Assembly: GCA_902167325.1 (NCBI GenBank) | Contig: LR632930.1 | Coordinates: 5,084,001 to 5,148,000, forward strand | Origin: Chitinophaga pinensis | GTDB lineage: Bacteria; Bacteroidota; Bacteroidia; Chitinophagales; Chitinophagaceae | Length of the DNA: 64,000 bases | Direction of reading: 5' to 3' | Shown here: positions 1 through 64,000 of the stretch, piece by piece | How the letters are laid out: every line of letters starts with the position of its first letter | How positions within the stretch are numbered: position 1 is the first letter of the stretch | Translations under genes and position numbers: made by a program | The notes under the pieces: model-generated | The model's input: the letters and a program-made list of their open reading frames with translations, nothing else | The model's database searches: none | What the model was told of the DNA's origin: nothing

Positions 1-1311
1 ATTGATAAGGGAGATAATCCCTTCGTTCTCGATGATCATCATACCCTGCCGGTCTTCCGTAATGCCTTCCTGTAAAGTGTAGGTGTATTTGGGTACATTA
101 CCTTCCAGTATGGTGGGCATGAAGCGGAACTGCACATTTGGCAGGTCTTTCAGCGCCTCTCCCACTTCAATAATATGGGTAGACACGATGAACAGGCAAT
201 TGTTGTATTCGGAGAAACCCCGGGTTACCGCGAGGGTGCCATCAAAGGCATCTTTTACATTGGTGCCTTTGAACAGCTCATCGAACATCAGCAGCAGGTG
301 TTCGCCGGTGGCGGCAGCCAGTGCGGCATCCTTTACCCTAACCACTTCCGCATAGAAATGACTGTATCCCATGGCAATGTTATCCGCCACATTGATACTG
401 GAGAAGAGTCCTTCTCGAACCGAGAAAACCATTTCTGCAGCTGCAACGGGGAAACCGATATGCGCCATATACATGCCGATGCCGATAGATTTCATCCAGG
501 TAGATTTCCCGGCCATATTGGCCCCTGTGAGGAATATCACATTGCTGCCCTCCTTCATCCGGATATCGTTCCCAACTGCTTTGGTGATGCAGGGGTGCCT
601 CAGATTAGTGGCGTGGAACATATTCTGCTCCTTCTCTGCTGCCCGGGCATAACAGAACTTCCGCTCGCGGGCTACAAAGCTAACTGCGATGTATACATCC
701 GTTTCCGCAATGAAATGCAGGACGTCCTTCATCTCAGCGTTAAACTTATTGCGCAGCAGGAAATCGTATTCCGCAACCGTTTGGGTGGACATTGCTTTGT
801 ATATATCACTGTCCAGTATCTTCCGGATATCCTTGTGCTGCATGACCGTTAGCAGTGCATCGATACGTTGCTGCAAAGGACTTTTATCGCGCTTCAGGCG
901 CTCCAGCAGGCCATAGCACTTCTTCAGCGTTACAATGGTTGCCTGTAACTGCAGCAGGGTATTCTTGTACCTGCCATCCTTCATCAGGCCGGCCAGCAGC
1001 TTCAAGAGATATGTATCTGCCGTGGTGGCCAGCTGAGACTTACCGCCCGTACTGTCTATATACTCCCGCATCAGGGCCACCTGATCGGCCTCAAAGGGGA
1101 AGGCGATACCCTCCTTTCCGAAAAACTCAAATATCGCCACGCGCCGGTTGATGGCAGCCGCATCCATCAGCGGATGGGAAAACATCTCATCCATCAGCTT
1201 CTCCCCAATGCGGGTGCTGACTTTATTGAATATGTAATACACCGATCCCTGCCGGAATTTCCCCATGAGGTTTAACTCTCCTACAGACTGGCGATCTATT
1301 TTAAAACTCAT
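1..1311 (-). CDS. MutS-like mismatch-repair-family ATPase (3' end beyond window)
   Basis: The frame is open from the ATG at 1311 to the left edge with no stop, so the C-terminus is missing. The translation has a MutS core/lever region, then a P-loop GANMAGKST, a Walker-B-like LLMFDELFKGTN and the helix NVKDA, as in the MutS ATPase domain (domain V). No N-terminal mismatch-recognition domain is present; the protein starts directly with core helices. It is a paralogue of the upstream gene: both share blocks around MF-x-x-PL near the N-terminus, HFYAEV before Walker B, and YTLQEG near the end. The start overlaps the upstream stop as ATGA, which suggests translational coupling. The family is MutS-related; a role in mismatch repair is not established, because it lacks the mismatch-binding and connector domains of true MutS. 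Confidence 0.85.
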   Translation of the reverse strand, partial: MSFKIDRQSVGELNLMGKFRQGSVYYIFNKVSTRIGEKLMDEMFSHPLMDAAAINRRVAIFEFFGKEGIAFPFEADQVALMREYIDSTGGKSQLATTADTYLLKLLAGLMKDGRYKNTLLQLQATIVTLKKCYGLLERLKRDKSPLQQRIDALLTVMQHKDIRKILDSDIYKAMSTQTVAEYDFLLRNKFNAEMKDVLHFIAETDVYIAVSFVARERKFCYARAAEKEQNMFHATNLRHPCITKAVGNDIRMKEGSNVIFLTGANMAGKSTWMKSIGIGMYMAHIGFPVAAAEMVFSVREGLFSSINVADNIAMGYSHFYAEVVRVKDAALAAATGEHLLLMFDELFKGTNVKDAFDGTLAVTRGFSEYNNCLFIVSTHIIEVGEALKDLPNVQFRFMPTILEGNVPKYTYTLQEGITEDRQGMMIIENEGIISLIN

Positions 1312-2621
1312 AATTGCTTATTTAACCGTTTTCCGCCTTTATTTCCCTGCTTCAGAATATCCAGTATGCCTTCGTTGTTTATGATGATCATACCGTGCTT
1401 GTCATTCGTTACGCCCTCCTGTAAAGTATAGGTATATTCAGGCACAGCGCCCTTCATAATCGTAGGCAGGTAATAGAATGCGGCACTTTCCTTTTTGCCC
1501 AGCTCGTCGGCAGCTTCGATGATGTGGGAGGAGATGATGAACTTACTGTCTTTCCGGTTGGTAAAAGCATTACAAACTGCCAGTGTACCTTCCAGCGCAT
1601 CCTTCACATTAGTGCCACGGAAAAGTTCATCGAACAACACGAAGAGTGATTTCCCCTCGCTTAACTCCTGCCCCATTTTCTTCACCCGCAGAACTTCCGC
1701 ATAGAAATGGCTGGCGCCGATGCCGAGATTATCCGGCAGGTTGATGGTGGTATAAACGCCGTCCAGCACAGAAAACTCCATGGCAGCAGCGGCTATCGGA
1801 AACCCCATGTGCGCGATATATACGGCGGTACTGAAAGAACGCAGAAAGGTGGATTTCCCGGCCATATTGGCCCCTGTCAGGAAAACAAGGTTGCGGGACG
1901 GCTCCATGTGCAGCGTATTGGCTACGGCATTTTTAAGCAGCGGGTGGTACACACCCGCTACTTTTAAAATACCGGTCCCTTTCGGGTGTACGGCAGGAAA
2001 CACCATGCTATGCTTCCCCGTAACCTGCGCCACCGAAATATAAACATCAATATGATAGATGAATTGCAACAGCTGCAACACCTTCTGCTTCTCTTTCACC
2101 CGTATCAGCACATCAAAAGCCGTCACTGCTGCGAAAGATATCCTTGCATTAGGCTTTTCGTTAAATACAGGCGAAAAGGCAGGGTCATTCAACAGTACTA
2201 CTGCCGCCAGGCGCTCTTCTTCCAGCTCAGGCACCCTGTCCAGTTCCTTTGCCTCCAGATACTGCCGGAGGGCATGAAACAGCCCTATCACCGCTACAAT
2301 ACCATTCTGTGCTTCTTTCTCACTGAGCGTCACCTTGGAGCCGCCATCCAGCTTATCATCAAATGATATATACTTCTCCACGTTATCCAGCATAATGCCG
2401 TCGAACGGGAAGGTGGCCTTCATTTTCGCGAAGGCGGAAATGATGTTGATCCGTTTGATGATCGCCTCCCGGTCGCTCAGCGGCTTTTTGAACATGGATT
2501 CCATGATGAGCTGTCCGCCGCGGGTGAACGAGTGATTATATATTTCGTATATGCCCTGTGTGTCTCCTTTGGAAAACAAGCGCAAATCCTCCATCGTCTG
2601 CGTATCTGTCTGCAAATACAT
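1308..2621 (-). CDS. MutS-like mismatch-repair-family ATPase, short form
   Basis: 437 residues, about half the length of a canonical MutS. Residues 1-235 correspond to the core/lever helices. The ATPase domain follows, with Walker A GANMAGKST at 250-258, Walker B LFVLFDE at 326-332, and RGTNVKDA directly after it where canonical MutS has GRGTS. The N-terminal mismatch-recognition domain is absent, so binding of mispaired bases in the MutS manner is unlikely. The gene lies 32 bp downstream of the GldFG-like gene and overlaps the next MutS-like gene by 4 bp (ATGA). The two ATPases could form a heterodimer, since MutS-family ATPases work as dimers with composite sites; this is inference from the tandem arrangement. 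Confidence 0.88.
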   Translation of the reverse strand: MYLQTDTQTMEDLRLFSKGDTQGIYEIYNHSFTRGGQLIMESMFKKPLSDREAIIKRINIISAFAKMKATFPFDGIMLDNVEKYISFDDKLDGGSKVTLSEKEAQNGIVAVIGLFHALRQYLEAKELDRVPELEEERLAAVVLLNDPAFSPVFNEKPNARISFAAVTAFDVLIRVKEKQKVLQLLQFIYHIDVYISVAQVTGKHSMVFPAVHPKGTGILKVAGVYHPLLKNAVANTLHMEPSRNLVFLTGANMAGKSTFLRSFSTAVYIAHMGFPIAAAAMEFSVLDGVYTTINLPDNLGIGASHFYAEVLRVKKMGQELSEGKSLFVLFDELFRGTNVKDALEGTLAVCNAFTNRKDSKFIISSHIIEAADELGKKESAAFYYLPTIMKGAVPEYTYTLQEGVTNDKHGMIIINNEGILDILKQGNKGGKRLNKQL

Positions 2622-2653
2622 ATTATACGTTTTAATAAAACTAAATACCGCCG

Positions 2654-4978
2654 CTATTTACGTTTTCTCCGAACCAGGATCACAATACCTGCAATCAGCA
2701 TCAAAGCAGGCAGGCCATATTGCAATAGTGTCTTCAACAATTTGGCAGGTGCTTTTGTAATGGTCAGCCAAATGTCTGTAGGCACTTTGAAATTGTGATA
2801 TATCGGGTAGCGGTTATCAACGGTGTAGCTGTAGAAGGCGTTCCTGTAATCTTTCCCGTTGCCTTTGGCGGCCGACATCATATCGGCATCGCTGGAAACG
2901 ATGATCTTCTGCACCCTGTCACCCATCTTCCTCGTAAGTTGCAAACCAACCGGATACGGCCCTTCTTTCCTGTAATCCCCTTCTGAAGCTTTAAATACGG
3001 GAGCAGCGGAGTCCAGTACCAGCACACCTCTTTCCACCCAGGTATTTACATTGTTTTCCAAAGTGGTGATCTGTTCCACTTTAAAACCGGTGGTATCGGA
3101 ATAGCTCAGCACGCTCGCCCCTGTGATAAGGGTATTACAAACCTTCTGGATGCCGTTCTTATAATAGAAGAACTCCTTTTCATCGGCCATTTCCGTTCCC
3201 TTTTTCGAGATCAGCCCTGCGAACTTATGCGGCATATCCTGCGGATTCACCCGTACTATGGTACCTTCTTCCGCATTTACGCCTACGTGGTTCAGGATGG
3301 GATTCATTATAAACTGCTTGCCCGGCTCGCTATAGAACATGGCATTCCCCCCTCTGTCGATGTATTGTTTAACGCTGTCAACAATTGATTTATCCAATAA
3401 TGTTTTAGGATCGGATACTACCAACACTATATTGGAATCAACCCCGGCGAAATCAGGTGTGGAGAGGGTGTCAAAATTCAGCCCCATATTGATCAGCGCT
3501 TCCCTTGATGCTTTATTAATAGCATGGTCGCCATACTCCCGCTCGCCAGACTTAAAAGGCGAACGCTCATAATGCCCTGTAAGAAACTTATAGGTAGGCG
3601 TAGTATCATTCATTAACCGCAACAGGCTGCCGGAAACATGCCGCTCACTTGGAAATACTTCCGGGTCCAGGAATGTTCTCAGGTAAGTTCTCTTACCCTT
3701 ATACTCCACCGTCATCAGTAACCCCTTCGATTCAGGCTCGAGATTGATCTGGCTCCTGATCTCTGCGGGCTTCTTGTAGATAGCGAGGTCGGTTTTATTC
3801 ATTTCTGCGTACTTCTCCGCAATTTCATCCAGCGTTTTACCGGGAAATGTATGATATATGGAACTATCACCGTCGTTCACATCATAGTAATACACATACT
3901 CAAACTCCATGTTATTATAAAAACGGCGGTACTTCGCCCAGAAGTTCCACAGATATCTGTTACGGGCAGTGGGTACACCGTTCTGCAGGTTATACCCCAG
4001 CAGGTTCGTATATAACGTTACCTTCAGCGGTGAGCCGTCCAGCTTCGTAATCACCTCCTGCGTATTGGGATGCAGGGTATTCAACTTCGACCTCGTTACA
4101 TCACAATACCCGATGTACCCGTGGATGGATGTGCCAACCAGCACTACTATCGTTACCGTCAGCGCCAGCAGATACCTCCCGGCAGATACGCGCCATGACT
4201 TGGATTCGGTAACGGATTTTGTTTTGATAACCGTGCATGCGATAAAAAAGGAAATGATCACGAAGAAGTAAATGATGTCTTTGGTTGTCAGCAAGCCGCT
4301 CAACAGGCTTTCCACTCTTCCGGAACTGGAAAGGAAATAGGTAACATCCCGCACATAGTCTGTTCCCTGGAACATCATGCCCAGCGACGAGAACAACATT
4401 AACGCCACAAATGTGCCTATCCCGGCAACGATGGGATACGTGGTGAGGCTGGATATAAACATACCAACAGCCACATACATAGCCGCCAGCAGGAAGAAGC
4501 CCAGTAACATCGCTCCCAGATGCAGATATTCCACATGCAGTATAGAAGTGGTCATTACCACCAATACCGCAATAAACAGAACGATCATCATGCAAACAAA
4601 GCTGTATACCCCGAGGAATTTACCCAGTACGATCTGGCGGGTGCTAACGGGCGATGAATGCAGGAGTTTGATGGTACCGGCGGCATATTCGCGGTTGATT
4701 ACGCCCATGGTTAGCAGCGGAATAAACAAAAAGAATATCATCAGCACCATATCGATGCCCTTACCGATCACCATTCGCGTCAGCGGGGTATTAAGGAATC
4801 CTTCATAAGCTTTTCCCTGAAGTTCCAGAAGCGCGTCCTGCTGTACTGCGGTATCCACCAGGTTCCCCATCACGATTCCCGCGCTGGACATCATGAATAA
4901 AATCAAAATGAACCATGCTATCGGCGAAAAGAAAAAATACCTTAATTCTGCCCGTGCTATATTTAATATTACTCTCAT
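2654..4978 (-). CDS. Gld-type ABC exporter permease fused to GldG-like periplasmic domain
   Basis: 774 residues. The N-terminal part (about 1-245) is an ABC-2 type permease with about six membrane segments, resembling GldF. A further segment (about 270-290) leads into a large periplasmic domain (about 300-745) of the GldG / ABC_transp_aux type, and the protein ends in one membrane helix followed by the basic tail RRKRK. In Flavobacterium johnsoniae GldF and GldG are separate proteins; here they are one chain. The start codon overlaps the stop of the ATPase gene by 1 bp (TAATG). Together the two genes would make an ABC exporter of the kind linked to gliding motility. The substrate is unknown, and involvement in gliding rests on family similarity only. 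Confidence 0.88.
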   Translation of the reverse strand: MRVILNIARAELRYFFFSPIAWFILILFMMSSAGIVMGNLVDTAVQQDALLELQGKAYEGFLNTPLTRMVIGKGIDMVLMIFFLFIPLLTMGVINREYAAGTIKLLHSSPVSTRQIVLGKFLGVYSFVCMMIVLFIAVLVVMTTSILHVEYLHLGAMLLGFFLLAAMYVAVGMFISSLTTYPIVAGIGTFVALMLFSSLGMMFQGTDYVRDVTYFLSSSGRVESLLSGLLTTKDIIYFFVIISFFIACTVIKTKSVTESKSWRVSAGRYLLALTVTIVVLVGTSIHGYIGYCDVTRSKLNTLHPNTQEVITKLDGSPLKVTLYTNLLGYNLQNGVPTARNRYLWNFWAKYRRFYNNMEFEYVYYYDVNDGDSSIYHTFPGKTLDEIAEKYAEMNKTDLAIYKKPAEIRSQINLEPESKGLLMTVEYKGKRTYLRTFLDPEVFPSERHVSGSLLRLMNDTTPTYKFLTGHYERSPFKSGEREYGDHAINKASREALINMGLNFDTLSTPDFAGVDSNIVLVVSDPKTLLDKSIVDSVKQYIDRGGNAMFYSEPGKQFIMNPILNHVGVNAEEGTIVRVNPQDMPHKFAGLISKKGTEMADEKEFFYYKNGIQKVCNTLITGASVLSYSDTTGFKVEQITTLENNVNTWVERGVLVLDSAAPVFKASEGDYRKEGPYPVGLQLTRKMGDRVQKIIVSSDADMMSAAKGNGKDYRNAFYSYTVDNRYPIYHNFKVPTDIWLTITKAPAKLLKTLLQYGLPALMLIAGIVILVRRKRK

Positions 4979-5907
4979 TACTGTAAAGTTGAAGAAGATG
5001 ATAATTGTTTGAATACGTCGTCCATTCCCGAAGATTCCGTGTTGATGGCCGTGAGCCGCCAGTTCTTTTCGGCGCTCTTCCTGACAATCCTTTCGGACAG
5101 ATCATCGTTGGGCTGGAACCAGATCCGGCATTTATTATCCGGCAGCAGCTCCACCTTCTGTACATCTTCTATTGCCAGTAATTCCTCCACATCGGGCATA
5201 TTGAGCATCCTCACCACCATGGTATTGGGCTGCAGAATGTTGTTAAAGGCATCGAGCGTATCGGAAAAAACCACCTGCCCTGATTCGATCATGATGATCT
5301 CCTTGGCCAACAGGTTAATTTCTGACAATACGTGCGACGATAACAATACCGCGCGGTCCTGCGCTATTTCCTTAATAAGCTTACGCGCTTCGATGATCTG
5401 GTTGGGATCAAGCCCGTTGGTGGGTTCGTCGAGGATCACCACTTTCGGTTTGTTGATGATGGATTGTGCGATACCCACGCGCTGGCGGTAGCCGCCGGAC
5501 AGGTTCTTGATCAGCCGGGAGCGCATCTGCGTGATGGCTGTTTTCTCCAGTACTTCTTCTACTGCACTTTTTATGAGGCGGCGGTCCATCAGCCTGAGCT
5601 GTGCCGAATATTCAAGGTACTCCTGCACGGTAAAATCGAGATAAAGGGGTGCCTGCTGCGGTAAAAAGCCGATCTGTTTCTTGTATGCAATGGGATCGTC
5701 TTTCATGTTCAGCCCATTGATGGAAACATTGCCTTCCGTTTGCAGCAGGGTGCCGCAAATGATGTTCATGGTGGTAGACTTACCGGCCCCGTTAGAGCCT
5801 AATAACCCCACCACTCCGGTGTCATTTATCTCAAAATTTATTTCGCGTATTGCCCAGGAACTGGCATACTTATGCGATAGGTTTTCCACCTTTAATATTG
5901 GATGCAT
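4978..5907 (-). CDS. ABC transporter ATP-binding protein, GldA-like
   Basis: 309 residues with all ABC ATPase motifs: Walker A GSNGAGKST at about 37-45, Q-loop in LPQQ near 82-85, signature LSGGYRQ at 136-142, Walker B VVILDEP at about 156-162, and a switch histidine in LLSSH. The last 80 residues form the C-terminal extension common in ABC-2 exporter ATPases. It is translationally coupled to the fused permease (TAATG), which indicates that it energises that membrane protein. A gliding role (gldA) is plausible, but many Bacteroidetes carry several such pairs, so no symbol is assigned. Confidence 0.9.
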   Translation of the reverse strand: MHPILKVENLSHKYASSWAIREINFEINDTGVVGLLGSNGAGKSTTMNIICGTLLQTEGNVSINGLNMKDDPIAYKKQIGFLPQQAPLYLDFTVQEYLEYSAQLRLMDRRLIKSAVEEVLEKTAITQMRSRLIKNLSGGYRQRVGIAQSIINKPKVVILDEPTNGLDPNQIIEARKLIKEIAQDRAVLLSSHVLSEINLLAKEIIMIESGQVVFSDTLDAFNNILQPNTMVVRMLNMPDVEELLAIEDVQKVELLPDNKCRIWFQPNDDLSERIVRKSAEKNWRLTAINTESSGMDDVFKQLSSSSTLQ

Positions 5908-5936
5908 AATTCTTTACTTATGAATGAAGACTAGAT

Positions 5937-6704
5937 TTAAAAATGACCGATAGAGGTTGCCCTCGCTGAAAAGTTCCCCGCACCTGTCCAGGTGCCGGTC
6001 ACCAGCATGGTTCGTGCCTTGAACAGCCATGCCGCGTTGGGTATAATTGTGCCGGGATAGATATTTGTTTCTGACATCGTGGCCAGGGTAGCGCCGGTAG
6101 CATGGTCTTTTATTTCGAAACGGAAGTTTTTCACGGATGCATTTGCGGGTACCTTCATAAAATCAGACAGCTGCTCATACGCCAGGTTGGTGACCATGGT
6201 TCCCGGAACAGGTTCCAGCTGAATTACATCCACCGCCCGGTTTTCGAACAGGTTAATGATCCGGAGGTTCACCACGCTATCGTTCAGGCTCCGGGAAGGC
6301 AGCTTTTCTTTAACGGTTTTTTGCTGTACCCGGGCCGGACTGCCATACACAAAGTGCGTAAAGATCCCACCGGGTTCGAGGGTGAGCCTGTTCTGCAGGA
6401 AAGGCTGATCACTCTTCAGCGTATCATCGTTCCTGTATAGCCGCACCGGCAGGTTCATTTTATCAGTTGCATAATCGAGGGATCTGCCATTTATGATGCT
6501 GGCCAGCCGGGCGTATATTTTGGGCTGTGTTTCTCCGAAATAGGTCCTCAGGTAGGAAGAGTTGTCGTTAACAGCATTTACAATCGTAAAAGACGCCGGG
6601 TATACCTCTGCCGGACCTTCCTTTTTACAGGCAGAAAAGACCGGCATCACACATGCTGCCCATACTCCGGCCCTGAACACGTTTTTATATATTGCTTGAA
6701 ACAT
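5937..6704 (-). CDS. SusD-associated lipoprotein of unknown function (DUF4397-like)
   Basis: 255 residues. The N-terminus has a hydrophobic signal ending in a lipobox-like FSAC followed by KKEG, so it is a predicted lipoprotein. The body looks all-beta, with two units that resemble DUF4397 repeats (starting near VYPASFTIVNAV and VVNLRIINLF), but I could not confirm the family. It lies 27 bp downstream of a SusD gene, the usual place for a surface glycan-binding or accessory lipoprotein of a SusCD locus. The most likely role is ligand capture on the cell surface. The start at 6704 gives a good signal peptide. Confidence 0.75.
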   Translation of the reverse strand: MFQAIYKNVFRAGVWAACVMPVFSACKKEGPAEVYPASFTIVNAVNDNSSYLRTYFGETQPKIYARLASIINGRSLDYATDKMNLPVRLYRNDDTLKSDQPFLQNRLTLEPGGIFTHFVYGSPARVQQKTVKEKLPSRSLNDSVVNLRIINLFENRAVDVIQLEPVPGTMVTNLAYEQLSDFMKVPANASVKNFRFEIKDHATGATLATMSETNIYPGTIIPNAAWLFKARTMLVTGTWTGAGNFSARATSIGHF

Positions 6705-6731
6705 CTTTCTTGGTTTTAATAGTGATCGCCA

Positions 6732-8183
6732 TTAGTTGTACCCGATATTCTGAGAAAGCTGGTTGCCCCAGAGGATTTCGTCGGGGGGAATGGGGAACAG
6801 CAACTGGTGCACGCTCCAGGGCTGTTTGTAAGACACCTGTGAAAGTACTTCCGCTGCTTTGTTGGTCCTTTTCAGATCCAGCCAGCGGTGGCCCCATTCG
6901 GCAAACAGCTCCATACGCCGTTCGTGCGCGAGGGTATCTGTTACCTGCTGATCGGTGAGGGTATAAGGCAGGTTGCCCAGTCCGGCGCGCCTCCTGATCT
7001 CGTTAAGATCATCGATTGTGCTGTTCTTGTTAGCTGCGCTTCTCCCCATATTCGCTTCCGCCCTTATGAGGTACATTTCCGCAAGGCGCATCACCACATA
7101 ATATTCCGACCTGAATCCCCCAAAAGCCATGTTGATTGCATTTATTTTGTATTTGGCAGGAGAAAAGCCGGCAGGGGTGTAAGGTGTAGCTATGATCTGG
7201 TACGTCCAGGCCGTTTTCCTGTTATCGCCAGCTTCAAAGGCATTCATAAGGAGCGGGGTCAGGTATTTCCCTGTTAACACATGCCCTTCCGGTGTGGCAT
7301 TTCCCCGCAGGTTCGAAATATTGATCTGTTTCAACTGGAAAATAACTTCGCGGCTGGAGATGCCGAATGCGCTATTCAGGTCCTCCAGTTTAAACAATTG
7401 CGTTTGCCCGATCACTTCATTAGCATACCGGTACGCCATGTCATAATTTTTGGTGAAGAGGCCAACCCTTGCCAGCATAGCTTTTACATACCATTTATTG
7501 ATCCGTATACGCTCCGTATTGTTGCCGTCGTAACTTTCAGAAAGGTACCCAGCGGCTTCTTCCAGATCGCTGATTATTTGCTTATACACCACATCCGGCC
7601 CTGAAGAAGGGAGGGTTTTGGTATCGTTGAAGTCAATAGACAAGGCCAGGGGTATTTTCTCAAACAGGTTTACAAGGTAGAAATAGCTCATGGCCCTTAC
7701 CGCGAGCGCTTCGCCCATTACCCGTTTCCTGTATGCTGCAGTAAACTCCTTCGAGGTAGCAGTTCTTGCACCTTCGATCAGCGCATTGGCATTGAAAACC
7801 CCTTTATAGGCCGTTTTCCAGATCTTCGATGTATGCCCCAGGTTCTGGAGGGTGAGCTTATTGGCAGTTTCTACATAGTAATCATACTGCCCGCTGAGTG
7901 AGGGATGATACATTTCGTCTGCAGCATGCGCGGCGGCAACGGTAATACCACCCGCGCTATACAGATCAGAACCCAGCGGCGCCGTGGATGCCGCTTCGAG
8001 TTCTCCCCCGCTGATCAGGTAAGAATACATTCCATTCAGTGCAATGGCCGCCTGGTCATCGCTCAGAAAAACCTGGTTGGTGGTGATGGAGTTCACCGGA
8101 TCTTTGATATCCAGCAATTTATTGCAACCCGCAGCCAGTAAAAAAGTGCCTGTTACAGCTATATTGAAAGCATATTTCTTCAT
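6732..8183 (-). CDS. SusD/RagB family nutrient-binding lipoprotein
   Basis: 483 residues. The signal peptide has the lipobox LAAGC (Cys at about 20), after which the mature lipoprotein begins. The helical TPR-like SusD fold is recognisable from the N-terminal NQVFLSDDQAAIALNGMYSYL region, the central helix ALAVRAMSYFYLVNLF, and the C-terminal motifs LIRAEA (residues near 370), LNEIRRRAGL, HERRMELFAEWGHRWLDLKR and LFPIPPDEI. SusD sits on the outer face of the outer membrane and lids the SusC pore while binding oligomeric ligand. The gene follows SusC by 10 bp. The substrate cannot be read from sequence, as the locus has no catalytic gene. Confidence 0.95.
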   Translation of the reverse strand: MKKYAFNIAVTGTFLLAAGCNKLLDIKDPVNSITTNQVFLSDDQAAIALNGMYSYLISGGELEAASTAPLGSDLYSAGGITVAAAHAADEMYHPSLSGQYDYYVETANKLTLQNLGHTSKIWKTAYKGVFNANALIEGARTATSKEFTAAYRKRVMGEALAVRAMSYFYLVNLFEKIPLALSIDFNDTKTLPSSGPDVVYKQIISDLEEAAGYLSESYDGNNTERIRINKWYVKAMLARVGLFTKNYDMAYRYANEVIGQTQLFKLEDLNSAFGISSREVIFQLKQINISNLRGNATPEGHVLTGKYLTPLLMNAFEAGDNRKTAWTYQIIATPYTPAGFSPAKYKINAINMAFGGFRSEYYVVMRLAEMYLIRAEANMGRSAANKNSTIDDLNEIRRRAGLGNLPYTLTDQQVTDTLAHERRMELFAEWGHRWLDLKRTNKAAEVLSQVSYKQPWSVHQLLFPIPPDEILWGNQLSQNIGYN

Positions 8184-8193
8184 GTGATTGATT

Positions 8194-11100
8194 TTAGAAA
8201 CTGAATCTCAGGTTAGCGGCAATCCTTCTGATTTGTGGGGTTGAACCCAGTTCAACATCCATTACCCTGTATTGCGTGAGTTTGAAAATCTTTGAAGAAT
8301 TGACGGAAAAGGTACCCCGCGTCATCTTTATCCGCTCCATCCATTTAGCAGGCAGTATGTACGACAGACTGAGGTTGTCCAGACTGGTAAAAGAGCCTTT
8401 GGCATAATAGGCATCCGAGCCGAAAACGCCGCCGTTATTGATGGTGGAATATTTGGCGTAAATGGCTTTGTCGCCCGGCTGTTTCCAGTGCCTGTTTTCG
8501 ATTTCTTCGTACATGATGGTATTGGTCATATTTCCATAACCAAGGTTGTTCAGCCTGTCGGCCACGAGGGAATTCTCGAAGCTGAATTGCGCATCGAGCG
8601 ACAATACCCTTTTAAAATCGACCCTGAAGCCAAACCCGCCGAAATACTTAGGATTGAGATCTATGATGCGATAATGATCGTCCAGTTCCCCGTCGGGGAA
8701 GTTGATGTGGGATGCTCCAATGGGCTTAACCCCGTCTCCGTTATAATCCTCAAACTCCGGCGTACCCTTCATGGGGTTGATGCCGATGTAACGGGAGAAA
8801 GACTTGGCAGATAAAGAAGTTCCGATCTTGTACATATCCCGGTAGGGAGAGTCTTCCAGTCCCTCGAAAGCCACCAGCGTATTTTTGTTCTTACTTACCT
8901 GGAAGCGTGCGGAAAGGCCCCAGGTTTTTGAATTCAGGACGGTTGCATCCAACATCAGCTCTACCCCCTGATTCCGGATAACTGCGGGCCAGTTCCCTAC
9001 AACGGAAGGGAAACCAGTGAATGCCGGCGTGGTGATATCGGTCAGTTGCCTGCCGTCTTTGTTCACGTAAAAGTTACTTTCGAGATAAAGTTTGCTGTTA
9101 AAAAATCCAACCCGGGCGCCCACTTCGAATTTGCTGGCGCTTGACCAGCTGTATTGCTGGTTTACGGGTTGTACCAGCGTATAGATGGTCTGATCATCGT
9201 AGTCCGGTAATTTTTCCATGGAACCGGTGGGGATGTTCGACCAGCGGGAGAGGTACTGGTAATCGCCGATATTGGCGTTCCCCATCACGCCGTAGCTGGA
9301 TCTGAGTGTGGCGAATGTAAACCAATCCATCCCTGAGTTCTTAAACCACTCTTCGTTGGAGATAACCCAGGAAGCTGCCGCGGAGCCGAAGTTACCGAAG
9401 CGCGCCCCATCTCCGAAGCGGGACGAACCGTCTCTCCTACCGTTTAGATTCACGATATATTTGTTCTGCCAGTCGAAAGCTACTGTGGCCATTAAGGAGG
9501 CCACTTTTAACTCGGCGTAATTGTTCATGGTCTGAACGATCTGGGCGTTAGAATAGCTTTTGATGAGGTTATCGTTTGAGAACATCATCCCCATCACGGT
9601 TACGACATCCTGATCGCTGTAGCTGTAGTCTGCCGCCAGCGAAACGTTCACCCTTGCTCCGCCGAACAACTTTACGTAGTTAATCTTAGGCTGTATCAGC
9701 AAACTCTTGCCTGAACCGTTGCTGTAAAATGCCATACTCATCGGGAAGAACATGGGGTCTTTACCGGCTTTAGGTATATAAGTGCCGGATTTATTGGAAA
9801 AGAATTCCCCGCTGATGCGAACCCCTGCGGTCAGATCTTTGAGTACCTCGTATGTAAACCCTACATTGGTTTGATTCTTCAGTGTCTGGTTCTCACCCCA
9901 GTTCTTAATATCTCTGAACGGGTATAATGTTCCATACTGATTTCTGTACGGTTCAAAATTATACTGCCCGGCTTCATCATATACCCAGGGGGCATTGGGA
10001 GGCAGGGAGTAAAAATCCATCGATGCGCCGGTTCCATTGTTGGCATAGGAGCTGTTGGATGAAAGGTCTACCATGAGTTTACCATTGGGGCTACGGTGCA
10101 TGAAAGACAAGCCAACGGTCAGGCGGTCGTTCCCCCGGCCCTGATTATACATTTCAGTGGTGGAAGTGTAACCCACGCTCACACGATAGGTATTTTGTAA
10201 CAGGCCGCCTTCCACGCTCAGCTGCACATCGTCTGACTGCTCATTTTTGAAGAAGGTACGCTGCCAGTCTGTAAAGGATTTCTGATCCCAGATGGTGAGA
10301 TCGGGGGCATTGTCGCGGGTAGGGAAAGCCGCATCGTTGAGAAAGGCTTCCCTCCGGGTTGACAGGTATTGCTCCGTATTCATCAGGTCCATGAACCGCT
10401 GTACGCCGGAGAATATTTTAGAATAGCTGACATTAAACCTTGTGGGACCGGGCTTTCCTTTTTTGGTGGTGATCAGGATCACCCCGTTAGCGCCCCGGGA
10501 GCCATACAGCGCGGTAGCGTCCGCATCTTTGAGAACGTCTACACTTTCAATATCCAGCGGGTTAATCATAAACAAGGGATTCTCGGAAATCGAGTACCCG
10601 CTGTTCACAGGGCTGGAGGCGCCATATGGGTTAACTGACAAGGTAGCGATCGGCAAACCGTCGATCACATACAGCGGGTCGGTAAACATGTTCTCGTTCA
10701 GCACATTCCGGCCGCGTAACTCCACTTTCCTCACACCTGCCGAGTTGGCCGTGGGGCTGATGCGAAGACCGGGAATTCGGCCCACCAGCGCATCCAGCAC
10801 ATTTACCACCGGTTGTTTTTCAATATCACCTGCTTTCACCGTAGCAATATTGGCCGTACCGGTCCTTTTATTGGTGGTTCCCAAAACAGTAACCTGTACT
10901 TCATCCAGTTTGTTTTCTGATAGTACCAGCTCTACGCTATACGATTTGACCGTCATTATCGGCTCTGTTATTTCAAACCGGTGATCGACGTACCCTATAT
11001 AGCTGATCCGGATCTTATCGCCCATATTAGCCGGTACCTGCACAGATCCGTTCCCCGCGGTCAGGTAATGCTTCTGGGTGGTCAGATTACTGATAGTGGC

Positions 11101-11562
11101 ACTGCCCAGCGGCGTATAACCGGCGGAATAGACATATACGGATATCATTTCCGCGGCGGGTGCTGCAACGGGAACAGCGGCTTCCTGAAACTGGACTTCC
11201 TTTTTTGAAACGAGGATGTTCTTGTCAATGATCCTGTAGGTCAGTGACTGGTTCTCGAACACCTTATTCAGGAATGTTTCCAGGCCGATCCCATTGGCTT
11301 GTATCGTGACCGGTTTGGCCACCGAAAGGGAGGCGGCTTTGTACATGAAAACATAGTCGGTCTGCGACTCTACTGCCGCAAAAACTTTTTCCAGTGAAAC
11401 GTTTTTGCCGTTAAAGTTGATGTTCTGAGAAAGGCCTCTTGCTGAAACCTGCAGCAGGACAATGGTTAGGAGAAAGAATGTTAGCTTCATAACTAACAGA
11501 GATTTGGTTGAGCTACGTATACACCCATAGGGGAGCCGCATGCAATAAAGAATATTTTGCAT
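8194..11562 (-). CDS. SusC/RagA TonB-dependent outer-membrane transporter with STN signalling domain
   Basis: About 1122 residues from the ATG at 11562. A longer reading frame opens at a GTG at 11589, but that start lies inside a 7-bp hairpin (11578-11597), and the ATG start gives the usual Chitinophaga-type leader with the hydrophobic stretch LTFFLLTIVLLQVSA. After the signal comes an STN domain (about 50-110), a carboxypeptidase-regulatory-like beta domain, the plug (TGTANIATVKAGDIE to ADATALYGSRGANGVILITT) and a 22-strand barrel ending in LRFSF. The STN domain is used for trans-envelope signalling to FecR, which fits the sigma and FecR genes directly upstream. Imports an unidentified nutrient together with the SusD at 6732-8183. 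Confidence 0.95.
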   Translation of the reverse strand: MQNILYCMRLPYGCIRSSTKSLLVMKLTFFLLTIVLLQVSARGLSQNINFNGKNVSLEKVFAAVESQTDYVFMYKAASLSVAKPVTIQANGIGLETFLNKVFENQSLTYRIIDKNILVSKKEVQFQEAAVPVAAPAAEMISVYVYSAGYTPLGSATISNLTTQKHYLTAGNGSVQVPANMGDKIRISYIGYVDHRFEITEPIMTVKSYSVELVLSENKLDEVQVTVLGTTNKRTGTANIATVKAGDIEKQPVVNVLDALVGRIPGLRISPTANSAGVRKVELRGRNVLNENMFTDPLYVIDGLPIATLSVNPYGASSPVNSGYSISENPLFMINPLDIESVDVLKDADATALYGSRGANGVILITTKKGKPGPTRFNVSYSKIFSGVQRFMDLMNTEQYLSTRREAFLNDAAFPTRDNAPDLTIWDQKSFTDWQRTFFKNEQSDDVQLSVEGGLLQNTYRVSVGYTSTTEMYNQGRGNDRLTVGLSFMHRSPNGKLMVDLSSNSSYANNGTGASMDFYSLPPNAPWVYDEAGQYNFEPYRNQYGTLYPFRDIKNWGENQTLKNQTNVGFTYEVLKDLTAGVRISGEFFSNKSGTYIPKAGKDPMFFPMSMAFYSNGSGKSLLIQPKINYVKLFGGARVNVSLAADYSYSDQDVVTVMGMMFSNDNLIKSYSNAQIVQTMNNYAELKVASLMATVAFDWQNKYIVNLNGRRDGSSRFGDGARFGNFGSAAASWVISNEEWFKNSGMDWFTFATLRSSYGVMGNANIGDYQYLSRWSNIPTGSMEKLPDYDDQTIYTLVQPVNQQYSWSSASKFEVGARVGFFNSKLYLESNFYVNKDGRQLTDITTPAFTGFPSVVGNWPAVIRNQGVELMLDATVLNSKTWGLSARFQVSKNKNTLVAFEGLEDSPYRDMYKIGTSLSAKSFSRYIGINPMKGTPEFEDYNGDGVKPIGASHINFPDGELDDHYRIIDLNPKYFGGFGFRVDFKRVLSLDAQFSFENSLVADRLNNLGYGNMTNTIMYEEIENRHWKQPGDKAIYAKYSTINNGGVFGSDAYYAKGSFTSLDNLSLSYILPAKWMERIKMTRGTFSVNSSKIFKLTQYRVMDVELGSTPQIRRIAANLRFSF

Positions 11563-11662
11563 AAATTCGCAATGAGCCGCCCCTTTCACGAGGGGCGAAT
11601 GTTTAAGTGAACAAAAAAGCAGTCTTTACCTGATTGTGTTTTTTACTTTACCTGAACATCCA

Positions 11663-11687
11663 CCGGAAGTGTCGCAAGCACTTCCGG
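11663..11687 (-). terminator. GC-rich hairpin between fecR and susC
   Basis: A perfect 9-bp stem CCGGAAGTG / CACTTCCGG encloses a 7-nt loop in the 155-bp gap between the FecR stop and the SusC start. No T-run follows on the minus strand, so it is more likely an attenuator or RNA-stability element than a simple terminator. It could lower SusCD expression relative to the regulatory genes. A second hairpin holds the equivalent position in the other FecR-SusC junction (43590-43617). Confidence 0.5.
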
Positions 11688-11716
11688 CTTTGTTTTCGCT
11701 AAGTCTATTTTGGTTG

Positions 11717-12934
11717 TTATTTTACAATTAGTGTATTCCCCTTCAGTTCGAAATCAACATCCATCGTTTCCAGTACTTTCAGTACATCAGACAGATTGGT
11801 GTTGCGGTGCATTTTCCCCTTAAATATTACATTCTCCGGCTTTCCAATATATTGTACATCTATGTTATACCATCTTTCCAGCTGACGCATTACGCTGTAC
11901 AGGTCTACCCCGTCGAAATTAAACAGCCCGTTCTTCCAGGCGGTGATTTTACCGGGATCGATGGTTTCTGTTACGGTGAGGGCAGGTGCTGTTTGTGCGT
12001 CTGGCTTGCTTAAAACGGCCGTTTGGCCGGGCACCAGTACTTTATGCCGCATTTTATGATCGCCCGTATTCGTTTGTACCGGCGTTACTTTTACGGCGCC
12101 GGTCAGTAGGGTTGTTTGTATGGTTTGTTCGTTGCTATAGGCATTTACATTGAACGAAGTGCCTAATACTTCGAGCTTCATCTGATCGGTTTCCACTACG
12201 AAAGGCTGCCAGCTTCTGTTGGTAACATCAAAAAACACTTCCCCCGTAATTTTCACTCTCCGCTCCTCACCTTTGAAGGCCACCGGGTATTCGATGGAAG
12301 ATGCCGCATTCAGCCACACCTCCGTTCCATCGGGGAGTGTAACATGGTATTGCCGTCCTTTAGGGGTGGTGATGGTATTTTTCGCCGCTTCGCCTGTTGC
12401 CGAGGTAGCGTCGTAAGACAGTTCGTTATCATTCAGTGTGATCTCCGTGCCATTCTGTGTGGCGATCTTTCCATCCCCCATACTGTCCAGCACCAGCTGG
12501 CTGCCGTCGGCCAGTGTGAGGATGGCACCATTTTTACCGGGGGGAATATCCTGTGTGGAGCTTTTACCAGCCATCCGGCCGGTTTGCTGGCCCTGATCTG
12601 TGAGGAATAAGTAAGATGTTACGCCCAGTGCCAGGACAAGAATGGCGGCAGCCCATTTCCATGTACGCAGGAACCGCATCCGGTGTACGTTTGATTTTAC
12701 AGGCTTATCGGCCAGAAAGCGTTCCAGTGCACCGGATTCATCGAACTGAGCCATGGCAGCCACGTTTTGTTGCTGCGCTTCCGGATCGTTTACTTCTGTC
12801 CACAGCTGGTGGTGCTCCCCGCTGGCGGCGATCCAGGCATCGAGTTGAGCCTGCTCGTCGTTAGTAAGAGCCCCCTGCCGGGAACGGGTAATAAGCGAAG
12901 CGATGACGAAAGGATCGTTCGGAAATGGCGTCAT
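11717..12934 (-). CDS. FecR family anti-sigma factor
   Basis: 405 residues. The N-terminal cytoplasmic part (1-80) carries the WxxxxxEHHQLWTEVND type motif of FecR anti-sigma domains. One membrane helix follows at about 88-110 (WAAAILVLALGVTSYLFL), then the periplasmic FecR domain (about 185-285, with LPDGTEVWLNAASSIEYP and VLGTSFNVNAY) and a C-terminal DUF4974 domain (about 330-405), itself STN-like. It would hold the ECF sigma factor encoded 66 bp upstream and release it when the STN domain of SusC signals substrate transport. The gene order sigma, FecR, SusC, SusD is the standard one. Confidence 0.95.
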   Translation of the reverse strand: MTPFPNDPFVIASLITRSRQGALTNDEQAQLDAWIAASGEHHQLWTEVNDPEAQQQNVAAMAQFDESGALERFLADKPVKSNVHRMRFLRTWKWAAAILVLALGVTSYLFLTDQGQQTGRMAGKSSTQDIPPGKNGAILTLADGSQLVLDSMGDGKIATQNGTEITLNDNELSYDATSATGEAAKNTITTPKGRQYHVTLPDGTEVWLNAASSIEYPVAFKGEERRVKITGEVFFDVTNRSWQPFVVETDQMKLEVLGTSFNVNAYSNEQTIQTTLLTGAVKVTPVQTNTGDHKMRHKVLVPGQTAVLSKPDAQTAPALTVTETIDPGKITAWKNGLFNFDGVDLYSVMRQLERWYNIDVQYIGKPENVIFKGKMHRNTNLSDVLKVLETMDVDFELKGNTLIVK

Positions 12935-13000
12935 GTCTAATGTCTGTTTCTATTATTACAACGCAATAATCCGATCGTACTAAAGGAAGCGGAAAAATAT

Positions 13001-13588
13001 TTACTGATGGTGGGAAAACAGAGAGAACAAAGCGAACACTACAGGTGACAGGCGCATTCTGAGCAGCTTCATGCCCCTGGTTTTCTGGTTTTTAACGGTT
13101 TGGAGGGAGATATTCAGTATTTCCGCGATCTGCTCGTTCTTAAGGCCTTCTATATAGCTCATGCGAACGATCTTACCGCATTGCTCGGGCAGGTTACCGA
13201 TCTCGTGATAAATGCCCCTGAATACTTCCATGCGGATGATCTCCAGATCCTCTGCGGAGGTTAGTTCGTCCTGCTCATGGAGGAACCTGGCCTGCCGCTC
13301 CTGGCTGTGCTGGACACCTTTCATGAAGTTCAGTGCCGCGTTGCGGGTAGCTTTATATAGAAAATCTTTCAGATGACGGAGGTTTTCGAAGGGAGATTGT
13401 TTCTGCCAGAGCTTCTCAAAAACATCCTGCACAATATCTTCCGCATGGCCGGGTTCCCCTGTGATCCTTGCCGCATACAGGCATAATGCGCTGTAATACT
13501 CCTTAAATATGAAGGAATAGTACAATGTATCTCCCGAAGTCAATCCCCGTAAAAGCTGCTGCTCGTTATAAGAAGATAATTGCGACAA
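13001..13588 (-). CDS. ECF RNA polymerase sigma-70 factor (Bacteroidetes type)
   Basis: 195 residues. Region 2 (about 20-90) includes FKEYYSALCLYAARI and the core-binding EDIVQDVFEKLWQK. Region 4 (about 130-185) includes LPEQCGKIVRMSYIEGLKNEQIAEIL and the helix-turn-helix ISLQTVKNQKTRGMKLLR. There is no region 1 or 3, as expected for ECF. It is the first gene of the sigma/FecR/SusCD locus and probably directs transcription of SusC and SusD. I found no convincing TAnnTTTG promoter upstream of it. Confidence 0.95.
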   Translation of the reverse strand: MSQLSSYNEQQLLRGLTSGDTLYYSFIFKEYYSALCLYAARITGEPGHAEDIVQDVFEKLWQKQSPFENLRHLKDFLYKATRNAALNFMKGVQHSQERQARFLHEQDELTSAEDLEIIRMEVFRGIYHEIGNLPEQCGKIVRMSYIEGLKNEQIAEILNISLQTVKNQKTRGMKLLRMRLSPVVFALFSLFSHHQ

Positions 13589-13741
13589 GTTTTGTGTCCC
13601 CGTTTTTTGGTTGAACGTAAAAATAGTTAAAATATTAAGCTATAAAAATCCAATTGAAAGAACGGACGGCCCACGATTTATGTTATTTTCACCCACCCGG
13701 ACCATTTCACTTCCGCGGAATACATAACAAGAAATCAACAG

Positions 13742-14335
13742 ATGCTCGACTCGGAAAAAATAGAATTCTATCTCGGTCTCTTTAAAGGAATAGACAGTGA
13801 AGACCTGCTGAAGGTTATTCAGGGAACGCAGCAAAGGGTACTCGCGCCCGGGGAGATTTACATCCGGGAGGGCGAAAACAGCCAGCGGCTGGCATACATC
13901 AAAGAAGGGCTGATCCGCTGCTATCACGTGAATGATAAAGGCGATGAGATTACCGTGCTGTTACGGTGGGAAGAGCAGATCATTGCATCATATGACAGCA
14001 TTCTGCTGCATAAGCCCTCACGTTTTACGTATCATGCGCTGGAACCAACAACTGTCCTGGAAGTTAACTATGACGAAATGGAGCGGTTGCTGGAAAACAA
14101 GCCGGTTTTCGAGAAAGCCCGGTATCATTTTGTGCTGGACATGCTGGCCCAGTCGCTGGAACGGATAGAATCCTTCGTACTGCAAACCCCTGAAGAGCGG
14201 TACCTCCAGTTGATAAAAGACAAGCCCGACCTCCTGCAGCGGATATCCGACAAGCATGTGGCCACCCTGCTGGGCATTACCCCGGTTTCCCTGAGCCGCA
14301 TACGGAAGAGAATTATTTCGCGGCAGCCGCATTAA
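13742..14335 (+). CDS. Crp/Fnr family transcriptional regulator
   Basis: 197 residues. The N-terminal cyclic-nucleotide-binding-like beta barrel (about 15-125) includes VLAPGEIYIREGENSQRLAYIKEGLIRCYH. The C-terminal winged helix (about 145-195) has the recognition helix region LLGITPVSLSRIRKRI. No cysteine cluster for an Fe-S centre is visible, so it is not an FNR oxygen sensor. It diverges from the ECF sigma gene and lies 61 bp before a sterol-desaturase-family gene. Such Bacteroidetes regulators often control an adjacent enzyme or detoxification gene; the target and ligand are unknown. Confidence 0.92.
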   Translation: MLDSEKIEFYLGLFKGIDSEDLLKVIQGTQQRVLAPGEIYIREGENSQRLAYIKEGLIRCYHVNDKGDEITVLLRWEEQIIASYDSILLHKPSRFTYHALEPTTVLEVNYDEMERLLENKPVFEKARYHFVLDMLAQSLERIESFVLQTPEERYLQLIKDKPDLLQRISDKHVATLLGITPVSLSRIRKRIISRQPH

Positions 14336-14341
14336 TTATCT

Positions 14342-14379
14342 TTTGTTAACCGCCTGGCAGTGCCGCGGTTTTACTTTTG
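14342..14379 (+). promoter_or_regulatory. Candidate Bacteroidetes promoter for the fatty acid hydroxylase family gene
   Basis: A perfect -7 box TACTTTTG lies at 14372-14379, 17 bp before the ATG at 14397. An upstream TTTG at 14342-14345 is 26 bp away, longer than the usual spacing of about 19-21, so the -33 element is doubtful. The -7 box lies downstream of the alternative start at 14343 and so supports the start at 14397. Confidence 0.5.
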
Positions 14380-14396
14380 TTCTAAATATCCTACAA

Positions 14397-15179
14397 ATGG
14401 AACAACTGGTAAAAACACTTGCGGCAATATTCAGCATTACGCTGATCCGATATGTAGTGCTGGCAGGCATTCCCTTCCTGATTTTCTACATCCTGCTGTC
14501 TACTTCCACCGCCAAATACAAAATTCAAAACAGAACCGCCACTAAAAAGGACTTCTTCCGGGAGATCATGCATTCCGGCTCCTCCAGCCTGGTGTTCGCT
14601 ATCATTTCTGTGATCATCCTGTTCACACCCCTGAAGTCATACACCCTGCTTTACACTGACTTTAATGCTTTCCCCCTGTGGTGGGTGCCGGTAAGCCTGG
14701 TACTGAGCCTTGTAATTCACGATACCTACTTTTACTGGATGCACCGGACGTTACATCATAAGAAGTTATTCCGTTTTACGCATAAGGTCCATCACCAGTC
14801 GGTAAACCCATCGCCCTGGACCTCCTATTCCTTTCACATACTGGAAGCGGTGGCTGAAGGTGGCGTGCTGGTGGTACTGGCCTTTACCCTCCCCATGCAT
14901 CCAGACGTGCTGATCTCATTTACGGTTATAAGTTTAATCATCAACGTATACGGTCATCTTGGTTATGAGATCATGCCGAAAGGACTGCGTAACTCCTTCA
15001 TCTTCGAGATCATCAACACATCCGTTTATCATAATCTGCATCATAGCAAGTTCAAAGGCAATTACAGCCTGTACTTCCGCTGGTGGGATAAGCTGATGAA
15101 AACGGAGAACCCGGATTATGTAAAAGAGTACGACCGGATACAGGAGCAGCGATTTGGCAGCAAAACCGCAGTTGCATAA
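14397..15179 (+). CDS. Sterol desaturase / fatty acid hydroxylase superfamily membrane protein
   Basis: 260 residues from the ATG at 14397. The three histidine clusters of the di-iron hydroxylase superfamily are present: HDTYFYWMHR at about 108-117, HKVHH at about 129-133 and HNLHH at about 212-216. About four to five membrane helices surround them. Members oxidise lipids (sterol desaturases, fatty acid or carotenoid hydroxylases) at the membrane using iron and oxygen; the substrate here cannot be told. It follows a Crp-type regulator by 61 bp but seems to have its own promoter, and a strong terminator follows. Confidence 0.88.
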   Translation: MEQLVKTLAAIFSITLIRYVVLAGIPFLIFYILLSTSTAKYKIQNRTATKKDFFREIMHSGSSSLVFAIISVIILFTPLKSYTLLYTDFNAFPLWWVPVSLVLSLVIHDTYFYWMHRTLHHKKLFRFTHKVHHQSVNPSPWTSYSFHILEAVAEGGVLVVLAFTLPMHPDVLISFTVISLIINVYGHLGYEIMPKGLRNSFIFEIINTSVYHNLHHSKFKGNYSLYFRWWDKLMKTENPDYVKEYDRIQEQRFGSKTAVA

Positions 15180-15204
15180 TAGACAAGTGTTACATTAGAC
15201 TACA

Positions 15205-15240
15205 AAGCCGCGTGGACCGAAAGGGTCTGTGCGGCTTTTT
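15205..15240 (+). terminator. Rho-independent terminator of the hydroxylase-family gene
   Basis: A 5-bp GCCGC/GCGGC stem at 15207-15211 and 15231-15235 is extended outward by two A-T pairs and inward by GU and GC pairs to a GAAAG loop. A T-run follows at 15236-15240. It lies 25 bp after the stop at 15179. Confidence 0.85.
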
Positions 15241-15264
15241 CCTTTTGGATGGAAAGCGTAAAAA

Positions 15265-15285
15265 GGCCCGCCAATCCGGCGGGCC
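15265..15285 (-). terminator. Terminator of the LacI-controlled operon
   Basis: A perfect 8-bp stem GGCCCGCC / GGCGGGCC with a 5-nt loop, followed on the minus strand by a T-run (the A-run at 15261-15264). It lies 11 bp after the stop of the FAD oxidoreductase gene and marks the 3' end of the long minus-strand operon. Confidence 0.88.
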
Positions 15286-15296
15286 ATTAATTATTA

Positions 15297-17573
15297 TCAG
15301 TAACACCTTACGGCGCAAATGGCCGCGGGAACTTCAGGAGATGGATGATCGGCTTCGATAATGAGGCGCTGCGTACGCACAGGAGCGGGCAAATCGATGC
15401 GGTGGAAGGCCTGGTAATTATCCGTTTGTTCGAAGAGGATATTGCCGGCTTCGTCTTTTACACGGAAGCTGCGCACACAAAAGGGCATGGCAGTTTCCGG
15501 GTGCGTCATCAGCACCGATTCCATGGGATGGTCGTAGTCCGTATCGAAGAACAGCTCGATGTGGCTGAGGTGCCGGGGCTGGTCCCATGAGAGGGTAAGG
15601 GCAGGCTGCGCATCGCTCCAGTCGGCCACCCAGGCGTTTGGCTGAGACACGGGGCGCTCCAGTCCGTTCGCCACATTAGCCGGCTGGAAGGCCTGCAATC
15701 CTGCGGGGATGCGGATATCGAGGTTATACCCTTCGGGCCGGCGCTGCGGGCACCAGAACTCGAACGCGTCCATCCCGATATCTTCCGGCGGCGTTTGCTT
15801 TCCGTAGTTGGATACTGCTTTGTTTACGGTATTGAAAACGGATAAAAGGCCGGTAGCGCGCCGTTCTGTATAATGCAGTTGCACGCCGGGGGTTTTGAAA
15901 AAGGTTACGAAAGCATAGCAAGGCTCCGCAAGTTCCGCATCAAAAGCCAGCTGCAGGCAATTACGGCCGGGCTGTAAATCGAAAGACTGCCGCGCCAGTG
16001 TAACATCCGGCGTATGATTACCGCTTTTGCCGCTGATGCGCAGCTCCACTTCGAGTGTGCCCTGCCCTTCCGCTTCGGCATGAATGGTCATAACGGGCAC
16101 CTTGCCGGCAGACAGGGGCAGCATTTGCGCAACTGATACGTTCAGCGGGCGGAGGATAGGCTGGCCGGGGTACTCCGTCAGCACCAGCTCGCTGCTGGCG
16201 GTAATAGTGGCGCTTTGTGCCAGATCGTCCGGAGCATTATACCGCAGGCCGGGTATGTACTGACCGAACTGGAGAAGGCGCTGTTGGAGGGCCTGTGTAT
16301 ATCCTTTACGGATAATCTCTGCAGGGAGCAGTCCCCTTTCGGTACAGATAACGGCGGCCATAGCGGCGGCCTGCGTAACGTGGGCCGCGGTGGCCATTAC
16401 GCGGGTGGAGCCATAGGCCACGTGCGAGGCGCTGATGGTACGGCCTCCGAGGAAGAGGTTGGAGATATTGCGGCTGTACAGACTGCGGTAGGGAATCTGG
16501 TAAATACCTTTGCTGTGCCATTGATTACAGCCGGGCTTTTCACTGAATACACCGTCGGCCGGGTGCAGGTCTATTGACCAGCCGCCGAAAGCCACGGCAT
16601 CTTCATGCGTGCGCTGTTCCACAATATCCTGCTGGATCATCATATAATCCCCTTCGAAGCGGCGGCTTTCGCGCTTGCCGGGGATCATGCCCACCCATTC
16701 CAGCGTGAGGTTGGCGGCTTCGGGGAATTCTCCCGAGTTCTTGATATGGTTCCATACGCCGTATACCACTTTCCATAGTTCCCATTTGATGGTTTCCGTA
16801 TCGTGCACGGTGTCCAGACGCCCGCCATACTCTATCCACCACAGTTTGCAGCCGTACTCCCGGGCATTGAAGCTGCGGTAGCGGGGTACTTTGGTGATAT
16901 CGTTCAGCGCAAAGGCAGGCGGTGTGAAGGTTACAGGCCTGCCGGTATCTTTACTATAAAAATACAGGCTGTGGCCCAGCAGCTCGCCGTATGCTTCCGA
17001 AGGGGCAAACAGTTCTCCGAATTCATCCTGCTTTTCCGCACCCATGCGGAAGGCCGCACCGGCCAGGAAGCCCACTACCCCATCGCCGGAAGCGTCGAGG
17101 AAAAGGGGGGCCTGCAGGCGGTATTCCGTCTGGTTCTGGCTGCAGTAGGCACGGAGTGCGCTGATGGTGGCGTCTTCTTTCTTTTCTACCTGGTATACGG
17201 TGGTATTGAGGAGCAGGGTGATGTTGGATTCCTGCGCTACTTTATCGAGCAGGATCATATCGAAAATGACCGGGTTGCCTTCAGGATTGCGGTAAGTATT
17301 CTCAACGAGTATTTCATCCACCACGCCTCCTTCGCGCGCCCAGCGGTTGTTGTTGCCCATGTGAGAAGTGGCGCCTAATATCCAGAGGCGCACTTCACTG
17401 CTGGCGTTGCCGCCCAGCACGGGACGGTCCTGTACAAGTACTACTTTCAATCCCTGGCGTGCAGCGGTTATGGCGGCGCAAACGCCCGAGAGGCCTCCGC
17501 CGGTAATCACGAGGTCAACAACAATGTTCTTTTCCGGGAACATACGCATCCCGGCTGCGTCTTGCTTGATCAT
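15297..17573 (-). CDS. FAD-dependent oxidoreductase (FAD_oxidored family) with C-terminal beta domains
   Basis: 758 residues with no signal peptide, so cytoplasmic. The N-terminal Rossmann motif GGGLSGVCAAITAARQG (about 25-41) is followed by VLGGNASSEVR, typical of the FAD_oxidored family (PF12831). A second FAD contact LFLDASGDGVVGFLAGA (near 175) and the C-terminal flavin segment LFLGGRTISASHVAYGSTRVM (near 390) are present. From about residue 500 onward the chain looks all-beta and may hold discoidin-like folds, an unusual addition to a cytosolic flavoenzyme. It is the last gene of the SusCD operon, 9 bp after the 938-residue protein. The inferred role is oxidation of an imported sugar or sugar derivative. 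Confidence 0.85.
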   Translation of the reverse strand: MIKQDAAGMRMFPEKNIVVDLVITGGGLSGVCAAITAARQGLKVVLVQDRPVLGGNASSEVRLWILGATSHMGNNNRWAREGGVVDEILVENTYRNPEGNPVIFDMILLDKVAQESNITLLLNTTVYQVEKKEDATISALRAYCSQNQTEYRLQAPLFLDASGDGVVGFLAGAAFRMGAEKQDEFGELFAPSEAYGELLGHSLYFYSKDTGRPVTFTPPAFALNDITKVPRYRSFNAREYGCKLWWIEYGGRLDTVHDTETIKWELWKVVYGVWNHIKNSGEFPEAANLTLEWVGMIPGKRESRRFEGDYMMIQQDIVEQRTHEDAVAFGGWSIDLHPADGVFSEKPGCNQWHSKGIYQIPYRSLYSRNISNLFLGGRTISASHVAYGSTRVMATAAHVTQAAAMAAVICTERGLLPAEIIRKGYTQALQQRLLQFGQYIPGLRYNAPDDLAQSATITASSELVLTEYPGQPILRPLNVSVAQMLPLSAGKVPVMTIHAEAEGQGTLEVELRISGKSGNHTPDVTLARQSFDLQPGRNCLQLAFDAELAEPCYAFVTFFKTPGVQLHYTERRATGLLSVFNTVNKAVSNYGKQTPPEDIGMDAFEFWCPQRRPEGYNLDIRIPAGLQAFQPANVANGLERPVSQPNAWVADWSDAQPALTLSWDQPRHLSHIELFFDTDYDHPMESVLMTHPETAMPFCVRSFRVKDEAGNILFEQTDNYQAFHRIDLPAPVRTQRLIIEADHPSPEVPAAICAVRCY

Positions 17574-17582
17574 ATATCGTAT

Positions 17583-20399
17583 TTAATTGCCTAAGGTTAT
17601 TTTTTCACTGGTAACGGTAGTGCCGTCGGGCTTTTCGAGCAACAGCCAGCATTGTACGGCAGCGGCCTGTTGAAGGGGAACGGTGAACTCGAAGGGATAA
17701 GCATCTTTACGGACAGTCTTCGTTTCACCACCTGCCACGCTATACTGCAATTGCACCGAGCGCCAGCGGTTGTCGTCATCTTCGAGGTAGAGGAATAGTC
17801 GCCGTGCATAATCACCCAGCCGGAAGAGCATGGCTTTGGCATTGCCGGTACGGATCTCCCCGTAATCGTTCCCTGTTTCTTTATTACGTGCCAGTATTTT
17901 GTGCTGGAAGCGCACCACCGGCTTAATATCTTCCACCAAAAATGCCGCGATACCGCCGGGCGCCACGCTGCATTCAAACGCCCCCTGCTGCAAACGGCCC
18001 GCCCTGGCCCCATTAATCGGCAGCACCCTGCTGGTGTTGGAGGTTTGTACCAGTGCGGGATTCAGCGCAATACGGGTGCTTACTGCCGTTTTACTTTGAT
18101 TAACGAAAGCGAGGAACAGGCGGTTACCTTTCCGGGCAGCGATGTAGTTCACTTCGCGGCTGGTACTGGTGAGCAGGCGGGCCGGCATCCATAGCTGAAC
18201 ATCTTTTTCGTTATAGAATGTGCCCGGCGTACTGCCGTACATTTTGTTCTGCAGGTAAGCATAGCCTTCAATGTATTCCGCCGGGAAATCGATCCTGCCA
18301 TTGCTGCGCACAAAAGCGTCGGTCACCAGGTAATCGATGACCATAGATGCCATGGGCAGGATGTGGTTGTAGTGGAAGGAATTAACGCTTTGCGCCTTAT
18401 GGTTGTGCAGTGGAAAATCTTCCTGCTCATAAGCAGTAGTACGTTCCGTATTGATATGATACCCAGGGAAGTTGCGGTACCGGCCAATGATGGCGGCTTT
18501 GGCCACGTTCATGAGGAAGGTGTCTTTGGCGTAATACCCTACCCGCAGCATCCACGGCGCATAGTTAGCCATGAAGATGGCGCGGTGGCCGGTGGAAGTG
18601 CCGGACGATTCCGGCGTGAGGCCGGTTTCAGAAAGCCGCCAGGCCGGTGCTTTCTCTTCCGGGTAATACATCTGCGCATGGCCTTTGGAACGCAGGTACC
18701 AGTACATGGGCGCCTTACCACCGATGTTGACAGTGACGGTACTATCGGGGATGCGCGGGCCCATCCAGGTGAACATGGTGTAGTGGCGCGCGCCGTCGGC
18801 CGCGGCCTGCAGGTAAGTTTTATCACCGGTAATTTCAAACAACTGCAACAGCTCTATCCAGCGGTTGGTATATGCCGGCCAGAAGAAGAAACTGCCTGCG
18901 AAGGGGTCGTTGAAGGCCGTTTGCCGTTGTGCCACACGTTGCTGCAGATAGGCATTGGCTTTGGTGATAGCGGCATCAAGGTATTGTTGCGTGCCTGTGG
19001 CTTTATAAAGTTGCATGGCGTTGATCCAGCTGGCACCGTCTTCTTTCACATCGAGGTTGCGGATGCGGGCGGAATTGTATTCCTGTTCCATCAGCCGCAG
19101 ATAAAACGGGTTCGTTTTACCAAACACATTGTACAGTGCCGCCAGCTCGGATAGCGGCGCTACCGGACCTTTCAGCCTGCGCGAAGGGTTCTGGATCTTC
19201 TGATTACTGTCCAGACTGAAAAGGAATTTCTCCCTGCTCAGCATAAACTCTGCCAGCGGGTAGGCTCTTTTCTCAAACATCACTTCATCGTCCCTGACAA
19301 TGGAAAGCTCCAGCGGGTTTAGACTCGATACGTTTTTCACCGCACCCGGCACGTCGGTAGAATAGGCGAAGCCTTTCAGACTGTCTACAAACCAGGCATA
19401 GTGCGTCATAGCATAGGCCGTCATATTATCGAGCACGGTGTTGAGAGAAGCGATATCGTTACGGCGATAATCGCGGAAGCCGAAGATCTTTTCGGCGAGG
19501 TATTGATAGGTATGGATAATGTCTTTGTTTTCCGCCACCAGCAGCAAAGAGAAATGGAACGCCTGTCCTGCCTGCATCTGCGAACCATACCCGCCGGGGA
19601 TGGGTGCATATACCTGCGGTTGCATCTCCCCTGCTTCGTTCCGCAACGCAATACCGAACTGGCTGTTGGGCAATGTAGGCAGCGGCTGGAAAGGCAGGTG
19701 CTCCGGCCCGGCGAGCACGCCGATGGTGTTTAACCCATCATTCACCATGGTAGTGGGCAGCGGTGCCATGAAAGCCGGTGTAAGGTAGGCTGCATCGGGC
19801 ATTCTTAATTCCTGCCAGATGAGCGGCTGCCATATCTCTTTAGCAACGGCCCCCTGCAATGCAGGAGCGCCCACGTAGCCAATGCTGTACCAGCCATTGC
19901 GCGGGGCTTTGTAAGTGAAATGTAATGCAGGATACGGCCGGCCCGATGTAATGAGGTATGCGCTGAGCGCGGGGTCAGGAAAGGTAAAGAACAACGTATC
20001 CTTCTTCTGCCGGATGGCGGTAGCTGCCAGCAGCTGGCTTTCGCCGGCATGAAAAACATTGGCCGTCCGCCATTCTGATTTAGCGCGGAGGATGCGGTCG
20101 TCGAAGCCGTCGCCCGCCACGGAGGCGTTGATCTTTTTCTGAACGAAACCGGCACGACTGCTGTCGGTCACTTTCCAGGTGAGCACATTGTATTCCACTT
20201 TGTTGATTCCCGCTGGCTTCAGCGTCATGCCGGGGTCAACAGCATTGTATAATACGCGGAAGACAGGCCTGAATTGATAATCCTTCCCACCCGAAGTGAT
20301 GCGGATACCATCGCCGGCCGAGGGTACACTTACCTGCGCCTGCGCCGCAAGGCTCAATCCGATCAGACAGGCTGTTATACGTGGAAGTCTGTTTTTCAT
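17583..20399 (-). CDS. Secreted protein, predicted alpha/alpha-toroid, paralogue 1 of three
   Basis: 938 residues. The signal peptide (about 1-22) ends near AQAQ with no lipobox, so it is periplasmic or secreted. The N-terminal third is beta-rich, the middle (about 330-720) has repeated helical pairs of the six-hairpin glycosidase/lyase type (YLDAAITKANAYL, TGDKTYLQAAADGARHY), and the C-terminus is a beta-sandwich. It shares ordered motifs with the 1112- and 850-residue proteins of the operon: VYAPIPGG, FGFRDYRR, WMLRVGYYAKDTFLMNVAKA followed by IGRYRNFPGYH, VIDYLV and VNYIAARKGNRLFLAFVNQS. I do not recognise a named CAZy family. Glycan cleavage is inferred from fold and context. It has its own promoter-like region with tandem operators upstream. 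Confidence 0.85.
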   Translation of the reverse strand: MKNRLPRITACLIGLSLAAQAQVSVPSAGDGIRITSGGKDYQFRPVFRVLYNAVDPGMTLKPAGINKVEYNVLTWKVTDSSRAGFVQKKINASVAGDGFDDRILRAKSEWRTANVFHAGESQLLAATAIRQKKDTLFFTFPDPALSAYLITSGRPYPALHFTYKAPRNGWYSIGYVGAPALQGAVAKEIWQPLIWQELRMPDAAYLTPAFMAPLPTTMVNDGLNTIGVLAGPEHLPFQPLPTLPNSQFGIALRNEAGEMQPQVYAPIPGGYGSQMQAGQAFHFSLLLVAENKDIIHTYQYLAEKIFGFRDYRRNDIASLNTVLDNMTAYAMTHYAWFVDSLKGFAYSTDVPGAVKNVSSLNPLELSIVRDDEVMFEKRAYPLAEFMLSREKFLFSLDSNQKIQNPSRRLKGPVAPLSELAALYNVFGKTNPFYLRLMEQEYNSARIRNLDVKEDGASWINAMQLYKATGTQQYLDAAITKANAYLQQRVAQRQTAFNDPFAGSFFFWPAYTNRWIELLQLFEITGDKTYLQAAADGARHYTMFTWMGPRIPDSTVTVNIGGKAPMYWYLRSKGHAQMYYPEEKAPAWRLSETGLTPESSGTSTGHRAIFMANYAPWMLRVGYYAKDTFLMNVAKAAIIGRYRNFPGYHINTERTTAYEQEDFPLHNHKAQSVNSFHYNHILPMASMVIDYLVTDAFVRSNGRIDFPAEYIEGYAYLQNKMYGSTPGTFYNEKDVQLWMPARLLTSTSREVNYIAARKGNRLFLAFVNQSKTAVSTRIALNPALVQTSNTSRVLPINGARAGRLQQGAFECSVAPGGIAAFLVEDIKPVVRFQHKILARNKETGNDYGEIRTGNAKAMLFRLGDYARRLFLYLEDDDNRWRSVQLQYSVAGGETKTVRKDAYPFEFTVPLQQAAAVQCWLLLEKPDGTTVTSEKITLGN

Positions 20400-20421
20400 A
20401 CTGTGTTATACTTGCCGGTAT

Positions 20422-20429
20422 CAAATTTA
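20422..20429 (-). promoter_or_regulatory. Internal -7 box in front of the 938-residue protein gene
   Basis: On the minus strand the sequence is TAAATTTG, a perfect TAnnTTTG match, 22 bp upstream of the ATG at 20399. No clear TTTG is found at the -33 position. With the operator pair at 20476-20508 just upstream it suggests an internal, separately regulated promoter for the last two genes of the operon. Confidence 0.55.
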
Positions 20430-20475
20430 AGATGGCGCATGCAGCGCTGTGAATGCTTTCAGGGAGAAAATCGGC

Positions 20476-20508
20476 TGGGAACATTCCCAATTTGTGGGAG
20501 CATTCCCA
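20476..20508. promoter_or_regulatory. Tandem LacI-type operator pair inside the operon
   Basis: Two palindromes, TGGGAACATTCCCA (20476-20489) and TGGGAGCATTCCCA (20495-20508), have centres 19 bp apart and are separated by a short AT-rich linker containing AATTTG. The same two-site block with the same spacing and linker lies upstream of the LacI gene (35371-35404). The site is 77-109 bp upstream of the gene starting at 20399. The regulator at 35434-36447 is the obvious candidate binder. Whether it represses or activates here cannot be read from sequence. Confidence 0.75.
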
Positions 20509-20517
20509 AAACGAAGG

Positions 20518-21906
20518 TTACCGTTTCACCAGGGGCAACGGAGTACCCTTCAACAGCACCCGCCCCAGGTACAACACGGAGGCTCCATACTTTTCAGGGT
20601 GTTGGGTAATATCCGTTTGTTGATCAGGACCGAGGATGGAACGCTTATCCGCCTGTTGGGAAGAAAGCCGGATGGAGACGGTATACTCCCCTTCGGGCAG
20701 CGAGAACAATTGATGCTGGCCGCGGTAGCGGTTGTTGCAATACGCGTTGAACCGGTTTACCGGAATACTGTCCCCTTCCTGCAACCGGTATACCTGCGTG
20801 CCGGGCACCAGCGGCGGATGCACCTGCATAGGGCGGCCGTTCACTTCAATGGTGATCTGCCCTGCTTCAGGACCACCGATATCGAAGATGCCGAAGCCGC
20901 TGCCTTTAAAACGGAAAGTGAAAGCCGCCCCGGGAACGGATGCTTTTTCGATGACGGGGAACCATGCTGCGAACTGCGGAATCTGTATTTGTTCCCATGT
21001 ACCGCTGAACGCGGCAATATCTCGCGGAGCAAACATGGCAGCACCGGCCCAGTTATCCGTAAAAAGCGGTGCGGGCGTTGTGCGTACAGGCTTGCGGGAG
21101 GGCATCCGCTTCATTTCCTCCATAGCCCGTGCGATAGCGGCGGCGTACAGGTTACCACCGGCCTGCAGCGGGTGAATACCGTCAGTAGAAAAGAGGATAT
21201 GCCCCATAGTATCTTTCGCATCGCCTTTCCACAATAGCTTCCCATCCTGTTCGAGTTGAGCAGCCTCCATACCCATATGAACCGATGGCAGCCGGTAATG
21301 CACCGCCACCCGTTCCAGCCCTTGTATGTTCGCGGGTATATTCCCGTTGTTATAATCTTTTGTTTGTGCACCGGTAATGGTATAGATAAGGCAAGCTTCC
21401 GCGCCGGCAGCTTTTACCTGCCGCACGATGCCTTCCATACCTTCTGCGTAGGCCCCGTTAACGGCGAACTCGATGAACACGAGATCGGGCTTATACTGCA
21501 GCAGTTGCTCCTGTACGCGGCAGGTCCCGAGGTCGGTACCCGTGCCGGATACGCCTGCGTTCAGGGCTTTGATATCACTGGCCGGGAACATAGCCTGCAG
21601 GTAACGGAGCGCCTGCGGCCGGTAGCCCACGTTGCCCTGCGTGATACTGCCACCAATGAAGCCCACCATTAAGGGCTTCCCGGCCTTCGCTTTGGCGAAA
21701 AAGGCAGGCAAACCGTTGCGGGGTATACACTCCCTTTCGTTCCGATAACTTCCCGGCATTACCAGCGGCGTAGCAGGCAATGGCTGGAAATACAAAGGCG
21801 ATGCGCCTGCCTGCGATGCGGCGATGAGATCGTTGTTGCTTTGCGCCTGTGTACCCGTTACAGTGGCACACAGCAGGCAGGCAATGTAAATGCGGATATG
21901 TCTCAT
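20518..21906 (-). CDS. SGNH/GDSL hydrolase, probable secreted carbohydrate esterase
   Basis: 462 residues with a signal peptide ending near TQAQS. The SGNH blocks are visible: block I GFIGGSITQG (Ser at about 87), block II LNAGVSGTGTDLG (Gly at about 118), block III IEFAVNG (Asn at about 150), and block V STDGIHPLQAG (Asp 242, His 245). A C-terminal beta-sandwich of about 170 residues follows, probably a carbohydrate-binding module. The start overlaps the stop of the upstream gene (ATGA). In a SusCD operon the enzyme most likely removes acetyl or other acyl groups from the glycan so that the neighbouring hydrolases can act. Confidence 0.9.
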   Translation of the reverse strand: MRHIRIYIACLLCATVTGTQAQSNNDLIAASQAGASPLYFQPLPATPLVMPGSYRNERECIPRNGLPAFFAKAKAGKPLMVGFIGGSITQGNVGYRPQALRYLQAMFPASDIKALNAGVSGTGTDLGTCRVQEQLLQYKPDLVFIEFAVNGAYAEGMEGIVRQVKAAGAEACLIYTITGAQTKDYNNGNIPANIQGLERVAVHYRLPSVHMGMEAAQLEQDGKLLWKGDAKDTMGHILFSTDGIHPLQAGGNLYAAAIARAMEEMKRMPSRKPVRTTPAPLFTDNWAGAAMFAPRDIAAFSGTWEQIQIPQFAAWFPVIEKASVPGAAFTFRFKGSGFGIFDIGGPEAGQITIEVNGRPMQVHPPLVPGTQVYRLQEGDSIPVNRFNAYCNNRYRGQHQLFSLPEGEYTVSIRLSSQQADKRSILGPDQQTDITQHPEKYGASVLYLGRVLLKGTPLPLVKR

Positions 21907-24900
21907 AAATGCAGGTTTCTTTCAAATGTGCGCCCGTCGCGGGTAGTAACGGTCACTTTTACGTTGGCCTCCTCTCCTGTTTCCAGCGGGTGGAACGACC
22001 ATTCAAACGGATACGCAGTAAGTGTTGCCTCACGTTGATTCATATTAACAGTCACACGCGTGCCTTCTGACAGGGTAGATTCAAGATAACCGTACACCGC
22101 ATCCCAGCCAAAGGGGGTACGGATGCGGAACAAATAGCACTTACCAATCCCCGGCCCAAAATCCGTTTGCCGCATGCCTTCTATCAAAGGCGATACCCTG
22201 GGTAGCATACCCTTTTTACCCGATACAGGGAAACTAACCGCAGCAAATTGCTTAGGCGGAATAGTGACAGTGAGTGTACGCTTCCCTGCTCCCTTTGTTT
22301 CCCCTGCAGCGCCGGTTTGGGTGTACCAGGTGGCACGGGCGTTTGCAGAAACGGGCGCTTCCTCACCTAAAACAATATCACACATTAACGGTACATCGGA
22401 TTCGCTGTTAAGCAATACCCAGAAGCGCTTATCCGAAATGGCGGTTACGTAGTTTACTTCCGGATGATTGATATGTACGAGGCCCCGCTTCATCCAGAGG
22501 CGCACGGCCTTATCATCCATCACCTTCCCGGTGCCACCGCCGTAGATGCGGTTATTGAACCACACGAAGCCGTCCTGCTTCACATACGGGAAAGCCACTT
22601 TCCCACCGCTGCGCTGCTGCACTTCGGTAATCAGGTAATCGGTACTGAAAGCAAGGTGTGGTGGAATGTGATGATAGTAGACGGAGCTAACATCCGGTCC
22701 TTTATAGGGAAATTCCGGCTGCAGGGTAATATCCTGGAACCCCGGTGCATAATACCCCGGGTAGTTCGTGAACCGACCTATCACGGCGTTGCGCGCATAG
22801 GTTTCGAATATCTTGCGGGGTTTATGCTGATACAGGCGCAACAGGTGCGGCGCCCAGCTGCTCATGTAAACATGGCGCATCAGCTTGGAGGGGTCGAAGA
22901 AAGTATATGGTTGCTCGAAGCCCAGTCCTACGGGTGAAACCAGCGCCTGCGGCACCTGCTTCTCCTGCACATCGCCCGGCTTACGGGGGAAGCCCAGCCG
23001 GTACTTCTCCCCGCCCTTCCACCACATGGTGGTATTGCCTTCGAAGGCATTCCCCGGGTGAATGGTTTGTATTGTATCCTCCACAAAGGGATAGCTCCTA
23101 ACACCGGCGATGGTATGGAAAGCTGCATATGCAGCGGCATCGAGGTATTTAGTGGTGCCCGTGGCATCGTAAAGATCAGGCAGATCCCACCAGTTGGCGT
23201 AGAACGAAGTATTGTAGAAAGGTTGTTTGGTAAGAGGAATCGTTTTAGTGCCATACACTTCATCCGCCACAAAAGCATCAGCATGTTTAACGGCGGAATC
23301 CAGCCAGCGGCGCTGCCCCGTAAGCCGGTATGCTGCCAGCTCCTGCGACCATACCGGTACAGACACGGAGTAACCGCCCGCTTCCCGTACTTTACCTTCG
23401 GGCAGGGCGATGCTTTTGAGCCATGGATTGGCGGCACCAAGGAGCTGGTAAAGGCCTTCGAAGTATGCGGTGGTGAATTGGGAACCGTACGGACTGAGCG
23501 TACCTGCCTTCTTACTCATCCCCTTTTGCGCCCAGCGGAAACCGCTGCGGCTGAGGGTGTACTCGATTACCGGCAGCGCCCGGCTGATGAAAAGCGCTTC
23601 GTCATGCGCCTGTACGGCTGCCGCGATCACGGCCAGTGGAGCCGCCTGTACAACCGTAGGTGCAGACACAGGGTCAGCCTCGATGTCGTAAAACCCTTTC
23701 AGTGCAGGCGCCCAACCGGCGGCCGTGTCGTTTTTGATGAGGTCGGTGATGTTAAAGATGGTTTCCGTTAACGATAAAGCGGGGCGGCGGTAATCGCGCA
23801 CGCCATAGATACTGCCAGACACATATTCCAGCGCAGCATTCCAGCCCGCTGCGGCGCCGATGGAGAATGAGCGGCGCAGCAACTGCCCCGCCTGCAGCTG
23901 TCCATCGCGCAGGCCCGGTACAGGGGCATAGGCTACAGGTTGCAGCGTGTTCTTTTCATTCTGTATCCCAAAGCCGATGACCGAGGTGCTGCCCATGGCC
24001 CAGTCGAGCGGGAAGCTCTGGCGCGTGGCAGCTACAAATAAAGCCACGCTGTCGCCTTTACGTTCCGTGATGGAAACCGGCTGCGGCATTAAGGCACTGG
24101 GCAACATTTTCGGCTGCTCCGGGATGCGTTGGTATTGGAACATAGGCGGCAGCAGCACGTTGGAGATCTGCGGTTTCTCTGCCCCCTGGAAAGCCGTTAC
24201 TACAAAACAATAATACGCCGCCTTCGGCGCTTTGAACTGAAGATCGATCTGCAGGTGGCGGTGGCCCGGCTGCAGCGTCCATATGCCTTGTATGTCCTGT
24301 CCGTCTGCTGCGCGGTAAGTTACCCGTAAACCGTGCGCCCCTTCCTGCTCCACCGCTATCGCATGAAAGGCGGTGAGCGTGCCGGAGAGAAAAGGATTCT
24401 GGAGGTTGCCGGGCAGCATTACCCTGTACGTTTTGCCTTTACAGGTAAGGGTGCTGTAGCCGTTGGAACCGTTCCATCCGGGATAGAATCCGCCAAAGGT
24501 GACCTGGGGGTTATCGGCACTGAGGAGCAATACCCGGTGTTCTTCCTGCGAGCCGGGTACGTATTCCCAGCGGCCATTATGTTGTATAGCGGTGCGGGCA
24601 GCAAATTGACTACCCTTGCGCCATTCCAGTTTCAGGAATTCATTTTGAAGGACGTTGGCCACCGGTGCGTTTACCGGTACGGCTGCCACCGGCAACACAG
24701 GTTGTACGGGCGGTGTGGGATATACGGACTGATGGGGAGCTTTGTAGCGGGAAAGGTCCGCCCCTTCGGGCTGGATGTTTTCAGCGGTGAGGAACAGCGC
24801 GTCGGTACGGGCAAAGTTCCCCCTGCTGTCGCGCAGCTGGATGACGTTCTCCCCGGTATCCAACCGCATGCTACCCGCCTTTTCCCAATGATAGCCCGCC

Positions 24901-25241
24901 TTACCGTGGCGGCCGCATTCGTTGGCCAGCGGTACATCATTGAGCAATACTTCAAACAGGCGTGTGCCGGGCCGGTCGGTCGGATAATCGATCGTGCGTG
25001 CCCATACGGTGTATTCACCGGGTTCGGTGATGCGGATAACGGTTAATGCATCGGCGGCTTTTACCTGTCCGCTGATGACGCGTAGTATCTGGTGGCTGGA
25101 TGCGCCGCCACCCGGAGGCCGCTCCACGATCCATCCGCCATGGATGCGGAAATCCTCCGCTTCCAAGAAGTAACTGCGCTGTGCATGTACGGACAGGAAG
25201 CCCCCTATGCATAGCAGTATGCATATCAAAAATGATTTCAT
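21903..25241 (-). CDS. Secreted multidomain protein, predicted alpha/alpha-toroid, paralogue 2 of three
   Basis: 1112 residues with a signal peptide ending near VHAQR. An extra N-terminal beta domain (about 22-165, FLEAEDF, GEYTVWARTID, FARTDALFLTAE) looks like a carbohydrate-binding module. The core matches the neighbours in order: YAPVPGL, YGVRDYRR, HLLRLYQHKPRKIFETYARNA followed by IGRFTNYPGYY, STDYLITEVQQRSGGKVAFP and VNYVTAISDKRFWVLLNSE. The C-terminus is a beta-sandwich. No known catalytic signature is recognised. It lies 22 bp after the 850-residue paralogue and overlaps the SGNH gene by 4 bp. It is probably a polysaccharide hydrolase or lyase acting on the same glycan; that is inference. 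Confidence 0.85.
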   Translation of the reverse strand: MKSFLICILLCIGGFLSVHAQRSYFLEAEDFRIHGGWIVERPPGGGASSHQILRVISGQVKAADALTVIRITEPGEYTVWARTIDYPTDRPGTRLFEVLLNDVPLANECGRHGKAGYHWEKAGSMRLDTGENVIQLRDSRGNFARTDALFLTAENIQPEGADLSRYKAPHQSVYPTPPVQPVLPVAAVPVNAPVANVLQNEFLKLEWRKGSQFAARTAIQHNGRWEYVPGSQEEHRVLLLSADNPQVTFGGFYPGWNGSNGYSTLTCKGKTYRVMLPGNLQNPFLSGTLTAFHAIAVEQEGAHGLRVTYRAADGQDIQGIWTLQPGHRHLQIDLQFKAPKAAYYCFVVTAFQGAEKPQISNVLLPPMFQYQRIPEQPKMLPSALMPQPVSITERKGDSVALFVAATRQSFPLDWAMGSTSVIGFGIQNEKNTLQPVAYAPVPGLRDGQLQAGQLLRRSFSIGAAAGWNAALEYVSGSIYGVRDYRRPALSLTETIFNITDLIKNDTAAGWAPALKGFYDIEADPVSAPTVVQAAPLAVIAAAVQAHDEALFISRALPVIEYTLSRSGFRWAQKGMSKKAGTLSPYGSQFTTAYFEGLYQLLGAANPWLKSIALPEGKVREAGGYSVSVPVWSQELAAYRLTGQRRWLDSAVKHADAFVADEVYGTKTIPLTKQPFYNTSFYANWWDLPDLYDATGTTKYLDAAAYAAFHTIAGVRSYPFVEDTIQTIHPGNAFEGNTTMWWKGGEKYRLGFPRKPGDVQEKQVPQALVSPVGLGFEQPYTFFDPSKLMRHVYMSSWAPHLLRLYQHKPRKIFETYARNAVIGRFTNYPGYYAPGFQDITLQPEFPYKGPDVSSVYYHHIPPHLAFSTDYLITEVQQRSGGKVAFPYVKQDGFVWFNNRIYGGGTGKVMDDKAVRLWMKRGLVHINHPEVNYVTAISDKRFWVLLNSESDVPLMCDIVLGEEAPVSANARATWYTQTGAAGETKGAGKRTLTVTIPPKQFAAVSFPVSGKKGMLPRVSPLIEGMRQTDFGPGIGKCYLFRIRTPFGWDAVYGYLESTLSEGTRVTVNMNQREATLTAYPFEWSFHPLETGEEANVKVTVTTRDGRTFERNLHL

Positions 25242-25263
25242 CAGTCTCGTTTATCTTATGTTG

Positions 25264-27816
25264 TCAGCCGCGCAAACCGATCTTCACGATCCGGATGCCA
25301 TAAGGCGCTATCTTCACCGGTACGATATTTTTCGCATCAACAGGCGTTACCGGGATGCGGGCGTAATCGATACGCAGTGCGGTTTGCAGGGCGTTGCCGC
25401 TGTTGTTCAGCAGTATGAGGAAAAGCTTTTTGCCATCGGTGCTCAGGGCGCAGTAATAGTCGAGGTACGGATTATCGCATTGCAGCAATCCCTGCCTGAG
25501 CATAAGATTGGCGGGCACGCCGTTTACCCTGCCCGGCGCAAAGCCGTAGGATTGGTGCGGACCCACCTTAGGCGTGATGAATCCCCTCGGGAAAACCACC
25601 TTCCCGCCCGAGCGCATTTCCGCTTCTGCCAGCAGGTAATCGGTGATCCATCCTATCTGCCACCAGGCGTGGTGCGGGTAAGGCCCGGCACCTTTGTTCA
25701 TCACATCCCAGTAATAGGAAGCCACGCCCGTAGGCTCATCCACAAATGCATCGCGGCCCAGTGCGGCGGCGCGTGCCATATGAAGAAACAAAGAATCTTT
25801 GGTGAGAGTGAACATGCGAACGAACATACCGGCATGACTGGCCAGCAAAATAGGCCCGCGATGATTGGCGCTGCCGAAGGTGCCGCCGTGTTCAAAGCTC
25901 AGCCCGGCCTGGCTGATCTCCCAATCCATCCTGTCTACCCCGTTCACGCTTTTCACGGTATTGGTGGGGATAGGATGGGTATACACGGAAGTGGTATACA
26001 TCTTCGCAGTTTTAACAGCGGCAGCGCGGTACTTTTCGTCTCCCGTTACATCGAAAAGCTCCAGCAGGGCCTGCACACTTTGTGCGGTGGCAAAGTCCGG
26101 CGCAAAGCGCGTATCGCCACACACCCCGAGGAACCTGCCCTGATCTACGGCATGTTGAATGTACCAGTCGGCCCCTTTCTTCGCAGCTGCGAGGTAACGG
26201 GGTTGCTTTAATATTTTGTAAGCGATGAGCAATCCGTAAAAAGTAGGCCGCAGATCCTCCGTTTCGAGGAACATGGGCGCCTGTGTGGCATGGTCGTATG
26301 CTACCTGCCACTGGCCTTTACTGTCCATCCAGTTTAGCAAACGGTCTGCCGCTATCTGCACTTCCCGTTTCATGGCGGTATCGCCGGGGTTGAAGAGCAG
26401 GATGTTCCCAGCATCCATCAGTACGTAATAAGTAGTACCGATGGGTTCCACATAGGGACCCCATTCTTCGGTGAAGCGCTTGCTTTTGGACAGGTAATAT
26501 TGGCCCGCGGCAGCGCCGTGAAAGAAGCCGGGCGCAGTGGTTTGCTGTTGCAGTTTGAAGTTACGGGCGAAGGGAAGACGTGTTTCCTTCAGCACCGGAT
26601 CGTTCATTATAGCGGCCAGCATCCACATAGCGCCATAGTCGGAGTTCTTCATGGCATCCTTTTCGGAGCCATATACGCCGCCCAGATATGCCTGCGCGCC
26701 GATTGACATGCCGTTGAAAGCTTCGGTACGCCAGAGCGATGTGGAATCATTGGTCACATACCGGTGCATGGCGAGGATGCGGTTGGTGAGCGAGCGTTTG
26801 GTGGATTTCAACCGGAGGAAAGCGGGGAAGCGGTAAATGTCGTTCACCGCATGCTTATAAACGGTATACCAGTCAGCATCCTGAATCGTGTAACGGAAAG
26901 AGAAGCTTACGGTTTGTCCTTTCTGCAGGAACGAACCTTCTTCACCCAATACCGGATGGTACAACGTGGGGGTAAGTTCTCCTTTTCGGTTCATGAGCGA
27001 AAGCCCCAGCCGCCAGACAGATTGTGTTTTTGCAGTATCCGCCCAGGGATCACGCGCCATACCGGGATCGGCCGTTACCGCCAGCGTAACGCCGTTCTTC
27101 CCTTCCATGAAAGGCGACAGCGTGGAGGCAGCCCTTTCGCGCATAATGAGTGGCTTATCGGGGATGCCCTGCATGTACACGGCCGATCTGATAAAATCCT
27201 TCTCCACCGCGTTGCTTTGGTAATAACCGGGAATACCGGCCCAGGTGAACCCATCCTGCGGATAAGTTGCCAGCGTTGGCGTGGCAATGGAATAATAGCC
27301 TGCCGCTTTTGCCGTCAGTTGCATGGTGACAGTGATATCCGAGGCGTAAGCGGGGTCTGCCTGCCAGCGAACGTTCATTGCTACGTGGTCGTTTTCCGAA
27401 AAGAACAACTGGCTGTTTTTCCCCTTTTGTTTTTCTTCCCTGTTCTGCGGATAGAAATGCATTGCCTCCCCCGCAGTATTCATCTGCACAGGGCTGGTCA
27501 GCTCCTTCCACAAGGGAATAACATACCGGTAAATACTTTCCGGGAAATTGATGGCTTCGCCTTTGGCATTATAGACAGTTTCCTGTTGTTTGGATGGTTT
27601 AGAAGCAGCATACAGTACGGTGAATTGTCCATCCGAATGTGGTAACTCCATCCAGCGGCCGCTGCGTTTTACTGACAGGGAGCCGAGTTTAAAACCATCG
27701 GCCGAGCGGTTCCATGACATGCGCACGGCGCCGTTCTCAATTGCGACAGGCGTTTGCGCCCCGGCGGATACAGTTGTCAGCGCAAATAAAGCCGGCAAAA
27801 GTGTATGTTTCATCAT
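25264..27816 (-). CDS. Secreted protein, predicted alpha/alpha-toroid, paralogue 3 of three
   Basis: About 850 residues from the ATG at 27816, which overlaps the symporter stop as ATGA and precedes a clear signal peptide (KHTLLPALFALTTVSAGAQ). A longer open frame to 27918 would run 105 bp into the symporter gene and has no signal sequence. The core motifs match the two paralogues: LYHPVLGEEGS, IYRFPAFLRLKSTKRSLTNR, FVRMFTLTKDSLFLHMARAA, WITDYLLAEAEMRSGGKVVFP and LDYYCALSTDGKKLFLILLNNS. It is the most divergent and shortest of the three and lacks the N-terminal binding module of paralogue 2. Its enzymatic class is unrecognised; periplasmic glycan processing is inferred. Confidence 0.85.
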   Translation of the reverse strand: MMKHTLLPALFALTTVSAGAQTPVAIENGAVRMSWNRSADGFKLGSLSVKRSGRWMELPHSDGQFTVLYAASKPSKQQETVYNAKGEAINFPESIYRYVIPLWKELTSPVQMNTAGEAMHFYPQNREEKQKGKNSQLFFSENDHVAMNVRWQADPAYASDITVTMQLTAKAAGYYSIATPTLATYPQDGFTWAGIPGYYQSNAVEKDFIRSAVYMQGIPDKPLIMRERAASTLSPFMEGKNGVTLAVTADPGMARDPWADTAKTQSVWRLGLSLMNRKGELTPTLYHPVLGEEGSFLQKGQTVSFSFRYTIQDADWYTVYKHAVNDIYRFPAFLRLKSTKRSLTNRILAMHRYVTNDSTSLWRTEAFNGMSIGAQAYLGGVYGSEKDAMKNSDYGAMWMLAAIMNDPVLKETRLPFARNFKLQQQTTAPGFFHGAAAGQYYLSKSKRFTEEWGPYVEPIGTTYYVLMDAGNILLFNPGDTAMKREVQIAADRLLNWMDSKGQWQVAYDHATQAPMFLETEDLRPTFYGLLIAYKILKQPRYLAAAKKGADWYIQHAVDQGRFLGVCGDTRFAPDFATAQSVQALLELFDVTGDEKYRAAAVKTAKMYTTSVYTHPIPTNTVKSVNGVDRMDWEISQAGLSFEHGGTFGSANHRGPILLASHAGMFVRMFTLTKDSLFLHMARAAALGRDAFVDEPTGVASYYWDVMNKGAGPYPHHAWWQIGWITDYLLAEAEMRSGGKVVFPRGFITPKVGPHQSYGFAPGRVNGVPANLMLRQGLLQCDNPYLDYYCALSTDGKKLFLILLNNSGNALQTALRIDYARIPVTPVDAKNIVPVKIAPYGIRIVKIGLRG

Positions 27817-29501
27817 GCGTGTTTCTTCATTGATGCCCTCAGCGGAATAAGGGCGAGTACGAGAATGATACTGGCGATCACGGCCAGCAGCGTAGCGCTG
27901 CCTGCCGCAAAGAAGCACAGTACATACATCAGCACGGCGATAAAGGCCAGTGAGAAAGCGATCACTTTCAGGCCAAAGATGTTCTGTTGCCGGATGGCGG
28001 CTGCTTCTTCCGCATCGGGCACCTGCGCCAGCGCCACCACCTTCCTTTGTGCGCGCACCGTTTGCAGGTGCAGATATTCCTCGCTGGTAGTGCCTTTCAG
28101 GCGGGCGTATATTTCAAACGCCAGCAACATGAGGAAAGGCAGACCTGCCCCAAGGAGCATCTCCTCCGCCCGGTCAAGCCGCAGGCCGGAGGTTAACGGC
28201 AGTACGATCTTGAACAGGAGGTTAGCCGCGAGGCTCAGCCCGGTGATGTACAGCGTGGCTTTGCCGGTCAGCCGCTTAGAGAACAACGACCAGATAGGTG
28301 GTGCCAGTAAAGGCCCGCCTGTAATAGCGGCAATGCTCAGGGTGAACTCCACGATCCCGCCGATGTACGGCACGATAAGCGCGATAGCGATCATCCCTAA
28401 TCCAAAGCACCACGATGATAATCGCGCCACAGACATGAGTTTTTTATCCGACGCACCGGGGTTGATGCGGCCTTTGTAAATATCATTCGTGAATACGGCA
28501 GACACAACGTTTAACGCCGTGTTAGCCGATGCGGACGTGGAAAAATACATACCGGTGAGGATCAGCCCCATCAATCCTGCAGGCAAAACGTGTTTGCAAA
28601 CGAGGAGGTATGCATTTTCCGTATCGGCGCCCTGTAATGAGGGGTCTATCAGTTTGTACAACATGGGCGGCAGCATCCACAGCACCGGACTGATAATATA
28701 CAGCCCTGCGAAGAGGTAGGCCACTTTCGAGGCCGACTTCGGTGTGTCTACACTGGTATAGCGCTGTACGAACGTCCAGTTGCCGCCGATGTAAAAAATA
28801 TGATACAGTGCGAAAGCGAAAATGAAGCCCCAGGAATACTCCCCGTTTACGACATCGAAAAAACCTTCCGGTGAAAAATGCAGGAAGCGGTCTACCCCTC
28901 CTGCCGCATCAAACGCCAGCGGGATGATGATGAGTACCGCCGCCGTCAATATCACGAACTGCAGGATATCCGTCACCATCACGGCCCAGAGGCCGCCTAC
29001 GGCCGTATACGCGATCATAAGCAGCCCCAGCACCACGGTGCTTGGCATGAGCGGGAAGCCCAGCGAGGAGCTTACCAGCCGCGCTACAGAATACAATACC
29101 GAGCCTTTGATAAGCAGCGATACGATCATGAAAATGTAGATGTACGACTGCTGCACGCCCGTACCCAGCCGCTCGCGGATGAACTCTGCGGCCGTGAGGT
29201 TGCCGGTGGCTTTCCATTTAGGTGCGAGGTACAGGCCGGTAACAAGCCCGCCGATGCACATCGTCCACTGGATGGTAACCGCCACCCAGCCATATTTGTA
29301 AGCAATAGAACCCCATGCCACGAATGTACCGGCCGAAAAGAAGCTCATGAACAGGGATAGCCCCCCGATAAACCAGGGAACGGATTCGCCTGCCGCAAAA
29401 AAAGACTTCAGGTTACGGCCCGTCCGGGAAAAGGAAAAGCCTACCAGCATAATGAATACCGAGAAAATGACAATCACCGATGTATCGATCGCAACGTTCA
29501 T
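27813..29501 (-). CDS. Sodium:solute symporter (SSF family)
   Basis: 562 residues with about 13 membrane helices. The N-terminus (FFAAGESVPWFIGGLSLFMSFFSAGTFVAWGSIAYKYGW) carries the SSF core helix 1 pattern, and AYTAVGGLWAVMVTDILQF corresponds to the family signature around helix 6. A charged loop (about 470-505) lies before the last helices. It is coupled at both ends: 7 bp after the DUF5017 gene and ATGA overlap with the next gene. As the only inner-membrane transporter of the operon it probably imports the sugar, sugar acid or similar product released in the periplasm, driven by sodium. Confidence 0.93.
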   Translation of the reverse strand: MNVAIDTSVIVIFSVFIMLVGFSFSRTGRNLKSFFAAGESVPWFIGGLSLFMSFFSAGTFVAWGSIAYKYGWVAVTIQWTMCIGGLVTGLYLAPKWKATGNLTAAEFIRERLGTGVQQSYIYIFMIVSLLIKGSVLYSVARLVSSSLGFPLMPSTVVLGLLMIAYTAVGGLWAVMVTDILQFVILTAAVLIIIPLAFDAAGGVDRFLHFSPEGFFDVVNGEYSWGFIFAFALYHIFYIGGNWTFVQRYTSVDTPKSASKVAYLFAGLYIISPVLWMLPPMLYKLIDPSLQGADTENAYLLVCKHVLPAGLMGLILTGMYFSTSASANTALNVVSAVFTNDIYKGRINPGASDKKLMSVARLSSWCFGLGMIAIALIVPYIGGIVEFTLSIAAITGGPLLAPPIWSLFSKRLTGKATLYITGLSLAANLLFKIVLPLTSGLRLDRAEEMLLGAGLPFLMLLAFEIYARLKGTTSEEYLHLQTVRAQRKVVALAQVPDAEEAAAIRQQNIFGLKVIAFSLAFIAVLMYVLCFFAAGSATLLAVIASIILVLALIPLRASMKKHA

Positions 29502-29508
29502 GAGCCTG

Positions 29509-30399
29509 CTATGGTGTAATGGTTAAAGTAATTTCACGGGTGAGGCGCTTTTCGCCGTTATAACGTACTGCAGATGCCTCGAACACTACTTTGTAGGTGC
29601 CCGGCTTCCTGTACACATAACTGTGCCCCTGCAGTACTGTACTGATATTTTTCAATGCCTGTCCGGCGTCAGGAGCAATCTGCCAGGGGTTGAAGCCCTT
29701 GCTGATCACCCAGTCTTCGTTATCCTCCACGGTAGCGCTGCTGTTTTGCATGAGCAGCTGGGCAGTGCTGATGGTCCAAACACGGTCGGGATTCTTTACA
29801 TCCACCTGCTGCCAGCCTCCGGTGGCCATCAGCGCCAAAGGTGTCACCACCCCGTCGTCAGACACATTGTTGGCAGTGAAGGTACGTACCGCCCAGAGGT
29901 TTTGCCCCTGCGGCTTTTTAGTATCGGTATACCGGAAAGCGACATGCACCGGCGCGGCATCCTGCTGCGGACGGGTAAATTCTTTCAGACTTATCTCACC
30001 GGAAGGCGTGTTATCGGCACCGGTGGAAAACACCGCCCGGTCGGAGATGTCCGTCCAGGTAGCGGCCTGCAGATCCGCCACGGTTGCCTTTCCGGAGAAG
30101 TTGTTCGACACCATCAGTTGCAGGTTGGGATAAGTGATCCCATTGCGGGTGAGGGTGGAAAACGTGATCCGGAGATCGTTGGCGGCACTGGTACGCTTCC
30201 TGAATTCATAATTACGGCCCGGTTCACCGGAAAAGAAGGTGATATTGTCCGGGTTGCCCTTGAAAGCGAACCTTACGGTATCGCCTGCCTTATAGATCAG
30301 GGAGCCGGCCTGCACTTCAAAATCCGGCATCTCCACTTTGTCTTTATTGCAGGCCGCCAGCGCCATGGCTGCGGCTAAAGTATATAAAACCTTTCGCAT
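29509..30399 (-). CDS. DUF5017 domain lipoprotein
   Basis: 296 residues. The signal sequence has the lipobox ALAAC (Cys at about 18). The mature protein opens with the pattern of DUF5017: GDTVRFAFKGNPDNITFFSGEPG, followed by a beta-rich domain with LWAVRTFTANN and ending in a PKD-like strand set (GHSYVYRKPGTYKVVFEAS). Proteins of this kind sit next to SusD and are probably surface glycan-binding lipoproteins. The gene starts 3 bp after the SusD stop, which suggests tight co-translation. Confidence 0.82.
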   Translation of the reverse strand: MRKVLYTLAAAMALAACNKDKVEMPDFEVQAGSLIYKAGDTVRFAFKGNPDNITFFSGEPGRNYEFRKRTSAANDLRITFSTLTRNGITYPNLQLMVSNNFSGKATVADLQAATWTDISDRAVFSTGADNTPSGEISLKEFTRPQQDAAPVHVAFRYTDTKKPQGQNLWAVRTFTANNVSDDGVVTPLALMATGGWQQVDVKNPDRVWTISTAQLLMQNSSATVEDNEDWVISKGFNPWQIAPDAGQALKNISTVLQGHSYVYRKPGTYKVVFEASAVRYNGEKRLTREITLTITP

Positions 30400-30402
30400 G
30401 AT

Positions 30403-31971
30403 TTACCAGTTCGGGTTTTGTGTGATGAGATGGTTGACCGTGATCTCTGTGTTCGGAATGGGGAACACGAGGTTGCGTGTTGTCACGTTTTTAGCGGCAT
30501 TGGCGGCGTAACGGAAAGCGGAAGGTGCCGTGGCGGTGATTTCTGCGGCGAGCGACTGCATCTTCGACAGGTATAATCCCCAGCGGAGGAGGTCGTGCTT
30601 GCGAATACCTTCGAACGCCAGCTCACGGGCGCGCTCATCCTGCACATACGCGAGGAAAGCTGCTTTATCCATTCCCTCCGGTGCATCTGCCGTAACATCC
30701 GGAGTGCCGGCGGGTTTACCAAATCCTCTGCGGCGTACCTGGTTCAGTGCATTGTATGCAGCGGCGGTGGGACCGTTCAATTCATTCTCCGCTTCCGCTT
30801 TCATCAGCAGCACATCGGCATACCGGATCACGGGGAAGTTGGTAGAGTTGTAAGACCGGTTCTTAGGCGTGGCAGTTTCGTATTCACGGCGCCATTTGCC
30901 TACCGTACGATCGTATACCTGTGCGGCGGTGTAGTTCGTTTTGGTGGTAACGCCGTTCGTGATAACATATTTATATGGGGCAATGGCCCAGTCGCGGCGG
31001 GGATCATCGGTCCCATACAGCTCAAACATGCGGCCCGTGGGGTGTATGCCACCGCCGCTGTAACCGATCTTATCATCCGCACACTCCAGTCCGTTTTCGA
31101 TGCCTACCGCCCCGGCTAGTTGCGTACTGCCCAGCTGGTTGCCGAACATTCCGATCTCCCAGATGCATTCCTGCAGGTCGTATTTATCCTGCGAATGATT
31201 GATGAAGATCTGTTTATAGTCGGGGTTGAGGGAATGGCGGCCGGAAGTGATCACCGAATCAGCATAGTCGAGCGCATCTTTGTACCGTGCCGTTTCCATC
31301 AGCGGCTCACCTGCCATGGTGAGGAACACCCTTGCCAGGATGGCCTGTACCGCAGTTTTAGTCACGGTTTCGTTGTAAGTGTAACCCTGGATATCGCTCA
31401 CCAGCTTTTCGGCCTCCTGCATATCTTTCACGATCTGCGTGTATACGGCTTTCACAGTGGTGCGGGGCAGATAAGTATCGTTCGGGGAACCGGTGGAAAC
31501 CAGCTTCAGGGGTACACCGCCGAAATGATCTACCAGCAAAAAGTAATAGTATGCACGGAGGAACAGCGCTTCGCCACGGATCACGTTGCGGCGGGTTTCA
31601 TCCATCTTCGGCTTGTTCACATTCTCAAGGAGCAGGTTGGCCCTGTCGATGCCCTGGTAGGCAGTTTCCCAGAAGCGGCCTACATCGAGCTGCCCTGCGT
31701 CGAACTCCATTACTTTGAGGTTATTGATGGTAATGTTCTTGTAGAAGAACTCATCGCTGATGGCGAGGTAGCTGTACAGGCCACGTGAATACATACGCCC
31801 GAAGTTATCGATGAGGCGGTTGTACACGCCGTTCAATGCACGCTTCAGGTCGGCCTCGGTATTATAATAGTTTTCGGGCGTCACGAAATCTTCCGGTTCC
31901 GTTTCCAGGAACTTCTTACAGCCGCTCATGGCGCTGGCGGCAAGGAGTAAAAATATCAGGATGCGCTTCAT
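30403..31971 (-). CDS. SusD/RagB family nutrient-binding lipoprotein of the LacI-controlled locus
   Basis: 522 residues. The signal and lipobox MSGC are followed by KKFLETEPEDFVTPENYYNTEADLKRALNGVYNRL, the classic SusD N-terminus. Further family motifs are GEALFLRAYYYFLLVDHFGGVPL, YADVLLMKAEAENEL, LNQVRRRGFG, DERARELAFEGIRKHDLLRW and FPIPNTEI. It would be outer-membrane anchored and cap the SusC pore. It lies 47 bp after SusC. The sequence does not tell the ligand. Confidence 0.95.
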   Translation of the reverse strand: MKRILIFLLLAASAMSGCKKFLETEPEDFVTPENYYNTEADLKRALNGVYNRLIDNFGRMYSRGLYSYLAISDEFFYKNITINNLKVMEFDAGQLDVGRFWETAYQGIDRANLLLENVNKPKMDETRRNVIRGEALFLRAYYYFLLVDHFGGVPLKLVSTGSPNDTYLPRTTVKAVYTQIVKDMQEAEKLVSDIQGYTYNETVTKTAVQAILARVFLTMAGEPLMETARYKDALDYADSVITSGRHSLNPDYKQIFINHSQDKYDLQECIWEIGMFGNQLGSTQLAGAVGIENGLECADDKIGYSGGGIHPTGRMFELYGTDDPRRDWAIAPYKYVITNGVTTKTNYTAAQVYDRTVGKWRREYETATPKNRSYNSTNFPVIRYADVLLMKAEAENELNGPTAAAYNALNQVRRRGFGKPAGTPDVTADAPEGMDKAAFLAYVQDERARELAFEGIRKHDLLRWGLYLSKMQSLAAEITATAPSAFRYAANAAKNVTTRNLVFPIPNTEITVNHLITQNPNW

Positions 31972-32018
31972 AATCGCAGTTTTTTAAGTGTTGATGTGAT
32001 CGGCTAATAATCGCGGCA

Positions 32019-35000
32019 CTACAGTGTAAGGTCCACCCCCAGCGTGAGGGTACGCGCCTTCGGGTAGGCCGACCAGTCGAAGCCCGGTGTGAGGGCCGTG
32101 TGGCGGACAGACACTTCAGGGTCCAGGCCGGTGTAGTTGGTCCAGGTGTACAGGTTCTGTGCAGCAGCATACACGCGCAGCGATTTGATATTGGCGCGGC
32201 GCAGGAGCTTTTGCGGCAGGGTGTACCCCAGGGCTACGGTTTTCAGGCGCAGGTAAGAGCCGTCTTCGATAGTGCGGGAAGAATATACCTGTGGTCCCTG
32301 TCCGCCAACGCGGTACAGCTCGTTGGTCTGGTTCTCCGGCGTCCAGCGTTTTTCGAAAGACTTGAACATGTTCAGGTAATTGCGCACCACATCACCGCCT
32401 TCGAACTCGATGCGGTTGGCATTGAGGATATCGTTACCATAGCTCCACTGGAAAAACACGTTCAGGTCAAAGCCGCCATAGGTGAAATTATTGGAGAAAC
32501 CGCCCGTATGCTTCGGGTTGGGATTACCGATAATGGTGAGGTCGCTGTTATCTACCTGTCCATCGTTATTGATATCCCTGTATTTGATATGCCCCGGTGT
32601 GATATTGGCCCGCGGCATGGTGTTGTTGGGCACTTCGTCTTTCAGTACATACGATCCGTTGGCCAGCTTGTTGAAATCGCTGTACTGGTACACCCCGTCG
32701 AACAGGAAGCCGTAGAACTGCGCAATGGGCTGGCCGGGAATGGCGATATAGGGGAATGCGTTGTTAAAGTTCCCCCAGGTGATGCGCGTTGCAAGGCTCG
32801 GCTCGTCATCATTCAGCTGCACCACTTTATTCCGGTTGAAGGAGATGTTGAAGTTGGAGGTCCAGCTGAATTGCTTCGTCTGGATATTCGTCGTATTAAG
32901 CGTAAGCTCCAGACCCTGGTTGGAAACCTTACCCACGTTGCGGAAACCGTTGAGGTAGCCGGTGGAACCGGGCAGGGTGGCGAGGAGCAGCAGGTCGCGG
33001 GTATTCTTTTTATAATAATCGGCCGTGAAGGCGATGCGGTTATTGAAGAATCCGAGATCCACTCCGATATCTGCCTGTTCGGTAGTTTCCCACTTCAGGT
33101 TTTTGTTGCCCAAATTGTTGGGGATGATGCCTGCTTCCATGTTATTGCCATAGGAGTAACCGGAGTAGATAAACATCTGGAGAGACGAAAGGTAGGCAAA
33201 GTCCAGTACGCGGTTATTACCCGTTAAACCGTACCCTGCGCGCACCTTGGCGTCAGACAGCCAGGAGATGTCTTTCATGAACGGTTCCTCGATCAGGCGC
33301 CATGCGAAAGCACCTGAAGGGAAGTACGCCCATTTGTTGCCCGGTGCGAATTTAGAAGAACCGTCGGACCGGAACGATACCGTGAAGAGGTACTTCAAAT
33401 CGTACGTATAGTTTACACGGCCGAGGAACGACATGAGCGCATTCTTCGACTTCTCGTTAGGTGCTGTAGACACGATGCCTTCGTCCAGCCCGCTCATACC
33501 CAGTCCTTCGTTAGGCACCTGCGTGGAAACAAAGCCATGACGGTAGGTGGAGATCTTCTGCAACGTCATACCTGCCACTGCATTCAGGCTGTGCTTTTTG
33601 TTGAAAGTGCGCACATAGCTGAGGGTATTTTCGTTCAGGAGGTTATTGGTCTCAATATTATCGACAGACCCGTTCACGCCCAGCGCACTGCTTTTCGGGT
33701 TGCCGAGGCGGGTGCTGGAATTATTGAAGATCTCGCGGCGGATGTTCGTTTTGGTCATGCCACCGGCGATGCGCAGGGTGGTATATTTCAGTGGTTTGAT
33801 CTCCACATAGGCATTCGTGATAAAGGTATTGTTGAATGCGGGATTGTATTCGTTCCGGGTGGATATGATGGGATTGATGCGCCATTCGTTCAGCGGGTCC
33901 ACATCGGGGTCGAAAGGCTCATCCAGCAGGGCAGCATCATTATCCGCATTACCGGTTACCGGGCGGTAACCCCATACGCTGTACATGAGGCTCGCGGTAG
34001 GACCGCTGGCCGGCCCGCTCACCGTTGAGCTGGCGAAGATACCGTTGGTTTTGGTACCTGTATAGTTGATGTTGATGCCGGCCTTCACCTTGTCGCTGAT
34101 GGTCTGGTCAATGATAGCGCGGCCCTGGTAGCGGCGGAAGCCGCTGTTGATAATGATCCCATCCTGCGAGAAAACGTTACCGGAAAGGGAATACTTCGTT
34201 TTCTCATTCCCGCCGCGGAGCGACAGGTTATGGTTATGACCGATAGCGTTGCGGAACACCTGGTCCTGCCAGTTGACACCTTTTACGTTGCGGTAATCTT
34301 CCAGTGTTTTGCCGTCTTTCAGGTAGATGGGCGTGTACATGGTGGGGTTCATCTCCAGCTGGTACTTCACGAATTCGTAGGGGTCCAGCATTTCCTGCTG
34401 GCGGATGTTCTGCATCATGCCTACCCAGGCCTGGTAATTGACAACCGGCGCGCCTGATTTGCCTTTTTTAGTGGTGATCATGATCACCCCGTTGGCGCCG
34501 CGTGCGCCGTAAATAGCGGTAGCGGAGGCATCTTTGAGGACTTCGATGGAAGCAATGTCTGCCGGGCTGATCACGTTGTTATCCGGGCTTTCCATGGGGA
34601 AACCGTCTACCACATACAGCGGTGAGTTTTCCTGCGTAACGGAGTTGTTGCCGCGGATAACGATCTGCATGCCGGCGCCTGGCTGTCCGTCAGGAGCAGC
34701 AACCTGTACACCGGCCACGCGGCCGGCCAGTGCCTGCTCAAAGCTGGCAACGGGGGCTTTCTCCATGTCGGCCATCTTCACCTCTCCTACTGATCCTGTA
34801 AGGTCTTTCCGCTTAACGGTACCGTAGCCGATCACTACCACATCGTTAAGGCCTTTCACGGCAGGTTCGAGTTTGGTGTTATAGACGGAAGCGTTGGGCG
34901 CGGGGCGCGCCTCTTTGGAGTGGAAACCTACGAAAGAGAATACGAGCACCGCATCAGCAGATTGCGGGATGCGGATAGTGTACACTCCTCCTTCGTTGGT

Positions 35001-35180
35001 CATAGCCTGCGCTTTGCCGCCTTTGAGGACAACTGTGACCCCGGGGAGCGGCTCCCCCTCCATGTCTGTAATCTTGCCGGTGATGGTGCGTACCGCGCCC
35101 TGAGCGGGCTGCGTTTGTGCATAGGAAAGGAAAGGCACCACCATACACAGCATGAGCATTAAAAAGATCTTTGCGTTCAT
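32019..35180 (-). CDS. SusC/RagA TonB-dependent transporter of the LacI-controlled locus (no STN domain)
   Basis: 1053 residues. The signal peptide ends near SYAQT. A carboxypeptidase-regulatory-like domain follows (about 28-105, ITGKITDMEGEPLPGVTVVLKG), then LNDVVVIGYGTVKRKDLTGS, the plug (ASATAIYGARGANGVIMITTKKG) and the barrel ending in LTLGVDLTL. Unlike the other two SusC proteins in the window it has no STN domain and no FecR/sigma partner, so it is not controlled by trans-envelope signalling. A LacI-family gene diverges from it instead. It is the first gene of the 20-kb operon; the leader contains a CGGAACATTCCG palindrome. Confidence 0.95.
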   Translation of the reverse strand: MNAKIFLMLMLCMVVPFLSYAQTQPAQGAVRTITGKITDMEGEPLPGVTVVLKGGKAQAMTNEGGVYTIRIPQSADAVLVFSFVGFHSKEARPAPNASVYNTKLEPAVKGLNDVVVIGYGTVKRKDLTGSVGEVKMADMEKAPVASFEQALAGRVAGVQVAAPDGQPGAGMQIVIRGNNSVTQENSPLYVVDGFPMESPDNNVISPADIASIEVLKDASATAIYGARGANGVIMITTKKGKSGAPVVNYQAWVGMMQNIRQQEMLDPYEFVKYQLEMNPTMYTPIYLKDGKTLEDYRNVKGVNWQDQVFRNAIGHNHNLSLRGGNEKTKYSLSGNVFSQDGIIINSGFRRYQGRAIIDQTISDKVKAGININYTGTKTNGIFASSTVSGPASGPTASLMYSVWGYRPVTGNADNDAALLDEPFDPDVDPLNEWRINPIISTRNEYNPAFNNTFITNAYVEIKPLKYTTLRIAGGMTKTNIRREIFNNSSTRLGNPKSSALGVNGSVDNIETNNLLNENTLSYVRTFNKKHSLNAVAGMTLQKISTYRHGFVSTQVPNEGLGMSGLDEGIVSTAPNEKSKNALMSFLGRVNYTYDLKYLFTVSFRSDGSSKFAPGNKWAYFPSGAFAWRLIEEPFMKDISWLSDAKVRAGYGLTGNNRVLDFAYLSSLQMFIYSGYSYGNNMEAGIIPNNLGNKNLKWETTEQADIGVDLGFFNNRIAFTADYYKKNTRDLLLLATLPGSTGYLNGFRNVGKVSNQGLELTLNTTNIQTKQFSWTSNFNISFNRNKVVQLNDDEPSLATRITWGNFNNAFPYIAIPGQPIAQFYGFLFDGVYQYSDFNKLANGSYVLKDEVPNNTMPRANITPGHIKYRDINNDGQVDNSDLTIIGNPNPKHTGGFSNNFTYGGFDLNVFFQWSYGNDILNANRIEFEGGDVVRNYLNMFKSFEKRWTPENQTNELYRVGGQGPQVYSSRTIEDGSYLRLKTVALGYTLPQKLLRRANIKSLRVYAAAQNLYTWTNYTGLDPEVSVRHTALTPGFDWSAYPKARTLTLGVDLTL

Positions 35181-35205
35181 AAAAACCAGCTTGTTTTAGT
35201 TAAGT

Positions 35206-35295
35206 CTATGCATGCAGTGCGGTAACTCCGGAACATTCCGTAAACGTGGCATAAGCCGGCACCGGATAGCCGGTGGTGAGCAACAGCTTTTTCAT
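35206..35295 (-). CDS. Possible 29-codon leader ORF upstream of SusC
   Basis: An ATG at 35295 opens a 29-codon frame beginning MKKLLLTTGYPVPAY and ending in TAG at 35206, 25 bp before the SusC start. The region also contains a 6-bp hairpin CACCGG-ATAG-CCGGTG and the CGGAACATTCCG operator-like palindrome, so the DNA is constrained for other reasons. I do not recognise the peptide. It may be a regulatory leader or chance. Confidence 0.2.
   Translation of the reverse strand: MKKLLLTTGYPVPAYATFTECSGVTALHA
35229..35240. promoter_or_regulatory. Single operator-like palindrome in the SusC leader
   Basis: CGGAACATTCCG is a 12-bp palindrome except for its two centre bases, and shares the GGAACATTCC core with the LacI-type operators at 20476 and 35371. 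It lies 49-60 bp upstream of the SusC ATG. It is a plausible binding site for the divergently encoded LacI regulator, weaker by one base per arm. Confidence 0.55.
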
Positions 35296-35370
35296 ACGTG
35301 TGAATTTGATTGATTGCCAAAGATTGTAACTAACAGCTATTCCGCGAACAAAAAAATGACTTTTACCATA

Positions 35371-35404
35371 TTGGGAACATTCCCAATTTGCGGGAATGTT
35401 CCCA
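35371..35404. promoter_or_regulatory. Tandem LacI-type operator pair in the lacI/susC divergent region
   Basis: TTGGGAACATTCCCAA (35371-35386) and GGGAATGTTCCC (35392-35403) are palindromes with centres 19 bp apart, separated by a linker with TTTG. They lie 31-63 bp before the LacI start at 35434, the right place for autoregulation. The linker TTTG (35387-35390) could also serve as the -33 element of the regulator promoter. The block matches 20476-20508 in sequence, order and spacing. Confidence 0.8.
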
Positions 35405-35433
35405 CCGTTTCAAATATTTCGTTTCTTAGCGTT

Positions 35434-36447
35434 ATGAAAAGACACCAGGTTACCATCATCGATATTGCGAAAGAGCTGAACCTGTCGAAGTCGACCGTTT
35501 CGCGGGCGCTCACGGGCCACAAGAGCGTAAAGCCAGACACGCGGCAGGCCGTGCTGGAGCTGGCGGAGAAGCTGGATTACCAGCGGAATATGCTCGCCAT
35601 CAGCCTTATTACCAATAAAACGAATACGATCGGCATCATCGTTCCGGAGTTTAAAAGCTCCTATTTTCCCACGGCCATCATCGGCGCACAGGAGGTAGCC
35701 AGCAAGGCGGGATACTCCACCGTCATCTGCCAGTCCGACGAAAGTTATGAAACCGAAGTGGCTAATACGCGCGTAATGCTGGCCAACCAGGTAGATGGCA
35801 TCCTCGTGTCTATCACCAAAGAAACCCGTAACTACGACCATCTGAAGATCTTCCAGCGGAAGGGTATTCCCATTGTGTTCTTCAACCGCGTGTGCGATGA
35901 AATGGAAGTGCCGAAAGTGATTGTGGACGATTACGACGGTGCCTACCGTGCGGTGAACTACCTGATAGAATCCGGCCGCAAACGCATTGCCCACCTCGCC
36001 GGACCTTCATCCCTGAAGATCAGTGAAAGGCGCATGAACGGCTACAAAGCGGCATTACGGAAGCATAATGTGCCGCTCGACGAAGAGCTGCTCATCTCCT
36101 ACGACCTCAACATCGAAAAAGTAAAGATCTACGTTACCCATCTCCTGAACCTCGATAATCCGCCCGATGCCATCTTTGCCGTGAACGACCCTACCGCCAT
36201 CGAAACCATACAGGTGATCCGTAAGCGTGGGCTGCGGGTACCGGAAGATATTGCCGTGGTGGGCTTCAGCAACGACTTCGTATCCGGACTCATCGACCCG
36301 CCTCTTACCACCGTTTCACAACCCGTAAAAGAGATCGGGCGTACTGCCGCGCAACTGCTGATAGAGCAGATCAGCCGTGAAGTGGCCGACTGGAAATCGG
36401 TCACCAAGATCCTGAAAACAGAACTGATCGTCCGCAAATCTACCTGA
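35434..36447 (+). CDS. LacI family transcriptional regulator
   Basis: 337 residues from the ATG at 35434. The open frame extends to 35314 but that part runs through the operators and is not conserved-looking. The helix-turn-helix (about 4-24, VTIIDIAKELNLSKSTVSRAL) and the hinge region are typical of LacI. The effector domain follows (about 60-335) with TNTIGIIVPEF, VDGILVSITKETR, FFNRVCDEMEVPKVIVDDYDGAYRAVNYLIESG, IFAVNDPTAIETIQVIRKRGLRVPEDIAVVGF and LTTVSQPVKEIGRTAAQLL. It is divergent from the SusC operon. The tandem palindromes upstream of it and inside the operon indicate that it regulates itself and the locus in response to a sugar. Confidence 0.95.
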   Translation: MKRHQVTIIDIAKELNLSKSTVSRALTGHKSVKPDTRQAVLELAEKLDYQRNMLAISLITNKTNTIGIIVPEFKSSYFPTAIIGAQEVASKAGYSTVICQSDESYETEVANTRVMLANQVDGILVSITKETRNYDHLKIFQRKGIPIVFFNRVCDEMEVPKVIVDDYDGAYRAVNYLIESGRKRIAHLAGPSSLKISERRMNGYKAALRKHNVPLDEELLISYDLNIEKVKIYVTHLLNLDNPPDAIFAVNDPTAIETIQVIRKRGLRVPEDIAVVGFSNDFVSGLIDPPLTTVSQPVKEIGRTAAQLLIEQISREVADWKSVTKILKTELIVRKST

Positions 36448-36525
36448 CGGAATACCCTTTTGCGGGGTCATCGCGACAGGGAGCGGGGGCATATGCGCCT
36501 TTCTTTGCAAAATCGGAAAAAATAC

Positions 36526-36557
36526 TTTGCGAAACCATTTAGTTGCGCTTATATTTG
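36526..36557 (+). promoter_or_regulatory. Bacteroidetes promoter of the doxX-arsR-SRPBCC operon
   Basis: A -33 TTTG (36526-36529) and a perfect -7 TATATTTG (36550-36557) are separated by 20 bp. The start ATG at 36591 is 33 bp downstream of the -7 box. This is the clearest vegetative promoter in the window and places the likely transcription start near 36563. Confidence 0.85.
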
Positions 36558-36570
36558 CAACCAGATGGTT
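36533..36570. promoter_or_regulatory. Two ArsR-type operators overlapping the promoter
   Basis: AACCATTTAGTT (36533-36544) and AACCAGATGGTT (36559-36570) are two copies of the palindrome AACCA-N2-TGGTT; the second is perfect and the first has one mismatch. Taken together the flanks GTTGC and GCAAC also pair, giving a larger dyad. One site fills the spacer and the other covers the start region, so binding would block RNA polymerase. The ArsR protein encoded in this operon is the likely binder. Confidence 0.75.
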
Positions 36571-36590
36571 TCACTACAAACACACTTACT

Positions 36591-36974
36591 ATGAAAACAA
36601 AAGCTATTATTCTGACAGTATTATGCGTACTCACCGGGTTGATGTTCATTAATGCAGGCCTGGACAAGTTTTTACATTACATGCCCATTCCGCCGGATAT
36701 GCCTGAGAAGATGATGAAAGCCGGGATGGCTTTTATGGAGATAGGCTGGATCATGCCGCTTACGGGCGCAATGGAAATGCTGGGTGGCCTGCTGTTCATT
36801 TTTCCGAGAACCCGGGCACTGGGTGCGCTTGTGCTGCTACCGGTACTGGCAGGCATCCTGCTGACCAATATCATCATGGTGCCCTCCGGCCTGCCGATCG
36901 TTTTCGTGATCATTGCCGTAATTGGATGGGCGATGTACGACAACCGCGAAAAATACCTTCCCCTGTTCAGGTAA
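36591..36974 (+). CDS. DoxX family membrane protein
   Basis: 127 residues from the ATG at 36591. The open frame reaches back to 36543, but that would start within the promoter. Four membrane helices are visible, with FINAGLDKFLHY after the first and TGAMEMLGGLLFIFPRTRALGALVLLP in the middle, the DoxX-like pattern. The function of DoxX proteins in Bacteroidetes is not settled. It is the first gene of an operon with an ArsR regulator and an SRPBCC protein. Confidence 0.85.
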   Translation: MKTKAIILTVLCVLTGLMFINAGLDKFLHYMPIPPDMPEKMMKAGMAFMEIGWIMPLTGAMEMLGGLLFIFPRTRALGALVLLPVLAGILLTNIIMVPSGLPIVFVIIAVIGWAMYDNREKYLPLFR

Positions 36975-36997
36975 TGAGTTGACATAAAGGCACCCTT

Positions 36998-37315
36998 ATG
37001 AGAAGAGATATATTTCAGGCGATAGCCGACCCTACCCGGCGGGCCATCATAGCGCTGATAGCCGTGCAGGCCATGACACCCAATGCCATCGCCGAACATT
37101 TCGAGACAACCCGGCAGGCCGTATCCAAACATTTGCGGGTACTGACGGAATGCGACCTTGTTAAACAGGAGCCGCGCGGCCGGGAAATTTATTATCTGCT
37201 TGAAATCGATAAGATGAAAGAGATAGACAAATGGCTGGAACAGTTTCGCAAAATATGGGAAACGCGATACGGACAACTTGATCAACTTTTAATTACCCTC
37301 AAAAAGAAAAAATAA
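36998..37315 (+). CDS. ArsR family winged-helix transcriptional regulator
   Basis: 105 residues. The whole protein is an ArsR-type winged helix: FQAIADPTRRAIIALI, the helix-turn-helix MTPNAIAEHFETTRQAVSKHLRVL (about 27-50), and the wing region ECDLVKQEPRGREIYYLLE. No cysteine metal-binding motif is visible. ArsR proteins coupled to AHSA1/SRPBCC genes form a recognised group distinct from metal sensors. The stop overlaps the next start by 1 bp (TAATG). It probably represses its own operon through the AACCA-N2-TGGTT sites. Confidence 0.93.
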   Translation: MRRDIFQAIADPTRRAIIALIAVQAMTPNAIAEHFETTRQAVSKHLRVLTECDLVKQEPRGREIYYLLEIDKMKEIDKWLEQFRKIWETRYGQLDQLLITLKKKK

Positions 37316-37824
37316 TGAAAAACAATCTGCAGTTCGACTTCATCGCCGACAAAGCCAATAACACGCTCACCGTACGCCGTGAGTTCCTTGCTGACCGCCC
37401 GCTGGTGTGGGATTGCCATACCAAAAGCGAGTTGCTCGACCAGTGGTTTGCCCCTGCCCCGCTTACCACTAAAACCAAATCCATGGAGTTCCGCGAAGGC
37501 GGCCACTGGCACTATGCCATGGTAGAGCCTAATGGCACGGAATACTGGGGCTTAACGGAGTACCGTAAAATCCAGCCTGTAGATTACTACACCGCTACAG
37601 ATGCCTTCAGTAACGAAGCAGGCGATATTAATGCAGACCTGCCCCGTGCGGAATGGGTGGTAACTTTTACCGACAAAGGTGAAAATGCAGTGGTGGAAAC
37701 GGTGGTTACTTACAAATCGCTCTCCGACCTGGAGAAAGTGATCAATATGGGCATGGAAGAAGGTATGATGGCCACGCTCTCCAAGCTCGACGAGCTGCTG
37801 GTGAAGCTCACCGGCCGGAACTAA
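37315..37824 (+). CDS. SRPBCC (AHSA1-like) domain protein
   Basis: 169 residues, a single START/Bet v1-like SRPBCC fold: LTVRREFLADRPLVWDCHTKSELLDQWFAP at the start, GGHWHYAMVEPNGTEYWGLTEYRKIQPVDYY in the middle and a long C-terminal helix (EEGMMATLSKLDELL). Such proteins bind small hydrophobic ligands or act as Hsp90-activator-like factors. It is coupled to the ArsR gene and may bind the ligand or stress compound the operon responds to; this is inference. Confidence 0.9.
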   Translation: MKNNLQFDFIADKANNTLTVRREFLADRPLVWDCHTKSELLDQWFAPAPLTTKTKSMEFREGGHWHYAMVEPNGTEYWGLTEYRKIQPVDYYTATDAFSNEAGDINADLPRAEWVVTFTDKGENAVVETVVTYKSLSDLEKVINMGMEEGMMATLSKLDELLVKLTGRN

Positions 37825-37866
37825 GCATCTGCTTACACTGCCCGCAGCCATGGGCAGACTTTATAT

Positions 37867-37896
37867 CAGAACGGGCCTCATTAGAGGCCCGTTCTG
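37867..37896. terminator. Bidirectional hairpin terminator
   Basis: A perfect 13-bp stem CAGAACGGGCCTC / GAGGCCCGTTCTG with a 4-nt loop ATTA. It lies between the convergent SRPBCC gene (ends 37824) and the DUF4886 gene (ends 37923). No long T-run follows on either side, but stem strength and position argue for termination in both directions. Confidence 0.75.
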
Positions 37897-37922
37897 ATTG
37901 TTATATTGTTTCCGGCATATCG

Positions 37923-38786
37923 TTACAAGCCCGCCACAACCTTTTTAAATTTCTTCGCCATAGGCGCCGGAACTTCATCCGGTTTGAATCCGGTTTTCTT
38001 CACATTACCTCCCAGCAATGTACGGTACCACACCAGAGAACCGAGGTAACAGCCCGCCTTATTGGCATGGTTGGCGTCAAAGTTCAGCTTGCCGTCTTTC
38101 CAGGTGTACCCGATGTGCAGGGAGTTGGTTTGTTCGGGTAATTGTCCGGCCTGCGGGGCATCCGGATTAAAAGCAGCGTCTTTCTGATAGCGCCACTTTT
38201 TACTGGTTTCCATAGCCCTGAAAGCATCTCCCGTGGGAATGATGGTAAGCCCCAGATCCGCCGCGGCCTTGTGATAAGCAGCCCTTACATGCTGGTGCAT
38301 TTCCTGGGCGTCCTTTGCACGTACTTCACCATTTATTCTGCCAAAGCTTTTTGCATCGCTGCGGTAAGCCCAGATCTGGTGTATGAATATCTTTGCCTCC
38401 GGCTGCAGGGACCGTATCAGTTTTACAATGTTAGCGGCATAAGGCTCATATGTGCCGGGGTCTCCTGAAAGCAAAGAGTACTGCTGGATCGTTACGATAT
38501 CCCAGCGGCCATCGGCCAGCATTTCGCGCAGCGATTTTCCTTTATAGGCCTTCTCATTGGCTTCCGCCAGCTTCCAGTGTTTTTCCAGCGAGCAGCCGCC
38601 CAGTTCGGCGCGGCCCAGTTCCAGCTCTGTTCCCGCTTCCTTTGCCAGTTGCGGTAAAAATGCCGCCGCATTCTGCGAAAAGCTGTTGCCGATAATAAAA
38701 AGACGTACTTTTTTAGCATCCTGCGCCTGCACAGATATGCAGATGCTCAGCAACAGGATGATGCCCAATTTGAATCTTAATAGCAT
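37923..38786 (-). CDS. DUF4886 SGNH-hydrolase-like secreted protein
   Basis: 287 residues with a signal peptide ending near VQAQD. The fold is SGNH-like: FIIGNSFSQNA at about 30-40 holds the putative nucleophile Ser 35, VTIQQYSLLSG near 98 corresponds to the block III region, and FDANHANKAGCYLGSLVWY near 236-254 holds the Asp/His pair. This matches DUF4886. It is probably an esterase or deacylase, with unknown substrate. It stands alone between a convergent operon and a 500-bp non-coding stretch. Confidence 0.85.
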   Translation of the reverse strand: MLLRFKLGIILLLSICISVQAQDAKKVRLFIIGNSFSQNAAAFLPQLAKEAGTELELGRAELGGCSLEKHWKLAEANEKAYKGKSLREMLADGRWDIVTIQQYSLLSGDPGTYEPYAANIVKLIRSLQPEAKIFIHQIWAYRSDAKSFGRINGEVRAKDAQEMHQHVRAAYHKAAADLGLTIIPTGDAFRAMETSKKWRYQKDAAFNPDAPQAGQLPEQTNSLHIGYTWKDGKLNFDANHANKAGCYLGSLVWYRTLLGGNVKKTGFKPDEVPAPMAKKFKKVVAGL

Positions 38787-38884
38787 GGTTATTTTCGTTT
38801 AAGGGAGCGATGAAAGTATTACATACAAATTGATTTTACAAACAGGTGCTTCGTCACTTGACAAACCTGACCACCGGAAATATG

Positions 38885-38920
38885 CATAAAAGCCGGATGT
38901 ACAAACATCCGGCTTTTATG
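38885..38920. terminator. Long perfect hairpin in a 500-bp spacer
   Basis: A 16-bp perfect stem (CATAAAAGCCGGATGT and its complement) encloses a 4-nt ACAA loop; the stem ends are A/T rich on both sides, so it can terminate in either direction. It lies about 100 bp upstream of the DUF4886 start and 360 bp downstream of the DUF6266 stop. No annotated gene ends close by on either strand, so it may terminate a long DUF6266 tail or a small RNA in the spacer. Confidence 0.65.
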
Positions 38921-39096
38921 TTTTGATCAACTCCCGGATCATAAGGTCATTCATTCCAGGCGTAAGATCCGGTTAAAAATATGGTAATCATTCGGTTTCA
39001 ATATGATTACAAGTTGGTATGAAGCAGGGAACTAGATTGCGTCTCCGTGACAACTACAGGTGAAACAGCAAGGATGTGCGTTGAGAAGGTGGACTT

Positions 39097-39140
39097 GATG
39101 CGGAGGTGATGCGGATGTGATGCGGAGGCGGTGTGAAGGT
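39097..39140 (+). repeat. Four tandem copies of an 11-bp repeat
   Basis: The units GATGCGGAGGT, GATGCGGATGT, GATGCGGAGGC and the degenerate GGTGTGAAGGT follow directly. The unit is not a multiple of three and sits in non-coding DNA between the DUF4886 and DUF6266 genes (38787-39283). A 74-codon minus-strand frame covers it but looks random. Besides this and the hairpin at 38885 I see nothing in that stretch. Confidence 0.7.
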
Positions 39141-39283
39141 GATAGCAGGCCTGTAAAGTGAAGATCGGGTGCCTGCGGCCCATGGTAATGGCTGGCGGAG
39201 GGGTGGCCTGCCGGGTAGATTTGGGTTCCAAACTGTTTGATAATTAATTCCTTATAACAAAATCTCTCAATTATGGCGGTGTG

Positions 39284-40066
39284 TTATTCCCGCTGGATGG
39301 GGGCCTGCCCGTTTTGAGCGGGCGCGGTGTTACGGACAGCTGCCGGTGGTATGATGGGTAGTTCCATACCGGGTTTTGCTTTGGTGAGGGGCGCTTTCTG
39401 CGGCTGGTTTTCCTCAACCGCTACGATATCTGCTACTTCGAACTTCCGGTCACGGATATCAAAATCCTCCCAAAAGAACTTCAGCTGTACAACTACTACC
39501 AGGGTGCCTTTACCGGGTACGTTGACCCACAGATCCGCGCCTTCGAACTGATGGAAGTGCTGGCGGGGCTGGTTCAGATCGATGTTGATCCGGGCAGAAT
39601 CTGTACCTGTAACGGTACGGGTACTAAAGTCGATCCGGGAGGCGATCACTTTTATCTCCATGCGAACGGCTTCCTCACATACAGGCAAAGACTGTGGGGG
39701 GATGTGCAGCTTGCCGTCTTTGGAGAACACAGGCCGCTGTCCGAAGAACTTACTGAGACCGGTGTGTCCATTAAAGCGGAAGTTGACCAGGCCTGCGTGG
39801 TTGTTCCTGCCGGCCTTTACAATGTAGCTGTTCAGGCGGTTTACGAGGAACTGATCCGGGTGGATGTCCAGTTCAGGAACGAAGGCACTGCGGATAAGGG
39901 CGCCTTTACGGCTGGCAGCGCCGAACCACTTCGCAGCACGGCGGGTGTTATCCGTCTGCCGGACCTTATCCGGCACCGTGCGCAAACAGTGCTTACCATT
40001 GCGCTGGTAGGAAATGATATTACCGAGCCTGCCGGTAAATGGAATTAAAGAATTTAAGATGGCCAT
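39284..40066 (-). CDS. DUF6266 family protein
   Basis: 260 residues with no signal peptide. The N-terminus MAILNSLIPFTGRLGNIISY followed by QRNGKHCLRTVPDK matches DUF6266 proteins, common in Chitinophaga and Pedobacter, which start with a short glycine-rich beta hairpin and an R-x-x-P segment. The rest looks beta-rich. A proline/alanine-rich tail (about 225-260) ends the chain. Function is unknown. Resemblance to phage or contractile-system structural proteins is possible but no neighbour supports that here. Confidence 0.75.
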   Translation of the reverse strand: MAILNSLIPFTGRLGNIISYQRNGKHCLRTVPDKVRQTDNTRRAAKWFGAASRKGALIRSAFVPELDIHPDQFLVNRLNSYIVKAGRNNHAGLVNFRFNGHTGLSKFFGQRPVFSKDGKLHIPPQSLPVCEEAVRMEIKVIASRIDFSTRTVTGTDSARINIDLNQPRQHFHQFEGADLWVNVPGKGTLVVVVQLKFFWEDFDIRDRKFEVADIVAVEENQPQKAPLTKAKPGMELPIIPPAAVRNTAPAQNGQAPIQRE

Positions 40067-40298
40067 AATATTGAGATTTTATTATGCCTGAAAATACAGA
40101 AACCGCAAGGGAGCGTTGGCCGGGGGGATTGAAGGATATCTAAGGCCGTGGTATTACAGTTTGCAGAACGACGAAAAGCCGAAGCAGTCTGGCTGAATAA
40201 TTTCGAAGCTAACAGTATTATGGGGTTAGAAGTTTTCGAAAATTTATATCAACCTACAACATGCCAGCGCGGTAAAGCGCAGACTTCATATGTTCCTT

Positions 40299-41726
40299 CT
40301 ATTCCAGCGCCACCACACGCGTGTGCTTTGCATCACGGCTCTCCCCGGGAAGCAGCAACAGCATCCCGGCAACGAGTACCATACACGCAATGCCGGCGAT
40401 CAGGCCATTATCAAGGGCTATTTTGTAGGCAGCCGTAGTTTCCCCGGATATGGAACTGTAAAAGACGCCGCCGATGATGCTGATGCCTAACGCGGATGCT
40501 ATCTGCTGAAAAGTGGAGAAAATACCGGCTGAAGTGCCTGCGTATCGGGCAGGCACACTGTCCAGCACGATGTTCAGCAAAAAAGGCAGCACCATTCCAT
40601 TGCCCAGTCCATATACCCCGATAAGCAGCATATGCAGGAAAGGCTGGTTTTCGGTACTGAACATTTTTATCTGCAATACGAAGCTCACGAAGATGAGGAG
40701 CAACCCGGCAAGTAATACGTTCTTCCCGTACTTCACCAGTAATTTAGAAGCCAGCATAGCACTGCCCATGAACAGGATGGCATGCGGTACGAAATAGAGT
40801 CCGCATGCCAGTGCGGAAATTCCCGGGCCGTTCTGCAGATATACCGCCACCATCAGCAGGTAAGCAGTATGGAACATGAAATGAAAAAGCACCGCCAATA
40901 AACCCAGCATGAAATTCCTGTTTTTGAACAGCTGCGTATCCATGAGCGGGTTCCTGTTCAAAGCGGACTTCCTTTTCTGATCGTAGAAGAACCAGGTACT
41001 CACCATGCTGCCGGAGATGAGCAAAGCAATGCTCCATGCAGGCCAGCCCCCTTCCCTGCCTTCCGTGACAGCATAGATAAAGCTGCCCAGCCCGGCCAGC
41101 AGCAGCAAAGCCCCTGTATAATCGAAACGGACGCCCGTTATCTTCTGCGTTTCCGGCAGATACTTCCTGATGGCCCACAGCGCCAGGGTGCCAACCGGTA
41201 CGTTGATGAAAAATATCAGCCGCCATCCTTCCACGGCTGATTTCGTTTCTGCTAAGTATCCCCCGAGCACCTGGCCGATGATGGCGGCAATGCTCAGCGT
41301 CATCCCATACCAGCCAATGGCTTTGGCACGTTGCTTTTGCTCCGGGAACAGCTCCTGTATCAGTGCAATAGACTGTGTAACCATGAACGCAGAACTGACG
41401 CCCTGCAGGAACCGTGCAATATTCAATTGCAGCATCGATTGGGCCAGTCCGCATATGCAGGACGTAACCGTAAAAAAGAACATGCCCCGGAAGAACACCT
41501 TCTTCCTGCCCACATAATCCCCTGCCCTGCCTCCGATGATGAGAAAACAGGCGCTTCCCAGCAGGTAGCCGGCTATAACCAGCTGCATTTCTCCCGGTGA
41601 AGCATGGAGATGCTGCTGAATAGTGGGGATGGCAATATTGATGATGAAAATATCGATCACATACAACAGCGGCGCTGTCAGGATCACCAGCAGCACGAGC
41701 CACCTGGAATGTTGTTTGCCAGTCAT
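40299..41726 (-). CDS. MFS transporter, DHA2 (EmrB/QacA) drug-efflux type
   Basis: About 475 residues from the ATG at 41726. The open frame extends to 41885 but that part is low-complexity and overlaps the sigma gene end and a promoter. The chain has 14 predicted helices; helix 1 has LLYVIDIFIINIAIPTI, loop 2-3 has GGRAGDYVGRKKVFF (MFS motif A), and motif C-like GQVLGGYLAE lies in helix 5. This arrangement belongs to the 14-helix DHA2 family of proton-driven drug exporters. A promoter is visible upstream. No regulator is adjacent. Confidence 0.9.
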   Translation of the reverse strand: MTGKQHSRWLVLLVILTAPLLYVIDIFIINIAIPTIQQHLHASPGEMQLVIAGYLLGSACFLIIGGRAGDYVGRKKVFFRGMFFFTVTSCICGLAQSMLQLNIARFLQGVSSAFMVTQSIALIQELFPEQKQRAKAIGWYGMTLSIAAIIGQVLGGYLAETKSAVEGWRLIFFINVPVGTLALWAIRKYLPETQKITGVRFDYTGALLLLAGLGSFIYAVTEGREGGWPAWSIALLISGSMVSTWFFYDQKRKSALNRNPLMDTQLFKNRNFMLGLLAVLFHFMFHTAYLLMVAVYLQNGPGISALACGLYFVPHAILFMGSAMLASKLLVKYGKNVLLAGLLLIFVSFVLQIKMFSTENQPFLHMLLIGVYGLGNGMVLPFLLNIVLDSVPARYAGTSAGIFSTFQQIASALGISIIGGVFYSSISGETTAAYKIALDNGLIAGIACMVLVAGMLLLLPGESRDAKHTRVVALE

Positions 41727-41767
41727 AATTGCTTCCAAAAATTTAAGTGGTGGATTAAATGATGGAG

Positions 41768-41798
41768 CAAAATTACCGGGACCGGTGCCTGCCGGCAA
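41768..41798 (-). promoter_or_regulatory. Promoter of the MFS transporter gene
   Basis: On the minus strand the -7 box is TAATTTTG (41775-41768), a perfect TAnnTTTG match, and a TTG lies 20 bp upstream (41798-41796). The -7 box is 41 bp before the ATG at 41726 and supports that start over the longer frame. Confidence 0.65.
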
Positions 41799-41823
41799 CC
41801 GGAAACTGAACAAGTATTTTTTT

Positions 41824-42561
41824 TTATGGGAGAACCGCCTTATACATGCAGAGGGATAACAACAGCAGCAACAGCCTTGTATCATTCAACTGCAACCGCA
41901 ACAACCGTAGCGCCTTGCCCACATGCTTTTCCACGGTATTGACAGACACTTCCAATATGCCTGCAATCTCCTTATAGGATAAGCCTTCGTACCTGCTCAG
42001 CAAAAATGCTTTCCGGCATTTGTCGGGCAGCAGCGCGATGGCTTTGCGGATACTGATCTCCAGTTCCTTTTGTTCCAGCTGATGATCGATCTCTGTGTGA
42101 GGTGCCTGTAATAATCGCATTTGCTGATGATGGGAGGCATGCAGCAGGTCGGTTTTGATGATATCGAGAATGCGGTTGCGCAGGGCGGTAAACAGGTAAC
42201 CGGAAAGGTTTCCCGGATGTTTGATGCTGTCTTTTTTAAGATACAGGCTGATAAATACCTCCTGCACCACTTCCTTCGCTTCTTCTTTCGACTGTAGCCT
42301 TTTATACGCGGCATTCAGCAGCGGAATGGCATACATGTCGTATATCACGTCGAAAGCCTCTTCCCTGCCGGAGAGCAGCAGCTGGAAAAGTTCATCTTCG
42401 GTGTATGTTGGTTTATGGTTGATAATGAAGCGTATGAGCTTACAAACGTAACGATAATAAGCACCCGCCAGTAATATTATTTTCTCATAAGCTGGACAAA
42501 AATTAATTTCTGCTTTGGGGATGGCGGTAAGAGATGCGTGAATCGTTAAGTATATAAACAC
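41824..42561 (-). CDS. ECF RNA polymerase sigma factor of the fucosidase locus (start uncertain)
   Basis: Region 2 (AFDVIYDMYAIPLLNAAYKRL, AKEVVQEVFISLYLKK) and region 4 (LPDKCRKAFLLSRYEGLSYKEIAGILEVSVNTVEKHVGKALR) are complete, followed by a hydrophobic tail. The frame opens with GTG at 42561, giving 245 residues, but the first 48 residues look non-conserved. No ATG, GTG or TTG occurs in frame between that codon and region 2, where typical starts would lie. A rare start codon such as ATT near IINHKPTYTEDEL is possible. It diverges from the FecR gene (42567), 5 bp apart with this start. It presumably drives the SusCD-fucosidase operon. Confidence 0.88.
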   Translation of the reverse strand: MFIYLTIHASLTAIPKAEINFCPAYEKIILLAGAYYRYVCKLIRFIINHKPTYTEDELFQLLLSGREEAFDVIYDMYAIPLLNAAYKRLQSKEEAKEVVQEVFISLYLKKDSIKHPGNLSGYLFTALRNRILDIIKTDLLHASHHQQMRLLQAPHTEIDHQLEQKELEISIRKAIALLPDKCRKAFLLSRYEGLSYKEIAGILEVSVNTVEKHVGKALRLLRLQLNDTRLLLLLLSLCMYKAVLP

Positions 42562-42566
42562 CCTTC

Positions 42567-43535
42567 ATGGATAATGATCATTTATTGATCCTGATTGAAA
42601 AATACTTAAACGGGGAAGCCACACCGGCCGAACAGCGATGGGTCGAAAACTGGTACGCCTCTTTCGATAAATCGGAAAACTGGCTGGAAGAATATACAGC
42701 GGAAACCACACAGATAAAACTTGAATTGAAGCAGTCGGTCGGGGAACGGCTTGCGGGCATCCGGCAGCTGGACAGCCTGCATCAGCAGGTATTTACGCCC
42801 CGATACGGCCGTTACCTGAAATGGGCAGCCGCGGCAGCCATTCTGGTACTGATCGGCAGTGCCGCAGCCTTCTTTTACTTACGGACTCCGGCAAAAGACA
42901 TGGAGGTATTGGCAGCAGCTGTCAAATCCCGCACGGCAGCATTGCCCGACGGGTCTGTAGTGACCATACAACCCGGCAGCCAGATCAGTTTCGAGAAAAA
43001 CTTACCGGGCAATTTGCGGGAAATAATACTGGAAGGCAATGCCAGCTTTGATGTAGCCGCGGCCAGCACTCCTTTTGTAGTGGTAACCGGGAACGTGGCC
43101 ACCCAGGTACTGGGGACCATTTTCAACGTAGCCACCTTTCCCGGGGCAGACAGCATTATGGTTACGGTATTAAAAGGAAAAGTACGTGTCAGCAAAGCAC
43201 AACAGGTATTAGGGACACTGGTAGCGGGCGACAGATTACTTTCCGGAAAGGAACATCTTTCGCAGTTCAGATTAAGCAACATACAACTGGCGGAGCTGGA
43301 GAACGGGGAACTGCAGTTCGACAAACAAACGCTGGCCGAGATAATGGCCATCTTCGGACAATGGTATGGCTATACCGTACAGGTTACCGACCCAAACATC
43401 CTGCAGCAGCAGTTCACGGGAAGTTTCAACAGGCAGGAGCCACTGGAAGATCTACTCAGCATTATATGTGATGTCAACAATATTAATTACCACGTAAACC
43501 AAGAGCAAAAACTGGTTATCCTCAGCAGGAAGTAA
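42567..43535 (+). CDS. FecR family anti-sigma factor
   Basis: 322 residues. A short cytoplasmic N-terminal part (1-80, with EQRWVENWYASFDKSENWLEEY) precedes one membrane helix at about 80-100 (WAAAAAILVLIGSAAAFFYL). The periplasmic FecR domain follows (about 115-205, ALPDGSVVTIQPGSQISFEKNL, VLGTIFNVATFPG) and a DUF4974 domain at the end (about 250-322). It pairs with the divergent ECF sigma gene and with the STN-bearing SusC 126 bp downstream. Release of the sigma factor on ligand uptake would induce the fucosidase locus. Confidence 0.94.
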   Translation: MDNDHLLILIEKYLNGEATPAEQRWVENWYASFDKSENWLEEYTAETTQIKLELKQSVGERLAGIRQLDSLHQQVFTPRYGRYLKWAAAAAILVLIGSAAAFFYLRTPAKDMEVLAAAVKSRTAALPDGSVVTIQPGSQISFEKNLPGNLREIILEGNASFDVAAASTPFVVVTGNVATQVLGTIFNVATFPGADSIMVTVLKGKVRVSKAQQVLGTLVAGDRLLSGKEHLSQFRLSNIQLAELENGELQFDKQTLAEIMAIFGQWYGYTVQVTDPNILQQQFTGSFNRQEPLEDLLSIICDVNNINYHVNQEQKLVILSRK

Positions 43536-43589
43536 CCATCATCGGATTAGCAACATTAGTAAACACGAGAAATCTTAACGGAACAAAAA

Positions 43590-43617
43590 GGCCGCCCTGT
43601 GATCAGACAAGACGGCC
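43590..43617 (+). other. Imperfect GC-rich hairpin between fecR and susC
   Basis: The arms at 43590-43600 and 43607-43617 pair at 9 of 11 positions around a 6-nt loop. It lies 55-82 bp after the FecR stop and 45 bp before the SusC start. No T-run follows. It holds the same position as the hairpin at 11663-11687 and may attenuate read-through from FecR into SusC. Confidence 0.45.
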
Positions 43618-43661
43618 GGTTATTGAGTTCTATTTGCGTAACATAAAACCCTTACAAATCT

Positions 43662-46600
43662 ATGCAATTTCATGGAAATGAAGTAGCACGGGCAGCTGTT
43701 GTGCCATGGGCACGGCTGCGTTGTGCTGTCAACCAAAATTTTTTAGCGTTCATGCGGATCTCCACTATGTTTTTCGCCTTACTGGCCGCCACATTTTCCA
43801 CATTAAAGGCAGAAGATGCTTCTGCACAGCGGCTGAAGGAACTGAAGCTTACACTCAAGGCCGGGAATGAATCCCTGCTGCAGGTATTGCGCCGTATTGA
43901 AAAGGCAACCCCGCTGCGGTTCGCCTACAGCGCAACAGAAGTGAACGGCGACCAGCTGGTAACTGCATCTTTCCACAACACACCGCTGGAAGAAGTGCTG
44001 AATACCCTGTTGGTAAAGCGCCATTACGCCTGGAAGGAAAAAGGAAACAACATCCTCATCTACCCCGGACATCAGGCCGTAAAAGCCGCTGCGGACTCCA
44101 TCCTCATCAGGGGCAGGGTCCTTAACCAGGCCGAGCCTCCGCAGCCTATTCCCGGCGCAACGGTATCTGTCAGGGGTACGCCCCGGGGAGTAGCCGCCGA
44201 TGCCGACGGCTTCTTCGAAATCAGGGCGGGTGCCGGTGAAGTACTCGTTTTCTCCATGATCGGTTATACCCCCCGGGAACATACCGTATCCACCAGTCAG
44301 CGCAGCCTTACCATTTCTCTTGCGGAAAGCGTGAGCAGCCTCAATGAGCTGGTGGTAACGGGTTTTACGGCACAAAAGGTGAAACACATGGCCAGCGCCG
44401 TGAGCAGTGTGAACATGGCCAATGTGACAAATAAGCCCATTACACAGCTCTCGCAGGCACTGCAGGGCGGCGTTACGGGCATCAATGTAAGCCAGGGTTC
44501 CGGCCTGCCCGGTGGTGATGCTGCCGCCATCAAGATCCGCGGCGTAGGCACTTTCCTCAGCTCCGACCCGCTGGTATTGGTAGATGGTGTTCCGTTCGAC
44601 ATGAACAAGCTCGACCCTAACACCATTGAAAGCATTTCCGTTCTCAAAGATGCCGCAGCAGCATCGGTGTATGGTGCACGGGCAGGTAACGGCGTTATCC
44701 TCATCACCACCAAAAGAGGCGTGCCGGGTGTACTAAGCCTCCAGTACAATGGTTACGCAGGTTTCCAGTCACCCACCTTCACGCCTGATTTCGTGGATGC
44801 AGCCACCTATATGCGGATGACGAACGAGTCGCTCATCAACATCGGCCGCGACCAGCTCTATTCCGACGAAGCCATCAAAAAAACGGCTGATAAATCCGAC
44901 CCGGTAAACTATCCCGACACCCGCTGGCGCGATGAAGTAGTGCGCCCCCGGTCGGCCATCCAGCAACATTCCATTTCCGTGTCGGGCGGTAACAGCGCCG
45001 CGCGGTTCGCGCTCACGGCTAATTACCTCAGTCAGCAGGGTATGGTGAATAACTCCTCCTTTAACCGGGGGAACGTAAGAGCCAACACCAGCGTAGACCT
45101 CAGTAAAAATGTAGTGGTGTTTATGGATCTGTTCGCTTCCAGAGACGAGCAGAAGGAACCCTACGCGCTCGGTCGCGGTACCGGTGGCATCCTCGGCTGG
45201 GTATACACAGCGCCCCCTAACCTTGCATCCAAATTCCCCAATAAACCCGAAAGGCCCGGATACACCTACTACGGCACCTACGGCGAAAGCTGGAACCCAG
45301 TAGCCAACACCGAAATCGGCGGCATCACCAACAGGATACGGGACGAAGTGCTGATCAACCTCCGGCCTAAATGGGAAATATTGCCGGGATTATTACTGAA
45401 AGGACAATTCAGCTACCGCGTGTCTTCCGGCGCGGATAAACAAAATAGGGACACCTATCTCTTCTTTGATTACTTCACCGACCAGAAAACCGGGCGGGAT
45501 TTTTCCGATATCAAATCTGCCAATCCAACCAACCGTTCCAGTTACTACTACACCGGCGGCAATCTCGACTATACCAAAACCTTCGGCAAACACCGGCTGA
45601 ACGTTATCGGCGGTTATTCGAAAGAGATGAACAATACCGATGCCTGGACGGAGAAAACGCTTACCTCCTTCTTCGGTAAAGCATACTACAGCTACGATGA
45701 CAGATATCTGCTGGAAGCAGGTATGCGGCGCGACGGCTCTTCCCTGTTCGCACCGGGCAAAAAGTGGGGTAACTTCCCATCCATTGCCGCGGGATGGAAC
45801 GTGATGAACGAGGCGTTCATGGAATCCCTCAACTTCCTCGACCAGTTCAAGATCCGTGCATCTTACGGTCAACTGGGCAACAACAACATCGGTGCCTATC
45901 AATACCAATCTACCATTGATGCCGGCAGCGGTAATGAAAGCACCTTCGGTAACCCGGACATCACCTGGGAAAAAGTAGGTATCCTCGACATCGGGGCAGA
46001 TATCAGTCTGCTCAAAAGCAAGCTGGACCTTACGTTCGACTGGTACAACAAAAAAACATCCGACCTCATCCTTACCCCCCAACCCTCACTCACTTCCGCC
46101 ATCAGCCCCACCCCCATCAACATCGGCAGCATGAAGAATGTGGGCTGGGAAGTAAAACTATCTTATAACGCCGATCTCCGGAAAGACCTGAACATCGCCT
46201 TCAACGTGGGTTATTCGCACAATAAATCCACCCTGCTGAAACTGGCGCAGGCCACCCCGCTGATAGAAGGCAACATCATCCGCGAAACAGGCGGCGCCCT
46301 GTCTGAATACTTCGGATTCAGAAGTATGGGCTTACTGCAGAAAGGTGATATCGAAAAAGGCGTAGCCATCATCCAGGGGCAGGCCCCGGGCGATATCCGC
46401 TATGCCGACACCGACGGCAACGGTGTCATCAACGACAACGACAAAGTGAAGCTCGGCAATGCAGACCCTTACAATACCTGGTTCGGCAGCATTTCCCTGA
46501 AATGGAAACAATTCGATTTTGAAACCATGGTAACGGGCACCGGTAATGTGGTTACTTTCTACAATGGCAGAATGGCTATACCGTTCAACGCCGCCGGCGA

Positions 46601-46940
46601 AGGCGGTACGCCTATGACCTGGCACCTCGATTACTGGACGCCTGAAAACCCCGGCGCCCGCTTTCCAAGGCTGCTGCCCTCCCCCGGGTCCAACGAAAGG
46701 GCTTCCGATTTCTGGGCCGTTAACGGTTCATTTGCCCGCGTAAAGTACATGCAGCTGGGGTACAACATCCCCATGCCGCAAAAAGGGGCAGTACGGATCA
46801 AAGGAGTACGCGTGTATGTAAACGCCCAAAACCCGGTCACTATCAAAAAAATGGAGGTGGGCGATCCCGAAAGCAAAGGAGATCAAACCACTTATCCCAT
46901 TATGAAGATGTACACCGCCGGCCTGAACGTTACTTTTTAA
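43662..46940 (+). CDS. SusC/RagA TonB-dependent transporter with STN domain, fucosidase locus
   Basis: 1092 residues. The leader is long before the hydrophobic signal stretch MFFALLAATFSTLKA (about 35-50), as is usual for STN-type SusC; a shorter start at the ATG at 43752 is also possible. An STN domain (about 60-130, LLQVLRRIEKATPLRFAYSA, LEEVLNTLLVKRHYAWKEKG) is followed by a carboxypeptidase-regulatory-like domain (about 150-220), the plug (AAAASVYGARAGNGVILITTKRG) and the barrel ending in AGLNVTF. It works with the SusD and FecR neighbours; the GH29 gene downstream suggests a fucose-containing ligand. Confidence 0.95.
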   Translation: MQFHGNEVARAAVVPWARLRCAVNQNFLAFMRISTMFFALLAATFSTLKAEDASAQRLKELKLTLKAGNESLLQVLRRIEKATPLRFAYSATEVNGDQLVTASFHNTPLEEVLNTLLVKRHYAWKEKGNNILIYPGHQAVKAAADSILIRGRVLNQAEPPQPIPGATVSVRGTPRGVAADADGFFEIRAGAGEVLVFSMIGYTPREHTVSTSQRSLTISLAESVSSLNELVVTGFTAQKVKHMASAVSSVNMANVTNKPITQLSQALQGGVTGINVSQGSGLPGGDAAAIKIRGVGTFLSSDPLVLVDGVPFDMNKLDPNTIESISVLKDAAAASVYGARAGNGVILITTKRGVPGVLSLQYNGYAGFQSPTFTPDFVDAATYMRMTNESLINIGRDQLYSDEAIKKTADKSDPVNYPDTRWRDEVVRPRSAIQQHSISVSGGNSAARFALTANYLSQQGMVNNSSFNRGNVRANTSVDLSKNVVVFMDLFASRDEQKEPYALGRGTGGILGWVYTAPPNLASKFPNKPERPGYTYYGTYGESWNPVANTEIGGITNRIRDEVLINLRPKWEILPGLLLKGQFSYRVSSGADKQNRDTYLFFDYFTDQKTGRDFSDIKSANPTNRSSYYYTGGNLDYTKTFGKHRLNVIGGYSKEMNNTDAWTEKTLTSFFGKAYYSYDDRYLLEAGMRRDGSSLFAPGKKWGNFPSIAAGWNVMNEAFMESLNFLDQFKIRASYGQLGNNNIGAYQYQSTIDAGSGNESTFGNPDITWEKVGILDIGADISLLKSKLDLTFDWYNKKTSDLILTPQPSLTSAISPTPINIGSMKNVGWEVKLSYNADLRKDLNIAFNVGYSHNKSTLLKLAQATPLIEGNIIRETGGALSEYFGFRSMGLLQKGDIEKGVAIIQGQAPGDIRYADTDGNGVINDNDKVKLGNADPYNTWFGSISLKWKQFDFETMVTGTGNVVTFYNGRMAIPFNAAGEGGTPMTWHLDYWTPENPGARFPRLLPSPGSNERASDFWAVNGSFARVKYMQLGYNIPMPQKGAVRIKGVRVYVNAQNPVTIKKMEVGDPESKGDQTTYPIMKMYTAGLNVTF

Positions 46941-46958
46941 TCCACTAATTATCAATCC

Positions 46959-48578
46959 ATGAAAAGGAATTTATTCATACTGCTGTCTGTATTGTCCATT
47001 CCCTTCATTGCCGGGATCAGTTCCTGCAAAAAAGGGTTCCTTGTGCGTGACAACCCCACCGCCACTACCGATGAAAAATGGTGGCGGCTGGAAACCGACC
47101 TGCAAAACTCGCTGGGCAGCATTTACGGCGGCTTGCCTTCCGGCACCCTCAGCAACTACGACTTCATGTCCAATTGCAGGATGCACCTCTCCGGCACCAC
47201 CGATGAAGCCGTTTTCCGTGCCAACTACGGCGACTGGCAAACCTTCCCCGTTGGCCTGGCTACCAGCCAGACCAATACCGTGTTTGAAATCTATAAGAAG
47301 AGCTACTATTATATCCGTAACGCCAGCAGGTTCCTCGAAAATTACAACAGGGCATATGTGGAAGACGCTACCCGCAAAAACCGCTATGCCTCCGAAGCCC
47401 GCGCCCTCCGCGCCTGGTATCATCTCGATCTGTTCCTGCTGTATGGTCCCATTCCGATCGTAGACCACTCCCTCAGCCCGTCGGAGCAATTTGCTACCCG
47501 GAACACGCGGGAAGAGATCATCAGTTTCATTGCCTCGGAACTGGAAATTGCCGCTGCAGGCCTGCCTGCCACCTATCCCGAAAGTGATGCCTACCGGATG
47601 AGCAAAGGCACCTGCTACGCCATGCAAACCATTCTGTACCTGAATGCCGGCGATTATGCCAAATGCGCGACCGCTGCGAAAAAACTTATTGACCTCGATG
47701 TGTATGAACTTTATAAGAGCAGCCAGCCGGATGTGAGCAGCTATGCATCGCTCTTTTCCTACAGCGGCATCGTGAATAAGGAGCGCATCCTCTTCCGCCG
47801 CGGCGGACAGAATGAAGCGTTCTTCAGAAGCGCACCCAAAAGTCTTGGCGGACAGGCTACTACCAGTCCAACCGCAGCCATGGTAAACGCTTATGAAACC
47901 CTGCAGGGGGAGTTCATCGACGAGCTGGGGGCCGACAGTCTCACTATTTACCAGGCAGATCCGGCATTCAAAAACAACCGCGATCCCCGTATGGCCGCCA
48001 GCGTACTCCTGCCGGGAGAAACGTATGTGAACCGGAAACTGGAACCCTTCAAAACGGGTAGTCCTGACCAGATTGGGCTTACCCAATCCACCCAAACCGG
48101 CTTCTGGATCAAGAAATACCTCGATCCGCAGGATGCGGGTACCCCCTGGAGCGGCTCCCTCAACTTCATGATCATCCGTTATGCGGAAGTGCTGCTCGGT
48201 TATGTGGAGTCGCTGGTGGAGATGAATGACTGGCAGAACCCGGATGTGGTATTGTATCTCAACCAGATCAGGAACCGCGCGGGAATGCCGGATGTAGACG
48301 TTTCAAAGTATAATTCACAAGCCGCGATGCGCAAGCTGATCCGTCATGAAAGGCAGGTGGAGCTGGCATTTGAAGGGCAAAGGCTCTTTGACATCCGCCG
48401 GTGGAAAACTGCAGAAGTACTGCTGAACGAATCCGCAAAAGGCGCGATAGATCCCGCAACAGGAAAGGCGGTCATCATCGAGCAACGTAAATTCAACGCT
48501 GCAAGAGATTACGTTTGGCCCATTCCCCTCGCAGAAATCAATGCGAATCCCAATATGAAACAAAACCCTAACTGGTAA
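46959..48578 (+). CDS. SusD/RagB family nutrient-binding lipoprotein, fucosidase locus
   Basis: 539 residues. The lipobox ISSC (about 20-23) is followed by KKGFLVRDNPTATTDEKWW. SusD signatures include ASEARALRAWYHLDLFLLYGPIPIV, IIRYAEVLLGYVESLVEM, LNQIRNRAGMPDVD, RHERQVELAFEGQRLFDIRRWKT and VWPIPLAEI. It is an outer-membrane lipoprotein that binds glycan above the SusC pore. The gene is 18 bp after SusC and 29 bp before the fucosidase. Confidence 0.95.
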   Translation: MKRNLFILLSVLSIPFIAGISSCKKGFLVRDNPTATTDEKWWRLETDLQNSLGSIYGGLPSGTLSNYDFMSNCRMHLSGTTDEAVFRANYGDWQTFPVGLATSQTNTVFEIYKKSYYYIRNASRFLENYNRAYVEDATRKNRYASEARALRAWYHLDLFLLYGPIPIVDHSLSPSEQFATRNTREEIISFIASELEIAAAGLPATYPESDAYRMSKGTCYAMQTILYLNAGDYAKCATAAKKLIDLDVYELYKSSQPDVSSYASLFSYSGIVNKERILFRRGGQNEAFFRSAPKSLGGQATTSPTAAMVNAYETLQGEFIDELGADSLTIYQADPAFKNNRDPRMAASVLLPGETYVNRKLEPFKTGSPDQIGLTQSTQTGFWIKKYLDPQDAGTPWSGSLNFMIIRYAEVLLGYVESLVEMNDWQNPDVVLYLNQIRNRAGMPDVDVSKYNSQAAMRKLIRHERQVELAFEGQRLFDIRRWKTAEVLLNESAKGAIDPATGKAVIIEQRKFNAARDYVWPIPLAEINANPNMKQNPNW

Positions 48579-48607
48579 AAACCACAACAACATTACAGGT
48601 TATTCAG

Positions 48608-50413
48608 ATGAAGAAAGCGTTATTTAAAATATGCCTGCTCGGCGGCATACTGCTGTCCGGCTACACGGCCACGGCGCAGGCAGATGAAGGATTGAAAGCG
48701 AACGCCAACGAACCGGAAGCGCTCCGCAATGCGCGCATGCGCTGGTTCCGCGATGCGCACTTCGGCATGTTCGTACATTGGGGACTATACAGCGCCGCCG
48801 CCGGCGAGTGGAACGGGAAAGATTACGAAGGCTGCGTGGAATGGATACAAAATATGGCCAATGTGCCTGCCGATGTATATGAAAAAAAGCTGACACCGCT
48901 ATTCAGGCCCAAAAAGGACTTTGCACGCGAATGGGCAAAAACGGCTAAGGAAGCAGGATGCCGGTATGTTATCTTCACCACCCGCCACCACGAAGGGTTT
49001 GCATTGCACGACAGCAAAACCACCACCTACGACGGCATGGACGTTACCGGCCGCGACCTTATGCGGGAGATCGTTAACGCCCTGCATGAACAGGGGCTGC
49101 GCGTGGGGGTGTATTTTTCGCTGGTTGACTGGCACCACCCGGACGCTTATGTGGAACACGGCATGCCTACACCCGGCGGTGTAAAAAACGATACCCGAGA
49201 TAATGCGAAGTATGTGACCTACATGCATCAGCAGGCGGAGGAGATATTCTCCAATTACGGCCCTATCGACGTGGTTTGGTGGGATTACAGCTCCAAAGAG
49301 ATACAGGGCGAAAAATGGGGTGCTAATGCGCTTGTGGACATGGTCAAGAAGCATCATCCCAACATCATCATGAACAACCGGCTCTATCACTTCGATCACA
49401 ACAGCGAGTATACCCGCGCCAACGGCGACCTCGTTACACCGGAGCAGTTCATTCCCGAAGCGGGTTATAAGGATATGGACTGGGAATCGTGCATGACCAT
49501 GAACGGCACCTGGGGTTACAGCAAAAACAACCAGCGCTGGCATACCGAAAAGGAACTGGTGCAAAACATGATCGATATCGTTTCCAAGGGAGGCAATTAC
49601 CTGCTGAACGTAGGCCCTATGGCAGACGGAACCATCCCTGCCAAAAGCGTGGACCTGATGCAGGGGATCGGTGAATGGATGAAGGTGAACGGAGAGTCTG
49701 TTTATGGCTCACGGGCAAACAGCATCGGAAAAGTGAACTGGGGACGGATCACCACCAAAAACGGTAAATATTACCTCCACATTTTCCACTGGCCGGAAAA
49801 CAACAGGCTGCTGGTACCCATTGCACCGGATGCCGGAAGTACGCCCCGCGCCGTGTATCTCGCAGACGAAGCACGTACGCCCCTGCAAACCACCGTGTCC
49901 GAACCCGGTATTTCCATCGATATCAGCAATACCGCATTCCGCAATAACCTCGCCACGGTGATAGAACTGGACGTTGCCGGTACCTCTCTCGTACCCTCCG
50001 GCATTTTCCCGGATGCCGGCGGCGGTTATCATTTACCTCCCGGCGATGCCATCCTCCACGAGGGTGTTGCATTATCCATGGGCGACAACCCAGTTTTATA
50101 CAGCTGGACAGCCCTGACCGGCACCGCCACCTGGAACCTCCAGGTAAAGCAACCCGGGAAATACAAGGTGATGCTCCGCGCCGCTTGTACAGATGAATCC
50201 GCCGGTTCGAAAATAGCCCTGACTGCAGGCAGCACTACCCTTACCGGTGTGGTTAAAAGCACCAGCAACAACTGGAGTGCTTACCAGGATTGGGAACTCG
50301 GCACCGTGAACATTCCCAAAAAAGGCGTGAATACACTGGTGATTAAACCGCTGACCAAACCCGGCCTGGGGGTGATGAACCTCCAACAGGTACGGCTGGT
50401 ACGCGTGAAATAA
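48608..50413 (+). CDS. Alpha-L-fucosidase, glycoside hydrolase family 29
   Basis: 601 residues with a signal peptide (about 1-24, ending TATAQA). The GH29 catalytic barrel (about 40-375) shows FRDAHFGMFVHWGLYS, the substrate histidines in TTRHHEGFALHDS (His 127-128), and the nucleophile Asp 226 in IDVVWWDYS. The segment TMNGTWGYSKNNQRWHTEKELVQNMIDIVSKGGNYLLNVGPMADGTI is a hallmark of the family. A C-terminal beta-sandwich (about 470-601) is probably a carbohydrate-binding module. It hydrolyses terminal alpha-L-fucose from glycans in the periplasm or at the cell surface. It is the only catalytic gene in this SusCD locus and its last gene. Confidence 0.95.
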   Translation: MKKALFKICLLGGILLSGYTATAQADEGLKANANEPEALRNARMRWFRDAHFGMFVHWGLYSAAAGEWNGKDYEGCVEWIQNMANVPADVYEKKLTPLFRPKKDFAREWAKTAKEAGCRYVIFTTRHHEGFALHDSKTTTYDGMDVTGRDLMREIVNALHEQGLRVGVYFSLVDWHHPDAYVEHGMPTPGGVKNDTRDNAKYVTYMHQQAEEIFSNYGPIDVVWWDYSSKEIQGEKWGANALVDMVKKHHPNIIMNNRLYHFDHNSEYTRANGDLVTPEQFIPEAGYKDMDWESCMTMNGTWGYSKNNQRWHTEKELVQNMIDIVSKGGNYLLNVGPMADGTIPAKSVDLMQGIGEWMKVNGESVYGSRANSIGKVNWGRITTKNGKYYLHIFHWPENNRLLVPIAPDAGSTPRAVYLADEARTPLQTTVSEPGISIDISNTAFRNNLATVIELDVAGTSLVPSGIFPDAGGGYHLPPGDAILHEGVALSMGDNPVLYSWTALTGTATWNLQVKQPGKYKVMLRAACTDESAGSKIALTAGSTTLTGVVKSTSNNWSAYQDWELGTVNIPKKGVNTLVIKPLTKPGLGVMNLQQVRLVRVK

Positions 50414-50435
50414 CCAGCATATCAAAAAAAGAAAA

Positions 50436-50460
50436 GGGTAGCCGATCATATCAGCTACCC
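50436..50460. terminator. Bidirectional terminator after the fucosidase gene
   Basis: A 7-bp stem GGGTAGC / GCTACCC, extendable inward after one mismatch, is followed by seven T on the plus strand (50461-50467) and preceded by an A-rich tract that gives Ts on the minus strand. It lies between the convergent fucosidase (ends 50413) and reductase (ends 50485) genes. Confidence 0.88.
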
Positions 50461-50484
50461 TTTTTTTATGTTTTACGCAGCGCT

Positions 50485-51051
50485 TTACAGCTTCGTGTAG
50501 TGCAAGGTAATAACGCCCGAAGCCATCGTTTTCGACTCCAGCAGTTTCAAATTAATCTTCGGCTCATGGCTGTCGAACAGGCTGATCCCTTCTCCTAATA
50601 TTACAGGATGCAGGGTTATTTTAAACTCGTCTATCAGTCCGAGCTTCATCAGGCTTTTAGCGAGACCGGGGCTGCCGAAGATCACCAGGTCTTTACCCGG
50701 TTGTTGTTTCAGCTTATTCACTTCCTCCGCAATGTTGTCTTTGATCAATGTGGTATTGTGCCAGTCTGCGCTGGTTAATGTAGTTGAGAAAACTATTTTG
50801 GGGATTTGCTGCACCCATTTGGCATGTTCCAGTGTGTGGCCTTTTGCATTCGGGTCGTTCAATACGCCGGGCCAGTAACCTTCCATTAAATGGTAGGTGG
50901 TTTTGCCGTAAACCGGGGCGCCTACTGTTTTTACCACTTCATCTGCGTATCGCTGCAGTTCTTCGTCGTAGGTCAAAAAGTCGAGGCCGCCATTCTTATC
51001 ACCGGCAAAACCATCGAGGGACATATGTGCAAATAGAACCAGCTTTCTCAT
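50485..51051 (-). CDS. RibD C-terminal / dihydrofolate-reductase-like family protein
   Basis: 188 residues from the ATG at 51051 (MRKLVLFAHMSLDGFAGDKNGG). A longer frame to 51090 begins almost at the -7 box and is unlikely. The fold is that of the RibD C-terminal/DHFR-like reductases: VVKTVGAPVYGKTTYHLM in the middle, then EVNKLKQQPGKDLVIFGSPGLAKSLMKLGLIDEFKITLHPVILGEG, the NADPH-binding part. Standalone members (YyaP/YwjB-like) are not proven folate or riboflavin enzymes. It is monocistronic. Confidence 0.9.
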   Translation of the reverse strand: MRKLVLFAHMSLDGFAGDKNGGLDFLTYDEELQRYADEVVKTVGAPVYGKTTYHLMEGYWPGVLNDPNAKGHTLEHAKWVQQIPKIVFSTTLTSADWHNTTLIKDNIAEEVNKLKQQPGKDLVIFGSPGLAKSLMKLGLIDEFKITLHPVILGEGISLFDSHEPKINLKLLESKTMASGVITLHYTKL

Positions 51052-51094
51052 TGGGAGTGTAATTTGTATGTTTTGAACGATTATTTCCAATATA

Positions 51095-51102
51095 CAAAAC
51101 TA
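51095..51102 (-). promoter_or_regulatory. -7 box of the reductase gene
   Basis: On the minus strand this reads TAGTTTTG, a perfect TAnnTTTG match, 43 bp before the ATG at 51051. No clear TTTG lies at the -33 distance. A transcript starting just downstream would exclude the alternative start at 51090. Confidence 0.5.
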
Positions 51103-51151
51103 TCGCCCCCAAGTAAGACTAATGATGGGGGTTTGTGACAAATAAGGGTGG

Positions 51152-54100
51152 TTATCTGACAATATACCCGGAACCAGCCTGTAGCGCAAAGGTATAACTC
51201 GTATACGGAGAACCAGGTGTAGACGATGTGCTTTCATACTGCACCACACCGGGCTTCAATACCTTGCTGCTGCCGGTGCAGTTAAACCACTCGTCCGTTA
51301 CTGTATTGTTGAAATCGATGGTACTGGTTCTGGTGATTCTGATCTGCACACTGAGTGTATTCGGGACAGAATACGGCAACGTGCATTCTGAATTGCTGTA
51401 GAAACGCACCACCACGTCGCCCGTTACTTTGAGGGGTGTGGGTACAACATTCTCCAGGGTCACTTTGGCATATACCGGAGGAAAGCAGGATCCATTCGTA
51501 TTGGCGTATTGCTGCCCGTTCAGGGCAACATCATCATCCGCTTTCCGGTCTGCGTCCGCCTGGCTGATAGTGGATGTGTAAGTTCCAGCCGGTACCACAT
51601 ATGAGACATTCTCACCGGTTGCACCGCCGGTACAGTTATTCCTGGTAAACACACCGCTCCGCAAGGCGCTGGAATACTCGATAATGCAATAACCGTAAGT
51701 ATTCGCATATGTCTGGCCATTTGCATTGATATCGTTCTGCGCCTGCAGGTCTGCATCCGCCTGACTTATGGTAGAGATATACCTCGCTTGGGGCACTGTA
51801 TAGTAGACCTCAGTACCGTGGGCCGTTCCACAGTTATTACGAGTGAACGCCTGGCTCCTGATTGCGTTCACAAACCATGTGCTCAGCTGTACACGGTGCT
51901 GGTAGTCAAATTGCTTCAGGATCTTATTGTTCTGGTCACGGATGAGCCGGAGACGGTTAAAATTATCATATTCGTAGTAAGTAGTTTGGCCTGCCGGATT
52001 CGTTTCGCTGGTGATCCCGGTCAGCGGCAGAACGGTATAGGTGTTCACAAATGCCTGTGGAAGGCCGGTCCGGAGTTTGTTCAACTCCGTCCGGATCTGT
52101 ACGTCTGTATACGTTGATGCATTATCAAGCATAGACTGGCTGATCAGCAGCTGCACCGCGGGCAGGTCGCTCCCGGTTACCTTTGCGAGGGGAAATCGTC
52201 CGTTATAGCCCCATACATAGGTCTCCTTTACATCGAATGTCCGCGACTGCTGTTGAATATTCCCCTTAGCGTTGTATGATTCCAGGCTCATCTGCTCCTT
52301 ATAGGAATTGCTTTTGGTAACCGCGCCACCTGTAACACCCGATTCCGGGAAGTTCAACACCGGAACGGCCATCTCCAAAGCAAAAACCTTGTCCGGCACC
52401 GGTATAGTTGGCTTGAAAGTGGTGAACTGGGCGGATAGCAACCGTTTGTTTGTTCCGTCTGCATTGGACCTGTAAACGCATTTTTCGACAACTGGCGTCA
52501 GGATATTGACGGTCTGCAGGTTCTTGATCCCGGCCGAGATGTTATCTGTGCCAGTGATTCCCGTATAATTTAACGGATACTTATTGCTCGTCAGCAAGAC
52601 ATCGCCTTTACTACTTGTAACCTTCTCGCTTTTCAGGAGGTTCCCCGTCGTATATTCGTATTCTGTGACAACTTTTAATTCGGCGCCCGTTTGAGCATCG
52701 TACTCGGTTACTTCCTTTGTGCGGGGCAATATGTCTCCTTTTACAATTGAATAAGTACTATAGTTGTAAACTGACTGTATCCCTGAATTCGTATACAGGT
52801 CATAGGGAGGCGTAGCTGCATTTGTGGTAACCGAATTATCTCCCAGTGCAAAGGCGGATACTTTCAGTCCGGTGAAGATATCGGTACCCGGGCTTGGAGT
52901 TGGAAAATAATAATCAAAGATTTCCTTTTGCCTGGGGGAAGGAGTGCCGTTCACGACGGCGTACGTCGTTTTCTCTGTAAGGTAAGGCCTGTTCCAGAAT
53001 TTATAAGATGCGAGGTAGTACTCGGGGAACCGGCGGGATACGGTAACACCTCCATGTAAATAGCTTTGATTAGGTATAATCGTTTCAGCTTCTACGGGGT
53101 CGCTGATTGCATATTTGTATATAATCTTTCCTGTCCCAAAATCTTCCGTTACTTCACTGTACCATCCGGTGTTTGCCTGGGATGTTGCGGCCGAAAGTTC
53201 TTCGGACATGGAGGAAGACATGGTCGTTTTCCTTAGGCTGACGATCTTCTGAACACCACCACCACAAAAGAAAAGGCCCAGGGATACTTTTTCTCTTAAA
53301 AAGTATTTCGGGTCTGTGATGTCAAACTGTCGGTTACCTTTCCCATAACTGTAGTTCCTGGTAAGCGTGGTACCCTGCACTGCATCGTTGCTGGAAATAC
53401 TTGCGATCCTAAACCCTCCGCCACTCACATTTTGAGCGAAACCATTTATAACCGCTTCGTATTTGTTAGATTCGTAAAAGAACTGTTGTGATCCTCCGGT
53501 AGGATAGGTTATCCGCTTCAGCATACCCACGTCTGATGCCGATAAAGATTTCTTATTCAGACCTGTTAAATTTACAAAATCGGGTAAAGCCGTTGAGCAG
53601 AATACACTCGGATCAGTGCCTGGCGGCACAGGAGTGTTATCATAAGGGTTTGAACCAACACGTTGGTAATCGAATCTGCCGTATTCGTTGGCAAACCGGT
53701 AATCGCCTCCCGGATCGTTGATGATATAACCAAAGCAGTCGTAGTTCCGGAAATAAATATTTTTGGAGGTATAGTCGAAATGATATCTCTCTACAGGTTG
53801 AAGATCGCTTCCTGCAATATGGATGGAATCGAGGAATATGCGCTCTGCGGGGCGGCTGTAGAAAAAGGATACTTTCTTCAGCAGCGCGCCGCTTTTCCTC
53901 GATATGCTGATTGTACTCACCGTTCCATCTGTATTTCGCGCGATTACAACCTGTTCATCAGGAGAAGTGATGGAGGATAGTATCTTGGAGCTATAAACGG
54001 TTGAGCTGCCCGGCGATGAAGCACCTTTGTTATCTGAAGACCGGAAGCAGTTCAACATTGACGGGCCTTGTGTGCATAATCCAGCCTCGCTATGCCCTTC

Positions 54101-54994
54101 CAATATAGTTCTGCTGTAGCCCGGTGTGGCGTAAGAAGATTCTTCCTCGGTCTGGTACAGAAAGTTAATTTTATTGGCGAATGGCGTTGTAATCTCGCTT
54201 ACATGCCAGGCGGTGCTATACTTTTTTAAAACACCGTTCACATATACCTGCAGACTTTCATTATTCTGATCATTTTCGCCCAATTTATAGAGTACACCAT
54301 TTCCGTCTGTAACGTTAAAGCCTGAAATGACACCGTCGGTCAGCGCATAGTTGATTTTATTAAGATGGGAATTGTCCAGCATGCTAACCGTCCCGTTCTG
54401 ACGGTTGGAAATGATAAAGTTACCGCTCTGATCGGGCAGCCCGATTGTAAATTGGTCATACTGCCCGTCGAGATCCTCGGAGCTGATTGCAGTAACGGAA
54501 GGCAGGTCGCCGTTAGGGTTCATGACGAAGTACCTTGCCAGGTACCGGTCGCGATCATATTTACTGGCAAATCCGCTCAAATAGGTCTGAATTGTTTGTC
54601 CACCCGGAAAATTGTTCATATCCGGCATAGTAGAGGCATCATCCAGCCTTCCATACATTGTCCTGGAGATGCGGTACCCCGGGTTAAAGTTCCATCCGAG
54701 TCCCACATCGCCACTGGTTTGTCCGAATTTGATCCCGGAAGCATGATAGGATATGCCAATGGGAATCTTAATACCATCGAGACTGATTGTATGAAAATTA
54801 ATACTGATTTCCGGCAGGCCGTTGTACATCGACACTTTGTAATTGATGAATTTCTCGAACTCCTGTGAGCGGGGAGATGGTGGAATGACCGAATTTAACT
54901 GCGCCTGTTGTGCAAAGGAAACAACAGGGGAAAGAAAAGGAGCCAAAAGGAGTAAAATCACAGCATGAAGCATCCGCTTAAATAGGCATCTCAT
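51152..54994 (-). CDS. Large secreted RHS/YD-type protein with two C-terminal DUF5977 repeats
   Basis: 1280 residues from the ATG at 54994, which precedes a good signal peptide (LLLLAPFLSPVVSFAQ). The N-terminal region (SLDGIKIPIGISYHASGIKFGQTSGDVGLGWNFNPGYRISR) is typical of Bacteroidetes RHS-like shells. Beta-strand repeats follow, with one clear YD motif, NPAGQTTYYEYDNFNRLRLIRD, near residue 1010. Two DUF5977 repeats follow (about 1055-1110 and 1115-1170, NNC, then STISQADAD, then GQxYANTxGxC). The last 105 residues are beta-rich. There is no recognisable toxin domain and no immunity-like gene downstream. It is probably a large surface or exported structural protein; base composition is more A/T rich than its neighbours. 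Confidence 0.85.
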   Translation of the reverse strand: MRCLFKRMLHAVILLLLAPFLSPVVSFAQQAQLNSVIPPSPRSQEFEKFINYKVSMYNGLPEISINFHTISLDGIKIPIGISYHASGIKFGQTSGDVGLGWNFNPGYRISRTMYGRLDDASTMPDMNNFPGGQTIQTYLSGFASKYDRDRYLARYFVMNPNGDLPSVTAISSEDLDGQYDQFTIGLPDQSGNFIISNRQNGTVSMLDNSHLNKINYALTDGVISGFNVTDGNGVLYKLGENDQNNESLQVYVNGVLKKYSTAWHVSEITTPFANKINFLYQTEEESSYATPGYSRTILEGHSEAGLCTQGPSMLNCFRSSDNKGASSPGSSTVYSSKILSSITSPDEQVVIARNTDGTVSTISISRKSGALLKKVSFFYSRPAERIFLDSIHIAGSDLQPVERYHFDYTSKNIYFRNYDCFGYIINDPGGDYRFANEYGRFDYQRVGSNPYDNTPVPPGTDPSVFCSTALPDFVNLTGLNKKSLSASDVGMLKRITYPTGGSQQFFYESNKYEAVINGFAQNVSGGGFRIASISSNDAVQGTTLTRNYSYGKGNRQFDITDPKYFLREKVSLGLFFCGGGVQKIVSLRKTTMSSSMSEELSAATSQANTGWYSEVTEDFGTGKIIYKYAISDPVEAETIIPNQSYLHGGVTVSRRFPEYYLASYKFWNRPYLTEKTTYAVVNGTPSPRQKEIFDYYFPTPSPGTDIFTGLKVSAFALGDNSVTTNAATPPYDLYTNSGIQSVYNYSTYSIVKGDILPRTKEVTEYDAQTGAELKVVTEYEYTTGNLLKSEKVTSSKGDVLLTSNKYPLNYTGITGTDNISAGIKNLQTVNILTPVVEKCVYRSNADGTNKRLLSAQFTTFKPTIPVPDKVFALEMAVPVLNFPESGVTGGAVTKSNSYKEQMSLESYNAKGNIQQQSRTFDVKETYVWGYNGRFPLAKVTGSDLPAVQLLISQSMLDNASTYTDVQIRTELNKLRTGLPQAFVNTYTVLPLTGITSETNPAGQTTYYEYDNFNRLRLIRDQNNKILKQFDYQHRVQLSTWFVNAIRSQAFTRNNCGTAHGTEVYYTVPQARYISTISQADADLQAQNDINANGQTYANTYGYCIIEYSSALRSGVFTRNNCTGGATGENVSYVVPAGTYTSTISQADADRKADDDVALNGQQYANTNGSCFPPVYAKVTLENVVPTPLKVTGDVVVRFYSNSECTLPYSVPNTLSVQIRITRTSTIDFNNTVTDEWFNCTGSSKVLKPGVVQYESTSSTPGSPYTSYTFALQAGSGYIVR

Positions 54995-55611
54995 GAAATG
55001 GGTATTAGAATTAAGGTAAAGGGTCACACGGCAAGGGAATCTTCATACAGCAAGACGAAGGCTCGCAAACAAATGAAAAAATTAACTAAGCCTGTTTCGC
55101 CTACTAAACTATTGAAAAAATACTGATCCGCAAACTCACAACAGAAATTTAATTTAAATAAAATACATATTAAACAGGCTATGGTGTTATAGTTTAGTTT
55201 GAACGCACATTCAAACACGTTTCGTTTATATAAATTAATCTTGTAGCCGGTCAGGGATCGCAATTGTCCCTCCTCCCGGCCTTCATGGCTTTGTCCCATT
55301 CAACCTTCTTTCCGAAATTTTAAATGCCATGTAATCCCTGCCGTTGCATCCAGACTTTTAGCAATATGCAGCAGCTTTAGTGCACTGGCATACACATTAA
55401 GTAACTTCCTTTCTATTTCCGGTGAATGATGCAAGACTAATATAAACACTCGATAATTAGGAAAAATGTCGGGGATGTTGGAACGTTTTCCGGCATTTTG
55501 TCTCAACAGTGGTTTATGACGTTCCGGCATACCAGATTGACTTTCCACATAGCATTCCGCCAGATTTGGACGCTCTCCCGTTACTTTTGCCTTTATTAAT
55601 ACCCGAGCGTC
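54995..55611. other. 617-bp A/T-rich spacer
   Basis: No credible gene is seen. A 91-codon minus-strand frame (55024-55299) and a 202-codon minus-strand frame that runs over the next gene look random, without a signal peptide or domain. The spacer separates the divergent RHS-like and 261-residue protein genes and must contain both promoters; only the plus-strand -7 box at 55582 is clear. Confidence 0.6.
55582..55589 (+). promoter_or_regulatory. -7 box of the 261-residue secreted protein / OmpA operon
   Basis: TACTTTTG is a perfect TAnnTTTG match, 22 bp before the ATG at 55612. A TTTG at 55565-55568 is only 13 bp upstream, too close for the usual -33 element. Confidence 0.5.
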
Positions 55612-56397
55612 ATGAAATACTTGTTTGTACTCCTCACCGGCAGCGTTCTTTTTACCGCTGCCTTGGCAACAAAGCCCTGGGACATTTTCACCACTTTGAA
55701 GATCGACCCCGAAGATGTACCAGGTTATATCGAAAAGAACTTCGAAGATGGCGAGCTGCGCTTTCCCAACACCCGCGAACTGAAAAAGCTGGAGCCCGCC
55801 AAACGCGCGGCCGCCGTTAAGGAAATCGGAGATTATATTAAGAAGTACATGCAATCCCCAACGTATGCACAAAAATTCAGCAAAGACAGGGAAAATGCTA
55901 AACCCCAAAGTGCGGAAGGGAAAATAAAGGCGGAAATCGCAGAACTGGAAAAATCCATTCCGGAAGCCGAAAAGGATCTGAAGGAAGCTACCGACGCTAC
56001 CAAAGGACTGGCTGAATCCCTTGTTAAAATGCTGAAGGAAAAATACAACGCCCTCAAGAACCCATCAGACCCCAAACACGACTTTTACGTTATGACAGTG
56101 GCCGGTATGGATTATGCCAACCCTGCGGAATATGAAGCCGCCGTAAAAAAGTGGGATGCGGAATACCCGGCTACGCCGAAAGACCTCATCCGTAAACGCT
56201 TACAGCAATTCCTCGAAATTACTGCCGATATCAACTTTGCAGCAGCGCTGAAAGAAGATTCGCATGGCGTACTATACTTCGTGGACTACGAACTGGAACA
56301 AAAACATGAATATTGGAAACTTTGTTTCCGCAGTGGTAAGGAAACCGCAACGGCTGCCAGGGCATTTGCGGATCAGTGGTTAAAAGAATTAAAATAG
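55612..56397 (+). CDS. Secreted protein of unknown function with a coiled-coil segment
   Basis: 261 residues. The signal peptide (MKYLFVLLTGSVLFTAALA) has no lipobox. The chain is lysine- and glutamate-rich, with a helical segment (about 104-145, KIKAEIAELEKSIPEAEKDLKE) of coiled-coil character. The C-terminal part (about 155-261) looks mixed alpha/beta. I do not recognise a family. It is 2 bp upstream of an OmpA-family gene and almost surely co-transcribed, so a periplasmic role linked to the envelope is likely. Confidence 0.8.
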   Translation: MKYLFVLLTGSVLFTAALATKPWDIFTTLKIDPEDVPGYIEKNFEDGELRFPNTRELKKLEPAKRAAAVKEIGDYIKKYMQSPTYAQKFSKDRENAKPQSAEGKIKAEIAELEKSIPEAEKDLKEATDATKGLAESLVKMLKEKYNALKNPSDPKHDFYVMTVAGMDYANPAEYEAAVKKWDAEYPATPKDLIRKRLQQFLEITADINFAAALKEDSHGVLYFVDYELEQKHEYWKLCFRSGKETATAARAFADQWLKELK

Positions 56398-56399
56398 AT

Positions 56400-57698
56400 A
56401 TGAAAAAGATACCAGTAATGCTTTGCCTCCTCCTCGTTACCGGGAGCAGTGCTCATGCCCAGCGCTTCCTGAAGAACATGGCCAACAGGGCCGAAAATGC
56501 AGCCACCAATAAGGCCGGTAACGCCGTGGAGAAAACGGTGAACCAGGGGGCTGACGAAATTCTGAACGGACCTAAAAAGAAAGAAGAGCCTGCTCTCCAA
56601 AAGAGTACAGGCGCGGCCGAAGACAAATCAACCCCGGCAGCAAAATCAGCTTACACACCTGTACAGGCCTATTCCAAATTTGACTTCGTGGCCGGAGAGC
56701 AGGTATTGATTGCGGACGATTTTTCACAGGATGCAATCGGTGAGTTTGCCATGCACTGGAATACCAACAACAAAGGTGAAGTGGTGGCAATGAAAGACAA
56801 TACGAAATGGCTGAAACTGGCGCAGGCAGGTACCTATACCACACCCAACTCCAAAATGCTGCCCGAAAACTTCACCATGGAGTTCGATATGATTCTGGAC
56901 ATGCAAACCAAAGGCTACCTGTTCCCGGAAATGACTTTTACACTATTCAACAGTGGTGCAGAGTCGCCTACCGGCAATACAGTCTTCAAAAAATTCCATG
57001 AAAATAAAGCCGTACAGCTGAACTTCTTCCTCGCACAAGGAAATAATACCCGCAGCACCCTCACTACGTACGCCAAACATTATGAAACATTCAAGTCGGC
57101 TGTACAAACCGTAAAAGTGCTGGAAGATAATTATGGCAAGCCGGTGCATTTTGCCATCAGCGTGCAAAAGACGCGCTTCAGGATGTGGATTAACGAACAA
57201 AAGGTATACGACATGCCCAAGATCATTGACGACCAGTTCAACCAGCTGGCGATCGCCATCAGCAGCTCTAACTATAAAGACGATGAGCTGGGCTTTTACA
57301 TCTCCAACTTCAAACTGGCGACCGGTTATCCGGACGTACGCGCCAAACTGCTCACAGAAGGCAAGTTCAGCACTACGGGTATCACCTTTGATGTGAATTC
57401 AGACGTAATTAAACCTTCTTCTCTTGGCGTGATCAAGGAGATCGGCACTGCCTTGCAATCGGACCCCTCCGTGAAGGTCAGGATTACCGGTCATACCGAC
57501 AGTGATGGTGCAAAAGCAGCCAACGAAACTTTATCTAAAAAGCGGGCTGAGGCGGTGAAAAAGGCGCTGGCAGATATACATGGCATTGCGCAGGACAGGA
57601 TAACCACTGAAGGTAAAGGCGCTGCCGTACCTGTAGCGGAAAATACCAGTCCCGAAGGCAAAGCAAAGAATCGCCGCGTGGAGTTTGAGAAACTGTAG
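56400..57698 (+). CDS. OmpA family protein
   Basis: 432 residues from the ATG at 56400. A signal peptide (KKIPVMLCLLLVTGSSAHAQ) is followed by a lysine-rich linker, then a beta-sandwich region (about 90-310, FVAGEQVLIADDFSQDAIGEFAMHW, YISNFKLATG) that resembles a concanavalin-like lectin fold. The OmpA C-terminal domain (about 320-432) has the peptidoglycan-binding residues in ITGHTDSDGAKAANETLSKKRAEAVKKAL and AKNRRVEFEKL. There is no N-terminal membrane barrel. It would tether to peptidoglycan in the periplasm. Confidence 0.92.
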   Translation: MKKIPVMLCLLLVTGSSAHAQRFLKNMANRAENAATNKAGNAVEKTVNQGADEILNGPKKKEEPALQKSTGAAEDKSTPAAKSAYTPVQAYSKFDFVAGEQVLIADDFSQDAIGEFAMHWNTNNKGEVVAMKDNTKWLKLAQAGTYTTPNSKMLPENFTMEFDMILDMQTKGYLFPEMTFTLFNSGAESPTGNTVFKKFHENKAVQLNFFLAQGNNTRSTLTTYAKHYETFKSAVQTVKVLEDNYGKPVHFAISVQKTRFRMWINEQKVYDMPKIIDDQFNQLAIAISSSNYKDDELGFYISNFKLATGYPDVRAKLLTEGKFSTTGITFDVNSDVIKPSSLGVIKEIGTALQSDPSVKVRITGHTDSDGAKAANETLSKKRAEAVKKALADIHGIAQDRITTEGKGAAVPVAENTSPEGKAKNRRVEFEKL

Positions 57699-58309
57699 GT
57701 GTACCGGGTATGCCGTAAAGCTCAGGTTAGCATTCCATTGAAAGCTTCATCCCCTGCGGATTATGAATAGAACTACAGCCTTAGCTGAAGCTTAGCGCAA
57801 TACTCCTTCACCCAATTGTTGTTATTAGTTGTATTTCCAAGCCGTCCAAAGAACGGTTCATGGAAAGGAACATTATGCAGATTAAAAATCTACGACATGA
57901 GTTCCACTGCTTCTTCTACAATGATTGAAATCGCACAAAACTCTTCAGCAATTGCGCAAAGTACATTCCGCATCGTGCAATCCTGCCATCAACGTAATGG
58001 GCACACTCATGGAAGCTGTAGGGAGCCAACATGAATGCCAATTACAAAACGCTTAGGAAGAATGAGGAAGAATGATGTTCGTAAGGTACGCAAAGACGGC
58101 ACTTGTAATATCCTCTCCCCTCACAGGCCTTGTTGGCTACAGCGTTCGGATTGCCCAAAGTCAATACTCCCTCGCATACTGCAAAAAAAACATCAAGAAA
58201 GATCAAAATGCCAATTTTATACTATCGATTTAGAAACGATCTTAGCTGATACTATTCAAATCGAATATCATAACGGGTCTGTATGCCCAGAAATAGTATA
58301 AAACAAGTG
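57699..58309. other. 611-bp spacer with no supported gene
   Basis: Small frames exist (57816-58034 and 58035-58301, plus strand) but show no signal peptide, domain or similarity I can recognise. The stretch is A/T richer than the operons to its left. It could be decayed coding sequence, but I cannot name a parent gene. Confidence 0.5.
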
Positions 58310-60235
58310 ATGAATAAAAAACTTCTAAGCATATCATTTGCACTCATGACTTTCTTAATATTACCGGAAGCCTGGGGGCAAACAAAAAATATTCGGGCAA
58401 AGTTAAGAGAGATTGCCAAAATCCCTTACCCCGACTCGTCCATACGCATATCATCGACAGGATTTACAACTTATTTCGTCAACCCGGCCGCAGGCAACGA
58501 TCAAAATATTGGCACCAGCGCAACCGCACCATGGAAGTCATTTGCCAATATAAATGCTTTACGATTAGCGCCGGGCGATAAAATTGTGATAGCACCGGGC
58601 ATACACGAGCAGACATTGATGGTATATGGAAAAGGAAAGCCTGAACAGCCGATCGAAATTCAGTTTTTGCCCGGGAAACATCAATTCACTTCTCCCAGGT
58701 CCTTACGCCGTGTATGGTATGTCTCAAACACAGCAGACTTTACGTTCAGGCCCAAGCCCTGTGCTATATTAATGGAAGGCGTAAAACATGTAAAAGTGTA
58801 TGGTGGCGGCGTTGCAGGAAAAGGCAAAACAATCATTATGATGAGCGGGCCTGAGCGGATGGTTAAAGTCATCAATCACCTGTCGGACGACGTTTCCTAT
58901 GAACACTTGATTTTCGATCTCAAGCGCCCGTCGGTCTCTGAAATCATGGTATTGAATGCCAGCGCGGATGCTGCCACGATTCAGGTAGCGGAAGGATCAA
59001 CATATAAAATTGAAAATGGAAAGTTTGACTGGACAGGCGATTTGGGGCATGGCTGGATGATGGCGCAGGAAGCTGACCTGAAAACAATGAAATCGAAGCG
59101 GCTGGACAGATGGTCTCCTTTTGAAGGCAGTACTGCCGTGGCTTTGGGGAACGGGAAAATACGGCTTCATTACCCTAAAAAAGATGGCATTCTGGAAAAA
59201 GGGAAATCCTATGGCTTCCGGTATATCCTTCACGATTTGCTTAGTTTTCATAATGCCCACAGTAAGAATATTTCTTTCTACGATTGCGAAATAAATGCAA
59301 TGACCAATATGTCATTCGTTAGCCAGTTTACGGAGCATCTAACTTTTCGACGCGTCAACGTCGTTCCGCCTGCGAATACCAATCGTGTTACCCCATCCAG
59401 CATGGATGTATTTCATTTCGCCAATTGCCGGGGTCAAATTACGATCGACTCCTGTAAAATATCCGGAGCGGGCGACGATGGCGTGAACTACCATGGAATA
59501 AACATAGGCGTTGTTGGAAAACCGGCCGCAAACAAACTGCAACTACGCTTTATGCAACAACAAACGTATGGGTTCGCTCCCTGCGTTCCGGGCGACGAGC
59601 TAGCGGTCATTAATCATTTGACGTTAAATGAAATAAAAGGCAACCCACGCCGAAAAGTAACCGCGGTGGAAGTGATGTCAGGCGATACAACCCGGAAAAA
59701 CTGGATTGTCACGTTGGATGGGCCTGCACCGGTTTTCAGCCAGGGGGATGTAGTGGATAACCTTTCATGGCATGCAAATATTACAATCAGTAACAACCTG
59801 ATAGAGCTTGCCTCCTGTCGCGGAATACTTGCTACTTCCCGTGGAAAGATCGTTATAGAAGGCAACAGCATCAACAGCCTTATGCCCGGGGTGCTAATAG
59901 AAGATGATGCCAACAAATGGTGGGAATCGGGACCGGTTCGTGATTTGGTAATCCGGAATAATACTTTTCTCAACTGCGGTATTGATATTGCTCCCCAAAT
60001 CATCAAACAAGACGGAGCGGTACATGAAAACATCAGCATTGTGGGCAACAACTTTGTTGGAGAAGCAAAAACGAACCCTACGGAATCAAGGGGACTGATA
60101 AAGTGCCCGTTCATTACGGCACGGGGCGTCAAAGGGTTAATAATATCCGGCAATAAATTCCCTGGTGAAGTGTCGGTATATACTGAGGATTGTGAAGATG
60201 TGATAATCGAAAACAACCTCACAAATCAGCTTTAA
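58310..60235 (+). CDS. Parallel beta-helix glycosidase, GH110-like (alpha-1,3-galactosidase family)
   Basis: 641 residues from the ATG at 58310 (NKKLLSISFALMTFLILPEAWGQ signal); a frame opens 9 codons earlier. The N-terminus (TTYFVNPAAGNDQNIGTSATAPWKSFANI) is that of secreted beta-helix proteins. The middle resembles GH110: MVKVINHLSDDVSYEHLIFDLKRPSVSE, then MDVFHFANC, then ISGAGDDGVNYHG, then LRFMQQQTYGFAPCVPGDEL. Asp 366 and the Asp 389-390 pair are 23 and 24 residues apart, the spacing I recall for the active-site aspartates of a characterised GH110. GH110 enzymes remove alpha-1,3-galactose. The gene is less G/C rich than those upstream and stands alone. A pectate-lyase-like role is the main alternative. 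Confidence 0.75.
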   Translation: MNKKLLSISFALMTFLILPEAWGQTKNIRAKLREIAKIPYPDSSIRISSTGFTTYFVNPAAGNDQNIGTSATAPWKSFANINALRLAPGDKIVIAPGIHEQTLMVYGKGKPEQPIEIQFLPGKHQFTSPRSLRRVWYVSNTADFTFRPKPCAILMEGVKHVKVYGGGVAGKGKTIIMMSGPERMVKVINHLSDDVSYEHLIFDLKRPSVSEIMVLNASADAATIQVAEGSTYKIENGKFDWTGDLGHGWMMAQEADLKTMKSKRLDRWSPFEGSTAVALGNGKIRLHYPKKDGILEKGKSYGFRYILHDLLSFHNAHSKNISFYDCEINAMTNMSFVSQFTEHLTFRRVNVVPPANTNRVTPSSMDVFHFANCRGQITIDSCKISGAGDDGVNYHGINIGVVGKPAANKLQLRFMQQQTYGFAPCVPGDELAVINHLTLNEIKGNPRRKVTAVEVMSGDTTRKNWIVTLDGPAPVFSQGDVVDNLSWHANITISNNLIELASCRGILATSRGKIVIEGNSINSLMPGVLIEDDANKWWESGPVRDLVIRNNTFLNCGIDIAPQIIKQDGAVHENISIVGNNFVGEAKTNPTESRGLIKCPFITARGVKGLIISGNKFPGEVSVYTEDCEDVIIENNLTNQL

Positions 60236-60302
60236 TGGGTCTCCGAATTCCCGGCATAATTTGACGGGCTTTCGTGCCTGATCTAAAAAATGGGCTGAAA
60301 TA

Positions 60303-60334
60303 AGAGGCTGCTCAATCCGATTGAGACAGCCTCT
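60303..60334. terminator. Terminator after the GH110-like gene
   Basis: An 8-bp stem AGAGGCTG / CAGCCTCT continues past one bulged A into six more pairs (CTCAAT / ATTGAG), with a 3-nt loop. Plus-strand Ts follow at 60337-60341. It lies between the convergent GH110-like and GNAT genes. Confidence 0.85.
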
Positions 60335-60355
60335 ACTTTTTACATCTGATTAATT

Positions 60356-60871
60356 TCAACTGGTGACGTTGAAACTATCGTCATATTCGACAGTACCATG
60401 CGGTACAATTCCTGTAAATGACTGTACCTGGAAATACTCGGCAGGGGCATGCAGGTAATGCAAACGAGCATCGCTTCTGAATCCGAACCGGCCATAATAG
60501 GAAGGCTCACCCAGCACTACACAGCCGGCTGCATGCAGTTCCCGCAATACGTCAATGCCGGCTCTTATCAGACCAGAACCCACGCCGGATCCCTGTTTAG
60601 AAGGGATCACCGATACAGGTCCCAGTCCAAACCAGCCTTCAGTTCCTGATGAAATGATTACAGGCGATATAGCAATATGTCCTATCAATACTCCCTCCTC
60701 CTCTGCTACCAGAGAAACGGTCAATTGACCATTTGCGCGAAGGGCTTTTATGATAAGCGATTCCGTTCCACTGCTATATGCTGCAGAGGCAAACGCAGCC
60801 TTTGTTACCTGATCGACAGCCTCGATATCAGAAGGCTTTTCCCTCCTGATAATATAATTGTATATGTGCAT
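60356..60871 (-). CDS. GNAT family N-acetyltransferase (YhbS-like)
   Basis: 171 residues, one GNAT domain. The start IIRREKPSDIEAVDQVTKAAF and the acetyl-CoA-binding segment FGLGPVSVIPSKQGSGVGSGLIRAGI (motif A with Q-x-x-G-x-G) are clear, followed by CVVLGEPSYYGRFGFRS, typical of YhbS-like acetyltransferases. The acceptor is unknown. It stands between the GH110-like gene and an insertion sequence. Confidence 0.92.
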   Translation of the reverse strand: MHIYNYIIRREKPSDIEAVDQVTKAAFASAAYSSGTESLIIKALRANGQLTVSLVAEEEGVLIGHIAISPVIISSGTEGWFGLGPVSVIPSKQGSGVGSGLIRAGIDVLRELHAAGCVVLGEPSYYGRFGFRSDARLHYLHAPAEYFQVQSFTGIVPHGTVEYDDSFNVTS

Positions 60872-61045
60872 TTCTGATGGAATTAAATAAAAATAGGAGA
60901 TCCTGCTCCTGCTGAATACGCAGAAGCCATGAATAAAATTATCAGTTGAAGATTTAATTACCTGGACAGTAATTACTGTAATACAATATCCATCATACTC
61001 TCAAATTGAAGAAAAGTAAATCCGTCGCGAAAATAAAGAAAAACG

Positions 61046-61053
61046 GTGATAAG
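61046..61053. repeat. Left 8-bp target site duplication
   Basis: GTGATAAG directly abuts the left end of the insertion sequence; the identical 8 bp abuts the right end at 62484-62491. An 8-bp duplication is the size expected for ISL3-family elements. Confidence 0.9.
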
Positions 61054-61085
61054 GGATCAAGTAAAATTCCTGGGGGATTTAAAAG

Positions 61086-62078
61086 TTAAGCATACAGTTT
61101 AGCCAGTCTGAAAAGGAAGAATTGAATATCTCTCACCCCTCTCATACTATTCCTAAACGCTTTTACCTTCGCATTGAATGATTCTGCAGCAGCATTGGTT
61201 GCCCTGTTATTGAAGAAGTTCAGTATGCCCAAATAATGGTTCTGTATCGTCCTGGCAAGGGTTCTGAAGGAGGCAAGCCCTGCTTCTTCCACGTCATTAT
61301 ACCATAACGCCAGCTTCTTAAATGCCTGCTCCTTGCAGGTGGACAACCGATAAACTTCTCCCAGCCGCAAAGACAGTTGATACGCTTTCTGAATAACAGG
61401 ATAGCGGCTAAAAAGGAGTTCGCCCCGTTGCTGTTGCTCCCTTGTCCAGAGCCGGTGGTGTTTGAACAGCAGATACCTGCTGCGGGCCAGTAACTGCTTA
61501 AGCGTATCTCCGTTAGGTAAAACCTCGGGATGATAAGTCTGTTGCAGCTTACGGGCCTGTTCATAAGACAGATTTTCCTGCTCGAGCGCTTCCCACCGGT
61601 AATGGATCCGGGTCTCCTGTACAGCATCAAAAGCCAGTTGTTGCACATGAAAACGATCGGTTACCCGGTGGGCATTGGGGAAACATCTTTTGACTGCAAG
61701 ATTTAAACTCCCGGACATATCCAGCGTCACCTCCTGCACAGTATTGCGGAGGCGTTTGGGTATCTTTTTTAGGATATCTATCAGGTAATCAGCCTGAGTG
61801 CCCTTGATCATCGCCACGATCGAGCCTTTGCGGCCCTTAGCCAGCTTATTGGTCACAATCGTATACAGTTCTCCGCTGGAGAATGCTGTTTCGTCAATGC
61901 TTAAATATGGGCTGATATTCTGCTCGAAAAGCATCCAGTGTTCAGCATGTTCTTTCTGTTTCCAGTCATGAAAGTCGCTGAGATGATGCTTGTATTGCTG
62001 CTGGAGCTGTTTGCCGTCAACTTGGAAGAGTTGCCCCAGTTGGGTCGGGCTAATGGGATAGTTATCTAAATGTCTTCT
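61086..62078 (-). CDS. ISL3/ISAon1-type transposase, DDE domain ORF
   Basis: The conserved domain has DDE residues in LSIDETAFSSGELYTIVTNK, VTLDMSGSLN and NAAAESFNAKVKAFRNSMRG. The first ATG in frame is at 61934, but the conserved sequence clearly extends upstream (YPISPTQLGQLFQVDGKQL, HLSDFHDWKQKEHAEHW) to a stop just before 62078, without a standard start codon. The frame is +1 relative to the short ORF, overlapping its last 17 bp. Expression therefore probably needs a frameshift or transcript slippage at the T7-A3 run near 62079-62088, or a non-standard start. The given end is the limit of the open frame. Confidence 0.85.
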   Translation of the reverse strand, partial: RRHLDNYPISPTQLGQLFQVDGKQLQQQYKHHLSDFHDWKQKEHAEHWMLFEQNISPYLSIDETAFSSGELYTIVTNKLAKGRKGSIVAMIKGTQADYLIDILKKIPKRLRNTVQEVTLDMSGSLNLAVKRCFPNAHRVTDRFHVQQLAFDAVQETRIHYRWEALEQENLSYEQARKLQQTYHPEVLPNGDTLKQLLARSRYLLFKHHRLWTREQQQRGELLFSRYPVIQKAYQLSLRLGEVYRLSTCKEQAFKKLALWYNDVEEAGLASFRTLARTIQNHYLGILNFFNNRATNAAAESFNAKVKAFRNSMRGVRDIQFFLFRLAKLYA

Positions 62079-62424
62079 TTAAAAAAAGACCGAACTCATT
62101 GGTAATTCGAGTTCCGTCGGCGACAAGGTTCCAGTCTCTGCTGATGGTTTGACCTGTTTCTACAATTTCCCAGCGTCGCCGTTTGATGACCAGGGTCACC
62201 TTCTGGCCCCGGATAGGGAAATCCTGCACCCTGATCTCGTCCAACAGTCCTTTGGAATGCAGTTTTACATCCTTATACTCTTCAGGAACCTCGTTACGCT
62301 CCTCCAGGTAAATATGAAGCCCATTGGGCGATTGAGTGGTTTTGATCAGGTCAAAATATTCGAGTATGCCGGCTGGCAAAAGGAGTTCGATGAGTTGTTT
62401 ATAGTTCTGGTCCACGGAGATCAT
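62062..62424 (-). CDS. ISAon1-type transposase N-terminal-region ORF
   Basis: 120 residues from the ATG at 62424; a longer frame to 62619 leaves the element and overlaps the tRNA-Lys gene, so it is excluded. The protein (LLPAGILEYFDLIKTT, GLHIYLEERN, DFPIRGQKVTLVIKRRRWE) matches the short N-terminal ORF found in front of ISAon1-family transposases, with a basic segment that may bind the ends. It ends in LFLKKTFR over the slippery T-run where the second ORF takes over. Confidence 0.85.
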   Translation of the reverse strand: MISVDQNYKQLIELLLPAGILEYFDLIKTTQSPNGLHIYLEERNEVPEEYKDVKLHSKGLLDEIRVQDFPIRGQKVTLVIKRRRWEIVETGQTISRDWNLVADGTRITNEFGLFLKKTFR

Positions 62425-62483
62425 TGAAATAGCATGCAAAAAAACGATTTTTTTAGCCTTCCCCCAACTTTTCAACTTGATCC

Positions 62484-62491
62484 GTGATAAG
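62484..62491. repeat. Right 8-bp target site duplication
   Basis: GTGATAAG, identical to 61046-61053, directly follows the right inverted repeat of the insertion sequence. Confidence 0.9.
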
Positions 62492-62562
62492 CCCTTCAGG
62501 ACAGGAGGCCACCAGTTCACTTGATCCGTGAAACCCGTGCTGGCAGACGGATTAAAACGAAA

Positions 62563-62586
62563 AAAGGTACGATTACTCGTACCTTT
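62563..62586 (-). terminator. Terminator of the tRNA-Lys transcript
   Basis: A perfect 10-bp stem AAAGGTACGA / TCGTACCTTT with a 4-nt loop, followed on the minus strand by further Ts. It begins 2 bp after the tRNA 3' end. Confidence 0.85.
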
Positions 62587-62587
62587 G

Positions 62588-62660
62588 TGATCCCGCTGGG
62601 ACTCGAACCCAGGGCCCATACATTAAAAGTGTATTGCTCTACCAACTGAGCTACAGGATC
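62588..62660 (-). tRNA. tRNA-Lys (anticodon TTT)
   Basis: 73 nt fold into a full cloverleaf: acceptor GATCCTG / CGGGATC with one G-T pair, D arm GCTC / GAGC, anticodon arm ATACA-CTTTTAA-TGTAT with anticodon TTT, a 5-nt variable loop, and T arm CTGGG-TTCGAGT-CCCAG. The discriminator base is A. CCA is not encoded. Confidence 0.97.
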
Positions 62661-62760
62661 ATCACCGTTTCATTTGGGATTGCAAAGATAGGAATAAAAT
62701 TATTCTTGCCAAATAATTCATGAATTTAATTCCCCATCCCCTCTCAAAGCAGCCACCACT

Positions 62761-64000
62761 TTACTTCTTCGGCGAGAAAAATATTTTACGCACGCCAGCA
62801 TCCGATGATTTGCGCTCGTCATATACATGCAGTGAATAATATTTTCCGGCAGCCCAATCATCTACCATATTATCGTAAAACGCACTGCCGGGATTACCGC
62901 TTTGTCCACCGGGATAGATCCCCCATGCCTTCGTTTCCTTACCCAGTTCCACCACCATCCGCCACGATGGACCATGCGTCTGCTTCGTTGCGTTTACGAT
63001 ATGCGCTCCACCGCCGGTATGCAGTCCCATCCTGCTGAATGCGGGGATGCTCCTGCTCAGGTGACGAATATCAGTGCCACGGTTGCCTCCGATCGACAGA
63101 TCGCCCCTTGCGGCTATGGCCGCTGCCGTATCCGCAGCTTCCTGCAGTGCAGCAGTTACCTGGTCGGCCAGGGTTTCGCGGGAAGGTGTTTTGATATCAT
63201 CCACAAAACGCATGGCGCTGTCACGCATGAGCCAGTACAATGTAGCCTCTGCTGTGGGCATATGCCAGACCAGACTGTCTTTTTCCGGCATTTCATCGCG
63301 CCAGATGCGGGCGTTCAGATTAGCCCACCAGAGGTTGAACACGGTAGCAGCCTTACTGTCTGGTGAGGATACGCCATCCCATTGAAACATCATCTCCCAG
63401 TAAGGCCGTTGTGCGGCAGTCAGCTTGTTTGGCATTACATAATCAGACAGGAAGGGCACCGCGCTCACGGCGAGGCGGTTGGTATTGTCGTTCTGCAGGC
63501 GCATCATATCTTCAGGCGTTACACCCTGCATGGCACTCAGCTGCTCCTGAATACGGAGGCCCCGGTAAACTGAGTAGTAGCCGAACATATTGTAAGGGAA
63601 TGTACTATCTGTGGAATGCTGGTTGGCCGACTGCACAAAGCCCTGTGCGGGGTTCTGAATGTGCGGGTTCTCGCTCATGGGAATATATCCCTGCCAGGCA
63701 TAGGTACTGTCGCTGCCGGGCATCACGAATTTACCCTGATCTTTCCAGCGCAGCGGGTGCTTTCCGTTCTGCCAGATGGCAATACCATCTTCCTTCCCTG
63801 CAAACACAAAATTCTGGGCTGGCGAGCCCCATACTGCCAGTGCTTCTGTATAACCGGTGTAGTTCTTCGCGCGGTTGAGGCGGTAGAGGCTCAGTAGTTC
63901 GTTGGATGGGTCGTGGGCGGTCCACCGCATGGCAAGATATCCGTTACCGAATCCTTCGCCACCAAAACCGGGATCGTAGAGTACAGGACCCCAAACAGTA
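62761..64000 (-). CDS. Penicillin acylase family protein (N-terminal part beyond window)
   Basis: The frame is open to the right edge (413 codons visible); its 5' part is missing. The visible part is the end of a penicillin amidase / N-acyl-homoserine-lactone acylase beta chain: VWGPVLYDPGFGG, LAMRWTAHDPSNELLSLYRLNRAKNY, WQGYIPMSENPHIQNPAQGFVQSANQ, and near the end GGGAHIVNATKQTHGPSWRMVVEL and YPGGQSGNPGSAFYDNMVDDWAAGKY. The N-terminal catalytic Ser of the beta chain lies outside. Such Ntn hydrolases are exported, self-cleaving and deacylate amides; the substrate is unknown. Confidence 0.92.
   Translation of the reverse strand, partial: TVWGPVLYDPGFGGEGFGNGYLAMRWTAHDPSNELLSLYRLNRAKNYTGYTEALAVWGSPAQNFVFAGKEDGIAIWQNGKHPLRWKDQGKFVMPGSDSTYAWQGYIPMSENPHIQNPAQGFVQSANQHSTDSTFPYNMFGYYSVYRGLRIQEQLSAMQGVTPEDMMRLQNDNTNRLAVSAVPFLSDYVMPNKLTAAQRPYWEMMFQWDGVSSPDSKAATVFNLWWANLNARIWRDEMPEKDSLVWHMPTAEATLYWLMRDSAMRFVDDIKTPSRETLADQVTAALQEAADTAAAIAARGDLSIGGNRGTDIRHLSRSIPAFSRMGLHTGGGAHIVNATKQTHGPSWRMVVELGKETKAWGIYPGGQSGNPGSAFYDNMVDDWAAGKYYSLHVYDERKSSDAGVRKIFFSPKK

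Follow-up and report, generated by a model that had tools for sequence, protein, structure and literature searches.

A LacI-linked SusCD locus of Chitinophaga pinensis encoding three homologous toroid-like proteins outside Pfam and NCBIfam families

The stretch of 64,000 nucleotides analysed here (the window), from the soil bacterium Chitinophaga pinensis, contains a SusCD locus of a familiar type whose three large proteins, P1, P2 and P3, represent an undescribed protein family. The sequence-only reading of this DNA had proposed an undescribed system; what stands of that proposal is the P1-P3 family, which is unnamed in Pfam and NCBIfam, whereas the locus type is known, and a single GTDB scan found 296 stretches encoding a P3 relative. 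Eighty of these 296 loci, two of them from Bacteroides, were fetched with P3 as the query, and all locus counts below refer to these 80, the other 216 lying outside them. Targeted searches of the open-licence literature found no description of the locus type, which may be described elsewhere. On balance, we lean towards a LacI-regulated, two-unit polysaccharide-utilisation locus in which P1-P3 cleave an acetylated, uronate-containing plant glycan.

Gene organization of the locus

Nine minus-strand genes (positions 15297-35180) stand opposite a divergently placed LacI-family gene (Table 1). The susC and susD homologues are adjacent and accompanied by secreted glycan-related proteins, and the clustering of SusC, SusD, a surface lipoprotein, secreted proteins, an inner-membrane symporter and a dedicated regulator is that of the SusCD loci of Bacteroidota. 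The locus differs from these in that its three main secreted proteins fall outside the families of Pfam and NCBIfam and in that a conserved flavoenzyme without a signal peptide is its only cytosolic enzyme. The gaps are 47 bp between SusC and SusD, 3 bp between SusD and DUF5017, 7 bp between DUF5017 and SSF, 22 bp between P3 and P2, 118 bp between SGNH and P1 and 9 bp between P1 and FAD, with 4-bp overlaps between SSF and P3 (after correction of the P3 start) and between P2 and SGNH. The ORF coordinates thus agree with the order, strands and single 118-bp gap described earlier. P3 most likely starts at ATG 27816, overlapping the SSF stop, and not at GTG 27918; the LacI start is most likely ATG 35434 and not the listed TTG 35314, because the latter would enclose an operator pair within the gene. 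The same gene order was seen again in related genomes and is therefore not due to chance.

The sequence-only reading had further credited the locus with all parts of a glycan-utilisation pathway. Pfam confirmed SusC, SusD, the SSF symporter, the esterase and the FAD oxidoreductase, but the claim was too strong, as no glycosidase of a known family was found by Pfam in the window locus; related loci carry extra GH97, GH3, GH2, GH31 or GH95 genes.

Table 1. Features of the locus, in window coordinates
Feature	Position	Strand	Basis and remarks
LacI-family regulator	35434..36447	+	Pfam; listed ORF from TTG 35314
Operator pair 1, predicted	35372..35404	none	LacI-SusC gap; GGGAACATTCCC 35373-35384, GGGAATGTTCCC 35392-35403, 19 bp start to start
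SusC-type TonB-dependent transporter	32019..35180	-	Pfam TonB receptor; TIGR04056, 921.6 bits
SusD-type surface glycan-binding lipoprotein	30403..31971	-	Pfam
DUF5017, probable surface glycan-binding lipoprotein	29509..30399	-	Pfam 3e-52; role suggested by position and by eye
Sodium:solute symporter (SSF)	27813..29501	-	Pfam 4.1e-34; NCBIfam
P3, beta-sandwich, (alpha/alpha)6 toroid and beta domain (predicted), 850 aa	25264..27816	-	Signal peptide by eye
P2, CBM35-like, beta-sandwich, toroid and beta domains (predicted), 1112 aa	21903..25241	-	Signal peptide by eye
SGNH esterase, CE17 (RiCE17)-like	20518..21906	-	Pfam GDSL/SGNH 3.5e-12
Operator pair 2, predicted	20476..20509	none	118-bp gap; GGGAACATTCCC 20477-20488, GGGAGCATTCCC 20496-20507 (one mismatch), 19 bp apart
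P1, third toroid paralogue, 938 aa	17583..20399	-	Signal peptide by eye; putative second transcription unit with FAD
FAD-dependent oxidoreductase, PF12831	15297..17573	-	Pfam 6.2e-95; no signal peptide by eye; C-terminal extension past the Pfam domain

Predicted operator pairs linked to the LacI regulator

The regulator contains an HTH and a periplasmic-binding-protein-like domain (PF00356, PF00532 and PF13377), which bears out the LacI assignment made earlier. This assignment is strengthened by a new observation: the gap between LacI and SusC and the sole 118-bp gap each contain a pair of TGGGAACATTCCCA palindromes spaced 19 bp apart, so that a palindromic predicted operator lies near the regulated promoter. 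Among the 80 loci, the site was present in 35 of the 43 with LacI (including three where a longer antisense frame covers the LacI gene) and in one of the 37 without it; the remaining 8 LacI loci had no site near the LacI gene, and the exception without this LacI, L137, has one site. Given the operator pairs and their linkage to LacI, the operon probably consists of two LacI-tagged units, and a LacI repressor, which would bind the predicted sites, probably switches the whole gene set through this repeated DNA tag. In 21 of the 80 loci a different regulator occupies the place of LacI; the one member of its cluster scanned with Pfam is GntR-type.

In the 6.28-Mb genome, GGGAAYRTTCCC occurs at 7 places, against 2 for the reversed control pattern. 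Three of the 7 are within the locus and the other four inside called open frames, of which one, 153 aa long, is perhaps not a gene; further regulon members in this genome were accordingly rejected. Operator-like sites with one mismatch are found at 21334 and 50306, both inside open frames, and a shorter GGAACATTCC at 35230, in the SusC leader.

P1, P2 and P3 form one family with three old clades

P1, P2 and P3 are homologous (211, 105 and 88 bits), as had been claimed, and a tree of 34 of the 66 aligned sequences separated them into three old clades. The Pfam search that the sequence-only reading had recommended, extended to NCBIfam, gave no match above cut-off for any of the three, and within these two databases its statement that they belong to no recognised family holds. 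Assignments of P3 to GH88 and of P2 to GH127 were rejected as weak local repeat matches only: P3 scored 17.6 bits against PF07470 (GH88/GH105; curated cut-off 26.6) and P2 15.7 bits against PF07944 (GH127; cut-off 24.9), a profile that matched nothing in the genome at E 0.001. Signal peptides read by eye suggest that all three proteins are secreted.

The models of P3 (pLDDT 91.8) and P2 (pLDDT 85.2) predict a beta-sandwich, an (alpha/alpha)6 toroid and C-terminal beta domains, with a CBM35-like domain in addition in P2, and thus support the toroid-like architecture put forward earlier. In the structure searches, also part of the earlier proposal, the first Foldseek match of P3 was the PL27 lyase 5NO8 (E 1e-9, 10% identity), but with a TM of only 0.28 and a full-length rmsd of 14.8, which means that the domains do not overlay as a single unit. 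A family missing from the VIA lists of P3 and P2 structure matches is not thereby excluded.

In alignment A4 (window P3 with 47 of 77 length-passing P3 rows, window P2 with 10 of 35 and window P1 with 6 of 11), a Glu, an Arg, a His and an Asp are invariant in all 66 paralogues. The only acidic residues common to P1-P3 are Glu642 and Asp726 (P3 numbering). Glu642 and His716 of P3 correspond to Glu776 and His858 in P2 and to Glu597 and His679 in P1. Although we infer catalysis by all three proteins, the other conserved charged residues differ among them, and one of the three could therefore be non-catalytic.

Possible activities of P1-P3

That P1-P3 constitute a new glycoside hydrolase family, with folds akin to clan GH-L and GH127-type enzymes, is a serious prospect, albeit short of an even one. 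GH88/GH105, GH76, GH127 and AGE-type enzymes share the (alpha/alpha)6 toroid, but their weak local repeat matches span only about 70-100 residues of sequence. Hydrolases usually carry two acids at the pocket, whereas of the two acidic residues shared here Asp726 lies inside the last helix.

A strict lyase activity, by beta-elimination beside a uronic acid as in PL27, with the flavoenzyme handling the unsaturated or keto acid in place of a GH88/GH105 step, appears doubtful. The PL27 L-rhamnose-alpha-1,4-D-glucuronate lyases (5NO8, BACCELL_00875) likewise have a beta-sandwich at the N-terminus and an (alpha/alpha)6 barrel after it, and 5NO8 ranked seventh for P2 as well; the PL26 exo-rhamnogalacturonan lyases share the multi-domain beta-sandwich and toroid architecture, with 5XQJ among the P2 matches. 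The Arg and His common to P1-P3 point the same way, as does the flavoenzyme, which has many invariant Arg and His residues (alignment A6, window FAD with 22 of 49 length-passing rows), a property of fumarate-reductase-like enzymes. However, P1-P3 differ from 5NO8 in their C-terminal beta domains and, for P2, in the CBM-like domain; 5NO8, which represented PL27 in place of a family profile, was not among the profile-search matches up to E 10; and matches to the P3 architecture include many chains of hydrolases and phosphorylases as well. PL26 was rejected for P1-P3, with an hhalign probability of 0.2-0.6% (against a PL26 profile of only 3 sequences), an overlay rmsd near 26 A and no match of PF21345 at E 0.001 anywhere in the genome. 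A lyase would be expected to hand its product to a GH88/GH105 enzyme, yet a Pfam scan of 29 distinct neighbouring proteins revealed none; GH88-type genes occur elsewhere in the genome.

Redox-assisted deglycosylation, in which the flavoenzyme oxidises a sugar hydroxyl, elimination breaks the glycosidic bond and the toroids act on oxidised intermediates, seems improbable. It would agree with the FAD enzyme being present in all 16 P3-positive genomes of a 195-genome family survey, and with the second FAD_oxidored protein and c11 protein of 10 of the 80 loci (a flavinylation-like motif in 8 of the 10 c11 proteins, ApbE added in 5 loci). But, by eye, the toroids have signal peptides and the window FAD enzyme does not, which would place them in different compartments, and no known keto-sugar lyase or Gfo/Idh enzyme was found among the 29 neighbours.

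It is more improbable still that the locus simply serves an acetylated beta-mannan: the CE17-like esterase and the CBM35-like domain of P2, which resembles one in a GH26 mannanase (3zm8), would suit this, but no GH5, GH26, GH113 or GH130 was found among the 29 neighbours, and the GH97, GH95, GH29 and GH28-like proteins argue against it. Least probable are epimerase- or isomerase-like toroids acting on released sugars without bond cleavage, since such enzymes lack the large beta-sandwich, the CBM-like domain of P2 and the apparent secretion of all three proteins fit polymer-active enzymes, and GH76, GH88-type and PL27 chains come next within about 2 to 5 Z units among the structure matches, so that the toroid match is not specific.

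Esterase, flavoenzyme and substrate

The SGNH esterase matched RiCE17 (6HFZ) at 7.7e-29 over positions 72-350 of 475, covering the SGNH domain and part of the next domain. Ser87, Asn150, Asp242 and His245, by motif the likely catalytic set, are conserved in all 13 sequences of alignment A7 (window SGNH, 11 of 32 length-passing rows and one longer row). According to PMC13276840 and PMC9487903, CE17 is a 2-O-acetyl esterase on mannan, known from acetylated mannans and not from uronates; the former states that CE17 is described only in Bacillota, whereas the esterase here is from Bacteroidota.

The FAD enzyme matched the full PF12831 profile (319.4 bits, 1-416 of 416), and solved relatives match it only at the N-terminal FAD-binding part, to about residue 80. 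Of 25 genomes, 9 have this enzyme but lack P3, and it is encoded in 56 of the 80 loci; of the other 24 loci, some stop short of the gene position, and it may be absent from some Pedobacter loci. Lacking a signal peptide by eye, it would be cytosolic.

The neighbouring proteins vary by locus (GH97, GH3, GH2, GH31, GH28-like, GH95, GH29, SASA and DUF4886), so no single glycan follows, and a common substrate read from the neighbouring CAZymes was rejected. Galactonate-type matches were far under the curated cut-offs (220.6 and 215.1 against 395 bits). The substrate that we favour is a plant glycan that is acetylated and contains uronate, even though CE17 is associated with mannans and a CBM35-like fold can bind several sugars.

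Proposed working of the locus

The scheme that we lean towards builds on the gene content, the homology, the operator pairs and their LacI link, the predicted folds, the conserved residues and the co-occurrence. Unit 1 would comprise SusC-SusD-DUF5017-SSF-P3-P2-SGNH and unit 2 P1-FAD, each preceded by a LacI operator pair. The glycan, most likely an acetylated plant heteropolysaccharide with uronic acid, would be captured at the surface by SusCD and DUF5017, and its O-acetyl groups taken off by the CE17-like esterase. P3, P2 and P1, probably exo-enzymes that break glycosidic bonds at a common Glu/His centre, would cleave different linkages, either periplasmically or on the surface, after which the released unit would be imported by the SSF symporter and converted in the cytosol by the FAD protein. 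A bolder version is unlikely: that P1-P3 are a new superfamily of exo-acting glycan cleavers, that an imported unsaturated or acidic sugar is handled by the dedicated flavoenzyme in a new catabolic route, and that in some species a secreted, flavinylated redox pair works on that glycan too.

With a conserved operator to go by, the regulon can be searched for directly and candidate inducers can be tested. The single GTDB scan gave 296 stretches with a P3 relative, yet the protein has no name in Pfam or NCBIfam. If active, P1-P3 would represent at least one new family of carbohydrate-active proteins, and the flavoenzyme that recurs beside them would point to a glycan-breakdown step with intracellular redox chemistry.

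Gene order and distribution of the locus

The gene order proposed from the sequence alone, in which SusC, SusD, DUF5017, the SSF symporter, P3, P2, the SGNH esterase, P1 and the FAD enzyme follow one another on the minus strand with a divergent LacI, was confirmed, and the identities of the named genes were backed by Pfam matches. The window occupies contig positions 5084001-5148000 within a 6.28-Mb genome. A GTDB scan yielded 296 stretches encoding P3 relatives, and the best 80 were fetched as loci; the nearest of these 80 was in Chitinophaga deserti (91% identity for P3 and 99% for LacI), and the source bacterium is Chitinophaga-like. Judged by their record titles, all 80 belong to Bacteroidota, and two are from Bacteroides. 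SusCD loci that have their own repressor nearby are an already known kind of system.

Of 195 genomes from the bacterial family, 16 had a P3 match at E 1e-100; of 395 from the phylum, 10 had a match at E 0.001, four of them strong. The fetched loci, which end at 10 kb and therefore undercount the outermost genes, contained SusC (78), SusD (77), SSF (70), the FAD enzyme (56), DUF5017 (44), LacI (43, tblastn recount), SGNH (38), P2 (36), a GntR-type cluster (21) and P1 (14). Among 29 distinct neighbours scanned, extra proteins included GH97, GH3, GH2, GH31, SASA esterase, DUF4886, GH28-like or other beta-helix proteins, GH95, GH29, GH16-like and CelD_N. A protein encoded near LacI in the window is 52-54% identical to proteins inside the locus in 12 of the 80 loci; the single counterpart scanned was DUF4886, and no operator-like site was found near the window gene. 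Two further SusCD pairs in the window each adjoin two small genes resembling, by eye, a sigma factor and an anti-sigma factor, which is the more usual type of control.

Coordinates of features in the window and in fetched loci (L-numbers)
Feature	Location	Strand	Remark
P1	17583-20399	-	
P2	21903-25241	-	
P3	25264-27816	-	start should be 27816
LacI			start should be 35434
Protein near LacI	37923-38786	-	
Further SusCD pair	6732-13588		
Further SusCD pair	41824-48578		
Two adjacent open frames	1-2621	-	437 aa, 36% mutual identity; first interrupted by window edge
LacI relative	L186:14496-15674		extra cysteine-rich N-terminal stretch (by eye), looks like a fused zinc ribbon
LacI relative	L188:14054-15238		as L186
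LacI relative	L190 from 18952		as L186
Sulfatase-like protein (by eye)	L127:12639-14246		adjoins P3
Sulfatase-like protein (by eye)	L128:8288-9910		adjoins P3

Candidate operator pairs and probable transcription units

The LacI-SusC gap contains the palindromes GGGAACATTCCC and GGGAATGTTCCC, 19 bp apart. A third exact site, with a one-mismatch copy 19 bp from it, lies in the 118-bp gap ahead of P1, so that the window holds three exact sites against 0.04 expected, a number reached in none of 100 shuffles. Across the 80 loci, 100 sites were observed, compared with 0-2 in mononucleotide shuffles. An exact site occurred less than 500 bp from the LacI N-terminal end in 35 of the 43 LacI loci (two or more sites in 32), and any site at all in only 1 of the 37 loci without this LacI. 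Some sites fall inside an open frame because frames were called from the earliest possible start. In an earlier count, the spacing was mostly 19 bp and otherwise 12-22 bp, a range excluding two distances of 1090 bp that separate distinct pairs. Further sites lie far downstream in 15 of the 43 LacI loci, in intergenic gaps, for example between SGNH and P1, GH97 or FAD. We infer that LacI binds at these palindromes, and the putative operator pairs, together with the downstream sites, are newly found. The sequence-only reading had described a single operon from SusC to FAD; the gene order stands, but as the same LacI tag occurs in the LacI-SusC gap and before P1, two LacI-tagged transcription units are the better reading.

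Flavoenzymes and esterase

The FAD enzyme was present in all 16 P3-positive genomes of the 195 surveyed and in 25 overall. In the nine carrying it without P3, a P1-like protein adjoined it in three and a P2-like protein in one. Among the remaining five, it lies beside LacI, an MFS protein (best models D-galactonate and PgtP transporters, with scores far under cut-off), GH95, SASA and GH2-like or GH29 genes in genomes G045 and G087; beside LacI, SusCD, SSF and a GH2-like gene in G185; beside LacI and SusCD in G030; and in G135 on a contig of 5.2 kb that also carries SSF and part of SusD. The 22 other aligned members are 52-77% identical to the window enzyme, similarity to solved proteins is limited to the FAD-binding start, and no signal peptide was seen by eye.

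Ten of the 80 loci additionally encode a c11 protein together with a second FAD_oxidored protein (about 600 aa), the latter with an N-terminal region like that of P2 in two loci inspected by eye. Eight of the ten c11 proteins contain DSVDAKAGAT, which we take to resemble the ApbE flavinylation motif, and ApbE is present in five loci carrying these proteins. Possibly, the three constitute an extracytosolic flavin redox chain within the same glycan locus. The motif-bearing c11 is next to the second FAD_oxidored, upstream of P3, in L146, L150, L154, L158, L160, L163, L165 and L169.

A profile of 13 SGNH relatives matched RiCE17 (6HFZ) at 7.7e-29. RiCE17 is described as an SGNH domain linked to a CBM35, and as an enzyme that strips mannan of its 2-O-acetyl groups (PMC9487903, PMC13276840).

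The three large toroid proteins

Pairwise BLAST scores among P1, P2 and P3 were 211, 105 and 88 bits, and comparison of the P3 and P2 profiles gave 100% probability (E 1.5e-42); judged by sequence, the three are one family. A maximum-likelihood tree built from 34 of the 66 aligned family proteins set P1, P2 and P3 each apart by a branch with support of 100/99 or better, so the paralogues are old and have been kept as separate functions.

The proposal that they belong to no recognised family held in the Pfam and NCBIfam searches, which gave nothing above cut-off: P1 had no match in either, and P2 and P3 matched GH127 and GH88, respectively, with scores under cut-off. Profile matches to PDB sequences covered mainly the toroid repeat, some 70-100 residues common to GH76, GH88-type and LanC-like chains. 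Four residues were invariant in the 66-row alignment, namely Glu642, Arg667, His716 and Asp726 of P3 (Glu776, Arg802, His858 and Asp868 in P2; Glu597, Arg619, His679 and Asp689 in P1), and form a candidate active centre. The P3 model places His716 at the start of the last toroid helix, Asp726 within the same helix and Glu642 in a loop preceding a short helix. Hydrolysis by the three proteins is put at somewhat under an even chance, and cleavage by elimination, as in lyases, is rated less likely.

Conserved charged residues beyond the invariant set differ between P1, P2 and P3, a pattern that would be consistent with different substrates or linkages. All three large proteins are conserved and nameless in the libraries searched, and two of them are well modelled; the likeliest substrate is an acetylated plant glycan containing uronate.
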